57,090 nt of DNA from Lachnospiraceae bacterium (GTDB lineage Bacteria > Bacillota > Clostridia > Lachnospirales > Lachnospiraceae): contig CAJTCE010000024.1 in assembly GCA_910574745.1 (NCBI GenBank), forward strand, positions 1 to 57,090. Reading direction: 5' to 3'. Position numbers and translations under genes: made by a program. Of the stretch, positions 1 to 57,090 are shown piece by piece. The notes beneath the pieces were generated by a model, which did no database searches, was not told the origin of the DNA, and saw only the letters and a program-made list of their open reading frames with translations. Position 1 is the first letter of the stretch. Every line of letters begins with the position of its first letter.

Positions 1-114
1 ATGGTTTCTCGACAACTCCATTATATCAAAAGAGTGCTATTTATGCCTTTTTTATTGGCTGAAATATTGAATTTTCAAGGTTCAACACACCTTATTGGTG
101 TGGGAAGTTTGAGT
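1..114 (-). mobile_element. Probable insertion-sequence end, left edge (partial)
   Basis: Read on the minus strand, this stretch starts with ACTCAAACTTC, continues with ACCTTGAAAATTCAATA and a TTTTGATATAAT box, and leaves the window. The same ordered blocks occur on the plus strand at 56974-57090. Two diverged copies of one element therefore lie at the two edges and point outward. The TATAAT box (20-25) would be the promoter of a gene beyond the window, presumably a transposase, but no transposase is visible. The element runs into the 3' end of the acyltransferase gene. I cannot name the IS family. Confidence 0.5.
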
Positions 115-924
115 TATTAAGATAATTCCTAAAATCATTCCCGATACTATTTTAAGGCACTCAGTTAAAACTGAACCCTTTAAAAGTGTATATATAATAG
201 AGAATCCCATAAACCCTATTAAAAACAGACCTAATTTTATATTATAATTTTCCTTCAGAAACCGTATTATCTTCTCCTGATATTTTGCCACAAAACATCC
301 AAACCAAAACAACAGCAATCCATTATACCATCGCGGAGCTAACTTCAAATATATAAAAGCTGCCATTAATATCAAGCTTTGAAAAAAAATACCTGTTAGC
401 CTTATATTTAAGCTAATCTTGCCCCCTATCCAGAAAATTACATATTGAAGAATAATTACCCAAATAAACCAATCACTGAAATCGATTCCTGTTATTTCCT
501 TTAAAAAATCCCCTATAAAAAATTGATCCCATCCAATAACACTATAATTTATGATTTCAATAACAAATTTCATAAACAGATATGGAAACCATACCTTTCC
601 CACTCTTTTTATCAACCACATAAGATCGTTTTTTTCATCGAATGATGATATATATATACCATATCCTGATAAAAAGAAAAAAAGTAGCACCCCTATTCCT
701 CCTAATTGTTTCAGAAAAGAAAATATAACGGGTAATTCTATATGAAAATAACTTTCCATCCATAATGCATAATGCGAAAGCATAACATACAATGCTGCTA
801 CTCCCCTGATGGTCAAAGAATCCATTTTAGTAAAAGCAGAATACTTTTCTGTCGTTTGGACTTTTAACTTATATATAATAGAAACTATACTAAAGGCCAG
901 AAAAATCACATATGAACTTATCAT
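82..924 (-). CDS. Acyltransferase family 3 membrane protein, 3'-truncated
   Basis: A 280-residue multi-spanning protein of the OafA-like acyltransferase 3 family, which moves acyl groups onto surface glycans. The diagnostic N-terminal block is visible: an SLTIRGVAALYVMLSH stretch with the expected catalytic His at residue 51, then alternating hydrophobic helices. The family is usually 330-380 residues, and the last helices are missing here. The final residues (from about TQTSHTNKVC) are encoded by sequence that also occurs at the right edge of the window, so the host gene seems to have been cut by an inserted element and closed with a chance stop. The start has AAAGG nine bases upstream. Last gene of the left operon; function probably lost or impaired. 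Confidence 0.75.
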   Translation of the reverse strand: MISSYVIFLAFSIVSIIYKLKVQTTEKYSAFTKMDSLTIRGVAALYVMLSHYALWMESYFHIELPVIFSFLKQLGGIGVLLFFFLSGYGIYISSFDEKNDLMWLIKRVGKVWFPYLFMKFVIEIINYSVIGWDQFFIGDFLKEITGIDFSDWFIWVIILQYVIFWIGGKISLNIRLTGIFFQSLILMAAFIYLKLAPRWYNGLLLFWFGCFVAKYQEKIIRFLKENYNIKLGLFLIGFMGFSIIYTLLKGSVLTECLKIVSGMILGIILITQTSHTNKVC

Positions 925-969
925 AACAATACCTTTCTTGTTTATTGATATTACTGCTTATGTTACCTT

Positions 970-3135
970 CTATTCATCCGACCAAGTATATTCTGTTTCA
1001 AAATTACGAATAATTGCGCTTTCATTAAAGTAAACTCTTAAAGTCAGATTTTCCCCGCACTCCACATCAAATGTTATTTCGGCCTTTGCTTGTCCAGCTT
1101 CCTTTATGTATATCAACTCCTTAGTTTGAATTACCGAATCATTCACAACCACATCAACATAGCCTATTTCCATAAAATGCTCCCCTGAAATATCCATGTC
1201 TAAACAAAAAGTATATTCCCCATCGGCGGGAAATTCTATATTCATTTCAATAAATCCCTGAGGATTTACTAACACGTATTTTCCAATCTTCATAAAATGA
1301 TACTTTATCAGATGCTCTCTCAGGCAAAAAGTTCCATCCTTATATAAACTAATGATTGGCGATAGCTCTTCCAAAAGCTTATTACTCCTAATCCATATAC
1401 ATTCATTCTCATCTAACACAAAACACTGATATCCTAATTGCAACAATGTTTCCGTTCCTTCGGAATCTCTTCTTTCCGAGATAACAATCGCCTCTTCTAC
1501 ATCTTCAGACGGCAAATTACCATATATCATCTTTTTCCAGTTTAACATAAACTGCATTCGTCTGCTGCTTATGGTATAAAACTCTGATGGTATATCATCA
1601 TATATTTTTTCGGCTTCAGAAATAACTGCATAGGTAGCATTTCCAGAACTATGAGGCACTATATCAAAAAAAGAACTTTGCGACACATTGCACAATCTTC
1701 CTATATTTATCAATAATAAAACAATAATAATTCCTTTTATTTTGTTACATTTTATTAAAATAAAAGTAACTGATATTGCCAAAAGCAGAATTGAAGTACT
1801 AAACCATAAGTTATAATATGGTTTTTCTCCGATGAAATCCTTATAATAAAAATTGGGAAATCCCCACAGCAGATGCTTAAAAACCCATGTTGATACATAC
1901 CATGTCAAAAATACACTTCCTAATATTCCAGCAATGAATTCTCCCCATGTGATCAACACCATTTTTTTATAAATCAAGGTAACAACCGCAACAAAAATCG
2001 GTCCAAAATATATATAATAATATCGTATATATGTAAGCGCACTAAATTGTGTATTTTCTATTCCCTGATTATATCCTGCCGCAATGGAAGACGCATAATA
2101 CAATGGTATCGTTATGATGGTCCCTGCTAAGGCTGCTCCGAATACACTTAGTAAAATAAATACCTTTTCTGATAGAAGATGGTTTTCAGTCAGATTATCA
2201 TTATCTCTCTTGAAAAACATTTTATAAAAAAACACCACTATCACAATAACACATATCGTCAAAATCCCATAAGTTTCTAAATTTAACTTAAAGAGATTAC
2301 TCAGCCAGATATCAAGAACTACCTTAAATGTGCCCGTAAATCTATCTACATAAGAGCCAACATTTATGGTGGCATTTCGTAATTCATTCATAGATGATAC
2401 ATTCCAAAGGCTATTTATAACCTCGGCCTTTAATATCCTTGCAATCAAAAACCCCAAAGCAGATGCTCCCAAAAAAGTCGGAAAATGTATGCACCATTTT
2501 TTATAAACTATATAAAAAAACAAACAGGCAACAATTACTGCCGGCAGCAGAATGATTAATCGGGTATGTATATTATAAGAATAAGTAATAAGTAATGCCA
2601 GTAATGCAGAATAGAAAATTATCGCCTTTTTTCTGTCAGCTACAGAGTATGCCTTTAACACCAGCCATGCTGTCAGCCAAACAACAAGCAAAGAAGGCAA
2701 CTCCGCAGTAAAATTCCATGCATAAAAGGTTACGTACCCCGAACTTACAACCGCCAGCATTACTACATAAAGCGATTTACCCAGACTTAAAAATTTTGCT
2801 GCTATATGAAATATTAAAACACTGATTAAACCTAAAACAATAATGTTAATTGCACAAACAACTGTATAAATAGTAACAGGATTATGGGTTAATGCAAAAA
2901 TCGGTGTAAATAATATATAATAGCCCCAGCCATAATATGCTATCCCCCCCTCCAGCAATCCTGACCAGTCCCTTCCTGCAAGCGTAGCCGGAAGTGCCAG
3001 ACTTCCTATATTATCTGATACCAGTTTCATTTCAAATGTACGGTTTAAATCAAGACAGCTCATAAAAACACAAAGCAAAAAACATAAAAAATATATCCAT
3101 TTTCCAATTCCATTTGTACATTTTCTATTTTTCAT
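970..3135 (-). CDS. GT-C-like polytopic membrane protein with C-terminal beta domain
   Basis: A 721-residue protein with roughly a dozen hydrophobic segments over residues 12-500, then a soluble C-terminal part of about 200 residues. The first extracytoplasmic loop carries acidic residues (KLVSDNIGSLALP), as expected for GT-C enzymes that use polyprenyl-phosphate sugars on the outer membrane face. The last 100 residues look like a beta-sandwich (FPADGEYTFCLDMDISG) resembling the tails of the proteins at 4303, 7712 and 13452. Its start overlaps the end of the upstream GT4 gene by 11 bases, so translation is probably coupled. Likely decorates the exported glycan. Donor and acceptor cannot be read from the sequence. 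Confidence 0.6.
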   Translation of the reverse strand: MKNRKCTNGIGKWIYFLCFLLCVFMSCLDLNRTFEMKLVSDNIGSLALPATLAGRDWSGLLEGGIAYYGWGYYILFTPIFALTHNPVTIYTVVCAINIIVLGLISVLIFHIAAKFLSLGKSLYVVMLAVVSSGYVTFYAWNFTAELPSLLVVWLTAWLVLKAYSVADRKKAIIFYSALLALLITYSYNIHTRLIILLPAVIVACLFFYIVYKKWCIHFPTFLGASALGFLIARILKAEVINSLWNVSSMNELRNATINVGSYVDRFTGTFKVVLDIWLSNLFKLNLETYGILTICVIVIVVFFYKMFFKRDNDNLTENHLLSEKVFILLSVFGAALAGTIITIPLYYASSIAAGYNQGIENTQFSALTYIRYYYIYFGPIFVAVVTLIYKKMVLITWGEFIAGILGSVFLTWYVSTWVFKHLLWGFPNFYYKDFIGEKPYYNLWFSTSILLLAISVTFILIKCNKIKGIIIVLLLINIGRLCNVSQSSFFDIVPHSSGNATYAVISEAEKIYDDIPSEFYTISSRRMQFMLNWKKMIYGNLPSEDVEEAIVISERRDSEGTETLLQLGYQCFVLDENECIWIRSNKLLEELSPIISLYKDGTFCLREHLIKYHFMKIGKYVLVNPQGFIEMNIEFPADGEYTFCLDMDISGEHFMEIGYVDVVVNDSVIQTKELIYIKEAGQAKAEITFDVECGENLTLRVYFNESAIIRNFETEYTWSDE

Positions 3136-4285
3136 TAGTGTTTTTCCTCTCCAAACAATTTAACTCTTTAACCACTTCCCTCATTCTATCCCAGGAAAAT
3201 TTATACGCCTTCTTTACAATATGCTTATAGAACTCTTTTTCTTTATCCTTTTCATAAAATTCGCAGACTCTATCTGCAAGCATTATCGGATTTTTACTTT
3301 CCACAATATAACCGGTTCTATTATCTTCCACTACTTCTGGCAATCCTCCTACATTTGTGACAACAACCGGTTTCTCAAATCCATAAGCAATCTGAACAAT
3401 AGCACTCTGTGTTGCAGATTCATAAGGGCAAACCACTAAATCACATGCCGCAAAATATTTTTCCACTTCTCCATCCGGAATATAACCATCATAAATCTCT
3501 ATGGAATCAGTTATCCCACTCTCTTCTATCAGTGAAAGGTACACATTCTTATCCGCACCAAAATCTCCTACTATCAATAATTTTACATTTGATAATCGTT
3601 TTACAATCGATGGCATTGCTTTAATCAACCATTTTAGTCCTTTATATTCCCTAACAAAACCAAAGAACAATAAAACCTTTTCATTTTTCGGTAAATCCAG
3701 TATTTCACGCGCATTCTCTTTTGAAATATTATTTAATTTAAATGCGTTATATGTGGGAATAAACGTTTTCTTAAAACATGCATCCGGCTTAATCTCCAGC
3801 AAATCATTTTTATCCAATTCTGAATGAACAATAAACGAATCTCCCATCCCCAGCACCAGTTTAGTAAGCCAGCGGTCCATAATAAATCTTTCATGAGGAA
3901 ATACATTATGACACACAAACATTTTTTGAATACCTTTTTTCAAAAACTTCATCATAATAAAATAGCACGGTGCAAAATAAGGATGCCACCATTGAATAAT
4001 TACCATATCCGGATTCAGTTTATTGATTTTTTTTGTCGCATTTATACAGCTTATCGGATTTGCCGTATTAATCCAATAAACCGCTTCATCTATTTTAAAA
4101 GTTTTATTTTCCCAGTCTCTCTGTTCTTTTTTAAATAAAAACTTGGGATATTGCATAGAATAGGAAACTAAAGTTACATCATCTTCTGTCATCAAAGCAC
4201 GATACATTAATGCCGTATAATGTGCAATCCCACCCTTATAAGGATATACCGGTCCAATTATTACAAATTTTTTTCTATTACTCAT
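3125..4285 (-). CDS. GT4-family glycosyltransferase
   Basis: A 386-residue GT-B-fold enzyme. The N-terminal Rossmann half opens with a GPVYPYKGGIAHYT glycine loop. The C-terminal half has the usual VLLFFGFVREYKGL nucleotide-site entry and the ACDLVVCPYESATQSAIVQIAYGFEKPVV region, where the usual E-x7-E motif is altered (ESATQSAIVQ). The start was taken at the ATG at 4285, preceded by AGTGCAGG. An earlier ATG at 4330 adds 15 residues but lies inside the upstream gene. It sits between two GT-C-like genes in the left operon. As a cytoplasmic enzyme it would add a sugar from a nucleotide donor to the growing chain or to a lipid acceptor. Confidence 0.8.
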   Translation of the reverse strand: MSNRKKFVIIGPVYPYKGGIAHYTALMYRALMTEDDVTLVSYSMQYPKFLFKKEQRDWENKTFKIDEAVYWINTANPISCINATKKINKLNPDMVIIQWWHPYFAPCYFIMMKFLKKGIQKMFVCHNVFPHERFIMDRWLTKLVLGMGDSFIVHSELDKNDLLEIKPDACFKKTFIPTYNAFKLNNISKENAREILDLPKNEKVLLFFGFVREYKGLKWLIKAMPSIVKRLSNVKLLIVGDFGADKNVYLSLIEESGITDSIEIYDGYIPDGEVEKYFAACDLVVCPYESATQSAIVQIAYGFEKPVVVTNVGGLPEVVEDNRTGYIVESKNPIMLADRVCEFYEKDKEKEFYKHIVKKAYKFSWDRMREVVKELNCLERKNTNEK

Positions 4286-4302
4286 ATACCTGCACTCTTT
4301 TC

Positions 4303-6714
4303 TTATCTGCAAAGCCGGAGCATTACACATCTTGCATCCTCTTCACATGTTTTTATAAATCTCGTCTGAAAAACCCCTGCTTCAGATGTGAGTTCAAAAG
4401 GAATACAAATCGGTATGTTGGACTGCCTAATATCCTCAGAATAGACTACTTCCTCATCTATTACAATTTCCATTACTCCTATTTTTTCATTGGACAAATT
4501 TTCGCCCTCCATCCGAACGTATAATTCATAGCTTCCTTCTGACAATTTCCTATATGGACCAAAAAAAACACAACCAGTACCCAACAATTCAATCTTATCC
4601 TGCCCTCGTATGGATTCGTCAAAGACCTGGACTGCCGGAATAAGATTACAATATTCCCCTTTCTTAGCAGTCAAGCTGTATAAATTAATATCCTCCGCAA
4701 ACTCCTGTATCTCCTTCGGATAATATCCCATACTGCACTCCGGTGCATTCCCATTTATCAGCCCACTATAAATAAGTTCTCCATCCATTCCCCAAAAAAT
4801 ATCCGATGTATACAGATTTCCCATGTAATAAACTGTATTCCCCGCCTCCATATAATCCGAAAGCTGTCCAATATCTGCCTCCTCACAGGTTAAATAAATA
4901 CGCTGCCCATAGCCATACCGAATCATACCCGCAATTCCTGCCTTATCAGTTAATATAACTCCGTCCTGCGGCAGATTATCCACTATTTCAGCATAATCCT
5001 CTTCAATACCTCCATATGCCGGTTCCTTCATTAAGACCCTGTCATTACATACTATATAAAGCAACATAAAGCCTCCCGCTAAAAGCAAAACGCTCTGCTT
5101 TAAATAAAATACTGCCTTTTTGTTTATCCTTTTGTCATAAAGATAAAAAAATCCCACCGCCGCAATAAAAAAGAATATCGGGAAGTTTGCAGGAATCCAT
5201 CTCCTGCTCATAAAAAAATGATCCATCGTGATAGACGGGCGGTACGTATACAAAAGCACTGAAATCATTCCCATACCCAGAAAAAGAAACAGCGGCTCAA
5301 CCTTTCTTTCAAATTCTTCTCTATCAAAAGCCCGCAGTATTTTTCCGGCCCCCACTGCAACAAATAGCAAAAGAACAGGCGAAAAATAAAAACTATACTG
5401 TCTCAAACTGTCTGCAAATTTATGTTCCGATAAAAGCGGCCTTACAAAATAGAAGAGCAGGATATAAAAGAGTGCCAGAGAAAAAACGACAATGCCTGTC
5501 TTTTTGCTTTTGCTTAACCCACAGATAAAACCGGACCATTCCATCTTCTTTAATCTGCATATAATCCAAACCACAAAATAAATAGTGAAAAAGGCAGCAT
5601 TTCCATATACAACATTCCTTAAGACGTTTCGCTCCCAATGATCCAAAAAATATCCCGGATGAACAAGATACATGTAAACCAAAGTCACAACAAACCAGAT
5701 AAAGTATTGTATCACACACCAAAAAACTGCTTTTTTCTTCTGCCGGTTAAATAAAGCCGCATAAATCCCCATGCAGATAATTCCCAGTCCCAACACATAG
5801 TTATCCATTCTGCAAAAAGAACCGATTCCCAAAATTGCTGTAGCCAGATACAAAAGCGCATTTTTATTCTTCTCCCAGCCTAGAGCAAAGAGAAATGCAG
5901 TTAATACAAACAATAACTGAGCCATCTGTTCGCTTTGGGTAATGCGCGCCCCCCAAATCTGTGCCGGACAAATAGCCAGTAAAAGTGTTCCTGCCACTGC
6001 AGCTTTATTTCCGGCAAAGTGCTTCAAAAAGAAATAAAATACACTAAGCGTTATCAGAGACAGAAGTGCCGTAATCCGCACAAGCCCCTCTATCCCCGCC
6101 AGATTATAACCAATCGCCAATAAGCACCAATATAATGGCAGAAATTGTGGATTAATCTCTCCGGGTTTCTCACTTAATCCCGCTTCATAAGAAGAATAAA
6201 AAGCCGGATATCCTATTTCAATTACCTCGTCCAGCTGCTCATAATTTTCATTAAGCCATTGGTCAGCTTCATATACAATCTTCCCTGTCTGAGCAGTATG
6301 CATTGCATGGATTACATATATCCCGTAATCCCTACCCGACCACATGTAATAAGTAGGAAAAGACAGATATAATACTCCTGCCAATATCAAAATCACAAGC
6401 AGGGGTTTTTCTAATTTCCCACAAAGCACTTCCTTTAATTCAATCTTTTTATATGCATTTCTTTGAATAAAAATAAATAGTCCTCCGCATATGAAAAGAT
6501 ATAAAAGCATAAGATAACGTAGCCTGAATGCCCCCACAAATGCCAACAGCATAGCACAAACCGACAAAATTACCGTATTACACCCAAAAGAAACCGCTAG
6601 ATTTTCCTGATGAGATAATTCTCCATAGCGATTTTTAAAATTAGAATATGTTAATAATACCCCACAGATAAAAATAATACAAAAAACAACACACACCAAA
6701 ATAACTGCCAGCAT
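4303..6714 (-). CDS. Large GT-C-like membrane protein with FGPY beta domain
   Basis: An 803-residue protein with about 13-14 hydrophobic segments up to residue 550, then a soluble region of about 250 residues. The soluble part has an alpha/beta stretch (GVILTDKAGIAGM) and ends in a beta-sandwich-like tail starting with GTGCVFFGPYRKLSEGSY. The same FGPY-type tail occurs in the proteins at 7712 and 13452. The first loop (MWSGRDYGIYVIHAM) has the acidic/aromatic character of GT-C active sites. It lies 13 bases after the GT2 gene at 6728, which could charge its polyprenyl-phosphate donor. Probably an extracytoplasmic glycosyltransferase; sugar unknown. Confidence 0.65.
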   Translation of the reverse strand: MLAVILVCVVFCIIFICGVLLTYSNFKNRYGELSHQENLAVSFGCNTVILSVCAMLLAFVGAFRLRYLMLLYLFICGGLFIFIQRNAYKKIELKEVLCGKLEKPLLVILILAGVLYLSFPTYYMWSGRDYGIYVIHAMHTAQTGKIVYEADQWLNENYEQLDEVIEIGYPAFYSSYEAGLSEKPGEINPQFLPLYWCLLAIGYNLAGIEGLVRITALLSLITLSVFYFFLKHFAGNKAAVAGTLLLAICPAQIWGARITQSEQMAQLLFVLTAFLFALGWEKNKNALLYLATAILGIGSFCRMDNYVLGLGIICMGIYAALFNRQKKKAVFWCVIQYFIWFVVTLVYMYLVHPGYFLDHWERNVLRNVVYGNAAFFTIYFVVWIICRLKKMEWSGFICGLSKSKKTGIVVFSLALFYILLFYFVRPLLSEHKFADSLRQYSFYFSPVLLLFVAVGAGKILRAFDREEFERKVEPLFLFLGMGMISVLLYTYRPSITMDHFFMSRRWIPANFPIFFFIAAVGFFYLYDKRINKKAVFYLKQSVLLLAGGFMLLYIVCNDRVLMKEPAYGGIEEDYAEIVDNLPQDGVILTDKAGIAGMIRYGYGQRIYLTCEEADIGQLSDYMEAGNTVYYMGNLYTSDIFWGMDGELIYSGLINGNAPECSMGYYPKEIQEFAEDINLYSLTAKKGEYCNLIPAVQVFDESIRGQDKIELLGTGCVFFGPYRKLSEGSYELYVRMEGENLSNEKIGVMEIVIDEEVVYSEDIRQSNIPICIPFELTSEAGVFQTRFIKTCEEDARCVMLRLCR

Positions 6715-6727
6715 TTATTATTTACCC

Positions 6728-7693
6728 TTACTTATCAGATTTTTCTTTTTCCTTCTTTTCACAATCCATCTTTCTCACATGATACTGTATATCCTCTAGC
6801 AGTTTCCTATTTCCCGCAATAATATCCGCCTGCATTCCTACAATTCCTGTCATAACTCCTAAAATGATCATCATACTGGCAAGAATCAGGGATTGAATAT
6901 GCCCAGCGCCTTCTCCCGATGCAAAATAGATTAAGAATCTGACGCCGATGCCTACGCCAAACAGCAATAATATAGTTCCCAGCGTGGCAAAGAACTGAAG
7001 GGGTCTGTACATTAAAAATGCCCGTATGATCGTAAGCATTGATTTTTTGATGTATCCAAACATACTTCCAAAAAGCCTTGACGGCCTTAGCTCTCCGTTT
7101 GTACGGACGGGAACCGAGATAATTGCCATTTTGTTTCTTCCCGCCTGAACGATAGTTTCCAAAGTATATGTGTAATCATTGATAACATTCAGCCTCAATG
7201 CCGCTTCTCTGCTAAATGCCCGAAAGCCGCTGGGCGCATCAGGTATATCTGTTTTGGACGCTTTTCTGACAACCCAGCTCCCAAAATGCTGTAGTTTTTT
7301 CTTAAGCGGGGAGAAATGCTCTGTCTGATCGATGGGTCTTTCTCCCACCACAATATCGGCTTTTCCTTCCAGAATCGGCCTGACAATAGTCTCCACATCA
7401 GCTCCGCAATACTGGTTGTCCGCGTCTGTATTGACTATGATATCGGCGCCATATTCCAAGCAGGCATTTAACCCTGCCATAAACCCCTTTGCAAGACCCT
7501 TATTCCTTGCAAAATTAACGACATAGTGAACGCCCCAGTTAGCCGCCACTTCTACAGTCTTATCCGTACTCCCGTCGTTAATGATAAGATATTCAATTTC
7601 GTCAATCCCTTCAATCGTCTTTGGCAGATCATTTAAAGCGATTTCCAAGGTTTCGGCTTCATTATAACAGGGAATCTGAATAATCAGCTTCAT
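6728..7693 (-). CDS. GT2 polyprenyl-phosphate glycosyltransferase (GtrB/DPM1-like)
   Basis: A 321-residue protein. Residues 1-225 form a GT-A domain with IQIPCYNEAETL at the start, LIINDGSTDKT, and the metal-binding NTDADNQY. Two hydrophobic segments (about 235-255 and 270-290) follow, then a charged tail. This matches enzymes that move a sugar from UDP or GDP to polyprenyl phosphate on the cytoplasmic face, giving the donor used by GT-C enzymes. The gene sits between two GT-C-like genes, which fits that role. The start has GGAGAG upstream. The identity of the sugar cannot be read. Confidence 0.85.
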   Translation of the reverse strand: MKLIIQIPCYNEAETLEIALNDLPKTIEGIDEIEYLIINDGSTDKTVEVAANWGVHYVVNFARNKGLAKGFMAGLNACLEYGADIIVNTDADNQYCGADVETIVRPILEGKADIVVGERPIDQTEHFSPLKKKLQHFGSWVVRKASKTDIPDAPSGFRAFSREAALRLNVINDYTYTLETIVQAGRNKMAIISVPVRTNGELRPSRLFGSMFGYIKKSMLTIIRAFLMYRPLQFFATLGTILLLFGVGIGVRFLIYFASGEGAGHIQSLILASMMIILGVMTGIVGMQADIIAGNRKLLEDIQYHVRKMDCEKKEKEKSDK

Positions 7694-7711
7694 AATATAA
7701 TTCTCTCCATT

Positions 7712-8314
7712 CTACTTCCACTCATCAATATTTCTTAATGTAAGTTCTAAAGGAACCATGTCATTCCCTTCATTTTTAAAATATCGAAACTCAATATTGC
7801 GAGTTTCCTCCCACAAATGAAATTGTATTGTTATAGATTGCGAAGTTCCATCCCATTCTACCGAAGAAATAGTTGAACTGCCGCCATCTGCTACAATGTC
7901 AGCCACGCCTAAACAATCATTTTCGCTTTTTATGGAAGAATTCCCGCTCATATGATATGTTACCTCATAAAATCCCGGGTTCAAACTGATATACGGTCCA
8001 AACATTACACATCCGGATTCTTCGTTTCCTATCTGATTAAAGGAAAACATACTTTTATCCAGTCCCACTTCTTTTAACGAATATATTTTTTTGTCTGAAA
8101 TTACTCCTGTAAAATAATAACCGTTTAATACATCGGCATCCGGCACCACATTGCTGTCCATAATCAATATGTCCGGTTTGCCGTCCGGTTTTTCTGACTT
8201 TGGTATTACAATAAGAGGCTTATCTTCCATATATAATTGTATAGAACCTCTGCCGCTGTATCTGCCTGTATCCGTTAAAAATACCACTTCGTCTTCATTC
8301 CTGATATATTCCAA
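7712..8314 (-). pseudogene. C-terminal part of a frameshifted GT-C-like gene (soluble FGPY domain)
   Basis: This frame encodes the extracytoplasmic C-terminal portion of the protein that starts at 9774. It has an alpha/beta stretch (EVVFLTDTGRYSGRG) like the matching part of the 4303 protein, then SGCVMFGPYISLNPGFYEV, the shared beta-sandwich tail. Only a TTG could start it independently, with no good ribosome binding site, and it overlaps the end of the upstream frame by 40 bases. Adding one A to the AAA run at 8324-8326 joins the frames as LAGK-DNLLEYIRNED. It is therefore best read as the rest of one gene of about 690 codons. A sequencing error at the short A run is possible. Confidence 0.7.
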
Positions 8315-9774
8315 CAGATTATCTTTCCGGCCAAATCATAATTATTCCCTAATTGATAAGGAATAATCTGCTTTTGTACAACCGATTCTCCGGACCATAT
8401 CCAAAACAACGTAATCACAATCGCTTCCGCTGCAAATGTCCACTTCCTGTCAGCAAATTTTCTGCCCAATCCAAACAGAACCAAAGAAGCCGCAAACACA
8501 ATTAAAAACAGTTCCCTGGCATCAAAGTATCCCATAAGCGAATAAAGCCCGAAAAGCCCTGCCGCACCCACTCCTTGATAATATAAGCCGGGCGCTCTGT
8601 GAAATCTGCTCTGTAAAACAACAGTAAGTCCTATTAGTAATATAGTTGATATACCAAAAATAATCCATCCTTTTTTCTGCTTTACAAAATATGACAGTGC
8701 TATAAACCCGACGATTATAAAAAAGCCGGTAATAATTTCATTAAACCTTCCATACATATAATAATCAAGAAGCGAATTTCTTAAACTCATCCAGATACAG
8801 GACACTGCAAAAATACCCAAAAATGACAAAAGAATGAATCCGTAAAAATAGCAAAGCCTATTTTTTGTTTTCCAGTTTTTTATACACATATAAATTGTAG
8901 CTGCAATTCCTAAAGGTACAATTCCAAAACTGGATGCCCACAAATAGAACATCTGTCCACACGCCGTTTTTATTACCGGGATAAAAAGAGTTGAAATCTT
9001 CAAGCTTTTTAAAATGTCGGAATATGTATTCACTAAATTACCGGAACCATAAATCGCTGACTGAATATGGTTTTTCAGCAAGATTGACGCAAGCAGCAAG
9101 CCCCCCATCACAAGTACTATCACAATACTCTTCAGCGTGCTTATTTTTTTGTGACGAACGGCCCATATGCCTATAAAAATAACCGTTGAAATCATAAATC
9201 CAACCGTTCTTTGATGAATCATATATAAATATACGGCTTCCACCGCCAATACCAGCAATCTGGGCAAGGTTGTCTTTTCACAAACCAAATATGCCTGCAA
9301 TATTATCAGCCACACCAACAAAACCAAATAGCATTCTGACCATGCTACGCTGGACTGTGCCACATAGGACGCACATAATGACATTGCCATGCAGAAGATG
9401 CTCATAACTATTTTATTCTTTTTAGGGAATATCCTTGTAAACAGATAATAGCTTATACCAAATACCGCCGCCATAAACAGCCCATTGGCAGCGATGGCTA
9501 AACGGTATGCCGACAGCGGCTGCACAGGAAGGCTCAGAATCAGCATTAAGAAAAAACTATATCCATAGGAATAATAGGGACAAAAGCTTACCACATTCCC
9601 CCAGTCTTTTCCCAACATATATACAGCATTTCCCCAATACCCCAGTTCATCCTCCGTTAAAAAGAAACCATATAATTTTCCGCTGTTAAAGATATGTATT
9701 CCAAAAATAATCACTGCCTCAAAAAACAGCAAGACATAAAGCTTTTTATTGTTTAATGAGCATTTTTCAAACAT
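8275..9774 (-). CDS. GT-C-like membrane protein, N-terminal part of frameshifted gene
   Basis: About 499 residues with 12-13 hydrophobic segments. Acidic residues lie in the first loop (FFLTEDELGYWGNAVYMLGK), typical of GT-C glycosyltransferases that work on the outer face with a polyprenyl-phosphate donor. The start was taken at the ATG at 9774 (MFEKCSLNN), preceded by an AGGAAGG region. A TTG at 9822 would add 16 residues. The true C-terminal domain lies in another frame at 7712-8314, and after the shift this frame runs only about 15 more codons (ending KTKWYF). First gene of the left operon, behind a clear promoter at 9865-9894. As sequenced, the membrane part would be made without its beta domain. 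Confidence 0.7.
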   Translation of the reverse strand: MFEKCSLNNKKLYVLLFFEAVIIFGIHIFNSGKLYGFFLTEDELGYWGNAVYMLGKDWGNVVSFCPYYSYGYSFFLMLILSLPVQPLSAYRLAIAANGLFMAAVFGISYYLFTRIFPKKNKIVMSIFCMAMSLCASYVAQSSVAWSECYLVLLVWLIILQAYLVCEKTTLPRLLVLAVEAVYLYMIHQRTVGFMISTVIFIGIWAVRHKKISTLKSIVIVLVMGGLLLASILLKNHIQSAIYGSGNLVNTYSDILKSLKISTLFIPVIKTACGQMFYLWASSFGIVPLGIAATIYMCIKNWKTKNRLCYFYGFILLSFLGIFAVSCIWMSLRNSLLDYYMYGRFNEIITGFFIIVGFIALSYFVKQKKGWIIFGISTILLIGLTVVLQSRFHRAPGLYYQGVGAAGLFGLYSLMGYFDARELFLIVFAASLVLFGLGRKFADRKWTFAAEAIVITLFWIWSGESVVQKQIIPYQLGNNYDLAGKIICWNISGMKTKWYF

Positions 9775-9864
9775 AGCCCCAAATCCTTCCTCTCTCAAAA
9801 CAGTTCCGATTAATTTCTGCAATATTTTTCATATCCCAAATATTTCTTTACATACAATTAGTTC

Positions 9865-9894
9865 ATTATACCATAATATCCATCAGGCAAACAA
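9865..9894 (-). promoter_or_regulatory. SigA-type promoter of the left operon
   Basis: On the minus strand there is a TTGTTT -35 box (9889-9894), an 18-base spacer and a TATAAT -10 box (9865-9870) preceded by TGG, an extended -10. It lies about 90 bases upstream of the ATG at 9774 and would drive the genes from 9774 down to 82. Confidence 0.6.
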
Positions 9895-9978
9895 TCCTAA
9901 ACCTTTCCGATTATTTTACAGTTCTCCTGCAGCTTTTTCCCAATAAGGCTGCTAAACCATTCGCATTCAGATTTCATA

Positions 9979-10007
9979 TTGACATATCAATTTTAAATAA
10001 ATATTAT
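9979..10007 (+). promoter_or_regulatory. SigA-type promoter of the plus-strand acyltransferase
   Basis: A perfect TTGACA -35 (9979-9984), a 17-base spacer and a TATTAT -10 (10002-10007), 65 bases upstream of the ATG at 10072. It is divergent from the left-operon promoter about 85 bases away, so the two could share regulation. Confidence 0.7.
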
Positions 10008-10071
10008 TATCTTAAATGATTCTTTTTAATATAGGGTTGTTATGAGCTAAAAATTTCGAAAGAGAACTGTT

Positions 10072-11199
10072 ATGGAAAAAATCGATTACAGATTTAAATT
10101 TTTATATTTTATTGGTATCATATCCATTATCATCAGCCATTGTGGATCAGGCGGCATAGACCTGCTATACAACTGGTTTCCTTTCAATTCCTTCTTTTTG
10201 GCCTTGTTTGCATTTACATCCGGCTATTTTTTCCGTGAATGCAAAACAGAGCATACCGTGAAATATATTATATACAAATTCAAAAAGCTTATAGTTCCGC
10301 TGTATTTATATAATTTATTCTATGGATTGCTTGTACTCTTTTTAAGACAGTTCGGTTTTACCATCGGCGGGGATTTCACTTTGTATAATTTGTTCATAGA
10401 GCCCATAAAAACAGGACATCAGTTTGGATATAACCTGCCCTGCTGGTTTGTGATACCATTATTTATGATAGAAGTGTTTTATATCATATTTTATAAATTG
10501 TTAAAAATGCTGCCTGTGAAAGCAAATGAATATGTTCTATTTGTATGCGAGCTTGCTTTAGGACTTGCCGGCATCTATATTGCCAAATGCGGTTATTACG
10601 CAAATTGGGGACTGGTATTAACAAGATTCCTATACTTTGTTCCCTTCTATGGTCTGGGAATACTATACCAAAACAAACTGGAAAAATGGGATAGGATACC
10701 TAATATCCTGTATTTTTCTTTTATTTTTATAGTGCAGCTGCTGATCATTACCATTTATGGTCAACCTGTTTTTTACAGCATTGTCTGGTGCGACAATTTT
10801 ACACATAATATTTTCATGCCCTTTATCATAGGAATTATCGGTATTGCCTTCTGGTTCAGAGTCGGCAGGATATTGACCCCTGCGCTAACGGGCAGCAAGT
10901 GCTTAAGGCTCATAACCGACAATTCCTATTCCATTATGGCCAATCAGATACTGGGCTTTATGTTCGTAAAAACCGTTTTTGCAATCTTATCAAAATCCAC
11001 TTCATTATGCGGTAATTTTGATATGCATGAATACAAAACCAATATCTGGTATTTTTATCTGCCAAAAGGCATTTCCCAATGGGCAATACTATATGTCCTT
11101 TCCGGAATTATAATACCAATTATAATCCAGATATGTATTAACAAAATAAAAATGAATATCATCAGGCATCGCAAAGTTCCAGTTGCGGAAAGAAAATGA
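10072..11199 (+). CDS. Acyltransferase family 3 membrane protein
   Basis: A 375-residue integral membrane protein with about ten hydrophobic segments. The N-terminal FIGIISIIISHCGSGG carries the probable catalytic His at residue 23, as in OafA/WecH-type O-acyltransferases. The expected downstream features are present: FFLALFAFTSGYFF, an RFLYFVPFYGLGILY stretch and a late SYSIMANQ region in place of the more common SYxIYLxH. Full length, unlike the truncated homologue at 82-924. It is the only plus-strand gene among 40 kb of minus-strand glycan genes and has its own strong promoter, suggesting separate insertion or control. Likely role: acylation of the surface glycan outside the membrane. Confidence 0.75.
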   Translation: MEKIDYRFKFLYFIGIISIIISHCGSGGIDLLYNWFPFNSFFLALFAFTSGYFFRECKTEHTVKYIIYKFKKLIVPLYLYNLFYGLLVLFLRQFGFTIGGDFTLYNLFIEPIKTGHQFGYNLPCWFVIPLFMIEVFYIIFYKLLKMLPVKANEYVLFVCELALGLAGIYIAKCGYYANWGLVLTRFLYFVPFYGLGILYQNKLEKWDRIPNILYFSFIFIVQLLIITIYGQPVFYSIVWCDNFTHNIFMPFIIGIIGIAFWFRVGRILTPALTGSKCLRLITDNSYSIMANQILGFMFVKTVFAILSKSTSLCGNFDMHEYKTNIWYFYLPKGISQWAILYVLSGIIIPIIIQICINKIKMNIIRHRKVPVAERK

Positions 11200-11238
11200 G
11201 TTATTTCCGGCTCTTTCCAATGACCGGGCTGCATTTCA

Positions 11239-12738
11239 CTACTTCTGTGTATAAGGATTTCTGTAAACGCCAAATCTTTCCGCTATATAATCTGTTACGG
11301 ACATTTCCGCAATATGTACCATCTCTGTATGAGATGACTCCCCAAAAAAGTCAACAAACAGCACTTTATAATTATCCGGCTCTAAAAGCTTGTGATAAAC
11401 CCAGGTCCTTCTGTCATATGTCGTGTTATAAAAAATAAATTCCCCATAATATTCTGCAGCCAGTGCATATCCAAAAGTCTCCCGGCCTTCATCTGTGACA
11501 ATAACATCAATATCGTTATTCCTTGCCGTATCTATCACATTTTCTTCCTGCCGCAAAACGTCCGAAACCTTCCAGACCGGAAATACATCGGTATATAAAA
11601 TGCTGTTTGCATTATGCATCTGTACCTCAAACGTGAATATCTTATACACAGTCAGACCTATGAACAGTATTAACAAAAATCCTCCTGTTTTTAAGGAAAA
11701 ATCCGGCTTTTCTTCCTCTGTATAATAAGTCATAAAATATAAGATCAAAATGATAATATATGGTACAACCAGAAGCATCCTGAGCTGTCCGAACAGCAGG
11801 CTTCCTTCCATATAATCATTCATCTTTCTAAGTCCCAGCATCAGGGTAATCCCCGATACCGCCGCCACTAATAAGATACCTGCCTTATAATATCTTTTCA
11901 CGATAATTAAAATAAATGCGCCTAAAACAGCCACAATAAATACACACCCTCCCAGCTTCCAAAAGGGAGAAAAGCCGGCACATATATTGTATATATTTTT
12001 AAGATTCGAAATCAAGGTTTTGACTTCAAACTGCATTCCCCATTCAGGGTGTAATGCATAATCCGCATTTTTTAAGTAGAAAGCCTTAACCAGCTTTTGC
12101 AGCAGAACCCCACAAATAAACCCACCCGCTGCAGGAAGTACATTTCTTTTCCTTTTCTTAATCCACAGACAAAACCCAAGCATTCCGATTCCGATAATGG
12201 CTATTGACGAACTGGTCATGATATAGCCTGAATACGCCAGCAGGGCACCAAAAAATGCTTTGATTCCGGAGTCCTCCATATTGAGCCATTCCATGCCTAT
12301 TACAGCAAAGGCAAACCCTCCTATCAGGGCTCTTGGCACAGATGTTAAAATATCCCATTGCCAGCTCATGGCAATATAGCACAACAGAATCAGCAGAGAA
12401 ATCTTTATATTTCCTTTTCTATAAGCTTTATAGCTTAAGTAGAAAAAGGGAACGATACTTAAAAATATGGTTGCCGCAGGCAGGGCAAACTGAAAGGGAA
12501 CCCTTATCCAATACAAAGGTACGGCTATCAATGATTCTATCATGCTTCCGTAAGCCTGTCCGAAAAAACAGGGTTCGGGGAACTTCAAATGTCCGAAAAC
12601 TGCCGTCCCATACCACATCAGCGCCTGATCGCCGTCCAGATACTGCGAACAATACCGCATCAGCAGATAGATACGGTATAATACCGGCAAGATGGGAAAG
12701 ATAACAAGCATAAGCTGTTGCTTTGCTTTTCTATCCAT
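11239..12738 (-). CDS. GT-C-like polytopic membrane protein
   Basis: About 499 residues. Ten or more hydrophobic segments span residues 10-385, with a soluble tail of about 110 residues. The first loop holds YLDGDQALMWYG, an acidic motif like the catalytic loop of GT-C mannosyl- and glucosyltransferases. The start was taken at the ATG at 12738, two bases after the stop of the GT2 gene and with GGAGG about ten bases upstream, implying coupled translation. A TTG at 12756 is possible. The tail has an alpha/beta look (DIDVIVTDEGRETFGYALAAEYYG) but lacks the FGPY beta module of the other GT-C proteins here. With the GT2 at 12741 it forms a donor-maker/donor-user pair. It converges on the plus-strand acyltransferase with 39 bases between stops. 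Confidence 0.65.
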   Translation of the reverse strand: MDRKAKQQLMLVIFPILPVLYRIYLLMRYCSQYLDGDQALMWYGTAVFGHLKFPEPCFFGQAYGSMIESLIAVPLYWIRVPFQFALPAATIFLSIVPFFYLSYKAYRKGNIKISLLILLCYIAMSWQWDILTSVPRALIGGFAFAVIGMEWLNMEDSGIKAFFGALLAYSGYIMTSSSIAIIGIGMLGFCLWIKKRKRNVLPAAGGFICGVLLQKLVKAFYLKNADYALHPEWGMQFEVKTLISNLKNIYNICAGFSPFWKLGGCVFIVAVLGAFILIIVKRYYKAGILLVAAVSGITLMLGLRKMNDYMEGSLLFGQLRMLLVVPYIIILILYFMTYYTEEEKPDFSLKTGGFLLILFIGLTVYKIFTFEVQMHNANSILYTDVFPVWKVSDVLRQEENVIDTARNNDIDVIVTDEGRETFGYALAAEYYGEFIFYNTTYDRRTWVYHKLLEPDNYKVLFVDFFGESSHTEMVHIAEMSVTDYIAERFGVYRNPYTQK

Positions 12739-12740
12739 TT

Positions 12741-13424
12741 TTACCGATACCTCCAAATACAGTAAATCGCTCTTAATCCATCCCGGAATCCTATTTTCTT
12801 CCCTTCCTCATTGGTCCTTGGATAATAAGAAATGGGAACCTCATGGATTCTTATTCTTTGCTTGGAAATTTTAGCAGTAATTTCCGGTTCAAAACCAAAC
12901 CTTTCTTCCTCAATGGTAATGGACTGAATTACCTCACGTTTAAAAGCTTTGTAACAAGTTTCCATATCTGTCAGTTTCTGATGGGTAAACAGATTTGACA
13001 GCATAGTCAGGAATTTATTGGCTATTCGGTTTTTTAAATATCCCTTTGCCTTTTTCCCTTTAAATCTGGAACCATAGACAACCTTTGCCTTCCCCGCCAT
13101 AATAGGCTCTACGATAGCCGGATATTCCATAGGATCATATTCCATATCCGCATCCTGAATAATGACTACATCTCCCGTTGCCGCTGCAAAGCCTGTCCTA
13201 AGGGCAGCGCCCTTACCGCCGTTTTTTTCCTGATAGATAATTTTATCCACTAATGGCTTGATTTCCGTTTCCAATATTTCTCTGGTTCCGTCAGAAGACA
13301 TATCATCCACTACAATAATCTCCTTGTTGGGAACAGGCGACTCTTTTACCTTGTTAACAATATTAAGGATATTATCCTTCTCATTATAACAGGGAATTAC
13401 AATTGTCAGTTTCTTTTCATTCAT
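12741..13424 (-). CDS. GT2 polyprenyl-phosphate sugar synthase (DPM1-like, soluble)
   Basis: A 227-residue single GT-A domain with IVIPCYNEKDNI, VVDDMSSDGTREIL and the metal-binding IIQDADMEYDP, followed by a KGYLKNRIANK segment typical of dolichyl/undecaprenyl-phosphate mannose or glucose synthases. There is no C-terminal membrane segment, unlike the GT2 at 6728. It lies between two GT-C-like genes (27 bases from one, two from the other) and is expected to make their polyprenyl-phosphate donor at the cytoplasmic membrane face. The sugar cannot be told from sequence alone. Confidence 0.85.
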   Translation of the reverse strand: MNEKKLTIVIPCYNEKDNILNIVNKVKESPVPNKEIIVVDDMSSDGTREILETEIKPLVDKIIYQEKNGGKGAALRTGFAAATGDVVIIQDADMEYDPMEYPAIVEPIMAGKAKVVYGSRFKGKKAKGYLKNRIANKFLTMLSNLFTHQKLTDMETCYKAFKREVIQSITIEEERFGFEPEITAKISKQRIRIHEVPISYYPRTNEEGKKIGFRDGLRAIYCIWRYR

Positions 13425-13451
13425 AGTGCGTATTCCTTACCTTTCTTTATT

Positions 13452-15443
13452 TTATCCTCTATAAGGAGTGATAGTAATTTTATTAATAATACACTCATTC
13501 TCTGTAAAATTATAAGTCCTGAATTCTATTTCATCTGTTTCCTTTTCCAAATCAATTACATATTGTATCATGTCTCCATTGTGTACAAGCTCCTCGGCCG
13601 AAGCTCCGTCATAATCAGGAGCGCCGCAATCATATTGTACATTCTGCAGATTTTCTCCATATATGCTGATTGTATATCTTCCCTCAGGCAGCGAAAGATA
13701 CGGTCCGAATTGAACACCGCCCGGATGCAGGATGTAACCCTCTTTTGAAATCTCCCCTCCATCCAGATACAGTTCTTCTGTCCATGTTGTATAGGAGAGC
13801 TCTGCATCGTCGGAAGAAATCCACTTTTTCTCAATCATATCGTAGATATAAACATGCTCCAGCCGGTTTTGGGAAATCCAGCATAACGCCCTGCCCATAT
13901 TGTTGACCCTGGACAGATATTCCAAGCCCCAGCCATCCGGATAATTGCCGGAATACCCATTTATGGTTTTGACCCCTTTATCATTAGCAATCTCCCACGC
14001 CTTCATTTGAATAAAAGGAAAGAACCTTTCAATATCTCCCTTGTCATTTGTAAAATATGCGATTTCACACTCCTTAGGAGGATCCGGTACATTTTTGAGC
14101 GCTTCAAGTTCTTTAGAGATATTCCATGAATGAGTTGTTGTATATTTCATATTTCCTGTCAAAACCAGTAGAAACAGAATTGCAACAATACTCGTTGATT
14201 TTAAAGAATTCTTTCCGCAAATTTTACTACCGCAATAGGCAATCAGAAATCCTATGGGCAGATGCAGAAATAAATAATACCGCATCATGGCCCGCAGCGC
14301 CGATGCTCCCGGAACAAATTTGTAAAACAGATACCACAGGGAATACTCTGAAACTCTGATTACCAGTACAGTGGATACGAGACAGCTGCATAAGCATACA
14401 ATAATCAAAAACCTCTCAAAGCTGTCAGTTTTATCGCTCTTTCTTAAATACCAAAAAGTTACAAGCAGCAGTAAAGCTATCGTTATAATGGAAAAATTGA
14501 CATCGCCCTCTACAGTGCTGTTTCCTTTATAGCCCAACAACTGAAGCGCTTTTCCATACAGAACTGTATTTGTACTCATATCAATTAAATTTCCGATTTG
14601 GGGACTTCCTTCCAAAATAATACCCCAATCCCTATCGCCCATACTCTTCATAGTGGGTAGATAAGCAATCAAAAACGGAACCAGCAATGCAACTGCATAT
14701 GCCATATATAATATCATTTCCAGAATCCGCTTTTTCATAAATTCAAAAGAAGCTTTTACTTTTTCCCTGCCGCATACAGCAGCATAAACGAGGTAACAAA
14801 GTGCAAAAACAATACAGAATACAGCCAAAAAGTACCCTACATAAAAAGCGGTATAAAAAAGCAGGACAATCCCTGTGACCGCCAGCAGCATATAAGCAAT
14901 TCTTTTTCTGCTCTCCTGCTTCTCAAAATAATTCCAAAGCATCAGAACAATAAAAGGAATATAGCTTATAGCAAACATCTGAGTATGGTTTAACAGGCTG
15001 TAATATGCCCCTGAATAAGAAAAAACCGTTACTCCTATCAGCGTCCACAAAACAGACGCCCTGCACTTTTTATGTAACAGCCATGCAAAGCACAGACTGC
15101 CAAAGCAATGAATACATATCAATGAAATCTTATTGGCGAGAAACAGGTTCATTCCAAAAAAGCGGAACAAAACGTAAGGAAAGGAAAATCCCAACGCCAT
15201 ATCCGTATAAGATATGGTATTGGTGGTAGGATAAAATATAATTAAATCACTCCATTTTTCCTTTCCCAACAAAACCTGAAACCAGTGCTCTGTAAGCATA
15301 TTGTTGAGCAATCCGTCCGCAGCGTCGCCAAACAGACGGTCATTAAATGCAAAATGTCTAAAAAACAGCAGTTCCAGCATAAAAACGCCGAAGAAACAGA
15401 TTAAAACCCCAAATATTTTATTGTCTTTTAAATTTTTAACCAT
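13452..15443 (-). CDS. YfhO-like GT-C membrane protein with FGPY beta domain
   Basis: A 663-residue protein with about 12 hydrophobic segments to residue 430 and a large extracytoplasmic C-terminal part. It resembles YfhO-type GT-C proteins, which add sugars to cell-wall polymers from polyprenyl-phosphate donors. The first loop (RLFGDAADGLLNNM) has the typical acidic pair. The tail contains GVQFGPYLSLPEGRYTISI and then beta strands, the same module seen at the ends of the 4303 and 7712 products. Upstream is GGGAC then ATG at 15443. It lies 15 bases after the triple glycosyltransferase. Probably decorates the exported chain. Confidence 0.65.
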   Translation of the reverse strand: MVKNLKDNKIFGVLICFFGVFMLELLFFRHFAFNDRLFGDAADGLLNNMLTEHWFQVLLGKEKWSDLIIFYPTTNTISYTDMALGFSFPYVLFRFFGMNLFLANKISLICIHCFGSLCFAWLLHKKCRASVLWTLIGVTVFSYSGAYYSLLNHTQMFAISYIPFIVLMLWNYFEKQESRKRIAYMLLAVTGIVLLFYTAFYVGYFLAVFCIVFALCYLVYAAVCGREKVKASFEFMKKRILEMILYMAYAVALLVPFLIAYLPTMKSMGDRDWGIILEGSPQIGNLIDMSTNTVLYGKALQLLGYKGNSTVEGDVNFSIITIALLLLVTFWYLRKSDKTDSFERFLIIVCLCSCLVSTVLVIRVSEYSLWYLFYKFVPGASALRAMMRYYLFLHLPIGFLIAYCGSKICGKNSLKSTSIVAILFLLVLTGNMKYTTTHSWNISKELEALKNVPDPPKECEIAYFTNDKGDIERFFPFIQMKAWEIANDKGVKTINGYSGNYPDGWGLEYLSRVNNMGRALCWISQNRLEHVYIYDMIEKKWISSDDAELSYTTWTEELYLDGGEISKEGYILHPGGVQFGPYLSLPEGRYTISIYGENLQNVQYDCGAPDYDGASAEELVHNGDMIQYVIDLEKETDEIEFRTYNFTENECIINKITITPYRG

Positions 15444-15458
15444 CTTTAAGTCCCTATA

Positions 15459-18400
15459 TTATATCAGACTTCGATATAACTCATATAGTTTATCTGCAGT
15501 AGCGTACCATGAAGTCTTTTTCACATATCTGGCTGTAGCTTCCGCATAATCCCCGGCTGCGGTTTTATCATTGAGCAGGTTTCTGACCGCCTCTGCAATC
15601 AACTCCTTTTCCGCCGCCTCTATCTGATAAGTACTCTCCTTAAATTCATCAAAAATAGGCTGTTTCGTAGTAATAATAGGCCTTTTTACCGCCATACAGA
15701 ATCTGATCGCCCCGCTTGCCGATTCTGTGGTCGGCTTATATGGCATTACCAGTACATCACAGGCCTGCAGATGTGCCATAGACTCTTCATTGGGCAGGAA
15801 ATCGGTAATAAATCTGACGTTTTCCTGTAATCCCAGACGTTCCACCTCTGCCACACACTCCCTGTAATACCCTGTAGACGTATTTCCTTCATAAAGGGCG
15901 CAAACAGGCGTATATAATATATGGGGAAATTCTTCTTTTAATAGTCCTACTGCCTGTATTACCTCTTTAATCCCCTTATGGGACAGAAGAAACCCATAGC
16001 TGCCGATTACCGGCCCGTCGTTGATTCCCTGCTGTTTCTGCGCAAATTTAGCGTTTATTCCCGGGTAAACAATCTGACCATGATTGATCACATGAATTTT
16101 TTCTTCCTTCACACCATAGCTGCATAGCAATTCTTTATCCGTCTCCTGATGAACGATCAAGGCCGCGCACAGATTAAGCTTGTCTGCAACGGGCTTTAAG
16201 CTGGCTGTCTCATTTCCTACCTTGGCGTCCTCTGTTTTATGGAAAGTGATCACTATTTTCTTTTCCGGGCTTAAACGTTCAATGGCATCCCCCAACTCGC
16301 CTACCTTAAAAAAACCGTAATTAAACTGGAAGTGGACAAAATCCGACGAGTCACTGGAGAGACGTCTTACAAGTTCGTTCATATTTCCCTCAAAAACATT
16401 GCCCCAAAGCCTCTTTGCAACAAAAGGCTCGTCTCTGGACAATAAGCGCGATGCATAATCGGGATATATCCGATACTCCACATTCTGCATGGTCGCTTCT
16501 ACTTCCATTTTGGTATATTCGGCAACTCCGCATTTACTGTTCCAGGTAGTAACCATGGATACCCTGGGCTTTACCTGCTTTTTTCTAACCTCTTCTATAA
16601 AATCCAGCCAACGCCCGGCAACGGCTTCCCATGTGAATCTGGTGCTGATCAGCTCATAAGCCTTTTGTATTTTTTCATCTAAAGAAAGGGTTTCCCGTTC
16701 AAAAGCAAATTTTCTAAGCTGGAAGGTAAGCTCCTCTTTTTTCGGCTCAAACCACATGGAAATCTTACCCTTTCCACTCGTCGTTACATGGGTGTTGGCC
16801 GGAACCTGCTCAAAGCCTACCAATAAAGCGTTTTCCTCATTGCAGAAATCAGCCATGCCGCTGTTTGCACAGACAATAACCGGAAGCTTTGCTAACATAG
16901 CCTCTGCAACAGGAAGCCCAAAACCTTCTCCCCTTGCCATCTGCACATAGCAATCCGCCGCTTTATATAATCTGTTCAAATCTATATCCGGCAAATCGCA
17001 GTTTATCCATTCCACCTCCGGTGCATCCGGATACCGGCTTCTTAAATCCTTTAAAATTTCTTCTACATTGTTATGAGGATTGGAAAATGTCTTTAATATC
17101 AGGCATACATCGTCATTCTTTGTAAATGCGTCAAAATACCCCTCTAAAAGCACGTCAACTCCCTTTCTTGGAAAAGCCGAACTTATATGCAGGAATTTTG
17201 TTCCTTTTCGGGTCTTTAAGGGATAGGGTTCTAGCTGCTCATAACCGGGAACCAGCTGCACTCCTATTCCCATTGTCTTTACAGGTATCTTTATGCCGTT
17301 TTCTATCAGAATATCGGTAACATAATCCGTCATCGTCCCGATTCCGCTTAAATACTTGTTAAAATTGCTGATGTAATGTTCCGGAATAGCGCTTTCTTCC
17401 CAGCCGAATGCCTGAAAATTGAGACCGCCCGTCACATCCGACACCCTTGGCGGGTACATATTCCTGATGGTAATATCGGGATAAATAACTTCCTTGGATT
17501 TCTCCCACAGCCGACGTGCGTGAGGCTTGTCGGAAAGATCCTCTTCCTTGGGCATATAATCCCCGGGGCCCTCGGTACAATAAATAGAGATATTATCGTC
17601 CTGATCAATATCATCTATGGCTTCCATCAGCTTCCGGTTGACAATTGCCAGACTGTAGGAGGATTCAAAGGGCCCCTGAAGCTGTATATTCCGTTTTCTT
17701 TTCCCATTCAGAATATTATCAATGATTTTGAAGAAGATCTCCTCCGTATTCATCTCTTCCAGCCGTTCGATGCGCACCTTCTGCCGTTCCACGATTTTCT
17801 GGTACAAACCGGAATCTGTTAAGATCTCATTACACAAAGCCCCGATATAGGCATAATTTTTCTCATTAACCAGAACACCTGCGCCGTTCATTGTCTCCGG
17901 AATGGCGGAAGAACGGTAGGATATTACCGGAACCCCCATTTTCATGGCTTCCAAAAGGGGCACTCCAAAGCCCTCATGCTCACTCATACACAAAAACAGG
18001 TCTGCCATTTCATAATAAGCCTTTAATTCTTCCTCGCTTACTTTGCCTGTAAAAAACACCTTATCTTCCATGGCATAATCTCTAGATATTTCCTTTAATT
18101 CGTTTACATAGCCTTCCATGCCGTCGTCGCCCACAATAAAAAGCCTGCTGTCCACATTATAAAAATTGTTGTAAACAGCAAAAGCATGAAGGATATCCTT
18201 CTGGCATTTGTTGGGCACCACCCTGCCCACAAATATAATATTTTTATACTTTTCATGGTCTTCTAAAACGGAGGCTTCTGACAAAACATGATCAAAACGG
18301 TCCAAAGAAATCTGTATGGGCATAACATCTACATTCTCATAGCCCATTCCCAGCAGTTCTTTTCTGTTGTAATTGGAATCGGCAATGCTGTACTCCACAT

Positions 18401-18755
18401 ATTTCCGATATTCTTTTGCCTGCCACAGGCCCTTGCGAATGGCCTTTTTAAGCCCTTCATCTTCAAAAAAATGTTCCGGTGTTATATTATGGTAAATCAA
18501 TGCTTTTCTATCGGGAAACCCGATAATTTTATCAAAACAGTTCATTCCCATGGAGTGATGAACAAAAAGAAGGTTATCTTTATTCCCTTTATATTCCTCA
18601 ATGGGTTTTATTTTACCCGAAAGTCTTTCATCTATATATTCCGCATATATTTCCGATTCATAACCTCTGGCGGTAAGCAGTTCCTGCAGCTCAAGCATCA
18701 TATTGGTTATGGCGTCGCCTACGGTAGTTCCCGAATGAAATTGATTAATCTGCAT
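15459..18755 (-). CDS. Triple-module GT4 glycosyltransferase (WbdA-like architecture)
   Basis: A 1098-residue cytoplasmic enzyme built from three GT-B glycosyltransferase modules, roughly 1-350, 370-735 and 740-1098. Module 1 has IIFVGRVVPNKCQKDI and SEHEGFGVPLLEAM; module 2 has SSAFPRKGVDVLLE and ARGEGFGLPVAEAM. Module 3 has a GVAEYTKMEVE loop and a weaker PTTESASGAIRFCMAV site. Module 1 resembles the proteins at 33822 and 37836. Fused multi-domain polymerases of this kind (WbdA of E. coli O8/O9a) build the repeat of ABC-exported O-antigens, and an ABC exporter with a Wzt tail lies just upstream. It overlaps the small coiled-coil gene by one base. Likely the chain polymerase; linkages unknown. 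Confidence 0.8.
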   Translation of the reverse strand: MQINQFHSGTTVGDAITNMMLELQELLTARGYESEIYAEYIDERLSGKIKPIEEYKGNKDNLLFVHHSMGMNCFDKIIGFPDRKALIYHNITPEHFFEDEGLKKAIRKGLWQAKEYRKYVEYSIADSNYNRKELLGMGYENVDVMPIQISLDRFDHVLSEASVLEDHEKYKNIIFVGRVVPNKCQKDILHAFAVYNNFYNVDSRLFIVGDDGMEGYVNELKEISRDYAMEDKVFFTGKVSEEELKAYYEMADLFLCMSEHEGFGVPLLEAMKMGVPVISYRSSAIPETMNGAGVLVNEKNYAYIGALCNEILTDSGLYQKIVERQKVRIERLEEMNTEEIFFKIIDNILNGKRKRNIQLQGPFESSYSLAIVNRKLMEAIDDIDQDDNISIYCTEGPGDYMPKEEDLSDKPHARRLWEKSKEVIYPDITIRNMYPPRVSDVTGGLNFQAFGWEESAIPEHYISNFNKYLSGIGTMTDYVTDILIENGIKIPVKTMGIGVQLVPGYEQLEPYPLKTRKGTKFLHISSAFPRKGVDVLLEGYFDAFTKNDDVCLILKTFSNPHNNVEEILKDLRSRYPDAPEVEWINCDLPDIDLNRLYKAADCYVQMARGEGFGLPVAEAMLAKLPVIVCANSGMADFCNEENALLVGFEQVPANTHVTTSGKGKISMWFEPKKEELTFQLRKFAFERETLSLDEKIQKAYELISTRFTWEAVAGRWLDFIEEVRKKQVKPRVSMVTTWNSKCGVAEYTKMEVEATMQNVEYRIYPDYASRLLSRDEPFVAKRLWGNVFEGNMNELVRRLSSDSSDFVHFQFNYGFFKVGELGDAIERLSPEKKIVITFHKTEDAKVGNETASLKPVADKLNLCAALIVHQETDKELLCSYGVKEEKIHVINHGQIVYPGINAKFAQKQQGINDGPVIGSYGFLLSHKGIKEVIQAVGLLKEEFPHILYTPVCALYEGNTSTGYYRECVAEVERLGLQENVRFITDFLPNEESMAHLQACDVLVMPYKPTTESASGAIRFCMAVKRPIITTKQPIFDEFKESTYQIEAAEKELIAEAVRNLLNDKTAAGDYAEATARYVKKTSWYATADKLYELYRSLI

Positions 18756-19159
18756 TACTTTGTCCCCCCGTTTTCCTTCTGGTATGTAGTTATCATTAAT
18801 TCCTGCAGTTCAATCATTCCTGACAAAGTCTGCATGATCGTCTCATTGATCTGAGTCTGCTGTTGATAATAGGACGCAAAAATCCACCTTGTCATCTTAC
18901 GGTAAATTTTTTTGATAAGCACAATAAGCCCCCCGATGACCGGACGGTTGGAAGCAATGGGTCTTTCCACAATAGCATAGGACTCCCTTAATTTTTGCAG
19001 ATTCGCGGCTATATCCGCAAGAATCTGATCTGAATAATCCAATCTCTCTTCCGCTTCAAAGCCAAAAAACTTTTCCGGAATCTTTTTTCTTATGACACTG
19101 GTTTTTACTCTTCGTAACAGCTCTTCAGAATCTATAATCCCCGGATCTATTTCTATCAT
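18755..19159 (-). CDS. Small glycosyltransferase-associated amphipathic/coiled-coil protein
   Basis: A 134-residue protein without a catalytic motif. It has three parts: an acidic N-terminal segment, a central RPVIGGLIVLIKKIYRKMTRWIF amphipathic/hydrophobic stretch (about 68-90) likely to lie on the membrane, and a Gln-rich helical end (YYQQQTQINETIMQTLSGM). The same order recurs at 34928 and 39031. Similar segments are known to me at the N-termini of polysaccharide methyltransferases and glycosyltransferases. It overlaps genes on both sides (4 bases and 1 base), so it is made together with the capping acetyltransferase and the triple GT. A membrane or assembly adaptor for the polymerase is my inference. 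Confidence 0.6.
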   Translation of the reverse strand: MIEIDPGIIDSEELLRRVKTSVIRKKIPEKFFGFEAEERLDYSDQILADIAANLQKLRESYAIVERPIASNRPVIGGLIVLIKKIYRKMTRWIFASYYQQQTQINETIMQTLSGMIELQELMITTYQKENGGTK

Positions 19160-20337
19160 TTCTCTCCTCCTATATACGCAATAAATAATTCTATCTCATC
19201 TTCCAATATATTAAATTGAATACTGCAGATATCTTTACCATTCCACTCAGGCCCCAATTCTACACAAATTTTGTTTTCTCCCTCTGTAAGTGTATGTTGA
19301 TACCCTGCGCAGTTATCTCCCTCTATATTCAATATGCATTCCTGATAATTTTCAAAATAACAAAGAAATTCCGTTTTCCTTTTTTGCACTAAAATTTCCG
19401 CGGTTTTCTCAAACAATATATGTCCTACATACGTTATGCCGTCATAACATCTTTTTTCCCTGTTTGTCCAGCCTTTTCTAAAGAGAACTCCCTTTGCCCT
19501 CTGTATTGCCTGCCGGTATGCAAAAGACTCCGTGCTCTCATTCTGCTGCAGATCTATCCTGCCGATTTCTTTTGCCGGAACGCCCCCATAGATTGTGCCT
19601 GCCGGAATATGTGTTCCCGGGGCTACCACTGCGCCAGCCGCAACAACTGCATTTTCTTCAATGACTGCCGGTCCTAAAATAACACAGTTAGAGGCAAGCC
19701 ACACTCCGTTTCCAATCTGTATATCGCATCCCTCTGTCATGTCTGCATCCCTGCGCAAAAGGCCTGTCAGCTTCATGTCATGACTTCCCGCCAGAATACT
19801 TACTCCTGAGCCAGCAAAAGTATAGTCTCCGATTGTAATATGTCCGGAATTGGTATTAAAAAAACATACGTCTACCGCCGCCAGCTTTGAAATATGCAGC
19901 CTCTCCTCTTCTCCCCAGACAGTGGGCAGACTGCTGCATAAATAATTCAATTTCCTGATATAGTCTGCGTCCACTTGCAAATTCTGCAGCCTCTTAATTT
20001 CCTTCAGCCGTTCCTCATTCCACTGCTGCAGTGTAGCAATCTCCCGCATTCTGTCGCCATTCCACTTTTTCAGCTCGTCAACTTCCCGCTCCTGCTCCTC
20101 AATCCACTGCTGGAATCTGCCAATCTCCTGCATTCTATCATCATTCCATCGCTGTAGCTCTGCAATCTCCCGCATTCTGTCGCCATTCCATTGCCGCAAT
20201 TTGCGAATTTCTTTTCCGGGCTCTTCTATCCCTTCTATTCCCTTATACAGCCACTCCAAATGCTTAGGCAATTTGATAATAGCCCACAGCACTCTGAGAA
20301 TATATCCGATTACAGGTATTTTTTTAATACGCTCCAT
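19156..20337 (-). CDS. Coiled-coil/left-handed beta-helix acetyltransferase fusion
   Basis: A 393-residue protein. Residues 1-30 are hydrophobic/basic (VIGYILRVLWAIIKL), probably membrane-associated. Residues 48-117 are five tandem 14-residue coiled-coil repeats of the form xxWNxxRMxEIxxL. Residues about 150-265 form a hexapeptide-repeat acyltransferase domain (NGVWLASNCVILGPAV, then IYGGVPAKEIG) as in WbbJ-type sugar O-acetyltransferases. The last 100 residues are beta-rich. It directly follows the Wzt gene. In E. coli O9a the cap enzyme WbdD uses a coiled coil as a length ruler; a capping role for this acetyltransferase is inference from architecture and position. Confidence 0.75.
   Translation of the reverse strand: MERIKKIPVIGYILRVLWAIIKLPKHLEWLYKGIEGIEEPGKEIRKLRQWNGDRMREIAELQRWNDDRMQEIGRFQQWIEEQEREVDELKKWNGDRMREIATLQQWNEERLKEIKRLQNLQVDADYIRKLNYLCSSLPTVWGEEERLHISKLAAVDVCFFNTNSGHITIGDYTFAGSGVSILAGSHDMKLTGLLRRDADMTEGCDIQIGNGVWLASNCVILGPAVIEENAVVAAGAVVAPGTHIPAGTIYGGVPAKEIGRIDLQQNESTESFAYRQAIQRAKGVLFRKGWTNREKRCYDGITYVGHILFEKTAEILVQKRKTEFLCYFENYQECILNIEGDNCAGYQHTLTEGENKICVELGPEWNGKDICSIQFNILEDEIELFIAYIGGEK
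19987..20196 (-). repeat. Five tandem 42-bp units encoding 14-residue coiled-coil repeats
   Basis: The units encode residues 48-61, 62-75, 76-89, 90-103 and 104-117 of the acetyltransferase fusion. Each has Trp at position 3 and an acidic/Arg/Ile heptad pattern. Units 1, 2, 4 and 5 are close (WNGDRMREI, WNDDRMQEI, WNGDRMREI, WNEERLKEI). Unit 3 is divergent (WIEEQEREV). Two heptads per unit give a straight, length-tunable rod. Confidence 0.85.
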
Positions 20338-20349
20338 ATTGCGCCTTTC

Positions 20350-21648
20350 CTATTTTATTTGCCAGGTATGCGGCAAACTGATAATTCCTACTTCGCTTTT
20401 TTCATTAATGATATCTATCGTACAGCATTCCTGCCAGAAATCATAATTGAAACCGTCCGGACGGTGAATAGCCAGATCAACCGAATAACTGCCTGCATTT
20501 AAGGGCATATGGTCTATCTTCAAATCTATTGTTCCCTGATTTTCAAGAGAAATTGCTTCCGAAAAATCAATCAGTGTATTTGTACCGTAAATGTAAAGCT
20601 GATCGCTGCGGTAAATCGCAATTCCAAGAACCGCGTCCTCTATTTTTTTAGAGGCAGTATAGTGAATGCGGATGCAGACCGGTTCATCATTTTGGAAAAT
20701 TTCCTTTTCTTGTCCGTCAGAATCCAAAAGCTGTACCTTATCCATAACAACTTCCCTGCTTCCCCAGCGTTTAGAATCTTCTTTTTTATCTGCCTGTCCC
20801 TCAGGCGCCTCTTTATCCGTCTGATTCCCTGCCGCTTTTTGGCCCGGACTTTCCTTTACCCCGTCCTCTTCCGCTCTGTTTTCTTCTGCTCTCTTTTCCT
20901 TTTCACTGCCCTTTTGACTCATATAAGCCATATATTTGGGATCCACAACTCTGGGATGCCCCTCTTCACGGATTTTCCCTTCATGAATCCAGATGCTTCT
21001 TTCACAAATCTGCTCAATCTGACCTAAAGAATGTGAGACAATAACGATTGTTGTCCCCTCTGCCTTAACTTCCTTCAACTTATTAAAGCATTTTGCCTGA
21101 AATGCAATATCTCCTACTGCAAGTATTTCATCTATCAATAAAATATCGGCGTCCACATTAATGGCAACTGAAAAAGCAAGCCTCATATACATACCTGATG
21201 AATAGGTTCTTACCGGATTATCAATAAATTCTTCCAACTCGGAAAAAGCAATAATCTCTCCTATTCTCCGGTCTATTTCCTTTTTGGATAAACCAAAAAT
21301 AGATGCATTAATATATATATTTTCCCTTCCGCTCATATCGGGATGAAAACCGGCGCCTAATTCAATCAGGCTGGATACCCTGCCTTTCATTTCGATACTG
21401 CCGCTGTCGGGATACATGATTTTCGTTAAAAGCTTCAAAGTCGTACTCTTTCCGCATCCGTTATGTCCGATCAGCCCCACGGCTTCCCCTTTTTTGACTT
21501 CAAAGCTGATTCCCTTTAATACCTGACGTTTCTCATAACGCCTTCTGTTCCCGTGAATCATAAAATCCTTTACATTATTGCTTCGGTCCAGATATACCTT
21601 AAAGGTCTTTGTTATGTTTTTTACTTCAATTGCGTTTCCTTCCTTCAT
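20350..21648 (-). CDS. wzt: ABC transporter ATPase for glycan export, with Wzt-type carbohydrate-binding tail
   Basis: A 432-residue protein. The N-terminal ATPase has Walker A GHNGCGKST (61-69), signature SSGM (about 150-153), Walker B ILLIDE (169-174) and switch His 206. A charged, low-complexity linker (about 240-300, rich in E, K, A and Q) leads to a C-terminal beta domain (about 303-425, with VCIRIHYTAS and YGTNTLIDFSE) matching the Wzt C-terminal domain that binds the capped end of the glycan. It shares one base with wzm. Together they export a lipid-linked polysaccharide across the membrane. The presence of the tail suggests that export depends on a chain-end modification. Confidence 0.9.
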   Translation of the reverse strand: MKEGNAIEVKNITKTFKVYLDRSNNVKDFMIHGNRRRYEKRQVLKGISFEVKKGEAVGLIGHNGCGKSTTLKLLTKIMYPDSGSIEMKGRVSSLIELGAGFHPDMSGRENIYINASIFGLSKKEIDRRIGEIIAFSELEEFIDNPVRTYSSGMYMRLAFSVAINVDADILLIDEILAVGDIAFQAKCFNKLKEVKAEGTTIVIVSHSLGQIEQICERSIWIHEGKIREEGHPRVVDPKYMAYMSQKGSEKEKRAEENRAEEDGVKESPGQKAAGNQTDKEAPEGQADKKEDSKRWGSREVVMDKVQLLDSDGQEKEIFQNDEPVCIRIHYTASKKIEDAVLGIAIYRSDQLYIYGTNTLIDFSEAISLENQGTIDLKIDHMPLNAGSYSVDLAIHRPDGFNYDFWQECCTIDIINEKSEVGIISLPHTWQIK

Positions 21649-22424
21649 TACAGAACCTCCGCAAAATGTTTCTTCAGTTTACCGAATGAAAGCCATCCGA
21701 TAAAAAGCATGACAATTCCCATGATCGTCCCCAGCACAAATGTACGAAGAGCAGGCGCCTGCTTATAGTATAAAACGTCTCTGTAAGCTACAATAATGGG
21801 CGTCATGGGATTTAAATTAAAGATTCCGCGGAATTGTTCGGGCACCATATCCACAGAATACATGACAGGACTTAAGAACTGCCATGCCATTAAAACAATA
21901 TTGAGCAAAAACTGCATATCCCTGAAATAAACCGTTATGCCGGAGACCAAAAGAGTCAGTCCGAAAGCCAAAAGGGTTTCCTGCAATATAATAATCGGAA
22001 GATACCACCATACGGCAAGATTTATGCCCTTTCCCGATATGATCAAAACCGCTGCCACAACAATAAAAGACAACAGCATGTTGATCAACTGGCTAAGTAC
22101 ATAAGAAATAGGCAGCACTTCCCTTGGAAAATAGATCTTATTTACCAGATTCTGCTGACTGGTAATGCAGCCGGCGCCGCCTCCCACGGCAGTAGAAAAA
22201 AACGTCCATGGTACCAGCGCCACAAACAGGAAAAGATAATAATCCTCAATTCCCGCCCGCATAATGACCGAAAATACAAAGGTATATACGATAAGCTGCA
22301 GAAGCGGGTTTAAAAAGGTCCATAAAAATCCTAATACGGACCCTTTGTATCTGCCTCTTAAATCTCTTTTTACCAGACTGGAAATCATTGTGCGATAATC
22401 CCAGATTTCTTTGAACAATTTCAT
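21648..22424 (-). CDS. wzm: ABC-2 type permease for glycan export
   Basis: A 258-residue protein with six hydrophobic segments. It carries the usual N-terminal features of Wzm/TagG permeases (LVKRDLRGRYKGSVLGFLWTFLNP) followed by LLQLIVYTFVFSVIMR. Length and layout match the family. It overlaps the ATPase gene by one base and lies three bases after the stop of a secreted CAP/DUF4214 protein, so exporter and secreted protein are on one transcript. It forms the channel for the lipid-linked glycan. No Wzx/Wzy genes are present in the window, consistent with ABC-dependent export. Confidence 0.9.
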   Translation of the reverse strand: MKLFKEIWDYRTMISSLVKRDLRGRYKGSVLGFLWTFLNPLLQLIVYTFVFSVIMRAGIEDYYLFLFVALVPWTFFSTAVGGGAGCITSQQNLVNKIYFPREVLPISYVLSQLINMLLSFIVVAAVLIISGKGINLAVWWYLPIIILQETLLAFGLTLLVSGITVYFRDMQFLLNIVLMAWQFLSPVMYSVDMVPEQFRGIFNLNPMTPIIVAYRDVLYYKQAPALRTFVLGTIMGIVMLFIGWLSFGKLKKHFAEVL

Positions 22425-22427
22425 ATT

Positions 22428-24437
22428 TTATAAACCATATTCTTTCATTATTTTACGGAATTCCGGCGAATTGGAAAATCCCTGCAGCACCTGGTCCCTT
22501 GTCATTTTGCCGGAATCCAGTTTGCCCAGCCAATCATAGAATCCCTGTATATCGTATTCCCTGCCTAAGAATGTTCTGTAAAGCACCTTTATATACTCTG
22601 CATTGCTTAGGTTTTTATCCAAAAACTCGCGGGAATGGAAAAAGCCTGTGGTGGCTGCATCCGTAACAGTCCATTTTTTGTCCAGAATACGGTTGCACCA
22701 GTCGTTTAAGCCACTGACATCATAGCCTCTGCCCAATGCTTTTGTATACATACGGGTTATGAAAGACGTAAGACCCGGATTACGGTCGCGCCCCTGGGTT
22801 ACTTTGACTTCTCCTCTTGTGATCCCATAGGAATTGCACAGATCATTATATTCCTTGGATTCCGCAAATCCTTTAAAGATACCTTCCCTTGTAACGCCGT
22901 TTTGCATACATGCCAGCCAGTAAGCGCTGCCGTTTGGATCCGCATTACGATCCAACATGACTTTATACAACAGATCAATAAATTCCCTGTCGCTTAAATT
23001 ACGGTTCTTTAATTCCGGACTGAAGAAAAATCCGTAAGCTACATCAGCCCCGCTTCTTTTTTTCGTCACTAAAGAGTTTTTCCAGTCAAGCATACCTCCG
23101 TCGTCAGGCTGTCTGCCAAAGCAGAGAGTATATAACCTGGTTACGAAATTAGCAACCTGATCGTCATTGGTTGCCTGGTCATCGGTTCCTCCCAAATATC
23201 CTTCCGCATTAAAGAACTCCACATTATAGGAAATGGTAACCGATTTTCCGTTTTTGTCCTTGATACCGGTAATCGTTACATTATAAACGCCGGAAAGATT
23301 TCCTTTTCCACAGGTTGCCGTCCCCGGCTTAAAAATAATGGCATTGCTCTCTCCCGCCGCCTCAAAATTAACGTTGAAATAAGGCTTTGTTATATCAAAG
23401 CGGTCTGTTGCATTATCCGCCGCCGTAAACTTCTGGACTCTTCCATCCGGTAAAGCAAGTGAAACCTTTACATTGTTTATATTCATTTTGCTGACGTCAA
23501 ACTTGTCCGGATTTAAAGAAACCGACCAGGGCGTATCTCCCTGACAGAATTCCTGCGGGAAATTTCCCGACGCAGGCCAGGAAACGAAATCATAATCCGG
23601 CGGCAATACGCCTCTATCGTCTACATACATAACAGCATAAGCCATATTGCTTTTATTGGTAGCATACCCAAATCCGGTAGAACCCATCCTGGGATTTAAA
23701 ATCCATCTTCTGTGTCCAACATTGGCCAGGTTCCCTGGCGCTTTATCTTCCATAAAGTTCTGGGTAAACCATGCAAGACTTCTCCAGGACTGATAAGACC
23801 CGCTGGCAATATTACTCTTCTGGGTAGCCGTTCTTCCCGCTACATAAAAATCATTGCTCATACCGGAGGGCTGGGACGGATAATTGTCCAACGTATTATT
23901 TGCCGCTAATATTACCGCTCCCTTCTGAGCCTGGGAGGTATATGCCGGATTGTACCCTACGGAAGGGAGCCCGGCTATCATACGCATCATATTAACGCTT
24001 TCTGTCGCCTTCTGCAAATGGATCGTTGTCAACACTCCTGCTGAATAGGGTTTCGTTACGGAAGGCGTTGTCTGATAGAAAGAATAGTTCAGCCCATAAC
24101 TGTAAAGATTCCTATATTGGCTGGCAATGTTAAATTTACTGGGTTTAGCCAAAGATAAGGAACCGCTGTAGGAATAGATTTTCTCCTCATCCAACTCCAT
24201 ATCGTTTTCGGAAAGGCTGTTTTCGGAAACATCCGTAAATACCTCTATCGATTCTTCCTCCTCGGGTATTGTATTGAGCGCCTCATCCACATAAGGCTCT
24301 CCCAATTGCACATCTTCCCTGTTTGCCGCAATCATTTCTTCCCCGTTTGCCGGTTCGGAAGCCGCCAGAACCGGTGTAGTAATGGCCGTTCCAAGCAATA
24401 ATGCCGCCAGCATACAGGAGACAAGTCTTTTTCTCAT
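22428..24437 (-). CDS. Secreted CAP-domain protein with DUF4214 tail (paralogue 1)
   Basis: A 669-residue protein. A signal peptide (1-25, ending VLAA) is followed by an acidic linker with VSENS and LSEND (70-79), then a CAP/SCP-like domain (about 140-290) containing VGHRRWILNPRMG. A beta domain (about 300-410) follows, then DUF4214 sequence (about 428-669) as four half-repeats of the form LYxxxLGRxxDxxGxxxW...GFxxSxEF, ending KEYGL. The paralogue at 26177 has LTHTPSKP where this one has LDNYPSQP, so one likely cavity His is lost. No LPxTG or membrane anchor at the C-terminus. The stop is three bases before wzm. A TATAAT box (24519-24524) lies upstream without a clear -35. Confidence 0.85.
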   Translation of the reverse strand: MRKRLVSCMLAALLLGTAITTPVLAASEPANGEEMIAANREDVQLGEPYVDEALNTIPEEEESIEVFTDVSENSLSENDMELDEEKIYSYSGSLSLAKPSKFNIASQYRNLYSYGLNYSFYQTTPSVTKPYSAGVLTTIHLQKATESVNMMRMIAGLPSVGYNPAYTSQAQKGAVILAANNTLDNYPSQPSGMSNDFYVAGRTATQKSNIASGSYQSWRSLAWFTQNFMEDKAPGNLANVGHRRWILNPRMGSTGFGYATNKSNMAYAVMYVDDRGVLPPDYDFVSWPASGNFPQEFCQGDTPWSVSLNPDKFDVSKMNINNVKVSLALPDGRVQKFTAADNATDRFDITKPYFNVNFEAAGESNAIIFKPGTATCGKGNLSGVYNVTITGIKDKNGKSVTISYNVEFFNAEGYLGGTDDQATNDDQVANFVTRLYTLCFGRQPDDGGMLDWKNSLVTKKRSGADVAYGFFFSPELKNRNLSDREFIDLLYKVMLDRNADPNGSAYWLACMQNGVTREGIFKGFAESKEYNDLCNSYGITRGEVKVTQGRDRNPGLTSFITRMYTKALGRGYDVSGLNDWCNRILDKKWTVTDAATTGFFHSREFLDKNLSNAEYIKVLYRTFLGREYDIQGFYDWLGKLDSGKMTRDQVLQGFSNSPEFRKIMKEYGL

Positions 24438-24538
24438 TTCAACATTCCTCCATTCATTTTGATGATTTGTCTGCTCTTATTTATCCGTTCGTTTATGTAT
24501 TCTTTATTCTATCTGTTTATTATAACCTTTTTATCCTC

Positions 24539-26158
24539 TTATAATCCGTACTCCTTCATGAGCGTGGCAAATTCTTCCGAATCAGAAAAGCCCCGCAGAA
24601 CCTCTTCCCTGGACATTTCGCCGTCTTTAAGCTTATTCGTCCAGTCCGCCAGTCCTTCTTCATCGTATTCTCTTCCTAAGAAAGTTTCATAAAGTACCTT
24701 TACATAGTCTTCATCGTTCAGATTCTTGTTTATAAACTCTTCAGATTCAAAGAATCCCTTTGTAGCCACATCCGTAACGCTCCATGTATGATTCAGAATC
24801 CGGCCGCACCAGTCGTTTAATCCGCCTACGTCATAGCTTCTTCCCAAGGCCTTTGTATACAGCCTGGAAACAAACATCGTGAGTCCCGTATTCAAATCCC
24901 TGCTTTCTGAAACCGAAACGCTTCCCCGCTCAATTCCATATGCCCCGCAGATCTGGGTAAATTCCGCAGACTCGGCAAAGCCTTTATATACGCCTTCCCT
25001 GGATACGCCTGCTTCCAACCGGCCAACCCAGTATTCCCTGCCGCCTTCGTCATATTCCCGGTCCATCATGACCCGGTACAATAGCTCTACAAATTCTTTA
25101 TCGCTCAAATTGCGGTTTTTCATTTCGTCGCTGAAGAAAAATCCATAGGCCACCACAGCTCCTGACTTTTCCCGTTTTATAAGCGCTTCCTTCCAGTCCT
25201 GCATTCCCCCTTCATCGGGCTGTCTTGAAAGGCAGAGATTATACAGTCTGTCCACAAATGCCTCTATCTGGGCAACATCGTCATATACCTTCATGTACTC
25301 ATCCAGATAGATTCCTGCACGCTGCTGGAGAACGCCTCCCGGATGCACGTTATCGATATAGTAGTCCCAAAAATTGCTGCCGTCTATTCCGAAGGCCGTA
25401 TTAAAATCTATAATGGTAATATGATTTCTTTCACACACCCTTTTGATGGCGTCCAGATATTGTTCAAAGGTCTGTCCGTTTTCATTTTTAATGGGATCAA
25501 ACTGGGACCTGTAATAGAACGGGAGAATACAGTAGCATTCCACGCCTTTGTTCCGAAGCCTCCTGATGGCCGTATTCATGGCCCCGCATAGCTCATAGGT
25601 ATTGGTGGAATCCACTCTTCCCAAAGGATAAGCCCTGGTAAAATCATTGACCCCGAACTGGAAAAAAGCCACATCATAAGCGGAAATATCTACCTGGTCC
25701 AATTCATAATTGATATTATGCCCCCAACGGCTTGAATAAGTGGCTCCTCCTATGGCTGCATTGGTCACGTCGGCGCTGCGCCTCTGCTGGAAAAAGTGCA
25801 CGTAAGAATAAATATCATTTCCGCTTTTATCCTTATAGCCGCATACAGTGCTGTCCCCTAAGAACAAATATCTGGTAGGCGCCGCGCTTTCTTCCGCCAT
25901 CTCGGAATCGTAAGTATGATATAAAGCCGTATCCAGACATTCCACATAAGGACAAAGGGTCTGATCCGCTTTAGGATCCTCTTCTGCGCCCTCTGCTTCT
26001 CCTGATCCCACAGAACCGGCCTGATCCGTATTTTCTTCCTGCCCCGCTTCCATGGGCACAAACCCGTTTTCGGAAACCGGAGCCGCATCCGCATTCTGGA
26101 TCGTCATAGAGCCTGTCAGCAACAACACAGCCAGCGCCAAAGCCAATTTTTTCTTCAT
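24539..26158 (-). CDS. Secreted SGNH/GDSL hydrolase with DUF4214 tail
   Basis: A 539-residue protein with a signal peptide (1-25), the VSENG motif at 28-32 and an acidic linker. The SGNH hydrolase domain spans about 95-295 with block I GDS (Ser103), block II GG (137-138), block III GVND (Asn171) and block V DNVHP (Asp269, His272). All catalytic residues are present. Such enzymes are esterases; removal of acetyl groups from surface glycan or peptidoglycan would fit the locus, though the substrate is not shown. DUF4214 half-repeats fill about 298-539 and end KEYGL. It begins 18 bases after the upstream CAP gene, with AAAGGAAG as ribosome binding site. Confidence 0.88.
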   Translation of the reverse strand: MKKKLALALAVLLLTGSMTIQNADAAPVSENGFVPMEAGQEENTDQAGSVGSGEAEGAEEDPKADQTLCPYVECLDTALYHTYDSEMAEESAAPTRYLFLGDSTVCGYKDKSGNDIYSYVHFFQQRRSADVTNAAIGGATYSSRWGHNINYELDQVDISAYDVAFFQFGVNDFTRAYPLGRVDSTNTYELCGAMNTAIRRLRNKGVECYCILPFYYRSQFDPIKNENGQTFEQYLDAIKRVCERNHITIIDFNTAFGIDGSNFWDYYIDNVHPGGVLQQRAGIYLDEYMKVYDDVAQIEAFVDRLYNLCLSRQPDEGGMQDWKEALIKREKSGAVVAYGFFFSDEMKNRNLSDKEFVELLYRVMMDREYDEGGREYWVGRLEAGVSREGVYKGFAESAEFTQICGAYGIERGSVSVSESRDLNTGLTMFVSRLYTKALGRSYDVGGLNDWCGRILNHTWSVTDVATKGFFESEEFINKNLNDEDYVKVLYETFLGREYDEEGLADWTNKLKDGEMSREEVLRGFSDSEEFATLMKEYGL

Positions 26159-26176
26159 TGTAAAACTTCCTTTATA

Positions 26177-28192
26177 TTATAATCCGTACTGCCGCATGAT
26201 ATCGGCAAATTCCCTGGAACCGGAAAACCCTCTTAAAACCTCGTCCCTGGATTTTTGTCCCGAATTCAATTGACTTACCCAGTCATTCAATCCCGGCTTA
26301 TCATATTCCCTGTCAAGAAATGTCCGATAGAGCACCTTGACATATTCCTCATTGCTTAAGTTTTTATTTTCAAACTCCGGAGAATGAAAGAATCCCGTCG
26401 TAGCCGCATCCGTAACGCTCCAGGAGCCGCCCGCAATCCGGTTGCACCAGTCGTTGAGACCGCTTATATCATAAGGTCTTCCCAAGGCCTTTGTATAGAG
26501 CCTTGATACAAACAGGGTAACCCCCATATTGAGATCGCGCCCTTGATTGACCGCCACATATCCCCGCTCAATACCGTAAGAACTGCAGATATCAGTAAAC
26601 TCCGCAGATTCCGCAAAGCCCTTGTATACGCCTTCCCTGGATACTCCCGCCGAAAGCTTCTCCAGCCAATATTCCTTTCCCGATGCATCAAAGGCCCGGT
26701 TCATCATAACCTGATATAACAGCTCCACAAAAGCTTCATCACTTAGATTGCGAAGCTTCATTTCATCACTGAAGAAAAATCCATAGGCAACCCCTGCACC
26801 TGACTTGGACTTATCCGCCAGAGCTTTTCTCCAGTAAATAAAGCCGTCGTCATCCGCTTCCCTGCCAAAGCAAAGAGTGTAGAGCCGCTCGATAAATCCG
26901 TTGATTCCTTTATCATTGACCGCTTCATTATCGTCGCCGCCCATATAGTAAAGAGCGCTGAAAAAATCAATGTTGTAGGAAACCTTTGCAGGCGCTCCGT
27001 CCCTTGTATGTAAACCGCTGACGGTAACCGTATAAACGCCCTTTAAATCATTATTTCCAAACACGCCTGTTCCCGGTCTGAATATAATGGCATTTGCAAT
27101 GCCGTATCCGTTTTTGTCAATATTGAAATAGGCCTGGTCTTTATTCCCCACATTGCCTGCCGTATCCGAAGCGGTAATGGTCTGACTCCTTCCGTCAGGC
27201 GCAGTTACGGTAACCTGAACATTTCCCGTGTTCATCCCCGCAATATCAAACTTATCGGGATTTAAGGTTACATGCCACGGCATCTGCATATCGGCAAATT
27301 CCGAAGGAAAATTCCCCGATGCAGGCCATGAAATAAAGTCATAGTCCGGCGTAGCCCCGTTTCTATTGAAAGCATACATCGCCGAATATGCTGCGTTTCT
27401 GGAGCTTAAGGCAAATCCAAAGCCCGTATATCTCATAGAGGGATTTAAAATCCAACGCCTATGCCCTACAACCGACACGTTATTGGCTCCTGAATCTTCC
27501 ATATAGCCCATGGTAAAACGCGGCATATTGAAATACGAATCCGAACCGGACATCCAGCCGTAGGCAATATTGCTCTGAGATGTGGCCTTATAACCCTCTT
27601 TGTAAAACTCATCATCCATACCCGCCGGTTTTGACGGCGTATGGGTCAGGGTATCATTTGCCGCAAGCACTACCGCCCCATACTGGGTCAATTCATTGTA
27701 GGTATCATGAAGGTATACTTCAGGCAGTCCCGCTATCATTCTCATAAGATTTACGCTGTCTAAAGCCTTCTGTCTGTGTTTTGCCGATACCTGTCCCAGA
27801 GAATACGGAGGCGTTGTATTCGGCCTTACATCAAGAAGGGGAAACTCTTCCCCGTAAGTATAATAAAGTCCGTTGGTTATGTCAGCCTTTGAAGGCTTTC
27901 CAAAGGCCAGGGTCCCGCTATAGGAATAAACGCTTTCCTCCTGTAGGGAGCAGTCGTTTGCGGACACCGCATTTGCAGATACATCCGATTCCCCGGAAGT
28001 CCCGCTTTCCCTTAAGGGCTCGTTTTCTTCCTCATAGGATTCATCTACAACCGCTTCGCCGGTATCCATCCCTTCCAGATTAAAGGTTTCCGTCAACCGG
28101 CTGCTCTCTTTGGCGTTTACCGTAACCGGCGTTAAAACGTTACAAGCAGTAATAAGCAGCGCTAAGGCGCCTGCCAAATATCTTTTCTTCAT
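26177..28192 (-). CDS. Secreted CAP-domain protein with DUF4214 tail (paralogue 2)
   Basis: About 671 residues. The start was taken at the ATG at 28192 (MKKRYLAGAL), with GAGGGGA upstream. The order is signal peptide, acidic linker with two adjacent motifs VSANA and VSAND (71-80), SYSGTLAFGKPSK, CAP domain, beta domain, and DUF4214 tail (about 430-671) ending RQYGL. The CAP domain keeps both signature regions, LTHTPSKPAGM and VGHRRWILNPSM, so it looks intact, unlike paralogue 1. Bacterial CAP proteins act extracellularly, and their biochemical role is mostly unknown. A plausible promoter lies at 28228-28256, overlapping the end of the subtilase gene. Confidence 0.87.
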   Translation of the reverse strand: MKKRYLAGALALLITACNVLTPVTVNAKESSRLTETFNLEGMDTGEAVVDESYEEENEPLRESGTSGESDVSANAVSANDCSLQEESVYSYSGTLAFGKPSKADITNGLYYTYGEEFPLLDVRPNTTPPYSLGQVSAKHRQKALDSVNLMRMIAGLPEVYLHDTYNELTQYGAVVLAANDTLTHTPSKPAGMDDEFYKEGYKATSQSNIAYGWMSGSDSYFNMPRFTMGYMEDSGANNVSVVGHRRWILNPSMRYTGFGFALSSRNAAYSAMYAFNRNGATPDYDFISWPASGNFPSEFADMQMPWHVTLNPDKFDIAGMNTGNVQVTVTAPDGRSQTITASDTAGNVGNKDQAYFNIDKNGYGIANAIIFRPGTGVFGNNDLKGVYTVTVSGLHTRDGAPAKVSYNIDFFSALYYMGGDDNEAVNDKGINGFIERLYTLCFGREADDDGFIYWRKALADKSKSGAGVAYGFFFSDEMKLRNLSDEAFVELLYQVMMNRAFDASGKEYWLEKLSAGVSREGVYKGFAESAEFTDICSSYGIERGYVAVNQGRDLNMGVTLFVSRLYTKALGRPYDISGLNDWCNRIAGGSWSVTDAATTGFFHSPEFENKNLSNEEYVKVLYRTFLDREYDKPGLNDWVSQLNSGQKSRDEVLRGFSGSREFADIMRQYGL

Positions 28193-28227
28193 CCTGCATC
28201 CCCTCTCAAAAAACAATTACCGCAACT

Positions 28228-28256
28228 ATTATACTCCTTTTTATCATTACAGTCCA
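28228..28256 (-). promoter_or_regulatory. Possible internal promoter before CAP paralogue 2
   Basis: TGGACT (28251-28256), a 17-base spacer and TATAAT (28228-28233) on the minus strand, 35 bases upstream of the ATG at 28192. The -10 box is perfect and the -35 is weak (4 of 6). Confidence 0.4.
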
Positions 28257-30388
28257 TATTTTGCCATTAAATCAGCAAATTCACGGGAATCTGCAAAGCC
28301 CGCTATGATCCTGTCCCTGCTTTCCCCCCTGCTCAGTCTGGAGAGCCAGTAATAAAGTCCCGCTTCATCATACTCTCTGTTTAAAAAGGTTCTGTACAAT
28401 ATTTTCACAAATTCCAAATTAGAAGTATTTTTATTTAAAAATTCCCGGGAATGGAAAAAGCCTTCTGTAGCCACCCTGTAGGGAGTCCAGTTCCGGTTTA
28501 TGAGCCTGTCGCACCAGTCGTTCAAGCCATCCTCATCAAAAGACCTGCCCAGGGCCTTTTCATACATCCTGACTACAAATGCCGTCGTCTGCTGATTTTG
28601 ATCCCTCATCTGCCCTGTAAGAACAGTTCCCGAACCAAAGCCGCAATTTGAACAAATTTCCGTAAACTCCGCCGATGCGCTGAAGCCATTCATGACATAT
28701 TGTCTGGACATGCCGTTTTCCAGCTTTGATACCCAGTCCGCTTTTCCCCCCTCATCAGGCTTGCGCGCCAGAAAAACGCGGTATAAAAGCTCCACAAACG
28801 CCTCGTTACTTAGATTACGGCTTTTTAATTCCTCACTAAAGAAAAATCCGAAAGCAACCTCTCCGCCATTCTCCCTGCCGGATTCCAGTCTCTCTGTCCA
28901 ATCAGCAAGTCCTGACCCATCCGCCTCCCTATTTAAGCAATAGCGGTAAAGCCTTCTTACAAAGCTTTCCGCAGAATCGGGCAGTACATCCGGCACTTCC
29001 GGTTCGGAAGGATCCGGCAGTTCTCCTGAAGCATACCGCATCTCCACCGCTCTTTCCACCGCCTTATCCGCCGCCACGATTCCCCAGCCCGAATAGGCGT
29101 CAAAGCCCGGAGAATAAGTATCTGTAGCGGTCTTTGCCAATATGTTTTTCACATCTTCCACCGACAGGGAAGGATTTACGGCCCATACAGCTGCCGCAAC
29201 TCCCGAAACCACTCCCGCGCTCATGGAAGAGCCGCCCATATAACCATAGCCGCCATTAGGGAGCGTGCTTAAAATCCTGTCTCCCGGGGCGGAAATGAAA
29301 TTATCCGTACCGTAGCTTGCATCGCTTCTTTTGGCTCCGCTCTCCCCTGTAGCAATAACGCCTATGGCCGAGCTGTATGCCGAAGGATAATGCTTCCGGT
29401 CCGTTCCGTCATTTCCCGCGGAACATACAATCAGGATTCCCCGGTTATAAGCGTTCTCCATGGCCGCCTTTAAAAGTCTGTCCTCCTGATTCATTCCCAT
29501 GCTCATATTAATAATATCCGCATCCTGTTCCGTTGCAAACTGAATGGCATTTACCACATAAGAAGACAGCATATTCCTTCCGTCATGGCTCTGGATGGCA
29601 ATGATTTCCGCATAATTGTTGGAAATTCCCGCAATGCCCCGTCCGTTTCCCGTAACAGCTCCGATAATTCCTGCTACGTGGGTTCCATGTCCGTTAACGG
29701 AATAATCACTGCTTATTCTGGGATAATTGGTGGTAACGGAGTTGACGCATAAAGCCGCATTCACATTCGCGTTTAAGTCTGCATGGTACAAATCGATTCC
29801 GCTGTCAATGACCGCTACCCGCACCTTTTTACAGGGCACGGTTTCCATAAGGCTCCATGCCTGTTCCATATTTAAAGAATCCAGATACCACTGCTCATAA
29901 TACCTGGCGTCGTTTACAGCCTCTCCCTGCAGTTTTGGTTCTTCCAACTCATAGATATAATTGGGCTGGGCAAAAGCCACGCCGGGCACCTCCGAATAGA
30001 ATTCCACTGCCTCCTCCACGCTCATGTCATCCTCAATATCCATAACCGCGAACTGAACCCCGTCGTCGTCTCCCGTAATTTCTTCTTCAATTCCTTCCAG
30101 GCTGAGTGTGGCAATTCCCACATCCTCCAAAACAAGAATGACCTCTCCCGAAGCATAATCCACGCCTTCGGTTCCTTCCGGTTCTTCCGTTCCTTCGGTT
30201 TTTCCGATTTCAGGATTTTTTACCGCTGCAGGAACAGATTCTTCCTCCATGCCATTTGCAGAAACGTTCCCTTTTCCTTCCGAAGAAACTATTTCCGCCG
30301 CATTCGTGATTACCATGCCCTTATCGCACAAAAGGGTGGCAATTATGATTGCCACCGCTATTCGTTTAAAATACTTTATTTTTTTCAT
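28247..30388 (-). CDS. Secreted subtilisin-like serine protease (S8) with DUF4214 tail
   Basis: About 713 residues from the ATG at 30388, whose ATG overlaps the upstream TGA (ATGA). It has a signal peptide, the VSANG motif (42-46), an acidic linker and a propeptide-like region (about 76-150, ending GVAFAQPNYIYELEE). The peptidase S8 domain has catalytic Asp195 (VIDSGID), His234 (NGHGTHVAG), oxyanion Asn326 (SAGND) and Ser388 (GGSSMSAG), so it looks active. The DUF4214 tail (about 470-713) ends AKYGL. As the only protease among the tailed proteins it could process the others at the surface; that is inference. Confidence 0.92.
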   Translation of the reverse strand: MKKIKYFKRIAVAIIIATLLCDKGMVITNAAEIVSSEGKGNVSANGMEEESVPAAVKNPEIGKTEGTEEPEGTEGVDYASGEVILVLEDVGIATLSLEGIEEEITGDDDGVQFAVMDIEDDMSVEEAVEFYSEVPGVAFAQPNYIYELEEPKLQGEAVNDARYYEQWYLDSLNMEQAWSLMETVPCKKVRVAVIDSGIDLYHADLNANVNAALCVNSVTTNYPRISSDYSVNGHGTHVAGIIGAVTGNGRGIAGISNNYAEIIAIQSHDGRNMLSSYVVNAIQFATEQDADIINMSMGMNQEDRLLKAAMENAYNRGILIVCSAGNDGTDRKHYPSAYSSAIGVIATGESGAKRSDASYGTDNFISAPGDRILSTLPNGGYGYMGGSSMSAGVVSGVAAAVWAVNPSLSVEDVKNILAKTATDTYSPGFDAYSGWGIVAADKAVERAVEMRYASGELPDPSEPEVPDVLPDSAESFVRRLYRYCLNREADGSGLADWTERLESGRENGGEVAFGFFFSEELKSRNLSNEAFVELLYRVFLARKPDEGGKADWVSKLENGMSRQYVMNGFSASAEFTEICSNCGFGSGTVLTGQMRDQNQQTTAFVVRMYEKALGRSFDEDGLNDWCDRLINRNWTPYRVATEGFFHSREFLNKNTSNLEFVKILYRTFLNREYDEAGLYYWLSRLSRGESRDRIIAGFADSREFADLMAKYGL

Positions 30389-32583
30389 CGCGTTAAAGTA
30401 CCCACCTTTATTCCGTATTCTCTGCAAAGATCATTAAATTCTATTGAATAAGCAAATCCCGCCAGTATCTGGCTTCTGCTCTGTCCGGCATTTAACCGTC
30501 CTACCCAGTCCGCTTTTCCTGCAGCATCCGCGTTTCTGCCCAACAGCGTCCTGTAAAGAATATCCACGTACTGCTCGTTAGTGAAATTGGAGATTTCAAA
30601 CTCCTCACTGTAAAGAAAGCCCTCTAAAATATCGCATGCGGTAAGCCCGTTCTGGAGTCTGTAGGTCCAGTCATTTAATCCCCATTCATCCGCTTCCCTG
30701 TTAAAGATATTCCGATAAAGCCTTACTACGAATTTTGTCTGTCCGCGGTTTTTATCCGCAGGTAAAAGATTGGTAATGGACCCTTTCCGGATGCCAAAGT
30801 AATTGCACAGGTTGGTAAACTCCGCAGATTCCACAAAACCTGCAAGAATACAGTTTCTGGTAACACCCGCCTCAAGTTCCCCGAGCCAGTAAGCCTTACC
30901 GTCCGGTTCCGGGTTTCGTCCCAGAATCGCAGTATAAGCGTATCCCAGATACTGTTCGTTGGTCAATTTACGGTTTTTCATCTCCTGACTGTCAAAAAAT
31001 CCCATAACAAGATCCGCAGCCGTAGAGCCTGTGCTCATTTTATTTTTCCAGTATTCCATTCCTTCTGCATCGGGCTGTCTTCCCAGAATGCTGGAATAGA
31101 GCTGGGTAATAAACTCTTCTGATACCGGATAGCCGCCGGGACCGGGCGTTACGTTGCCGCCGCCTCCTGTTCCTCCGCCGGGCATATTCAGATATACCGG
31201 AATCTTAAATACATAATTATTGTCAAGGGCTCCAGCATTGGCATAGGCTCTTTTTACAGAAACGCTTTCCGTCATAGGCGCCTGAATATTCTGCATATAC
31301 TGATGGCTATATAAGCCGTAATAAGATGCGTCCACATCAAATTTCTGCAAATACAAGCTGTCCTGGCCTTTGGAAATATAATTTCCGCCTACCACCTGGG
31401 CGCCGCCCAGAATGGACGCATATCTGGTAACCCAGCCCTGACTCTGTGCATAAGCGATGCCGTTGGCCAGTATCTCCGTATCCGTTGCGCCGCTGGCTTT
31501 TACATTAAAATAGTTATAGGCGCCATAAGCGCCGGAAATCAGTGCGGAATCTCCTCTGACTCCCTGTTCCTGCAATACGCGGCTGGCAAGATGGTAAGGA
31601 CTTACCCCCGTCCTGCTTCCGATTTCCACAAATACGTCCTGATACAGCCCTCCCGAGCCGTCCTCTAAGGCACGTCCGCTCATCCAGGAATTTGCTATGA
31701 TCGCCGCCACCCCTGACGAATTGTGAATGCTCTGGTTATAGGTCAATTGCTCAAAGGCAAAAATATTGTTTTCATTTAAGTAATTAATGGGATTTAAACA
31801 ATAGCTGACTCCTGTTTCCGACGCGCGGAACCAGTTTGCCCCGCTTTTTGGTACATACTGTCCCGTAGCCGGATCGTAATCTCCGGGATCCTTGGATTTC
31901 CAGGAATCATCCACGGTTCTGTAAACAAGGCTTCTGTCTCCCTCCCTCTGGGCCGCCAGTACCTCGGACCACTCCAGCCCTGTATGGAAAGGAACAAAAA
32001 TCCAATTGGGATGACTCTGGCTCAATGCAGTCAAAGCTGCATGATAACCGCTTGGAAAGTTTACATAGATAGCTTCCAGATTGGACATCTCCGAACGATA
32101 AACCGTACCCGTTATCTTTACTAACTCCGTCTCCTTCCACTCATTGAACTCCACATCATTGGTAACGATATTAGAGTCTTCCACGTAGCCCTTTACCGGG
32201 CTCCCGTTCACATAAGCGGTTACCAGATAGAGAACGCCCAGTTCATCATCAAATGCCACATCGTTTACCGTAAGCTGGGTTCCGCTGACAACGCTTCCCG
32301 TCTCTGCCGCCCCTTCTTTTGGCTCCGCCTTTAATCCGTATTTATCCGTATTATAGAGCAATACATATACAGGCTTACTGTCAAGGATTTCCAAAAGGGA
32401 CTCCCTTACCTCTTCACAGGCCCTGCTGTAATCGTCCATATCATTTTCACTTACAGTTCCGGTTTTTGCTTCCGCCTGAAGCTCCGGACCGTTGCCGCTT
32501 ACCGAAGAAGCCATTGCAGTCATAGGACTCTGCAGTAGAAGTACGGCCGCAAGTAAAAATCCAGTCATACGTATTTTTTTCAT
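30385..32583 (-). CDS. Secreted N-acetylglucosaminidase (GH73-like) with DUF4214 tail
   Basis: About 732 residues. The start was taken at the ATG at 32583 with AAGGAGG upstream; an earlier ATG at 32598 is less likely. It has a signal peptide (to about 27), two motifs VSGNG (28-32) and VSEND (44-48), an SH3-like region (about 72-145), and a glucosaminidase domain (about 190-440) with probable catalytic Glu339 in LASRVLQEQGVRG. A Gly-rich spacer precedes the DUF4214 tail (about 490-732). The tail continues past the usual YGL end with about seven residues (KVGTLTR). It would cut the glycan strands of peptidoglycan. A clear promoter lies upstream, and the gene opens the secreted-protein/exporter operon. 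Confidence 0.88.
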   Translation of the reverse strand: MKKIRMTGFLLAAVLLLQSPMTAMASSVSGNGPELQAEAKTGTVSENDMDDYSRACEEVRESLLEILDSKPVYVLLYNTDKYGLKAEPKEGAAETGSVVSGTQLTVNDVAFDDELGVLYLVTAYVNGSPVKGYVEDSNIVTNDVEFNEWKETELVKITGTVYRSEMSNLEAIYVNFPSGYHAALTALSQSHPNWIFVPFHTGLEWSEVLAAQREGDRSLVYRTVDDSWKSKDPGDYDPATGQYVPKSGANWFRASETGVSYCLNPINYLNENNIFAFEQLTYNQSIHNSSGVAAIIANSWMSGRALEDGSGGLYQDVFVEIGSRTGVSPYHLASRVLQEQGVRGDSALISGAYGAYNYFNVKASGATDTEILANGIAYAQSQGWVTRYASILGGAQVVGGNYISKGQDSLYLQKFDVDASYYGLYSHQYMQNIQAPMTESVSVKRAYANAGALDNNYVFKIPVYLNMPGGGTGGGGNVTPGPGGYPVSEEFITQLYSSILGRQPDAEGMEYWKNKMSTGSTAADLVMGFFDSQEMKNRKLTNEQYLGYAYTAILGRNPEPDGKAYWLGELEAGVTRNCILAGFVESAEFTNLCNYFGIRKGSITNLLPADKNRGQTKFVVRLYRNIFNREADEWGLNDWTYRLQNGLTACDILEGFLYSEEFEISNFTNEQYVDILYRTLLGRNADAAGKADWVGRLNAGQSRSQILAGFAYSIEFNDLCREYGIKVGTLTR

Positions 32584-32627
32584 AATTTCCTCCTTCATCC
32601 TTGGCTGTTTTTACATCATACACAGTA

Positions 32628-32656
32628 ACTATACTCTATATCTAGTCGATTTGCAA
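32628..32656 (-). promoter_or_regulatory. Promoter of the secreted-protein and exporter operon
   Basis: TTGCAA (32651-32656), a 17-base spacer and TATAGT (32628-32633) on the minus strand, 45 bases upstream of the glucosaminidase start. It could drive the genes from 32583 down through wzm and wzt. Confidence 0.55.
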
Positions 32657-32668
32657 AGGAAATATCTG

Positions 32669-33832
32669 CTATTTTGTGATATTTATTAAATTTTTAAGAT
32701 TTTGGGTCACTTTTTCCCAGCAATAATTGTCGTTTACGTATTTTTTTCCATTTTTTCCCATTAAAGCCCGCTCTTTCTCATGGGTCAGCAAATAATTCAA
32801 GATTCCTTCAAATTCATAATAACCTTTGTAATACAAACCTCCGTTGCTTTTTATGCAATGTCCTTTCAGAACATCGCACTCTCCGTTGATCGCAACCGGC
32901 ACGCCCAGTTCCATGGATTCTAAAACCACAATGGAAAGGCTTTCGTATTGGGACGGCATGACCATAAGCTTTGCGCCCGCCATTGCGTCATATTTATCCG
33001 TTTCGCTGACAAACCCCAAAGAAATCATGTCTTCTCTCTGTGGGACGTTGATGATTTCCTTCCCGATCAGAACCAGCTTCACATCCCGGGAATTTCTTTT
33101 TTTATACAGATCAAAATAGGCAAACAGGGTGTGACAGTTCTTTCCCGTATCAATTCTTCCCGCATAAAGAATATAGTCGCTAAGCCCGTACTTTTCCTTG
33201 AATCGGTTTCCGTCGGCGTCTTGCGGGACTTCAATTCCGATTCCGCCTATGGAACAGGATACATTCTTTAAATTAAATTTTTTATAAACCAGCTGTTTTT
33301 CCTCTTCCGTATTGAAGAAAAACCCTCTGGGCATATGAAAGAGCTTTTTGTATGTTTTCATTTTCAGGAAAACTTCATCATGGGCGTCCGGCACAAGAAT
33401 CGATTTTTCCTTTACTTCCTTAATTCCCTCCACGGTGGTGTAATACAAATAGGTAAAAAAGACAAAGCATCTGTAGGCATTTTTATGCTCTCTGATATAC
33501 GCAACCAATTCAGGAACAAAGGGTCCCTGTTCCTTTACCCATTCCTCTTCGTTTATTTTCCGCCTGCCCAAGAGCCTGGCATTCAATTGGTTAAATCTGG
33601 CGTTATCCCGTGGGTGCTTTACCGAAAATCTCAGGACTTTTACCCCGTTTAAGCATTCTTCCCCGGCATCATATTTATCTTCCCACGTCATATAGTCCAC
33701 TGCCTTTGTGGTAAGAACCGTAAGGTCATACTCTTTCGCCATATGTTCGGCAATCTGGCGGCAGTGCAGCTCCGCCCCGCCGTTTACTTCCAGACCGTAT
33801 CTTTGCACTACAAAACAAATCTCATCCTTCAT
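32669..33832 (-). CDS. GT4-family glycosyltransferase (QRYGLEVNGG group)
   Basis: A 387-residue GT-B enzyme. The N-terminal half opens with CFVVQRYGLEVNGGAELHCR. The C-terminal half has ILYAGRIDTGKN and the nucleotide-sugar site SQYESLSIVVLESMELGVPV with the E-x7-E spacing. Close relatives in the window are at 35385 and 39434, with 36612 more distant. Its start overlaps the end of the 33822 gene by 11 bases. Last gene of the middle operon; a promoter for the next operon follows. Cytoplasmic sugar transfer to the lipid-linked chain is expected, with donor unknown. Confidence 0.85.
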   Translation of the reverse strand: MKDEICFVVQRYGLEVNGGAELHCRQIAEHMAKEYDLTVLTTKAVDYMTWEDKYDAGEECLNGVKVLRFSVKHPRDNARFNQLNARLLGRRKINEEEWVKEQGPFVPELVAYIREHKNAYRCFVFFTYLYYTTVEGIKEVKEKSILVPDAHDEVFLKMKTYKKLFHMPRGFFFNTEEEKQLVYKKFNLKNVSCSIGGIGIEVPQDADGNRFKEKYGLSDYILYAGRIDTGKNCHTLFAYFDLYKKRNSRDVKLVLIGKEIINVPQREDMISLGFVSETDKYDAMAGAKLMVMPSQYESLSIVVLESMELGVPVAINGECDVLKGHCIKSNGGLYYKGYYEFEGILNYLLTHEKERALMGKNGKKYVNDNYCWEKVTQNLKNLINITK

Positions 33833-34895
33833 TTTTCAAAAATCCCTCAATTTTTTCCATAAATAACCGCTCTGTCCGCTCTTTCCCGAAATCCTGCAGG
33901 CGTTTTCTCTGTTTTGAAAGTATTCTGTTCCTTAGGGCTTCATCCCGTATCACTTTATCCATGACTCCCGCCGTTTCCAAAGGATTCTTTTTATCCAGCA
34001 AAATGCCGCTGCCCCCTAAGGTATAGCCGATTGCGCTGCTTTGATAGGCCACAATGGGAATGTCAAAATACATGGCTTCCAAAAGAGGAACGCAAAAGCC
34101 CTCATGCTCGCTCATACACAAAAATAAATCCGCCCCATGGTAACAGCCCAGCATTTTTTCAAAGCTGACATGCCCCGTAAAAACAACATCCTTTGCCCCG
34201 AGCTTCTGTACGTAGTCCCTCAGCTGTTCATAGTAACCTTCCATATTGAAATAGGAGCCTACCAGGATCAGACGCGAATCCGGATTATAATATTTCTGGT
34301 AATGGTAAAAAGCGTTGATTACATCCTCCTGCTTTTTGTTGGGAGCGATTCTTCCCGTAAAAATAATATTGGTTTTCCCGTCCCCAAACTCTTCCACAGT
34401 CTGCGCATCGGGTTGCTTTTCATAATCCTCAAAGGAAAGCAGAATGGGCATTACGTCTACAGAGCAGCAATAATGAAGCTTCCTAAGCTCTTTTGCATTA
34501 TACTCCGAATCCGCCAAAGCGTAATCCACTTCATCCGCCAAATACTGCAGGGCATATCTTCCGTCCCTGCACAGCTTCTCCATAGAAGAATGATAGCCGT
34601 GATAAAAACAGGGCGGCGTAATATTATGGTAAATCATCATTTTTCTGCCCTGCATTTTTGCAAATCGGGCATTGAGCAAGGAGCCGGTAGACATGTGGTA
34701 AATCAAAACATCCTCTCTGCCGGTTACAAGGCCGCCTATATCCCCGGCTATTCCCCGGGGTATTCTTTTATCAATGATTTCCGCATATATCTTTGTTTCA
34801 TAGCCTTTGCTCTTTAAAAGCCTGTATATTGCCAGCGCATCATTTCCTACCGCATCCCCGTAAGCAAGGGTCGGCATAATCTGTAAAATTCTCAT
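33822..34895 (-). CDS. GT4-family glycosyltransferase (GDAVGNDA group)
   Basis: About 357 residues from the ATG at 34895, which has GGAGGC five bases upstream; a GTG four codons earlier overlaps that site and is unlikely. It opens with MRILQIMPTLAYGDAVGNDA. It has IIFTGRIAPNKKQEDV and the donor site SEHEGFCVPLLEAMYFDIPI. It closely resembles the protein at 37836 and module 1 of the triple enzyme at 15459. It follows a small coiled-coil gene (34928) by 32 bases, repeating the gene order seen at 37836/39031 and 15459/18755. Confidence 0.85.
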   Translation of the reverse strand: MRILQIMPTLAYGDAVGNDALAIYRLLKSKGYETKIYAEIIDKRIPRGIAGDIGGLVTGREDVLIYHMSTGSLLNARFAKMQGRKMMIYHNITPPCFYHGYHSSMEKLCRDGRYALQYLADEVDYALADSEYNAKELRKLHYCCSVDVMPILLSFEDYEKQPDAQTVEEFGDGKTNIIFTGRIAPNKKQEDVINAFYHYQKYYNPDSRLILVGSYFNMEGYYEQLRDYVQKLGAKDVVFTGHVSFEKMLGCYHGADLFLCMSEHEGFCVPLLEAMYFDIPIVAYQSSAIGYTLGGSGILLDKKNPLETAGVMDKVIRDEALRNRILSKQRKRLQDFGKERTERLFMEKIEGFLKNEG

Positions 34896-34927
34896 ATCTG
34901 CCTCCACGAATCAAGCAATACGTCCCT

Positions 34928-35401
34928 TTATTCAGCCGTCTGCTTTTCCTGTATGCGTTTTTCCAGCTGCGCCATCTTTTTTTCCAGCTCTTCCACTCTT
35001 TTCACGGCTGCATACAGCTGGCACATAAGCATGGCGTTGGTTTCGTTATATTCGTTTTGACCGCTTACGATCGGTTCAACATAAAAGCGGGCGCATTTTC
35101 TGAAAACCTTTTTGAAAAAAACCTCTACTTTCCCTGCGGGGGAATCCGCATATAAGGTTTTATTGGTGTTGACATTTTTTTGTATATTCAGCAAAAGAAG
35201 CTGCTTTTTGTAAGTCTCTGCGGAAAGCTCCATATGGTCCACGTCCATATTGTCCGCATAGGAGATATTGATATCGGAAAACCGGACTTCCTTCTCTTTG
35301 TAGCCTTTTCGTTTGATTTCCGCCCTGATTTCCTCCATGATGCTTTCTACGTCTATCTGTTCCTCTTTACCATCCGCTTTCTTTTCAATTCTCTCTTCCA
35401 T
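34928..35401 (-). CDS. Small glycosyltransferase-associated coiled-coil protein
   Basis: A 157-residue protein with no catalytic motif. It has an acidic N-terminal part with VESIMEEIRAEIKRKGY, a central basic/amphipathic stretch (VEVFFKKVFRKCARFYVEPIV, about 92-112), a QNEYNETNAML turn and a C-terminal coiled coil (AAVKRVEELEKKMAQLEKRI). The same order is seen at 39031 and, more distantly, at 18755. The start has AGGAGA and overlaps the end of the upstream GT4 gene by 17 bases. It is encoded directly before a GDAVGNDA-type GT4. A peripheral-membrane scaffold for that enzyme is my inference. Confidence 0.6.
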   Translation of the reverse strand: MEERIEKKADGKEEQIDVESIMEEIRAEIKRKGYKEKEVRFSDINISYADNMDVDHMELSAETYKKQLLLLNIQKNVNTNKTLYADSPAGKVEVFFKKVFRKCARFYVEPIVSGQNEYNETNAMLMCQLYAAVKRVEELEKKMAQLEKRIQEKQTAE

Positions 35402-36596
35402 CTACGCCCTCTCCTTTCCGCACAATGCATTTATTTATCAGGCCATTTAAACCGTCCAATATGCTCTCCCACCGGTAATGGGCGTCCACATACTTCCTGC
35501 CGTTTTTTCCCATCCTCGCTCTTTCCTCCCGATGCAGCAGTAAAAAGTCCGCCGCTTCTTCAAACTCTTCATAGCTTTCGTAATAAAGTCCGCCTTTGCT
35601 TTTTTGGCAGTGGTCTTTTAAAACCGGGCTTTTCCCGTTTACTACAACGGGAACCTCCAATTTCATGGAATCCAAAACAACAATGGACAGGCTTTCATAT
35701 TGGGAAGGAAGCACCAGAAACTCCGCGCCGCTCATCCCGTCGTATTTTTCTTCCTCGCTGACAAAGCCGAGAGAAAGCACGTCATCCCGCTTCGGCGCCT
35801 CGATCATTTCCTTTCCCATAAGGACGAGCTTTAGGTCAGTCTTTTTCCTTTCCTGATATCTGGCAAAGTATTCAAAAAGCTGCTGACAATTTTTCCCATA
35901 ATCAATCCTGCCCACGTAAACAATGTATTTTCCAAGGCCGTGTTTCTTCCGAAAGCCTTCTTTATCCGTCCTGTCCGGAACCTCTATTCCGATTCCCCCG
36001 GTCACACAGGGAATATAATGAGTCCCGAAGGTTTCATAGACCAGCTTCTTTTCCTCTTCCGCATTAAAAAAATACCCCCGGGGCTTTTCAAACAGCGCTT
36101 TGTAGAGCTGCATCTTTAAAAAAGGCTCGTCATGGGCCGTGGGAATTAAAATACTTTTATCCGCCACCTTCTCTAAGCCCATAACCGTCAGATAATATAA
36201 ATATGTGACAAAAATAAATACGTCGTATTCATCTCCATGGTTTTCAATATACCGGATACAGGCAGGACAATAGGGCCCCTGTTCCTCCACCCACTTCTTT
36301 TCCATTTTCCTACTGAAAAAGGGCAGATATTTTCTCATGCGATCCAGCCGCTTAAATTTTTTTAAATCACGGCTTTTGTCCGTCCTAAACCTTCTGACGG
36401 AGACGCCGTTTATCTCATCCACGCCTTCCTCATAGTAATTGTCCCATGTATCATAATCCCTTGCGCAGGTAGTGAGGACCTCCACATCATATTGTTCCAA
36501 AAGATGTTCGGCCAGTATCCGCGTATAATATTCCGAACCCCCGTTTACCTCAAGTCCGTATCTTTGATTGACAATCGCCAGTTTCTTTTTCTTCAT
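35385..36596 (-). CDS. GT4-family glycosyltransferase (QRYGLEVNGG group)
   Basis: About 403 residues from the ATG at 36596, with GGGAGA upstream; an ATG five codons earlier is less likely. It has LAIVNQRYGLEVNGGSEYYT at the start, YIVYVGRIDYGKN in the C-terminal half and the donor site SQYESLSIVVLDSMKLEVPV. Very similar to the 32669 product over the full length, including the EEQGPYCPACIRYIENH and YLYYLTVMGLEKV regions, so the two probably arose by duplication. It sits 15 bases after the 36612 gene. Confidence 0.85.
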   Translation of the reverse strand: MKKKKLAIVNQRYGLEVNGGSEYYTRILAEHLLEQYDVEVLTTCARDYDTWDNYYEEGVDEINGVSVRRFRTDKSRDLKKFKRLDRMRKYLPFFSRKMEKKWVEEQGPYCPACIRYIENHGDEYDVFIFVTYLYYLTVMGLEKVADKSILIPTAHDEPFLKMQLYKALFEKPRGYFFNAEEEKKLVYETFGTHYIPCVTGGIGIEVPDRTDKEGFRKKHGLGKYIVYVGRIDYGKNCQQLFEYFARYQERKKTDLKLVLMGKEMIEAPKRDDVLSLGFVSEEEKYDGMSGAEFLVLPSQYESLSIVVLDSMKLEVPVVVNGKSPVLKDHCQKSKGGLYYESYEEFEEAADFLLLHREERARMGKNGRKYVDAHYRWESILDGLNGLINKCIVRKGEGVDGREN

Positions 36597-36611
36597 GCTC
36601 CCGTCTCCCAT

Positions 36612-37823
36612 TTAACTTCCGCTCTTACGGGAAATTTCACTGAAAAACTTTAAATATTTATCCACGACAATATCCCATGCAAAATTTTCTTTTACATAGT
36701 CCCCTCCGTTTTTCCCCATCTGCCTTGCAATGTCTTCATGCTCCAGCAGATAATCCGTCGTTTTTTCAAAATCAAAATAATTTTTAAAGTAAAGGCCTCC
36801 GTTGCTTTCCTGTACAAAGTTTTTGGTTACGGCACAATCCTCCGATACCAAAACCGGTCTTTTGCAAAGCCAGCTCTCCATAATGACCAGGGAAAAGCTC
36901 TCGTTTCTGCTTGGCTGACACAAAAAAGCCGCCGCTCCGCAGGCATCGTACTTATCCTGTACCGGCACATATCCCAAATCCAGGATTTCCTTTCCCATTC
37001 CCGAAGGAATCGTGACGTTTCCTCCCCCCAAAAGAACCAGCTTCAGACCAGAAAATCTTCCACTGTCGTGCCGTTTTTTATACTCACGGAAATAGTTGAT
37101 AAGGGTATCGATATTTTTCCCCGCATCTTTTCTTCCCGCATAGAGGATAAAGGGTTCTTCTATTTTGTACTTTTTACAAAACCGCTCCTTATCAAAGGTC
37201 AAATCCACATCCATGCCGGAGCCTGCGTCTAACAGCAATACATTCCTTAGATCATACAGCCTTTCCGCAAGCCTTCTTTCCGGTTTCGCGTGAAAGGCCA
37301 TTCCTGCCGCTTTGGGATAAACCCTGCGGAAGCACCTTAAATAAGCGTAGCTTTCATCATGAAAACAGGGAATGATAACCGCTTTTTTCGCACATTCCTG
37401 CATACCGAAATAGGTAGTTCCGAACATATAGGGAATAAAAGCAAACACACTGTATTCATCCTTATGCTCCCTGATGTATTCATACAAATCCGGGCTGTTG
37501 ACCATTTCATTGATATAGATTTTTTCGTCTTCTCCGCTTAAGCGCTTTTGTCCGTGAAGCAGTTTATAATTTACGCAATCAAAGGCCGCCTTATTTCTTT
37601 CTCTGACCGAGAACCTTTGAATCTTCAGGCCGCCTTCCTCATAGCTCCCCGGCTTATAATAATCCGTTCCCCAGTCGGCGGAAAATTCTTTTACACAGGT
37701 AGTCAGAATTTCAAGCTCCACGCCGCGCTTTACCATTTGCTTGCAAAGTCCCCGCAAGTCCGCTTCCGCTCCTCCCGGTATTTTATCTCCGTACCAGGGA
37801 ATCACAAATCCGATTTTTTTCAT
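36612..37823 (-). CDS. GT4-family glycosyltransferase (WYGDKIPGG variant)
   Basis: A 403-residue GT-B enzyme opening with IGFVIPWYGDKIPGGAEADL, a variant of the QRYGLEVNGG loop. It has PFILYAGRKDAGKN and SRNESFSLVIMESWLCKRPV as the donor site with E-x7-E spacing. It shares the general layout of the proteins at 32669, 35385 and 39434 but is the most divergent of the four. AGGGAG lies eight bases before the ATG. It lies between the GDAVGNDA-type gene at 37836 and the GT4 at 35385 with gaps of 12-15 bases. Confidence 0.83.
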   Translation of the reverse strand: MKKIGFVIPWYGDKIPGGAEADLRGLCKQMVKRGVELEILTTCVKEFSADWGTDYYKPGSYEEGGLKIQRFSVRERNKAAFDCVNYKLLHGQKRLSGEDEKIYINEMVNSPDLYEYIREHKDEYSVFAFIPYMFGTTYFGMQECAKKAVIIPCFHDESYAYLRCFRRVYPKAAGMAFHAKPERRLAERLYDLRNVLLLDAGSGMDVDLTFDKERFCKKYKIEEPFILYAGRKDAGKNIDTLINYFREYKKRHDSGRFSGLKLVLLGGGNVTIPSGMGKEILDLGYVPVQDKYDACGAAAFLCQPSRNESFSLVIMESWLCKRPVLVSEDCAVTKNFVQESNGGLYFKNYFDFEKTTDYLLEHEDIARQMGKNGGDYVKENFAWDIVVDKYLKFFSEISRKSGS

Positions 37824-37835
37824 TCTCCTATCTCC

Positions 37836-38906
37836 CTAACGGCCTGTCAGACTGCCGATTCGCTTCAACAACTGCTTTTTGATTCTGCCGTTTTCAAAGT
37901 CTTTAAGCCGTTCTCTCTGGTTGTCCAATACTTTCTTTCTCAAAGCTTCATCCGTCAAAATCCGGTTCATGACCCCTGCTGCCATTCCCGGCTCTGAATC
38001 CGGCAGCAAAATGCCGCTGCCCCCAAGAGTTTCCCCTACGGCCGAAGTGTTTTTTGCCACAACGGGCACATCAAAAAACATAGCCTCCAGCAAAGGAACG
38101 CAAAATCCCTCATGATCGCTCATGCACAAAAACAGATCCGCGCTTCTGTAATATGCCAGAATGGCAGAAAATGTTATATGTCCGGTAAAGACTACATTTT
38201 CTGTCCCCAGGGCTTTGACATATTCTTTTAAGCTGGCGTAATAAGCGGGAATCAGATGGGGATTTCCTACCAGAATCAATCTTGATTCCGGATTATAATA
38301 CTTTTGGTAAATATCAAAAGCGGCTATGACGTCTTCCTGTTTTTTATTGGGCACCACCCGTCCCGTAAAAATAATATTGGTAAGGCCGTCGTTCATCCGT
38401 TCCAAAACCTCCCGGTCCGGCTCCTTTTCATAATCTTCAAAGGGAATCAGAATGGGCAGTACTTCAATTTCACATCCGTATCCTAAACGAATCAATTCGC
38501 TTTTATTATAAGCGGAATCTGCAAAGGCAAATTCCGGTTTGTCCGAAAGACCCGCCGCTTCCTTGTAACCGGCAATACAGGCTTTTACCGTTTCCTTTTC
38601 ATAGCCGAAAAAGAAATCGGGGGGCGTAATATTATGGTATTTCACGATTTTCCTGCATGGAAGCGCCCCAAAGCGGGCGTTTAATTTGTTCCCCGTGGAT
38701 AAATGATAGATCACAATATCCTCCGGCTTTATAAAGGACAAATCATCTGTACTGACTGCGATGTCCGCCCCCAGCCTTTCATCAACATAATCCGCCGCCA
38801 CAATACTGTCATATCCGGCTTCTTTTAAACATTTATGAACCGCAAGGGCGTCATTGCCGACTGCGTCCCCAAAGGCCAGAATCGGAATCATATTTATTAT
38901 TTTCAT
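37836..38906 (-). CDS. GT4-family glycosyltransferase (GDAVGNDA group)
   Basis: About 356 residues from the ATG at 38906, preceded by TTAGGAG at good spacing. The frame is open 45 codons further upstream, but that part is a Lys/Arg/Ala-rich run from short direct repeats and aligns with nothing in its homologues. It opens with MKIINMIPILAFGDAVGNDA, then has IIFTGRVVPNKKQEDV and the donor site SDHEGFCVPLLEAMFFDVPV. Close to the 33822 product. It follows the coiled-coil gene at 39031, giving the recurring coil-then-GT order. Confidence 0.85.
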   Translation of the reverse strand: MKIINMIPILAFGDAVGNDALAVHKCLKEAGYDSIVAADYVDERLGADIAVSTDDLSFIKPEDIVIYHLSTGNKLNARFGALPCRKIVKYHNITPPDFFFGYEKETVKACIAGYKEAAGLSDKPEFAFADSAYNKSELIRLGYGCEIEVLPILIPFEDYEKEPDREVLERMNDGLTNIIFTGRVVPNKKQEDVIAAFDIYQKYYNPESRLILVGNPHLIPAYYASLKEYVKALGTENVVFTGHITFSAILAYYRSADLFLCMSDHEGFCVPLLEAMFFDVPVVAKNTSAVGETLGGSGILLPDSEPGMAAGVMNRILTDEALRKKVLDNQRERLKDFENGRIKKQLLKRIGSLTGR

Positions 38907-39030
38907 GGTTTCTCCTAACCTGCTTCTTTTCGTCGCTGCTGCTCTTCTTCGCTGTATCTTTTCGTCATTACAGCTCTTCTTCGCTGCTTCTTTCCTTTGT
39001 CGTTTCCGTCTCCTATACTTTTTCTTCTGC
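38907..39030. repeat. Repeat-bearing spacer between coiled-coil gene and GT4
   Basis: This 124-base gap, unusually long for the operon, holds two copies of the 14-mer GCTCTTCTTCGCTG (38941-38954 and 38973-38986) with shorter related CTTCTTTTCGTCG pieces nearby. It contains no convincing gene. It ends in the TTAGGAG ribosome binding site of the next gene. Confidence 0.5.
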
Positions 39031-39447
39031 TTATTTTTCATTCAACTGCTTCATCTGTTCCTTCAGCTGTCTTACTTCTTCCTTTAATTCTTCATTTTCC
39101 CTTGCAAGACAGTTCAGCATGTTGATACTGTCTACAACCGACGCGTTAAAGGCCACCTGCTTTGCAACATGGGAACTCACAACCATACGGACGGCTTTCT
39201 GGATCACTTTTTTAACCGCTCTTTTAAGCGGATGATTGCTTTGCAGCTCTTCTAGAGAGGTATCCCATACCCCGTTTAAATTGACCAGTTCCCGGTGCAT
39301 CATATCTTTATCATATTTTTCCGGCAGCTCCAGAAAATCCGCCGCCAGATTTACATCTGCAAATTCCAGGGGCTGGTTCTTTATCCCCTTCTCCTCTATT
39401 TCTTCCCTGATCTCCTCCATGATTTTATCCACATTAATTTCCTGCAT
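39031..39447 (-). CDS. Small glycosyltransferase-associated coiled-coil protein
   Basis: About 138 residues from the ATG at 39447 (MQEINVDKIMEEIREEI), with GGAGG eight bases upstream; an ATG nine codons earlier is less likely. It has an acidic N-terminal helix, a basic/amphipathic middle (RAVKKVIQKAVRMVVSSHVAKQVAFN), then a coiled coil (ENEELKEEVRQLKEQMKQL). A paralogue of the 34928 product in order and motifs, and more distantly of 18755. It overlaps the end of the 39434 gene by 14 bases, implying coupled translation. No enzymatic residues are seen. Confidence 0.6.
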   Translation of the reverse strand: MQEINVDKIMEEIREEIEEKGIKNQPLEFADVNLAADFLELPEKYDKDMMHRELVNLNGVWDTSLEELQSNHPLKRAVKKVIQKAVRMVVSSHVAKQVAFNASVVDSINMLNCLARENEELKEEVRQLKEQMKQLNEK

Positions 39448-40660
39448 CCGTCTTTCCTCCGCTAAGCATTTCACAAAAACGACCTATAATCCGATCCCAT
39501 CCGTACTCTTCCCTGACGTAAGCGACCGCTTTCTTCCCTGTTTCCTCATTTACATCAGGCTCAAGAAGCTTCCTAAGCCCCTCTTTAAATTCCTCATAAC
39601 CGGTATAATAAAATCCGCCGCCGCTTCTTTCAACATGTCCTTTCAGCACATGGCACTCTCCGTTGACAAGCGCCGGATTCCCAAAAGCCATGCCCTCTAA
39701 AAGGGAAATGGAAAAGCTCTCATATTTTGACGGCAGGCAGATAACCTTCGCCCCCTTCATTCCGTCATATTTATCCCGGTCAGAAACAAAGCCCACATAG
39801 CGGATATCATTTCTTTCCGGTATTTCCATCAGGCTCTTTCCCATCAGTAAAAGAGTCAGCTCCCTTTGTTTTCCTCCTGCATTCTCTCCTGTCTCTTCGC
39901 AAAGCTGCTCCTTATAACGAACAAAATAATCGACCAACTCCCTGCAGCCCTTATTCTCCTCTATTCTTCCGGCAAACAATAAATAATCTCCCCATATATC
40001 ATATTTTTGTCGGAACCTGTTTTCATCGGCGTTTTCCGAAACTTCAATCCCCATTCCAAGCACCCGGTTGGGAATTTCCCGATTTTTAAAAAGCCCCTCC
40101 ACAAAAGTCTTTTCCTCACTTGTAAGATAAACGATCCCCTTTACTTTTGTAAACAGCTCCTTATAAATATTCATATAAATAGGCTCTTCATCATGAGCCG
40201 TAGGAATAAACCATGCCTTATCATACACCTCTTTTGCCCCGAAGTAGGCGGGATAGTAAAGATAGGTCACGAAAATAAAAGCGTCGTATTCATCCCTGTG
40301 CTCCCTGATATAGGAAACCAGCTTGGGCACATAAGGCCCCCTGGCTTTTAAACGCAGCTCTTCCAGCCATTTAAAATGAATATGAAAATACCGCATCAAT
40401 ATTCCGGCGCCCCGCTGAAGCACCCTGCTTCTTTTATGCTTAACGGAAAACCTTCTTACGGTTACATGATGAATGGTTTCCACATCCTCTTCATAATCAT
40501 CTTCCCAGGTAATATAGTCCGACGCTTTGCTGGTCAGCACTTCAACTTCAGCCTTACCCTTTAAATATTCTGCCAAATGCTCCGCCATGGCCCTTGTATA
40601 GCTTTCACTTCCTCCGGCAACCTCTAAGCCATACCTTTGATTGATAAACGCTATTTTCAT
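39434..40660 (-). CDS. GT4-family glycosyltransferase (QRYGLEVAGG group)
   Basis: About 408 residues from the ATG at 40660, preceded by TATGGAGAAAA; the frame is open 39 codons further upstream but that part has no homologue-like sequence. It opens with MKIAFINQRYGLEVAGGSES, then has YLLFAGRIEENKGC and the donor site SKYESFSISLLEGMAFGNPA. It carries a short insertion (EETGENAGGKQREL, about residue 255) compared with the 32669 and 35385 products. Probable cytoplasmic chain-building enzyme. Confidence 0.83.
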   Translation of the reverse strand: MKIAFINQRYGLEVAGGSESYTRAMAEHLAEYLKGKAEVEVLTSKASDYITWEDDYEEDVETIHHVTVRRFSVKHKRSRVLQRGAGILMRYFHIHFKWLEELRLKARGPYVPKLVSYIREHRDEYDAFIFVTYLYYPAYFGAKEVYDKAWFIPTAHDEEPIYMNIYKELFTKVKGIVYLTSEEKTFVEGLFKNREIPNRVLGMGIEVSENADENRFRQKYDIWGDYLLFAGRIEENKGCRELVDYFVRYKEQLCEETGENAGGKQRELTLLLMGKSLMEIPERNDIRYVGFVSDRDKYDGMKGAKVICLPSKYESFSISLLEGMAFGNPALVNGECHVLKGHVERSGGGFYYTGYEEFKEGLRKLLEPDVNEETGKKAVAYVREEYGWDRIIGRFCEMLSGGKTDAGN

Positions 40661-40742
40661 TTTTTCTCCATAGGTCAGACAAACATGTTCCAAAGAGCTG
40701 ATTTTATGTCCCTTATGTCCATCTGCCTTTCCAGCTTTCCAG

Positions 40743-41963
40743 TCATTCATTTTCCGATAATATCCGAAGAATTCCATTTGCGGTCTCCTCCCATGTGGGA
40801 GGAATGAAATTTTTAAGCTTTTCTTTCAAAGCCTGATACTTTTCCGGCTTTGAAAGAAGTTCCGTAACGGTATTTACCAGTTCTTCCGGTTTGTCCTGCC
40901 CGAAATACAAGGCATATTCCCCACCCACTTCCATGTTAATGGGCGTATCCGCCGCAATGACCGGCACTCCCCTTACCATGGATTCTATAATAGGAAGCCC
41001 ATACCCTTCAACATAGCTTGGAAAAGCAAGGGCGTAACAGCGCTGGTATAAGTAATCGATTTCTTCATCGGAAGCCCCGTTTACATGCCAGACTCCTTTT
41101 CCGAAATCCTCATGGCTTTCCATTCTTTCCAGAAAATCGTCTACCTCCCAGCCCTTATGTCCTGCAATGACCAGATGCATGCCAAGTTCCTTTAGCCCGC
41201 CTTCATAAGCATCCAAAAGCAGCTTGTGGTTTTTCCGCGGATCAATGGTTCCAACCATTAAAAGGTACGGCCCCGCTTTTGCTGTTTTTATGATTTCTTC
41301 CTTAATTGTGTTCTGAATTGTCCCTCTTCCCTTATCCCTTTTACGATTTTGGAACCCTCCGGCGCCCTGATTTAGTGGCTTTTGGGAAATTCTTTTAAAA
41401 TCCCCGCCCAGAGGGACAATCTGTATGGACGGACATGGCGCCTCCAGTTTACCATATAATTCCTTTACGGCTCCTTTTGTGGCATGGGAAGTAACCACAA
41501 TTTCATCCGCATACTTTACAATCGCTCCCGTAAAATCCAAAAAATTCAGCACATCATCCCCGGGGCAGAACTGAGGATGCGTTACCCCGATAATATCCTG
41601 TACAAAAGGAATTATTTTCACGCCTTTTTCCTTTAGGATGGGATAGAGATAGCTCCGCCTTACTCTGGTTTTCCACACGGTATCCATATCGAAAAATACG
41701 GAATCCTTCTCCATGCCCCAAAGCGGAATATGCTTTCCGGTCCGGAGCTTCCCGCGGTTTCCCTTCTTTTCCCTGCAAAAGGCCGCAAATTTTTCCCCGT
41801 CAATGATTTCAAAATCATCCCGTTTCTGATGATACTCCAGAAAAACGAGCGCAAGCTTGGGAGCATGATATAATTTTTTTGTAATCTCCATTACAACTCT
41901 GGGAATTCCCGTAAAATTAGTTCCCACAATTACCATGGAAATATCGATATATACCTTTTTCAT
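40743..41963 (-). CDS. GT4-family glycosyltransferase with interdomain insertion
   Basis: About 406 residues from the ATG at 41963 (MKKVYIDISMVIVGTNFTG); an ATG six codons earlier overlaps the upstream gene. It has PYLLMVGTIDPRKNHKLLLD and SYVEGYGLPIIESMVRGVPV, as in mannosyl/rhamnosyl-type GT4 enzymes such as WbaZ-like proteins. Between the two halves is a polar insertion (about 202-228, KPLNQGAGGFQNRKRDKGRG), probably a flexible linker. The length is otherwise normal. Confidence 0.82.
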   Translation of the reverse strand: MKKVYIDISMVIVGTNFTGIPRVVMEITKKLYHAPKLALVFLEYHQKRDDFEIIDGEKFAAFCREKKGNRGKLRTGKHIPLWGMEKDSVFFDMDTVWKTRVRRSYLYPILKEKGVKIIPFVQDIIGVTHPQFCPGDDVLNFLDFTGAIVKYADEIVVTSHATKGAVKELYGKLEAPCPSIQIVPLGGDFKRISQKPLNQGAGGFQNRKRDKGRGTIQNTIKEEIIKTAKAGPYLLMVGTIDPRKNHKLLLDAYEGGLKELGMHLVIAGHKGWEVDDFLERMESHEDFGKGVWHVNGASDEEIDYLYQRCYALAFPSYVEGYGLPIIESMVRGVPVIAADTPINMEVGGEYALYFGQDKPEELVNTVTELLSKPEKYQALKEKLKNFIPPTWEETANGILRILSENE

Positions 41964-41974
41964 AGCATCTCCGT

Positions 41975-43654
41975 TTAACAAAACAATTTCCGAATCCTAT
42001 TTTGCATGCCTGCCGGCATTTTTTTTGCAACCTGTCTTAAAAAAATCGAATTTTTTACCCTTGCCATTTCCTTAAGCAGCCGCCCCTTTATTCCCGGCTT
42101 GATATCCCCGTAAGGACTGTTTACGGGCTTTATTCCCCGAATGGCAAAAGCGCCTTCCGCCGCCGCCCCTTCTAATATTTCTTTCCTGCTTTTTTTCTCA
42201 AGGTTTTTTGCCTTCTGTTTATCGGGAAGCTTTTGAAAAAAGGCAAGCCAAAGCCCGTCTCCAAACTTCTTCCCTTCCAGTTCCAAAAACGGCAGCAAAT
42301 CGATTTCTTTGGGCGCGCTTCCTATGGAAGCTTCAAAGCTTTCTCTTTCACATCGAAAGGGCGCTCCGTTTTTGGCAGCTTCTTTAGAGACTGCGTCAAA
42401 AAGCCTGCCATAGATTTCCGTATTCTGTCCCGCATTCATTGCTTCTTTGTGGTTTAATTGTTTTTCCCCATCTATAGGCTTCTTAATTCTCTTGTTTTGA
42501 TCTGCCGCCTCATAAAACAGCTTGATATACTGCCTGGCAATTTTTTCTTTGCTGTAGCGCAAAACCGCCTTTTTGTTTTCCTCAATCGTTTCTTCCATTT
42601 CCCTCTTTAAATCCTGACTGCAGGTCAACTGCTCAAGCATAGCCTTATATAAAGCTACCGCATCCTTTGCCGGCTCATAATAAGCCGCCCTTCCCATTGT
42701 CACTTCATAAAGGGACGTTTCCTTTGATGATATAACGGGACACCCCGCCGCCATTGCCTCTATGGGCGTCATGCCAAAGCCTTCATACAGGGAAGGCGTT
42801 ACAAATATCTTTGCATGATGATACAGATATTGCAGCTGTCCGTCCGTTAAAAATCCCGTAACGACAATCCTCTCCTGTAAGCGGTTATCCGCTATATAAT
42901 CTGTAATTTCATTGGCGCCGTTCCATTTTGCCCCTGCAATGACCAGCTTAAGGGATTCGGAAATACGGGGATTTTTAATCAGCTTATGAAAAGCCTTCAC
43001 AAGGGTAATCAGGTTTTTATGCTTTGTGAGAGAATTGATGCAAAGAAGGAAATCCCCTGAAAAATCCTTTAACGCATCTACCTCTTCCTCCCTTATTTCT
43101 TTAAAATCAATGGGGGCATAAATCAGCGAAAGCTTTCCTTTTACATATCTTTTGAAGTATTTTTTATAGGAACCTCCCACATAACGGGAAATTACCACTA
43201 CCTTATCTGCTTTCTTTAGGGCATTTCCGTAAAATACCTGAAAATAACAGCATTTTAAAAAACTAAAATATTCCGGATAATATTTGTACTGGATATCGTT
43301 GGGGTTTACCACAAGGGGCAGACTCCATCTTGTGTGAAGTCCGGTCTGAAAGGTGGGAAAATACAATAAATCCAGTTTTTCCTCTTTGACCAGTCCCGGA
43401 AGCTGAAAAGTCTGAAATCTTATGGTCCTTAGGGAATGGGGACCCTTTATATCATAAATGAAGTAAGACAGCTTCGGAAATATTTTATGGTAATCCCGGT
43501 AAATATCCCTGTGGATAAAATAAAGAAACTCATCTTCTATTTCTCCCAAGGCTTTTAGCTCCTCAAAGCCCTTTATTAAGTTTTTGATTGCAGCTTCCGT
43601 TCCGCCGTTTTTGTGGTCGGGACGGATAAAGGATAAATCGATTCCGATTCTCAT
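41975..43654 (-). CDS. GT4-family glycosyltransferase with extra C-terminal region
   Basis: About 559 residues from the ATG at 43654 (MRIGIDLSFIRPDHKNGGTE), with GGAGG upstream. The GT-B core (1-380) has FLLCINSLTKHKNLITLVKA and SLYEGFGMTPIEAMAAGCPV. About 170 further residues follow. Part of that tail (LLPFLELEGKKFGDGLWLAF, then RKEILEGAAAEGAF) resembles a worn DUF4214 unit, without the GRxPDxxG core. The tail ends in a basic helix (MPAGMQNRIRKLFC) that might touch the membrane. The DUF4214 relation is inference and uncertain; the GT4 assignment is firm. Confidence 0.8.
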   Translation of the reverse strand: MRIGIDLSFIRPDHKNGGTEAAIKNLIKGFEELKALGEIEDEFLYFIHRDIYRDYHKIFPKLSYFIYDIKGPHSLRTIRFQTFQLPGLVKEEKLDLLYFPTFQTGLHTRWSLPLVVNPNDIQYKYYPEYFSFLKCCYFQVFYGNALKKADKVVVISRYVGGSYKKYFKRYVKGKLSLIYAPIDFKEIREEEVDALKDFSGDFLLCINSLTKHKNLITLVKAFHKLIKNPRISESLKLVIAGAKWNGANEITDYIADNRLQERIVVTGFLTDGQLQYLYHHAKIFVTPSLYEGFGMTPIEAMAAGCPVISSKETSLYEVTMGRAAYYEPAKDAVALYKAMLEQLTCSQDLKREMEETIEENKKAVLRYSKEKIARQYIKLFYEAADQNKRIKKPIDGEKQLNHKEAMNAGQNTEIYGRLFDAVSKEAAKNGAPFRCERESFEASIGSAPKEIDLLPFLELEGKKFGDGLWLAFFQKLPDKQKAKNLEKKSRKEILEGAAAEGAFAIRGIKPVNSPYGDIKPGIKGRLLKEMARVKNSIFLRQVAKKMPAGMQNRIRKLFC

Positions 43655-43696
43655 ATTTTCCTCCATGAATCAGTAAACTGCTATGTCCACTGACGG

Positions 43697-44437
43697 CTAC
43701 CCTAAAATAAACTTCCCCGCTTCCATCAGAATACATTCCAAAAAATACCATCTGCCGTAGCCGTTATCCCGGTAACAGCCATACCGGTCCTTAATCCGTT
43801 TGACAGACAGCTTAAGGCTTCTTTTGTTGCTGGCTCCTCCCATACTGAAATTGGCAAGAACCCTGTGGACAGCCTCCACCTTTTTTCCCGCCTTTTTCAT
43901 GGCGAGATAAGCGCCGTAATCATCATGGATTCCCTTCTGTCTGAAAGGAAAGTCCCTGTAAACCGACGTTTTGACAAACATGGTGGGATGGTTCCAATGT
44001 CTGGATGTTTCATACCGGGAAAGCTTTGCCCTTTTCACAATGCGGCTGCCGTCCGCCTTATGTATGGCAATATCCCCGAAAGTAATATCGCACTGCTTCT
44101 TAAGCATGGTCTTTACGGAAAGGGCCACAGCGTCCTTTTCATACCAGTCGTCACTGTTAATAAAACCCATGATTTCCCCTTTTGCCAGGGCAATGCCTTT
44201 ATTCATGGCGTCATAGATGCCCCGGTCTTTTTCCGATACGATCCGGTACGAATACCCTTTCTTTAGAGCCTGTTCTTCGTAGGTTTTTGCTATCTCCACT
44301 GTTTGATCGCCGCTTTTTCCGTCTATGATCAGATATTCTATCTTCGGATAGGTCTGGTTCAAAACAGATTTTATTGTCTTTTCAATGGTCTTCTCACTGT
44401 TAAACGCCACAGTGACAATCGTAACTAAGGGTTCCAT
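43697..44437 (-). CDS. GT2-family glycosyltransferase
   Basis: A 246-residue GT-A enzyme with VTIVTVAFNSEKTIEKTI at the start, YLIIDGKSGDQTVEI, the EKDRGIYDAMNKGI region, metal-binding NSDDWYEKD and a late HDDYGAYLAMKKAGKK. Typical of GT2 enzymes that add a second or later sugar to a lipid-linked oligosaccharide. No membrane segment. It overlaps the SDR gene by 13 bases, placing it right after the initiation genes, so it may add the second sugar. Confidence 0.85.
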   Translation of the reverse strand: MEPLVTIVTVAFNSEKTIEKTIKSVLNQTYPKIEYLIIDGKSGDQTVEIAKTYEEQALKKGYSYRIVSEKDRGIYDAMNKGIALAKGEIMGFINSDDWYEKDAVALSVKTMLKKQCDITFGDIAIHKADGSRIVKRAKLSRYETSRHWNHPTMFVKTSVYRDFPFRQKGIHDDYGAYLAMKKAGKKVEAVHRVLANFSMGGASNKRSLKLSVKRIKDRYGCYRDNGYGRWYFLECILMEAGKFILG

Positions 44438-45261
44438 TTTTCTACCTTCAATTCCTTATCATAGCAAAGATTTCCAAAGGCCTTGTTGACCAGTCTGCCA
44501 TACTTTCCTTTTGTTTTCCCGACGCATCGGATGGCGGGATTAAAAAGCCTTGTCAAACGCACTTTCTTCCCTCTTTCCGCCGCAATATCCTGTACCATTT
44601 TTGCCGTATTTCCATACCCGGAATCCTGGGGAAAATAAACGCCGCTTTCAGGCTTTGCTATTATCATTTCCACCGCTTTGGCAAGGTTTTCCACGGACAA
44701 AACGCTTCTTTCGTTTTCTATGGCGGGAAAAAACGGCAATACCTTTGCCAATTTCTCCAGTGTACGGTAATTCCCTTTACAGCCCTTACCGTAAATCATG
44801 GGCGGCCTCAAAATCGCTATTTGAAAATCCCCGTCAGCAAGCGGTTTTAAGCCTTCCTCCGCCTTTACCTTGCTGTCCCCGTAAAAATTGGCGGGCGTAA
44901 GAGGCGTGTCCGCCTTTATGACCCTTTTTTTCCCTATGCCGCCGCTTTCGCCGTAAACAATAATGCTGCTCATAAATACAAATAAACCAACGCCCTGTTC
45001 CTTTGCCCTTTTTGCCGTTTCCACCGCCAGTCGACAGTTTATGTCATAGTATCTTTCCTTTTCCTCATTTGAAACCTTTTCCACATCGGCATGGGCGATT
45101 CCCGCCACATGAAATACGGCATCATATGGAGAAAAATCGTATTCCTTCCAGGCATTCCCCCTCATATCAATGGTGTCCACCTGATACGATCTTTCCACAA
45201 GATACCGTTCCACATTCGTTCCTATATAACTGTTTTTACCGGTTATGAGTATTTTTTTCAC
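44425..45261 (-). CDS. NAD(P)-dependent extended SDR, probable 4-keto sugar reductase/epimerase
   Basis: A 278-residue protein with a Rossmann N-terminus (ILITGKNSYIGTNVERYL), the SDR catalytic Ser in VFMSSIIVYGESGG and the Tyr-x3-Lys motif in NFYGDSKVKAEE. It is shorter than typical UDP-glucose epimerases (about 330). It overlaps the phosphoglycosyl transferase gene by four bases (ATGA). Directly after a 4,6-dehydratase and a PGT, a 4-reductase role giving QuiNAc or FucNAc fits; in Rhizobium etli WreQ acts on the lipid-linked keto sugar. That function is inference from order. Confidence 0.75.
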   Translation of the reverse strand: MKKILITGKNSYIGTNVERYLVERSYQVDTIDMRGNAWKEYDFSPYDAVFHVAGIAHADVEKVSNEEKERYYDINCRLAVETAKRAKEQGVGLFVFMSSIIVYGESGGIGKKRVIKADTPLTPANFYGDSKVKAEEGLKPLADGDFQIAILRPPMIYGKGCKGNYRTLEKLAKVLPFFPAIENERSVLSVENLAKAVEMIIAKPESGVYFPQDSGYGNTAKMVQDIAAERGKKVRLTRLFNPAIRCVGKTKGKYGRLVNKAFGNLCYDKELKVEKWNP

Positions 45262-45857
45262 TCTTTCATCGCTCCCGTACCGCCTTCTACAACGCCTTCG
45301 CTTTTCAGCACGCTTAAAAAGGTTCCGAAAAAGCAGCGCAAATCCATGAAAAATCCCATTTTTTCTTTATATTCCCCGTCCAACCGGGCTTTTAGCGGGA
45401 TTTCCAGTTCATCCCTGCCGTTAATCTGCGCCCAGCCCGTCAGTCCGGGCCTGATGTCATTCGCCCCGTACTTATCACGCTCTTCGATTAAATCATACTG
45501 ATTGTAGAGGGCCGGTCTCGGACCCACCACCGCCATATCCCCCTTTAAAATATTAATCAGCTGGGGCAATTCATCCAAGCTTGTCTTACGTAAGAATCTG
45601 CCGGTCTTAGTAATATACTGCTCCGGGTTTTTCAGAAGATGCGTGGGCATATCCTTGGGCGTATCCGTCCGCATGGTTCTGAATTTTAAGATCATAAAAT
45701 GCTTTTTGTGGATTCCCACCCGCTTTTGCTTAAAAAATACCGGGCCTTTTGATTCCCCTTTAATGGCAATGGCCAAAATCAAAAAAACAGGAGAAAGCAC
45801 AAGCAGTCCTATAAGCGAAAGCAAAAAATCCACAATGCGTTTCCATTTCTGATACAT
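45258..45857 (-). CDS. Small phosphoglycosyl transferase (PglC/WcaJ C-domain type)
   Basis: A 199-residue monotopic membrane enzyme. It has an N-terminal reentrant hydrophobic helix (about 8-32, with SP at the bend), FKQKRVGIHKKHFMILKFRTM, the catalytic TSLDELPQL and VVGPRPALYNQ. It transfers a sugar-1-phosphate from UDP-sugar to undecaprenyl phosphate, starting the lipid-linked chain. It lacks the extra N-terminal membrane domain of WbaP. GGAGGAG precedes the ATG at good spacing. Its neighbours, dehydratase upstream and SDR downstream, suggest a 6-deoxy-HexNAc first sugar. Confidence 0.92.
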   Translation of the reverse strand: MYQKWKRIVDFLLSLIGLLVLSPVFLILAIAIKGESKGPVFFKQKRVGIHKKHFMILKFRTMRTDTPKDMPTHLLKNPEQYITKTGRFLRKTSLDELPQLINILKGDMAVVGPRPALYNQYDLIEERDKYGANDIRPGLTGWAQINGRDELEIPLKARLDGEYKEKMGFFMDLRCFFGTFLSVLKSEGVVEGGTGAMKE

Positions 45858-45950
45858 GTTCTCCTCCTGTTAATCCTCTTTCCCGTACTAGGCCCCGTCC
45901 AGTGCCTTTATGCCCTTTAAGCGCCAAGCTCCATACTTTTCAAGAGTCCC

Positions 45951-47849
45951 CTATTCCCGGTTCTCTTCACTTTTGTCTATGGTATAGGTGGGCACGATCC
46001 TGCTGACAACCTCTTTTATATGGGGAGAGTCCTTTAATGACGCTTCCTCAAGAGCCTGCAAGCCCTTGGCAAACTCTTCCTCATCCAGTTCGATGGGCTT
46101 TCCGATGTGAATCATTTTGTTGGCGGTAGCCGTCAGCCCTTCTTCATCCATCAAAAGCTCCTCATACATCTTCTCGCCGGGACGAAGCCCCGTAAATTCA
46201 ATTTTGATATCCTCATCCACCTTGTATCCCGACAGCTTAATGAGGTTTTTGGCAAGATCTAAAATCTTAACCGGTTCTCCCATATCCAGCACAAAGATTT
46301 CCCCGCCCTTTGCATAAGCTCCTGCCTGCAGCACAAGGGAAACTGCCTCCGGAATAGTCATAAAATAACGAATGATATCCGGGTGGGTAACCGTGACCGG
46401 TCCTCCCGCTTCAATCTGCTTTTTGAACAGGGGAATCACACTGCCGTTGCTGCCTAAGACATTGCCGAATCTTACTGCTACAAAATCCGTTTCCGAATGC
46501 TTGTCCATGGTCTGGATGATCATTTCACAGATCCGCTTGGAAGCTCCCATGATATTGGTGGGGTTTACCGCCTTATCCGTAGAAATCATAACAAATTTTT
46601 TAACGCCGTATTTATCTGCCGCCACAGCAGTCTTCAAGGTGCCGAAAACATTATTTTTAATGGCCTCGTTGGGGCTTTCTTCCATTAACGGCACATGCTT
46701 ATGGGCCGCCGCATGATAGATAATGTTCGGCCTGTATTCCTTCATAATGCTGTTCATCCGGTGGGTATTGCGCACCGAAGCAATCAATACCGTTAAATCC
46801 AGCCCGGGATGCTCACGGTTTAATTCCTGCTGCACCTCATAGGTAGTATTCTCATAAATGTCCACAATTATCAGTTTCTTTGGATTGTGCGCCGCCACCT
46901 GTCTGCAGATTTCACTGCCTATAGAGCCGCCGCCGCCTGTGACCAGAACCGTTTTATTTTCCACATAACCAAGAATTTCATCAATATTGACTTCTACGGG
47001 TTCTCTGCCCAAAAGATCCTCAATATCCACTTCCCGCAGCTTAGATACATTCACGTCCCCGTTAATTAACTGGTATACCCCCGGCAGAATCCTCATTTTA
47101 CAGCCGGTATCACGACAGATTTCCAGAATTCCCTTCATCTGGGACTTCTTTGCGGATGGCAGGGCGATAATAATCTCACTGACATTATATTTTTGTACAT
47201 TATCCGGTATGGTATTCCTGTCGCCTACAATGGGCACGCCCCTTAAATACTTGCCGTGGCAGATAGGATTGTCGTCTATGACACAAACCGGATTCATCCT
47301 TAAATAGCTGCTGGTCTGTATTTCCTTAATAATCGTATTTCCCGACGCTCCTGCCCCTATGATCATGCAGTTAATGTCCGAGCTCTTCTGCATTCCGAGA
47401 ATCCGCCTGTGCTGCAGGACACGCAGAATGCGGTAGGAAAAACGAGTGCCGGCGGAAAAAGCCAGCATAAAAAATCCATAGAAAAAGGGATAGCTGAAGG
47501 GCATCCTTACACCCATGACCAGAAAAATGACCGGCTGGATCAGGGCGCAGATAAATACAGCTACCAGTATATTAAACAGCTCTGAATCGCTGGCATATCT
47601 CCAGACACTCTTATAAAGCCGGAACAGCCAGTATATCAGAATAGTAATAATCACATTAACGGGAAAGGCCTCCATAACCGTATTAATAAACAGCCTGGGA
47701 ATATCCATAAATTTAAAATCATATCTGATGTATAATGACAAGATTCCCGCCGCAAACATGCCGCAGATATCCATAAGAGTCAATATAATTATTCTATTGA
47801 GCGGTATATCCAGAATTTTATCCTTAATAAACTTTTTCATAGCTTTCAT
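45951..47849 (-). CDS. Membrane-bound UDP-HexNAc 4,6-dehydratase (CapD/FlaA1/PglF family)
   Basis: About 632 residues. Four hydrophobic segments (about 18-130), a cytoplasmic nucleotide-binding-like domain (CMIIGAGASGN, about 160), then the SDR domain with TGGGGSIGSEICRQ and STDKAVNPTNIMGASKR. In the last motif Met stands where most SDRs have Tyr, the hallmark of this family. It makes UDP-4-keto-6-deoxy-HexNAc at the membrane. The start is uncertain: the frame extends to a TTG at 47933, but that lies right after a terminator hairpin, and the ATG at 47849 (or 47840) fits the family N-terminus better. First gene of the middle glycan operon. Confidence 0.88.
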   Translation of the reverse strand: MKAMKKFIKDKILDIPLNRIIILTLMDICGMFAAGILSLYIRYDFKFMDIPRLFINTVMEAFPVNVIITILIYWLFRLYKSVWRYASDSELFNILVAVFICALIQPVIFLVMGVRMPFSYPFFYGFFMLAFSAGTRFSYRILRVLQHRRILGMQKSSDINCMIIGAGASGNTIIKEIQTSSYLRMNPVCVIDDNPICHGKYLRGVPIVGDRNTIPDNVQKYNVSEIIIALPSAKKSQMKGILEICRDTGCKMRILPGVYQLINGDVNVSKLREVDIEDLLGREPVEVNIDEILGYVENKTVLVTGGGGSIGSEICRQVAAHNPKKLIIVDIYENTTYEVQQELNREHPGLDLTVLIASVRNTHRMNSIMKEYRPNIIYHAAAHKHVPLMEESPNEAIKNNVFGTLKTAVAADKYGVKKFVMISTDKAVNPTNIMGASKRICEMIIQTMDKHSETDFVAVRFGNVLGSNGSVIPLFKKQIEAGGPVTVTHPDIIRYFMTIPEAVSLVLQAGAYAKGGEIFVLDMGEPVKILDLAKNLIKLSGYKVDEDIKIEFTGLRPGEKMYEELLMDEEGLTATANKMIHIGKPIELDEEEFAKGLQALEEASLKDSPHIKEVVSRIVPTYTIDKSEENRE

Positions 47850-47963
47850 TTTAACATCATTACTTCCTAAAGTAAATATTTCTTGGCATTCATCCCCAAT
47901 TTCATCCCCTGATTCAAACAGATTCCGCCTCAAACCGCTGCCGTTTATATTGCGGATTCCTGC

Positions 47964-48021
47964 AAAAAAGGTACTTTGTAAGTTTTTCCCAAAAGAGGAA
48001 AATCATACAGAAGTACCTTTT
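47964..48021 (-). terminator. Rho-independent terminator or attenuator before the glycan operon
   Basis: An 11-base perfect stem (AAAAGGTACTT / AAGTACCTTTT, arms 48011-48021 and 47966-47976) with a six-base inner stem (TTTTCC / GGAAAA) in the loop. On the minus strand it is followed by a run of Ts. It lies between the glycoside hydrolase stop and the dehydratase start. I found no good promoter between it and the dehydratase, so it could act as an attenuator. Confidence 0.6.
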
Positions 48022-48132
48022 CTTTTATTTTCACAGCCCGCCCGGTTTCCGTTATCCTGCCGGCACGCCGCAATTCTTTTTGTTACATATATTATTTTAT
48101 ATTCTTTTGCAGCTTTTAAGCGCCTCTTTCTA

Positions 48133-50412
48133 TTACAGTCCGAAGGATGCTTTCAGTTCCGCAAACTCTCTGGAGTTGGCAAAGCCCAACATAACTTCAT
48201 TTCTGCTTGTCCCCTTTGCCAGTCTTCTCATCCAGTCATCATAGCCCGCCTGATCATATTCCCTGTCAAAGAATGTGCGGTAAAGAACCTTCACATATTC
48301 ATCGTCGCTTAAATTCTTTGCCAAAAATTCCGGGGAAGTAAAGAATCCTGTTGTGGAAACGTCATTAATGGACCATTGTCCGCTGGTAATACGGTTACAC
48401 CAGTCATTTAAGCCGTCAACCTCGTATTCCCTGCCCAGCGCCTTTGTATAAAGCCTTGCCACAAAGGTGGTAAGTCCGGGGTTTTTATCCCTTCCTTCTA
48501 ATCCGTCAACATTAATGCTTCCTCTGATGATGCCGTAATCATTACATATGTTGCCAAATTCTGCGGATTCCGCAAAGCCCCTGTATACGCCTTCTCTTCC
48601 GACTCCATTGTTGAGCTTGTATACCCAGTCGGCTTTTCCGCCTTCATCGGAAGCACGGCCCATCATAACATTATATAATAATTCCACATACTCTTCATTG
48701 GTGGTATTCCACAGTTCAAATTCAGCGCTCAAGAAAAATCCGCGTGCCGCTTCCGCTCCGGAAATCTGGCCGTTGCATAACCGGTTGGTCCAGTCTGCAA
48801 GTCCTGTTTCTTCAGGCTGTCTTTTCAGACACATTTCATAAAGTCTTGTAACAAAGGCCTCTACCTGCGCCCTGTCCGTAACTCTTCCATAGCCCGGTAC
48901 AATCTCTGAATAAGAGCTTACTCCTATGGTAGGCAGGGTCTGGGACTCAACCCACGCCGGATCGGAATCCAGCCTTGCAAACACATCCCCTGCAAGAACG
49001 CCTGCAATGGAGAAATTTAATTTTCCGCCTTCATTGGCCTGATTAATAATGAAGCAGTCCACCATGGAGTCATATTTTGCCGCATAATAGGAATATGCCA
49101 GACTTGCCGCCTGGATATTGGTTCCCATATACTGGGAGAATCCCTGCTCCGTCAATAAAATCCTATGCTGGGCGCCAAAGGTATTTTTTACATAATCGGT
49201 CATAATGCTTAAATTATTCCCGTCGACAAATTGAGCGTCCGCTCTCTTGGGATTTAAGTCAATTTCCGGCGCATCAGGCATATGAGCAAGCTCCACCCAG
49301 ATATCCGGCTGTGATAAAATAGCGGGATATAGATGGTAGGAAATGCTCCAGTCCACATTGGCCTGCCTTGCTGCAACAGCGGCATTGAAACGGTCCAAAT
49401 AATCCTTTGTGGAAATTCCTCTGCCCTCGTCATTGTGCTGCCAGCTGTGGTCTAAGGAAACGCTGACCCTTGACACAGATGTTTTGGAGCGGATCGCGTT
49501 ATAGAGGATCATATAAGCATCCGCATACAGATCGACGTTATACTGTGGATCCGAACTGCCGCTAAAACACCATGAATTGGGCATGTTTACTTCATTTCCC
49601 AAAATAAAATTATCTACATGGCAGTCCTCTTTACACCAGTTTTCCGCCATCCATGCAAAAAGCGCCTCATAATAATGTCTGCCCTCTCCTCTGACATTGG
49701 GCGCGTAATATGGAGAATTTTTGGTATTATTTCCCCTATTGGCCAAAGCCTGGGCATCTATCAGGATCTCTTTATTGGATTTATAGGGAACCAGGATAGT
49801 CATGCTGACCGTAGCGCCCTTTGCATTGGCGTTTTTGATCAGTGTGGAAAAGGTATCCCTAAAATAATAGGTACGACCGTTATAATCAAATCTTTTATCT
49901 GTGTGGATTGTACCGTCGCCCATAAAATCCGTAACGCGGAGATTAAGCAGGGTATGTTGTCCGCCGTAGCTGCCTATATAATCCGCTCCGTTAAAATCTC
50001 CCTGAACGCCCTTTTTGGTTGTTGTTTTGGCAAAGGCATCCTCGGTCACATAGCTGCCGGCCTCCTCGGAATATACATATTCCTCGTCGTCAAGCCATTC
50101 TGTGGGAATTCCGTTATAGGTTTCCAAAGGGTCTTCCCCTTCTTTGCCCAGTTTAATTTCCTCTTCTTCGTCCTCTTTCTCTTCCTCTTTCTCTTCCTCT
50201 TTCTCTTCCTCTTCTTTCTCTGCTTCCTCTTTATCCGTATCCACAGCGTTCTTTTCACTGTTTTCAGAAACAGAAGACTCGTTTTCCGGCATTAAGCCGT
50301 TTGTTCCTGTCTGCTCTCCTGCAAATGCGGTAACTCCGTTTCCCGCCATAAGCAGCATCGCAAGAAACAGGGCAAATACTCTTTTTGATAGTTTTCTCAT
50401 CCTTATGCTCAT
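48133..50412 (-). CDS. Secreted TIM-barrel glycoside hydrolase-like protein (DUF5722-like) with DUF4214 tail, paralogue 1
   Basis: About 759 residues from the ATG at 50412, with GGGAGGAAAGGTG upstream; an ATG 14 codons earlier would spoil the signal peptide start. It has a signal peptide (to about 31), VSENS (48-52), a Glu/Lys-rich stretch (60-87), then a TIM-barrel-like domain (about 95-505). That domain has two candidate catalytic acids, Glu274 in ILGNEVNMP and Glu422 in LLTEQGFS, placed as in clan A glycoside hydrolases. The DUF4214 tail (about 516-759) ends ASFGL. The family name is from memory of DUF5722 and is less sure than the clan. Substrate unknown. Confidence 0.8.
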   Translation of the reverse strand: MSIRMRKLSKRVFALFLAMLLMAGNGVTAFAGEQTGTNGLMPENESSVSENSEKNAVDTDKEEAEKEEEEKEEEKEEEKEDEEEEIKLGKEGEDPLETYNGIPTEWLDDEEYVYSEEAGSYVTEDAFAKTTTKKGVQGDFNGADYIGSYGGQHTLLNLRVTDFMGDGTIHTDKRFDYNGRTYYFRDTFSTLIKNANAKGATVSMTILVPYKSNKEILIDAQALANRGNNTKNSPYYAPNVRGEGRHYYEALFAWMAENWCKEDCHVDNFILGNEVNMPNSWCFSGSSDPQYNVDLYADAYMILYNAIRSKTSVSRVSVSLDHSWQHNDEGRGISTKDYLDRFNAAVAARQANVDWSISYHLYPAILSQPDIWVELAHMPDAPEIDLNPKRADAQFVDGNNLSIMTDYVKNTFGAQHRILLTEQGFSQYMGTNIQAASLAYSYYAAKYDSMVDCFIINQANEGGKLNFSIAGVLAGDVFARLDSDPAWVESQTLPTIGVSSYSEIVPGYGRVTDRAQVEAFVTRLYEMCLKRQPEETGLADWTNRLCNGQISGAEAARGFFLSAEFELWNTTNEEYVELLYNVMMGRASDEGGKADWVYKLNNGVGREGVYRGFAESAEFGNICNDYGIIRGSINVDGLEGRDKNPGLTTFVARLYTKALGREYEVDGLNDWCNRITSGQWSINDVSTTGFFTSPEFLAKNLSDDEYVKVLYRTFFDREYDQAGYDDWMRRLAKGTSRNEVMLGFANSREFAELKASFGL
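50152..50235 (-). repeat. Purine/pyrimidine-biased microsatellite coding for a Glu/Lys stretch
   Basis: About three 12-base units of CTCTTTCTCTTC on the plus strand, plus flanking degenerate copies, encode KEEEKEEE-type sequence at residues 60-87 of the glycoside hydrolase. The tandem paralogue at 50586 lacks this stretch, so the repeat appears to have expanded after duplication. Confidence 0.75.
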
Positions 50413-50585
50413 ACTTGCACCTTTCCTCCCAGTTTTATTTTTTATAATTATCATATATTTCTGTTGTGGAAGTCAAGTCCCTTATTTCCAAAAACTATCA
50501 ATTCACAAAACAACGCTCCCTATTTCTCTAAAAAATTTCACAACCATCTATCCTTATGGGCGGGAAAACGCCGGATTTTACTGCT

Positions 50586-52835
50586 TTATAAGCCATAGCT
50601 TTTCATCAGCGCCGCAAACTCCGGTGAATTGGCAAATCCTGCCAAAACTTCATCCCTGCCGGCTCCGCCCGCCAGTCTGTTCATCCAGTAATCATAGCCG
50701 TCTCCGTCATATTCGCGGTCGAGGAAGGTTCGGTACAACACTTTTACGTATTCGTCGTTGCCTAAATTCCTGTTACAAAATTCCGGAGAGTTGAAAAATC
50801 CCCGTGTGGACACATCATAAATACTCCAGGAACCTCCGAGGATCCGGTTGCACCAGTCGTTTAGTCCCTCTGTTTCATAGGTTCTTCCCAAAGCCTTTGT
50901 ATAAAGCCTCGCTATAAAGGTGGTAAGTCCCGGATTTTTATCGCGCCCTTCCGAAACAGTTACCGTTCCCTTTTCAATCCCATAGGAATTACAGATCATC
51001 TCAAACTCCATAGATTCCGCAAAGCCTCTGAACACGCCTTCTCTTCCCACGCCGTTATTAAGCTTATGTACCCAATCCGCCTTTCCCGCCGCATCGGAGG
51101 AACGCCCCATCATAACATTATAAAGCAGCTCTACAAACTCCTCATTTCCCAAATTCCTGAGCTTAAACTCATCGCTGAAGAAAAAACCGTAAGCTGCCTG
51201 GGCTCCCTTTGCCTTTCCTCTGTAAAGCCTGTCAATCCAGTCCGCCTCTCCTCTAGCATCCGATTTTCTGTTAAGGCATAGCTTATAAAGCCTTTCCACA
51301 TAGCTTTCCAAGCCGGCCCTGTTCACATTCCTTCCATATCCGGGCACAATCTGTCCGAAAGAAGGGATGCCTATTACGGGAAGAGTCCTTGCCTCCACCC
51401 ATCCCGGATCGGAGTCTGCCTTTTCATATACGGTCTGGGCCAGCTTGCCGGCAATATAAAAGTTCTGTCCGGGCTTCTCATTTTCCTCATGTATGATGAA
51501 ACAGTCCACCATCGGATCATATTTTGCCGCATAATAAGACAGAGCCAAGGAAGCCGCCTGAACCTCTTGACCAAACACATCGGAAAATCCCTGTTCCGTC
51601 AGCATAACCCTGTGGTGTGGGCCGAAGGTATCCCTGATATAATCCGTCATAACACTTAAATTATATCCGTCCACAAACTGAGCGCCGTCATTTTTGGGAT
51701 TTAGTTTTAGGGCTATGGCATGTCCTTTGTCCGCCCAGATATCCGGCTCATAAAGAAGCGCCGGATACAAGTGGCAGGAAACCGTCCAGTCCACATCCGC
51801 CTGTCTTGCCGACACGCATGCATGAAACCGGTTCAAAAAATCTTTTGCCATGATTCCTCTTCCCATATTATTATGCTGCCAGCTGTGGTCTATGGATACG
51901 CTGACCCTGCAGGCGGAGGTTTTGGCTCGAACGGCGTTATAAAGCATCAGATACTCTTCCGCATACAGCTGCGCATTATACTGCGGGTCAGCAGTTCCTG
52001 TAAAATTCCATTCATTGGGCATATTGACCTCATTGCCCAGAATAAAATTATCCACATGGCAGCTTTCCAAACACCAGTTTTCCGCCATCCAGGCAAACAT
52101 CGCCTCATAATAATGCCTTCCCTCTCCCCGTATATTGGGAGCGTAATAGGGCGATTCCCTGTTTTGATTCCGGTTTGCCAAAGCTGTGGGATCTACCAGA
52201 ATTTCTTTATTTTTTTTGAGAGGCACCAAAATCACGATACTGATCGTTCCGCCTTTTGCATTGACGTCCTGTATCAGAGGGGATTTGTCATCCCGAAACC
52301 AATATGTACGGCCGTTATAATCAAAACGTTTGTCTAAAGGATGATGCCCGTCTCCCATAAAGTCCGTCACATTGATATTGATCAACGTGTGCCTGGAATC
52401 ATAAGAGGCTTTATAGGAAGCCCCGTTAAAATCTCCCTGTATGCCCTTTTTGGTAGAAGCCCTGTAAAAAGCATCCCGAGTCAGGTAATTCCCCGACTCA
52501 GGATTATAAATAGATTCTTCACTTTCATTAAGCCACTCTGTGGGAATGCCGTTATAGGTTTCTAAGGGATCCTCTCCCTCTTTTCCGATTTCCCATCCGT
52601 TTTCATTTTTCCGGCTGTTTTCGGAAACTGCCGCTTTCTGTTCCGGCTCTTCTCCCACATACAGACTTTCTGCCGCCGTATCTACAGTTTCCGCACCTGT
52701 GTTTTCCACATCTGCGGCCATGGCTACAACCGGCATACCTGCCATTGCGGCAACGCTCCCTGCTTCCAATGCAAAAATGACTGCAAGAAAAGCGGATAAC
52801 GTTTTTCTATAGATTGTCTGGTAATTTTCTTTCAT
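50586..52835 (-). CDS. Secreted TIM-barrel glycoside hydrolase-like protein (DUF5722-like) with DUF4214 tail, paralogue 2
   Basis: About 749 residues from the ATG at 52835; a TTG at 52847 with AAGG upstream is an alternative. It has a signal peptide (to about 41), VSENS (70-74), then the same barrel domain as the 48133 product. Glu269 lies in ILGNEVNMP and Glu414 in MLTEQGFS, with shared blocks such as NGIPTEWL, KKGIQGDFNGA and RGEGRHYYEAMFAWMAENWC. The DUF4214 tail (about 508-749) ends KSYGL. Tandem duplication with paralogue 1 is clear. It would act outside the cell on a polysaccharide, possibly the product of this locus; that is inference. Confidence 0.8.
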   Translation of the reverse strand: MKENYQTIYRKTLSAFLAVIFALEAGSVAAMAGMPVVAMAADVENTGAETVDTAAESLYVGEEPEQKAAVSENSRKNENGWEIGKEGEDPLETYNGIPTEWLNESEESIYNPESGNYLTRDAFYRASTKKGIQGDFNGASYKASYDSRHTLININVTDFMGDGHHPLDKRFDYNGRTYWFRDDKSPLIQDVNAKGGTISIVILVPLKKNKEILVDPTALANRNQNRESPYYAPNIRGEGRHYYEAMFAWMAENWCLESCHVDNFILGNEVNMPNEWNFTGTADPQYNAQLYAEEYLMLYNAVRAKTSACRVSVSIDHSWQHNNMGRGIMAKDFLNRFHACVSARQADVDWTVSCHLYPALLYEPDIWADKGHAIALKLNPKNDGAQFVDGYNLSVMTDYIRDTFGPHHRVMLTEQGFSDVFGQEVQAASLALSYYAAKYDPMVDCFIIHEENEKPGQNFYIAGKLAQTVYEKADSDPGWVEARTLPVIGIPSFGQIVPGYGRNVNRAGLESYVERLYKLCLNRKSDARGEADWIDRLYRGKAKGAQAAYGFFFSDEFKLRNLGNEEFVELLYNVMMGRSSDAAGKADWVHKLNNGVGREGVFRGFAESMEFEMICNSYGIEKGTVTVSEGRDKNPGLTTFIARLYTKALGRTYETEGLNDWCNRILGGSWSIYDVSTRGFFNSPEFCNRNLGNDEYVKVLYRTFLDREYDGDGYDYWMNRLAGGAGRDEVLAGFANSPEFAALMKSYGL

Positions 52836-52930
52836 GTCTTTTCTCAATACAACCTTTTATCGTCCTGTGCTTTTGTTTTCTTGTCCTTTCATTGTATCAA
52901 TCTCTTGTTCTTATACCGCTTATCATTCCG

Positions 52931-55006
52931 TTATAATCCGTAGGATCTCATCAGTTCCGCAAACTCCCGGGAATCCGCAAAGCCTCTGAGCACTTCTTTC
53001 CGGCTTGTACCGGCATTTAACTTCCGAAGCCAGTAAACATAACCGTCCTGATCATACTCTCTGTCAAAGAATGTCCGGTACAGCACCTTTACGTATTCAC
53101 TATTGGTATGGTGCATGTTCAAATATTCGGGAGAATTAAAGAATCCCGTAGTAGCCATATCCATAACAGTCCATTTCTTATCACAGATTCTGTTGCACCA
53201 TTCATTTAAACCGTCAATATCATAGGCTCTTCCCAAAGCTTTTGTATACATTCTGGATACAAAAGTGGTCAGTCCCGGATTTCTGTCACGGCCCTCACTG
53301 ACAGCTACGGTTCCTTTTTTTATTCCATAAGAATTACAAATCATTTCAAACTCGGCAGAATCCGCAAAGCCTTTAAAGACGCCCATACGTCCCACACCGT
53401 TTTCTAATTTGTACAGCCAGTCCGCTTTTCCTGCATAGTCAGAGCCTCTGCCCATCATAACATTATATAAACGCTCCGTATATTCCTCATTGCCATGGTT
53501 CATAAGCAAAAACTCTTCGCTGAAAAAGAATCCTAACGCCGCATCCGCACCTGTAGTCCGGCCGCTGCACATTCTGTCCGTCCAGTCCTTAAGACCATCC
53601 GCATCCGGTTCTCTTCCCAGGCACAGTCTGTAAAGTCTGGTCACATACGCCTCCACCTGTGCCCTGTCAACCGCAGGTCCCTTGGTCAATCCCAGATAGT
53701 TGGCAATTCCCGTAGCGTCTGCAGCTCCCAAACGCTGTAAATTACTTTCCCGTGAAAGGAATGCAGCATCCGATGCATTTGTTAAAAATGCATGCTCCAC
53801 AATAATGGCCGTAATACCCGCTTCCTTGGAACGTCTGATAACGCCGTAATAATCTGCTAAAGAACCGTCAGGATACTTTGTATTGTCTCCGGAATTTCGT
53901 ATAAGGATTCCTCTTTGATTCAATCCAAGCGCCCCTAACTGTCTGGAAATATGTCTTGCCAGGTTTGCTCCGTCAACTCCGATAGCCGCATTATAATTGG
54001 AATTGGGATAATAAATTTCCGATCCCTTTGCCGATGATCCCGCTGAATTTAAATGGATACTTACAAAGTAGTCGGCTCCCACCCGGGCTGCCGCCTCCAC
54101 TCTATTTGCATTACAGGTGGTAGAAGTAGTTCCCGGGTAAGGACATGCCGTTCCCGTACGCGTCATATACACCTGTACTCCTGAATATTCTTCCAGCTCC
54201 GCTTTGCAATACTGGGCAATTTTTAAGGTAAGAGCCTCTTCCCTTAAGCCGTTCGCCCTGGCTCCCGCATGGGTGGCGTCATGGCCCGGATCGATCACTA
54301 CAACAACTTCGCCATTATCTTCCGCTCTCAGCCTGCCCTTATCGCCGTTTGCAAGAGCATCTCCAATTTCATTCGCCGCTATTCTGGAAACCTGACTGTC
54401 GTCTCCATTGAAAGACACAACCTGTAATTCCACATCGGAAATATCAAAATCCGCGCTCTCCTGCATCAGCGCGCCTTCTTCCGATTCAGGCACCTCCCGG
54501 TCCACGCCGAAATATACGTTCGCCATGCCTGTATCCTTTATCCCGACAGAAGTTTCATTCCCGTCCTGTGTAATAACATTCACACTTTTTACTTCATAAA
54601 TTCCTGCATTCTCTTTCAGAAAAGGAAGTTCAAATAAAATAGTATTTTCTAACGTTTCTTCACTTGAATAGACGAACTGTTCCTTTGTATGGTAATTTTC
54701 AACCGTTAATGTACCGCCGGTAAGGCAGGTATTCTCATCTCCAAATCCAATTAACACTCTCTGGCTGCCCGGAGAAGCAATATAATTGTTTTCTATATAT
54801 AAAAAGTCTAACTTTCCTTCTGTTCCAAAAGTATCCGCTTCCGTTTTTTCCTCTTCGGGAAGCTTCTCATCTCCGGCTTTTGTCAAATCCTCCACCGGCT
54901 CTACTCCATTTCCTGATACTTCTTTGGCAAAAACACTTTGAGGCATCATTCCCAAAAGAATTGTAAATATCACGAAAACCGCTAAAAATCTTGTTACCTT
55001 TTTCAA
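52931..55006 (-). CDS. Secreted N-acetylmuramoyl-L-alanine amidase (Amidase_3) with DUF4214 tail
   Basis: A 691-residue protein with a TTG start at 55006, preceded by AAGGTGGT. It has a signal peptide (1-27), VSGNG (30-34) and a beta domain (about 65-170). The Amidase_3 domain spans 234-440: zinc ligands His242 (DPGHD), Glu257 and His318 (SIHLN), catalytic Glu404 (VEHAFLTN). All are present, so it should cut the amide between muramic acid and the peptide stem. The DUF4214 tail (about 450-691) ends RSYGL. First of the three secreted genes here; its promoter region holds stacked inverted repeats (55162-55208). Confidence 0.9.
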   Translation of the reverse strand: MKKVTRFLAVFVIFTILLGMMPQSVFAKEVSGNGVEPVEDLTKAGDEKLPEEEKTEADTFGTEGKLDFLYIENNYIASPGSQRVLIGFGDENTCLTGGTLTVENYHTKEQFVYSSEETLENTILFELPFLKENAGIYEVKSVNVITQDGNETSVGIKDTGMANVYFGVDREVPESEEGALMQESADFDISDVELQVVSFNGDDSQVSRIAANEIGDALANGDKGRLRAEDNGEVVVVIDPGHDATHAGARANGLREEALTLKIAQYCKAELEEYSGVQVYMTRTGTACPYPGTTSTTCNANRVEAAARVGADYFVSIHLNSAGSSAKGSEIYYPNSNYNAAIGVDGANLARHISRQLGALGLNQRGILIRNSGDNTKYPDGSLADYYGVIRRSKEAGITAIIVEHAFLTNASDAAFLSRESNLQRLGAADATGIANYLGLTKGPAVDRAQVEAYVTRLYRLCLGREPDADGLKDWTDRMCSGRTTGADAALGFFFSEEFLLMNHGNEEYTERLYNVMMGRGSDYAGKADWLYKLENGVGRMGVFKGFADSAEFEMICNSYGIKKGTVAVSEGRDRNPGLTTFVSRMYTKALGRAYDIDGLNEWCNRICDKKWTVMDMATTGFFNSPEYLNMHHTNSEYVKVLYRTFFDREYDQDGYVYWLRKLNAGTSRKEVLRGFADSREFAELMRSYGL

Positions 55007-55161
55007 TGCACAGCACCACCTTGTTATCTGATATTTGTTTGCCAGTTACGAAATCAGTTTATTACATTATGTAAACGAATGCAATAGAAAATAGTGGGAA
55101 TTTGTAAAAAAAGAAATGTTTCAGACACTTTTTTTCCTTAATTTTCCAGTATTTTTCATTT

Positions 55162-55216
55162 GTGTACTATCCGAACTAGCACACTTAGCTTATCACTGCG
55201 CATAAGCTTCTGTCAA
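55162..55216 (-). promoter_or_regulatory. Amidase promoter with two adjacent inverted-repeat operators
   Basis: On the minus strand there is a perfect TTGACA -35 (55211-55216) and a GATAAG-like -10 about 16 bases on. A perfect inverted repeat AGCTTAT-n8-ATAAGCT (55187-55208) lies between and over them. A second repeat GTGTACTA-n7-TAGCACAC (55162-55184, one mismatch) follows at once. Such sites suit a dimeric regulator such as the Xre protein encoded just upstream. A third palindrome, TTACATTATGTAA, is at 55062-55074 in the leader. The regulator link is inference. Confidence 0.55.
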
Positions 55217-55246
55217 CAAGGTTATATAGCATATTTTATTAAAAGA

Positions 55247-55305
55247 AAATAAAAAAACAGAGGTGGATAACGGAAGACTAAAAGCCTCTATTCCGTATCC
55301 GCCTC
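55247..55305 (-). terminator. Rho-independent terminator of the Xre gene
   Basis: On the minus strand, stem GAGGCGGATACGGAA (55291-55305) pairs with TTCCGTTATCCACCTC (55260-55275) with a single bulge, and is followed by TGTTTTTTTATTTT. The left arm includes the last codons of the Xre gene. It separates the Xre gene from the amidase promoter. Confidence 0.85.
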
Positions 55306-55533
55306 AATAGAGTGAAATTCATCGCAATCAAAAAAATCCGCCAGCGACATTCCAAGTCCGTTACATATTTTGACAACGGTAAACAGGCCGGGATTAACCG
55401 TCTTGCTTTTCATAATATTATCCAGTGTGGTTACAGGCACAGATGCCTTCAAGGCAAGCTTATATTTAGATATTCCTTTTTCCTCACACAAATACTCAAT
55501 TCTTTTCACAAGTATTTCCTGTTCGTTTTTCAT
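55288..55533 (-). CDS. Small Xre/Cro-CI family HTH regulator
   Basis: An 81-residue protein from the ATG at 55533, with AGGAGGGG at ideal spacing; an upstream in-frame start at 55554 would bury that site. The helix-turn-helix covers about residues 8-62 (GISKYKLALKASVPVTTLDNIMKSK), followed by NPGLFTVVKICNGLGMSLADFF, the normal end of this fold. No second domain. It is divergent from the Spo0A-like gene and upstream of the amidase promoter with its inverted repeats. It is a fair candidate to control either; the target is not proven by the sequence. Confidence 0.88.
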   Translation of the reverse strand: MKNEQEILVKRIEYLCEEKGISKYKLALKASVPVTTLDNIMKSKTVNPGLFTVVKICNGLGMSLADFFDCDEFHSIEADTE

Positions 55534-55640
55534 GTTACCCCTCCTCAATACCACAGCGCTGCATGTTTCGGTTTTCTGCCTCTCTATTCTTCATAATACT
55601 CGCATTTTCATCTATTTTTCATTGCTTTTGGGTATTCATA

Positions 55641-55680
55641 TTTGTTGGTTTTTGTTGGAAAATGTTGTATAATGTTAGAA
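55641..55680 (+). promoter_or_regulatory. Promoter of the Spo0A-like gene with four 10-bp phased TGTT repeats
   Basis: TATAAT (55668-55673) with TTGGTT (55645-55650) 17 bases upstream. Overlapping this, four consecutive 10-base units TTTGTTGGTT, TTTGTTGGAA, AATGTTGTAT and AATGTTAGAA put TGTT on one face of the helix every 10 bases. Two of these match the Spo0A box TGTCGAA at 5 of 7 positions. Autoregulation is possible. Confidence 0.55.
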
Positions 55681-55702
55681 TCTGGAAAAGGGGTGGAAAA
55701 AT

Positions 55703-56485
55703 ATGGAACGAGAACTGAATATTCTTTTGATCGAAGACGATCCTGATACCTGCAAAAAATTTGCCGAATATATAGATATCAAAAACGAGGTAGCGCTTAC
55801 GGGCGTTACCAACAACTCCTACCGGGCAATAGAACTGGTAAAAGAAGGCGCGCCTGACGCTGTTATTCTGGATCTGGAATTAAATGAAGGACAGGGAAAC
55901 GGCCTGATGTTCCTTCAGGAACTGGAAGCCCTCTCCCTCCCTTTCAAGCCCTATATTCTTGTTACAACCAACAATTCAAGCTCTACCACTTATCATTTCG
56001 CAAGGAAAACAGGCGCTGATTTTATCATGTCAAAGCATCAGGAAGATTATTCGGAAAAACGTGCGGTAGATTTTCTGTGTATGATGAAGCAGACCATTCA
56101 AAACCCCCGCAATACGCCGGATTCCAACAAACAAGCTTCCCCCGCCGCTTCTTCCGATAAACAGCTTATGCGGCTCGTTTCCCTGGAACTGAACGCTGTG
56201 GGCATAAGCCCCAAAGTCATCGGCTATCAATATTTATCCGAAGCCGTTCTGCTCATTATTCAGGGACACCCCCACAATATCTGCAGCACTCTGGCAAAGC
56301 AGCATAAAAAAACGGACTCCAGCGTGGAACGGGCTATGCAAAACGCCATTAATAAGGCGTGGAGAACCACGGATATTGATGATTTGCTCAAACACTATAC
56401 CGCCCGTATCAATTCGGATAAGGGCGTGCCTACCTTAACGGAATTTATTCATTATTATGCGAATAAGATAAAGAATCATTTGTAG
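55703..56485 (+). CDS. Spo0A-like response regulator (REC + Spo0A C-terminal domain)
   Basis: A 260-residue protein. The receiver domain (1-125) has the acidic pair Glu11/Asp12-Asp13, phospho-acceptor Asp57 in VILDLEL, Thr88/Thr89 and Lys111, all as needed. After a Ser/Ala/Pro linker (about 130-150), the C-terminal domain has LNAVGISPKVIGYQYLSEA and SSVERAMQNAINKAW, matching the DNA-binding domain of Spo0A, whose usual recognition segment is SRVERAIRHAIEVAW. Length is near true Spo0A (about 267), but the sequence is divergent, so I take it as a paralogue. Start ATG with AAGGGGTGG upstream. It is the only response regulator in the window; no partner kinase is visible. Confidence 0.88.
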   Translation: MERELNILLIEDDPDTCKKFAEYIDIKNEVALTGVTNNSYRAIELVKEGAPDAVILDLELNEGQGNGLMFLQELEALSLPFKPYILVTTNNSSSTTYHFARKTGADFIMSKHQEDYSEKRAVDFLCMMKQTIQNPRNTPDSNKQASPAASSDKQLMRLVSLELNAVGISPKVIGYQYLSEAVLLIIQGHPHNICSTLAKQHKKTDSSVERAMQNAINKAWRTTDIDDLLKHYTARINSDKGVPTLTEFIHYYANKIKNHL

Positions 56486-56664
56486 ATTTGCCCCCTGCCA
56501 TCTGCATTATAAAAAAACGGACCTTTAATATAGACTACTTTTTCCATAGAAAAATATAAAAGCACATATTCCAAACAATCTATAGGATTTTTTGTCGGTC
56601 TACATGCTTTTATATTAGTGTTTTACATTTAGTCTTGGCCTGCTACAGAGAATAGCAAAATTTT
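56486..56664. other. Non-coding gap with a 12-bp inverted repeat
   Basis: No gene seen. AATATAAAAGCA (56553-56564) and TGCTTTTATATT (56605-56616) are perfect inverted arms around 40 bases. On the minus strand the second arm runs into TTTTTC, so it could end the transcript of the small gene at 56665. An RNA role is possible but unsupported. Confidence 0.35.
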
Positions 56665-56715
56665 TTATTTATTACCAAGAATATTTTGAATGATTTCCCA
56701 CAAATCCTGCCACAT
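56665..56715 (-). CDS. Possible 16-residue Trp/Ile-rich peptide gene
   Basis: ATG at 56715 opens a 16-codon frame, MWQDLWEIIQNILGNK, then TAA. A strong ribosome binding site AAGGGGTGAGG (56719-56729) lies just upstream, nearly the same as that of the Spo0A-like gene. The peptide would form a short amphipathic helix. Size and composition recall membrane-active peptides or type I toxins, or a secretion-independent signal, but no family is recognised. It converges on the Spo0A-like gene. Chance is a real alternative at this length. Confidence 0.3.
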   Translation of the reverse strand: MWQDLWEIIQNILGNK

Positions 56716-56973
56716 TTTCCTCACCCCTTATTCTTTCTTGCTTTTAAATAAAGGATAAGAAAATTGCAGGAAATTCTATATTAGGTGTTTGTATACAATT
56801 TTTGTAGCTTTTTATTGTGTATTGTCCCAGACTGGCAGTATATTGTTTTCATTTGTAATGATAATTATAATGGGTATGTATCTTTAACATTTATTTTTTC
56901 ATGGTTATGGTGGATAAAATGTTAGCATTTATCAAATATTTCTCAATCATCATATGTAGTTTTTATATTTATT
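56716..56973. other. AT-rich gap before the right-edge element
   Basis: No gene recognised. Apart from the ribosome binding site of the possible peptide gene (56719-56729), the only feature I see is a perfect 10-base palindrome TTGTATACAA at 56789-56798. Confidence 0.4.
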
Positions 56974-57090
56974 ACTCAAACTTCGCACTTGAATAAATGC
57001 CTATGCACCTTGAAAATTCAATAATAACTGGCATAAAAATAGCATGAAACCGTCTGGTTTTGATATAATTGAGTTGTTCAGAAACAATCA
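56974..57090 (+). mobile_element. Probable insertion-sequence end, right edge (partial)
   Basis: The plus strand reads ACTCAAACTTC, then ACCTTGAAAATTCAATA, then GGTTTTGATATAATTGAGTTGTT, in the same order as the minus strand of 1-114. The TATAAT at 57064-57069 would drive a gene starting beyond the window. The two copies differ in between, so they are family members rather than recent identical duplicates. No transposase lies inside the window. Confidence 0.5.

Follow-up and report, generated by a model that had tools for sequence, protein, structure and literature searches.

Glycan export in Escherichia coli O8/O9a is ABC-dependent and involves the Wzm/Wzt pair, recognition by Wzt_C and the capping enzyme WbdD. 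Two of the modules known to retain proteins on the wall have described ligands, which are choline on teichoic acid for choline-binding repeats and a pyruvylated wall polymer for SLH domains. According to passages of Willing et al. (2015; PMC4973711), CWB2 of Clostridioides difficile is a repeated non-covalent module present on many surface proteins, for which recognition of the polymer PSII has been reported, and a proposed anchoring-polymer locus lies immediately downstream of the slpA/cwp client locus. For segmented filamentous bacteria, DUF4214 is named in parts of PMC12780176 as a likely surface-anchoring domain shared by multiple proteins predicted to be at the surface; few other wall-binding domains occur in those genomes.

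In the window, i.e. the whole analyzed stretch of 57,090 nucleotides from a gut bacterium, eight secreted proteins with a common DUF4214 tail are encoded together with genes for glycan synthesis and export. We propose, at a probability of roughly 60%, that the tail is a retention module for the glycan exported by the co-encoded Wzm/Wzt pair, and that the locus would encode both a polymer and its clients.

Tailed enzymes and glycan genes of the window

The minus strand holds a run of 37 ORFs from 55006 down to 82, comprising tailed enzymes, glycosyltransferases and a Wzm/Wzt exporter, and interrupted only by a 1416-base gap with a plus-strand ORF (10072-11199). Features are listed below, with assignments from Pfam except where brackets or the text give another basis.

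55703..56485, plus strand: Spo0A-like response regulator, divergent from the amidase gene
52931..55006, minus strand: Amidase_3 with DUF4214 tail; first gene of the run
50586..52847, minus strand: DUF5722 hydrolase-like domain with DUF4214 tail
48133..50454, minus strand: DUF5722 hydrolase-like domain with DUF4214 tail
45951..47933, minus strand: CapD/FlaA1-like nucleotide-sugar 4,6-dehydratase (Polysacc_synt_2)
45258..45857, minus strand: initiating phosphoglycosyltransferase (Bac_transf)
44425..45261, minus strand: sugar-nucleotide epimerase/dehydratase
32669..44437, minus strand: nine glycosyltransferases (eight GT4, one GT2) and two small coiled-coil-like proteins (34928 and 39031; coiled-coil character read from the sequence)
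30385..32598, minus strand: Atl/SagB-type glucosaminidase with DUF4214 tail (Pfam for the tail; NCBIfam, autolysin structures)
28247..30427, minus strand: S8 subtilase with Fervidolysin-like prodomain and DUF4214 tail
26177..28216, minus strand: CAP-domain protein with DUF4214 tail
24539..26158, minus strand: GDSL/SGNH hydrolase with DUF4214 tail
22428..24437, minus strand: CAP-domain protein with DUF4214 tail, 3 bases before wzm (Pfam, gap list)
21648..22424, minus strand: Wzm-type ABC exporter membrane subunit, "type A" (ABC2_membrane, distribution)
20350..21648, minus strand: Wzt-type ATPase with C-terminal Wzt_C, "type A" (ABC_tran, Wzt_C; comparison with type B)
19156..20337, minus strand: hexapeptide acetyltransferase, encoded directly after wzt, whose long N-terminus is repeated and coiled-coil-like (Hexapep)
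15459..18755, minus strand: protein with three GT4 domains
970..15443, minus strand: GT-C-like membrane proteins (970, 4303, 8275, 11239, 13452), GT2 (6728, 12741) and GT4 (3125)

The eight tailed ORFs lie on the minus strand at the coordinates given in the preliminary description, and the common end of four half-repeats noted there was recovered throughout. PF13946 (DUF4214) matches the C-terminal tail of ~240 residues in all eight proteins, with whole-protein E-values of 6.9e-48 to 2.1e-61 and 161-204 bits each vs. a curated cut-off of 23.2, and the four half-repeats per tail are alignable in all eight. Four PF13946 stretches were found in seven of the proteins and three in the amidase (52931). 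The description of the tails as mostly ending in YGL holds for six of the eight, the other ends being FGL (48133) and YGI followed by seven residues (30385), and the tailed CAP gene at 22428 does lie three bases from wzm. The catalytic domains had also been described as unrelated; CAP, SGNH, S8, amidase and glucosaminidase-type domains were indeed seen, and since two of the proteins are CAP and two are DUF5722 proteins, the enzymes are of six kinds, not eight. Protein 30385 has DUF4214 as its sole Pfam match, gives 1e-8 with the NCBIfam SagB glucosaminidase model, which is under that model's cut-off, and resembles the autolysin structures 6fxo and 4pi7. Beyond the window, the genome encodes four further DUF4214-tailed proteins, two on contig C2 and one each on C16 and C22.

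Over 14 aligned tails 35 columns are invariant; together with E-values of about 1e-50, this rules out a chance or low-complexity origin of the common ends. By simple heuristics applied to the 159 distinct complete tailed proteins of the loci examined, a signal-peptide-like start is seen in 152, the last repeat lies at most 13 residues from the C-terminus in 142, and LPxTG is absent from the final 60 residues of all. In the eight window tails Pfam reported DUF4214 only, with no match to SLH, choline-binding, CWB2, GW or ChW modules. The tail is a repeated terminal module that is joined to unrelated partner domains and has no sortase signal. As to a relationship with the phycobilisome linker fold, PF00427 matched at <=1e-5 in 2 of 69 tailed proteins, and a search of the PDB with the tail profile gave ApcE at an E of only 0.05. 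Mean identity is 48-54% among the paralogous tails of one genome; in comparisons of different species, with the close pairs G000/G001 and G007/G003 set aside, non-orthologous tails give 42-49% and orthologous ones 50-57%, a pattern weakly compatible with a shared ligand.

Matches to ABC2_membrane, ABC_tran and Wzt_C are adjacent to each other and lie amid glycosyltransferases. The acetyltransferase 19156, which also has NCBIfam acetyltransferase matches under the cut-off, is a possible glycan-capping enzyme. The proteins of 970..15443 are likely to act in glycan assembly or decoration outside the membrane. Pfam gave PMT_2 at 4303 as well as GT2 and GT4 matches in this part, and proteins 970, 8275, 11239 and 13452, which have no Pfam match, were read as GT-C-like from their sequences. 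The Spo0A-like regulator is found at the same place in G001 and G005. Scanning 39 window ORFs with Pfam gave no hit to an LCP ligase, the enzyme on which an LCP-dependent wall-linked secondary polymer would rely.

An ABC exporter, a phosphoglycosyltransferase and glycosyltransferases also make up the toolkit of S-layer glycosylation clusters, and the locus might accordingly be read as making a glycan of S-layer type for ligation to DUF4214 proteins, the tail being the glycan acceptor. We regard this as very improbable, given that DUF4214 also occurs inside methyltransferases and a glycosyltransferase (see below) and that an O-antigen-ligase-type domain is absent from the Pfam hits of the 39 window ORFs; the latter absence is soft, because several membrane proteins of the window match nothing in Pfam.

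Modules in the tail slot of orthologues

Orthologues of the window amidase, in genomes of the same family, share 38-46% identity with it over the N-terminal and catalytic region. The slot of DUF4214 is occupied by choline-binding repeats in six of them (G335, G363, G349, G355, G362 and G353), by ChW in G314 and by DUF5648 in G332. In the sister species G005, the amidase carries seven GBS_Bsp repeats and a glucosaminidase in this slot, and a matching C-terminal fragment with 70% identity was found in the sister species G004. None of the eight genomes with choline-binding, ChW or DUF5648 tails is among the 34 of 392 genomes with a Wzm match at E<=1e-40 in what is, to judge by the genome handles, the same draw. 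Of the outside DUF5722 relatives, the one in G987 has SLH in place of DUF4214, and eight of the ten scanned have no C-terminal module of any kind. Interchange with known retention modules on the same enzyme was thereby found, between species, for both the amidase and DUF5722. Choline-binding repeats are absent from the nine genomes of the genus and give 0 to 11 matches in 26 tail-bearing genomes, the high-copy genomes used for comparison having been chosen for their choline tails. Choline-binding repeats and DUF4214 are not mutually exclusive, as 3 of 69 tailed proteins have both.

Because known wall-retention modules occupy its slot in orthologues, the suggestion that the tail serves as a surface-retention module is well supported by these sequence comparisons. 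The partners of DUF4214 tails include the wall and glycan enzymes amidase, glucosaminidase, GH25, GH5, polysaccharide deacetylase, YkuD and DUF5722, a set that would also suit a tail targeting enzymes to the exported polymer for assembly, trimming or wall attachment rather than for retention as such. This seems quite improbable, since S8 protease, CAP, LRR and beta-helix proteins are clients as well and have no obvious role in assembly, and since the modules in the same slot of the amidase orthologues are general retention repeats.

Distribution and linkage of the exporter

The 26 tail-bearing genomes were picked solely by DUF4214 tails, using a pattern close to that of the window, so that distant DUF4214 proteins lie outside the counts. 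A type A Wzm is present in 22 of them, 20 full-length at 53-64% identity and two split between contig ends, vs. 22 of 390 genomes, counted at >=50% identity, in a background draw from the order (Fisher 1e-20, with kinship not corrected); G800, G803, G806 and G811 have no clear type A Wzm. For this tail subfamily, DUF4214 secretomes without a linked exporter are not common. In the order draw, 22 of 24 genomes have the type A exporter and no tails, so that the exporter is not sufficient.

In 16 of 21 genomes, among them Butyrivibrio proteoclasticus P18, Anaerobium acetethylicum, Catenibacillus scindens and Frisingicoccus caecimuris, a tailed protein is encoded no more than 10 kb from type A wzm; in one further genome the distance is 10.03 kb. 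Of 19 stretches surrounding other wzm genes, taken from 15 of the 26 tail-bearing genomes, 2 contain a tailed protein (Fisher 3e-5). Within the genus, type A Wzt_C is present in six of seven DUF4214-positive and in neither of two DUF4214-negative genomes; G006 has tails and Wzt_C of type B only. The mere co-presence of any Wzm/Wzt is too weak an explanation, since all nine genus members have Wzt_C. The link of the tail is to one exporter subtype, with which it is co-distributed across genera. The exporter link holds, with 16 of 21 type A loci, and is qualified by the four tail genomes without type A and by four species of the genus (G002, G003, G007 and G008) in which the type B exporter also has a tailed protein within about 5 kb.

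Elsewhere DUF4214 occurs as a single domain, in fusions with methyltransferases in seven genomes and with a GT4 in G752. The methyltransferase gene directly follows wzt in five (G600, G262, G034, G287 and G129), and the neighbouring Wzt has no Wzt_C match in G034, G129 and G287. The type B neighbours, the four tail genomes without type A Wzm and the four clients encoded outside the locus in this genome would all be expected if the tail retained proteins by binding peptidoglycan or another wall polymer, the clustering with Wzm/Wzt reflecting a general surface-gene island. We consider this unlikely: it is at odds with the difference in tailed neighbours between type A and other wzm genes and with the two genus members that have neither type A nor tails and nonetheless carry type B, and it leaves unexplained why DUF4214 occurs in apparently cytoplasmic glycan enzymes beside wzt.

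As for the ligand, its proposed identity with the glycan of this Wzm/Wzt is suggested by association, which is strong and extends across genera. Wzt_C identity is only 24-37% between the more distant type A species, and with the varying glycosyltransferase content near type A one conserved ligand is not obvious. The families of 36612, 33822/37836 and 32669/35385/39434 were found near 13, 15 and 14 of 25 tail-positive type A loci and near 3, 5 and 4 of the 21 loci compared with them (p 0.012-0.019), in stretches of unequal mean length (27 vs. 17 kb); the nine other families counted gave no clear difference (p 0.054 or more). Given the unequal stretches and these nine families, nothing firm follows from a conserved glycosyltransferase set as a ligand signature. 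On a Wzt-ATPase tree that does not include the tail-positive genomes G792, G797 and G805, the tail label needs at least eight changes, of which only two are forced by well-supported branches.

The proposed cassette and known systems

In the retention model that we favor, the glycosyltransferases of the run would build the anchor glycan in the cytoplasm. It would probably receive a cap, possibly read by Wzt_C, and leave through the co-encoded Wzm/Wzt pair. The secreted enzymes would leave the cell by their signal peptides and be held on this surface glycan by the C-terminal, non-covalent binding of their tails, so that the locus would work as a cassette of anchor polymer and clients. More tentatively, and at less than even odds, DUF4214 might serve on either side of the membrane as a domain that reads one class of ABC-exported glycan. 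Within the cell, the domains in methyltransferases and a glycosyltransferase, several of them beside wzt, would hold the growing or finished chain, and outside tandem tails would hold enzymes on that same chain. A self-contained cassette for surface display, made up of polymer genes and tailed clients, might then exist in several Bacillota lineages, with DUF4214 replacing the choline-binding, ChW, SLH or GBS_Bsp tails of amidase and DUF5722 enzymes.

This would assign DUF4214, a domain of unknown function, a role that can be tested and a pathway that may supply its ligand. It also suggests a rule readable from genomes, by which tail type goes with exporter type in some gut Firmicutes whose enzymes are kept on the surface without sortase signals, and it has a bearing on the segmented filamentous bacteria, in which DUF4214 proteins are suspected of serving as anchors. 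As the cassette is present in four cultured isolates, the ligand question is open to direct test.

The new part is the polymer/client cassette, as DUF4214 has already been proposed as a likely surface anchor for segmented filamentous bacteria in an account which, in the parts referred to here, names no ligand, exporter or gene cassette (PMC12780176). The locus resembles the C. difficile CWB2 system, as described in passages of PMC4973711, in its repeated non-covalent module and in a polymer locus adjoining client genes. However, CWB2 is another family than DUF4214, and recognition of PSII is reported there, whereas glycan binding by DUF4214 is a proposal; moreover, an MviN-like flippase belongs to that polymer locus, and the text of PMC4973711 mentions neither Wzm nor an ABC transporter, where the window has Wzm/Wzt. 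Choline-binding repeats (PF01473, PF19127), SLH (PF00395) and ChW (PF07538) take the slot of DUF4214 beside the same catalytic domains in orthologues, although Pfam found none of them in the eight window tails. With E. coli O8/O9a the locus shares Wzm, Wzt with Wzt_C, and a coiled-coil-like modifying enzyme directly after wzt, a place taken in other genomes by the DUF4214 methyltransferase; unlike in E. coli, the host is of Gram-positive type and the post-wzt enzyme of the window is a hexapeptide acetyltransferase.

Genes and tailed proteins of the window locus

The source genome (4.35 Mb, 106 contigs, 99.6% complete) carries the window as its contig C24, in which 37 minus-strand ORFs run from 55006 down to 82 with small gaps or overlaps; the sole larger break is a 1416-base gap containing one plus-strand ORF. 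Eight of these ORFs combine a signal-peptide-like N-terminus, read from the sequence, with a C-terminal DUF4214 (PF13946) tail, and the other seven tails are 42-66% identical to the first. Pfam matches, ORF coordinates and tail alignment confirmed that eight tailed proteins lie in a glycan/exporter locus, as stated in the preliminary description. Its claim of unrelated catalytic domains with a common tail also holds, but the distinct enzyme kinds number six; the non-tail parts are unrelated except in two pairs (CAP/CAP and DUF5722/DUF5722). Four further tailed proteins are encoded outside the window in the same genome. Besides glycosyltransferases, Pfam identifies among the other products of the run a phosphoglycosyltransferase, a pair of nucleotide-sugar enzymes, Wzm, Wzt with a Wzt_C domain and a hexapeptide acetyltransferase; there are also membrane proteins that look GT-C-like, most of them by sequence alone.

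Selected features of the window besides the tailed proteins
18755-19159: small hydrophilic coiled-coil-like protein among glycosyltransferases, no Pfam match
19156-20337: gene next after wzt, for a hexapeptide acetyltransferase whose N-terminus is repetitive and coiled-coil-like
20350-21648, minus strand: wzt (type A, the window's own exporter)
21648-22424, minus strand: wzm (type A)
34928-35401: small hydrophilic coiled-coil-like protein among glycosyltransferases, weak FliD_C match only
39031-39474: small hydrophilic coiled-coil-like protein among glycosyltransferases, no Pfam match
55703-56485: gene for a Spo0A-like response regulator, transcribed away from the amidase gene

The acetyltransferase is a possible candidate for a glycan-capping enzyme. 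Relatives of the small proteins at 34928 and 39031 recur close to type A exporters, and the position of the Spo0A-like regulator is kept in the genus member G001. ORF 8275-9822 (GT-C-like) is followed by ORF 7712-8314 (FGPY-type C-terminal domain), overlapping in a different frame; since the similar proteins at 4303 and 13452 hold both parts within a single ORF, this gene looks split.

Simple sequence heuristics were applied to 159 distinct complete tailed proteins from the loci examined, window excluded. A signal-peptide-like start was found in 152 and a last repeat at most 13 residues from the C-terminus in 142; ten have a possible membrane stretch beyond residue 60, and LPxTG is absent from the final 60 residues of all 159. 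Pfam was run on 69 tailed proteins from outside the genus, selected out of 137 whose length was suitable (members of the genus, redundant sequences and some long ones omitted). Among the best 25 of 31 families, these include CAP (8), beta-helix (6), LRR, GH25 and transglutaminase (3 each) and GH5 (2), with single cases of amidase, deacetylase, YkuD, GHL10 and DUF5722. Many tailed proteins of the window genome and of G001, as well as one secreted protease without a tail from genus member G004, have a short VSxN motif (VSGNG, VSENS and similar) after the signal peptide (e.g., 52931-55006, 30385-32598 and L059:828-5855); it occurs in 15/159 tailed versus 2/88 other secreted proteins of the loci examined and appears mostly lineage-specific.

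Natural exchange of the tail

Repeats of the choline-binding and SLH families are well known to hold proteins non-covalently at the wall, and the strongest evidence that the tail does the same job comes from natural tail swaps seen in sequence comparison. In the genus member G005, seven GBS_Bsp repeats and a glucosaminidase domain stand where DUF4214 sits in the window amidase, with the same divergent Spo0A-like regulator close by and a type B exporter, the second type of the genus, beside it; a contig-edge fragment in G004 is 70% identical to the C-terminal part of this protein. A search of 392 genomes of the order (E<=1e-45) matched the amidase in 23. Besides the window's own genome, the match covers both the N-terminal and the catalytic region in nine (38-46% identity, E 6e-88 to 4e-55) but the catalytic part only in the remaining thirteen; G395, scanned from the latter, has the catalytic domain alone. 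In Pfam, the nine orthologues end in choline-binding repeats (six, four of them extending past the stretch examined and seen in part), ChW (one) or DUF5648 (one), while G373 shows no wall module among its Pfam hits, only a Y_Y_Y match, its C-terminal end lying beyond the stretch examined. A Wzm match at E<=1e-40 was obtained in 34 of the 392 genomes; these include none of the eight with choline, ChW or DUF5648 ends, and they include G373 with a Wzm identity of only 32%. DUF5722 was matched in 46 of 299 genomes, and a single protein was scanned from each of the ten genomes outside the genus that matched best. The one in G906 ends in DUF4214 (E 3e-9) and the one in G987 carries SLH in the tail slot, while a C-terminal module is missing from the remaining eight. 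Since choline-binding and SLH modules occupy its slot in orthologues, the DUF4214 tail very probably has a retention role (roughly 0.85).

Co-distribution of tail and exporter

Within the genus, DUF4214 was found in seven of nine genomes (33 to 78 domain matches each) and is absent from G004 and G005. Wzt_C occurs in all nine and falls into two types: type B in 9/9 (ATPase part 75-100% identical among members) and type A in 6/9, the tail-bearing but fragmented G006 showing type B alone. Five other type A members keep the window's gene order, with tailed amidase, DUF5722, glucosaminidase and S8 proteins around glycosyltransferases and wzm-wzt. The type B exporter has a tailed protein within about 5 kb in G002, G003, G007 and G008, which weakens exclusivity for type A; in the window's genome (G000) and G001, the surrounding 20 kb showed no tailed protein.

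Beyond the genus, DUF4214 is rare, with 11/392 genomes in the order (only three of them matching below 1e-15) and 4/398 in the phylum draw. Scanning named genomes with the tail alignment gave 76 loci from 31 genomes, including the cultured Butyrivibrio proteoclasticus P18, Anaerobium acetethylicum GluBS11, Catenibacillus scindens DSM 106146 and Frisingicoccus caecimuris DSM 28559, as well as MAGs labelled Erysipelotrichaceae and Solobacterium. Five genomes whose contigs match G001, G002, G003, G007 and G008 were omitted. Of the other 26, 20 encode a full-length relative of the window Wzm (53-64% identity) and two a copy divided over contig ends; the last four show no relative or at most 36% identity. 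At >=50% identity it was found in 24/392 order genomes, two with multi-copy DUF4214 (G000, G310), two with a single DUF4214 (G262, G286) and 20 with none. Type A Wzm is thus present in 22/26 tail genomes versus 22/390 order genomes (Fisher 1e-20, ignoring kinship). A tailed protein lies within 10 kb of type A wzm in 16 of 21 neighbourhoods (all but G807 of the 22), versus 2/19 (of 20, from 15 genomes, some stretches short) for other wzm genes in tail genomes (Fisher 3e-5). In the remaining five, the tail is at 10.03 kb (G797), the contig is under 9 kb (G798, G794) or ends there (G810), or no tailed protein occurs in 20 kb (G815). Where the genome lacks multi-copy DUF4214, a tailed protein occurs in 0/21 neighbourhoods of type A genes (all but G026 of the 22), as expected from the rarity of DUF4214 in the order draw. 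The proposed co-occurrence of multi-copy tails with Wzt-tail exporters is borne out for this tail. Of the suggestion that the tail retains enzymes on the locus glycan, retention is well supported by the tail swaps; given retention, co-distribution and linkage make this glycan a plausible putative ligand, and probably the actual one.

Proposed route and related systems

The tailed enzymes would be secreted by signal peptide. From the protein families, the glycan would be assembled on a lipid carrier by the locus glycosyltransferases, then capped and exported by Wzm/Wzt, with Wzt_C as the likely selectivity reader; at the wall, the glycan may capture the tail.

Ten proteins with weak single DUF4214 matches were examined in more distant genomes. 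Seven are SAM methyltransferases (G600, G262, G034, G287, G129, G059, G489); the others are a GT4 (G752), a 168-residue stub (G286) and an SRP54-type GTPase (G250), whose match is below the cut-off and probably due to chance. In the first five genomes, which by group codes belong to four families, the gene immediately after wzt is the one for the methyltransferase, in the place of the acetyltransferase in the window.

Methyltransferases with an internal DUF4214 domain after wzt
L066:6819-8432
L067:8004-9569
L074:7480-9231
L075:7518-9329
L076:7122-9047

No signal peptide was seen by eye in the six inspected (five methyltransferases and the GT4). The methyltransferases beside wzt resemble chain-capping proteins of the WbdD type, known from ABC-dependent glycan systems. 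Among the glycosyltransferase genes of B. proteoclasticus P18, ~3 kb downstream of wzt, L177:4907-5563 encodes a protein of 219 residues that matches DUF4214 weakly.

For segmented filamentous bacteria, DUF4214 has been described as probably anchoring proteins at the surface (PMC12780176), and an S-layer-anchoring idea for another organism is relayed by PMC11970703; the passages on the domain name neither an exporter nor a glycan ligand. The nearest precedent in logic for a polymer-plus-clients locus is Clostridioides difficile, where the CWB2 client locus is followed immediately downstream by the locus proposed for the anionic polymer (PMC4973711).
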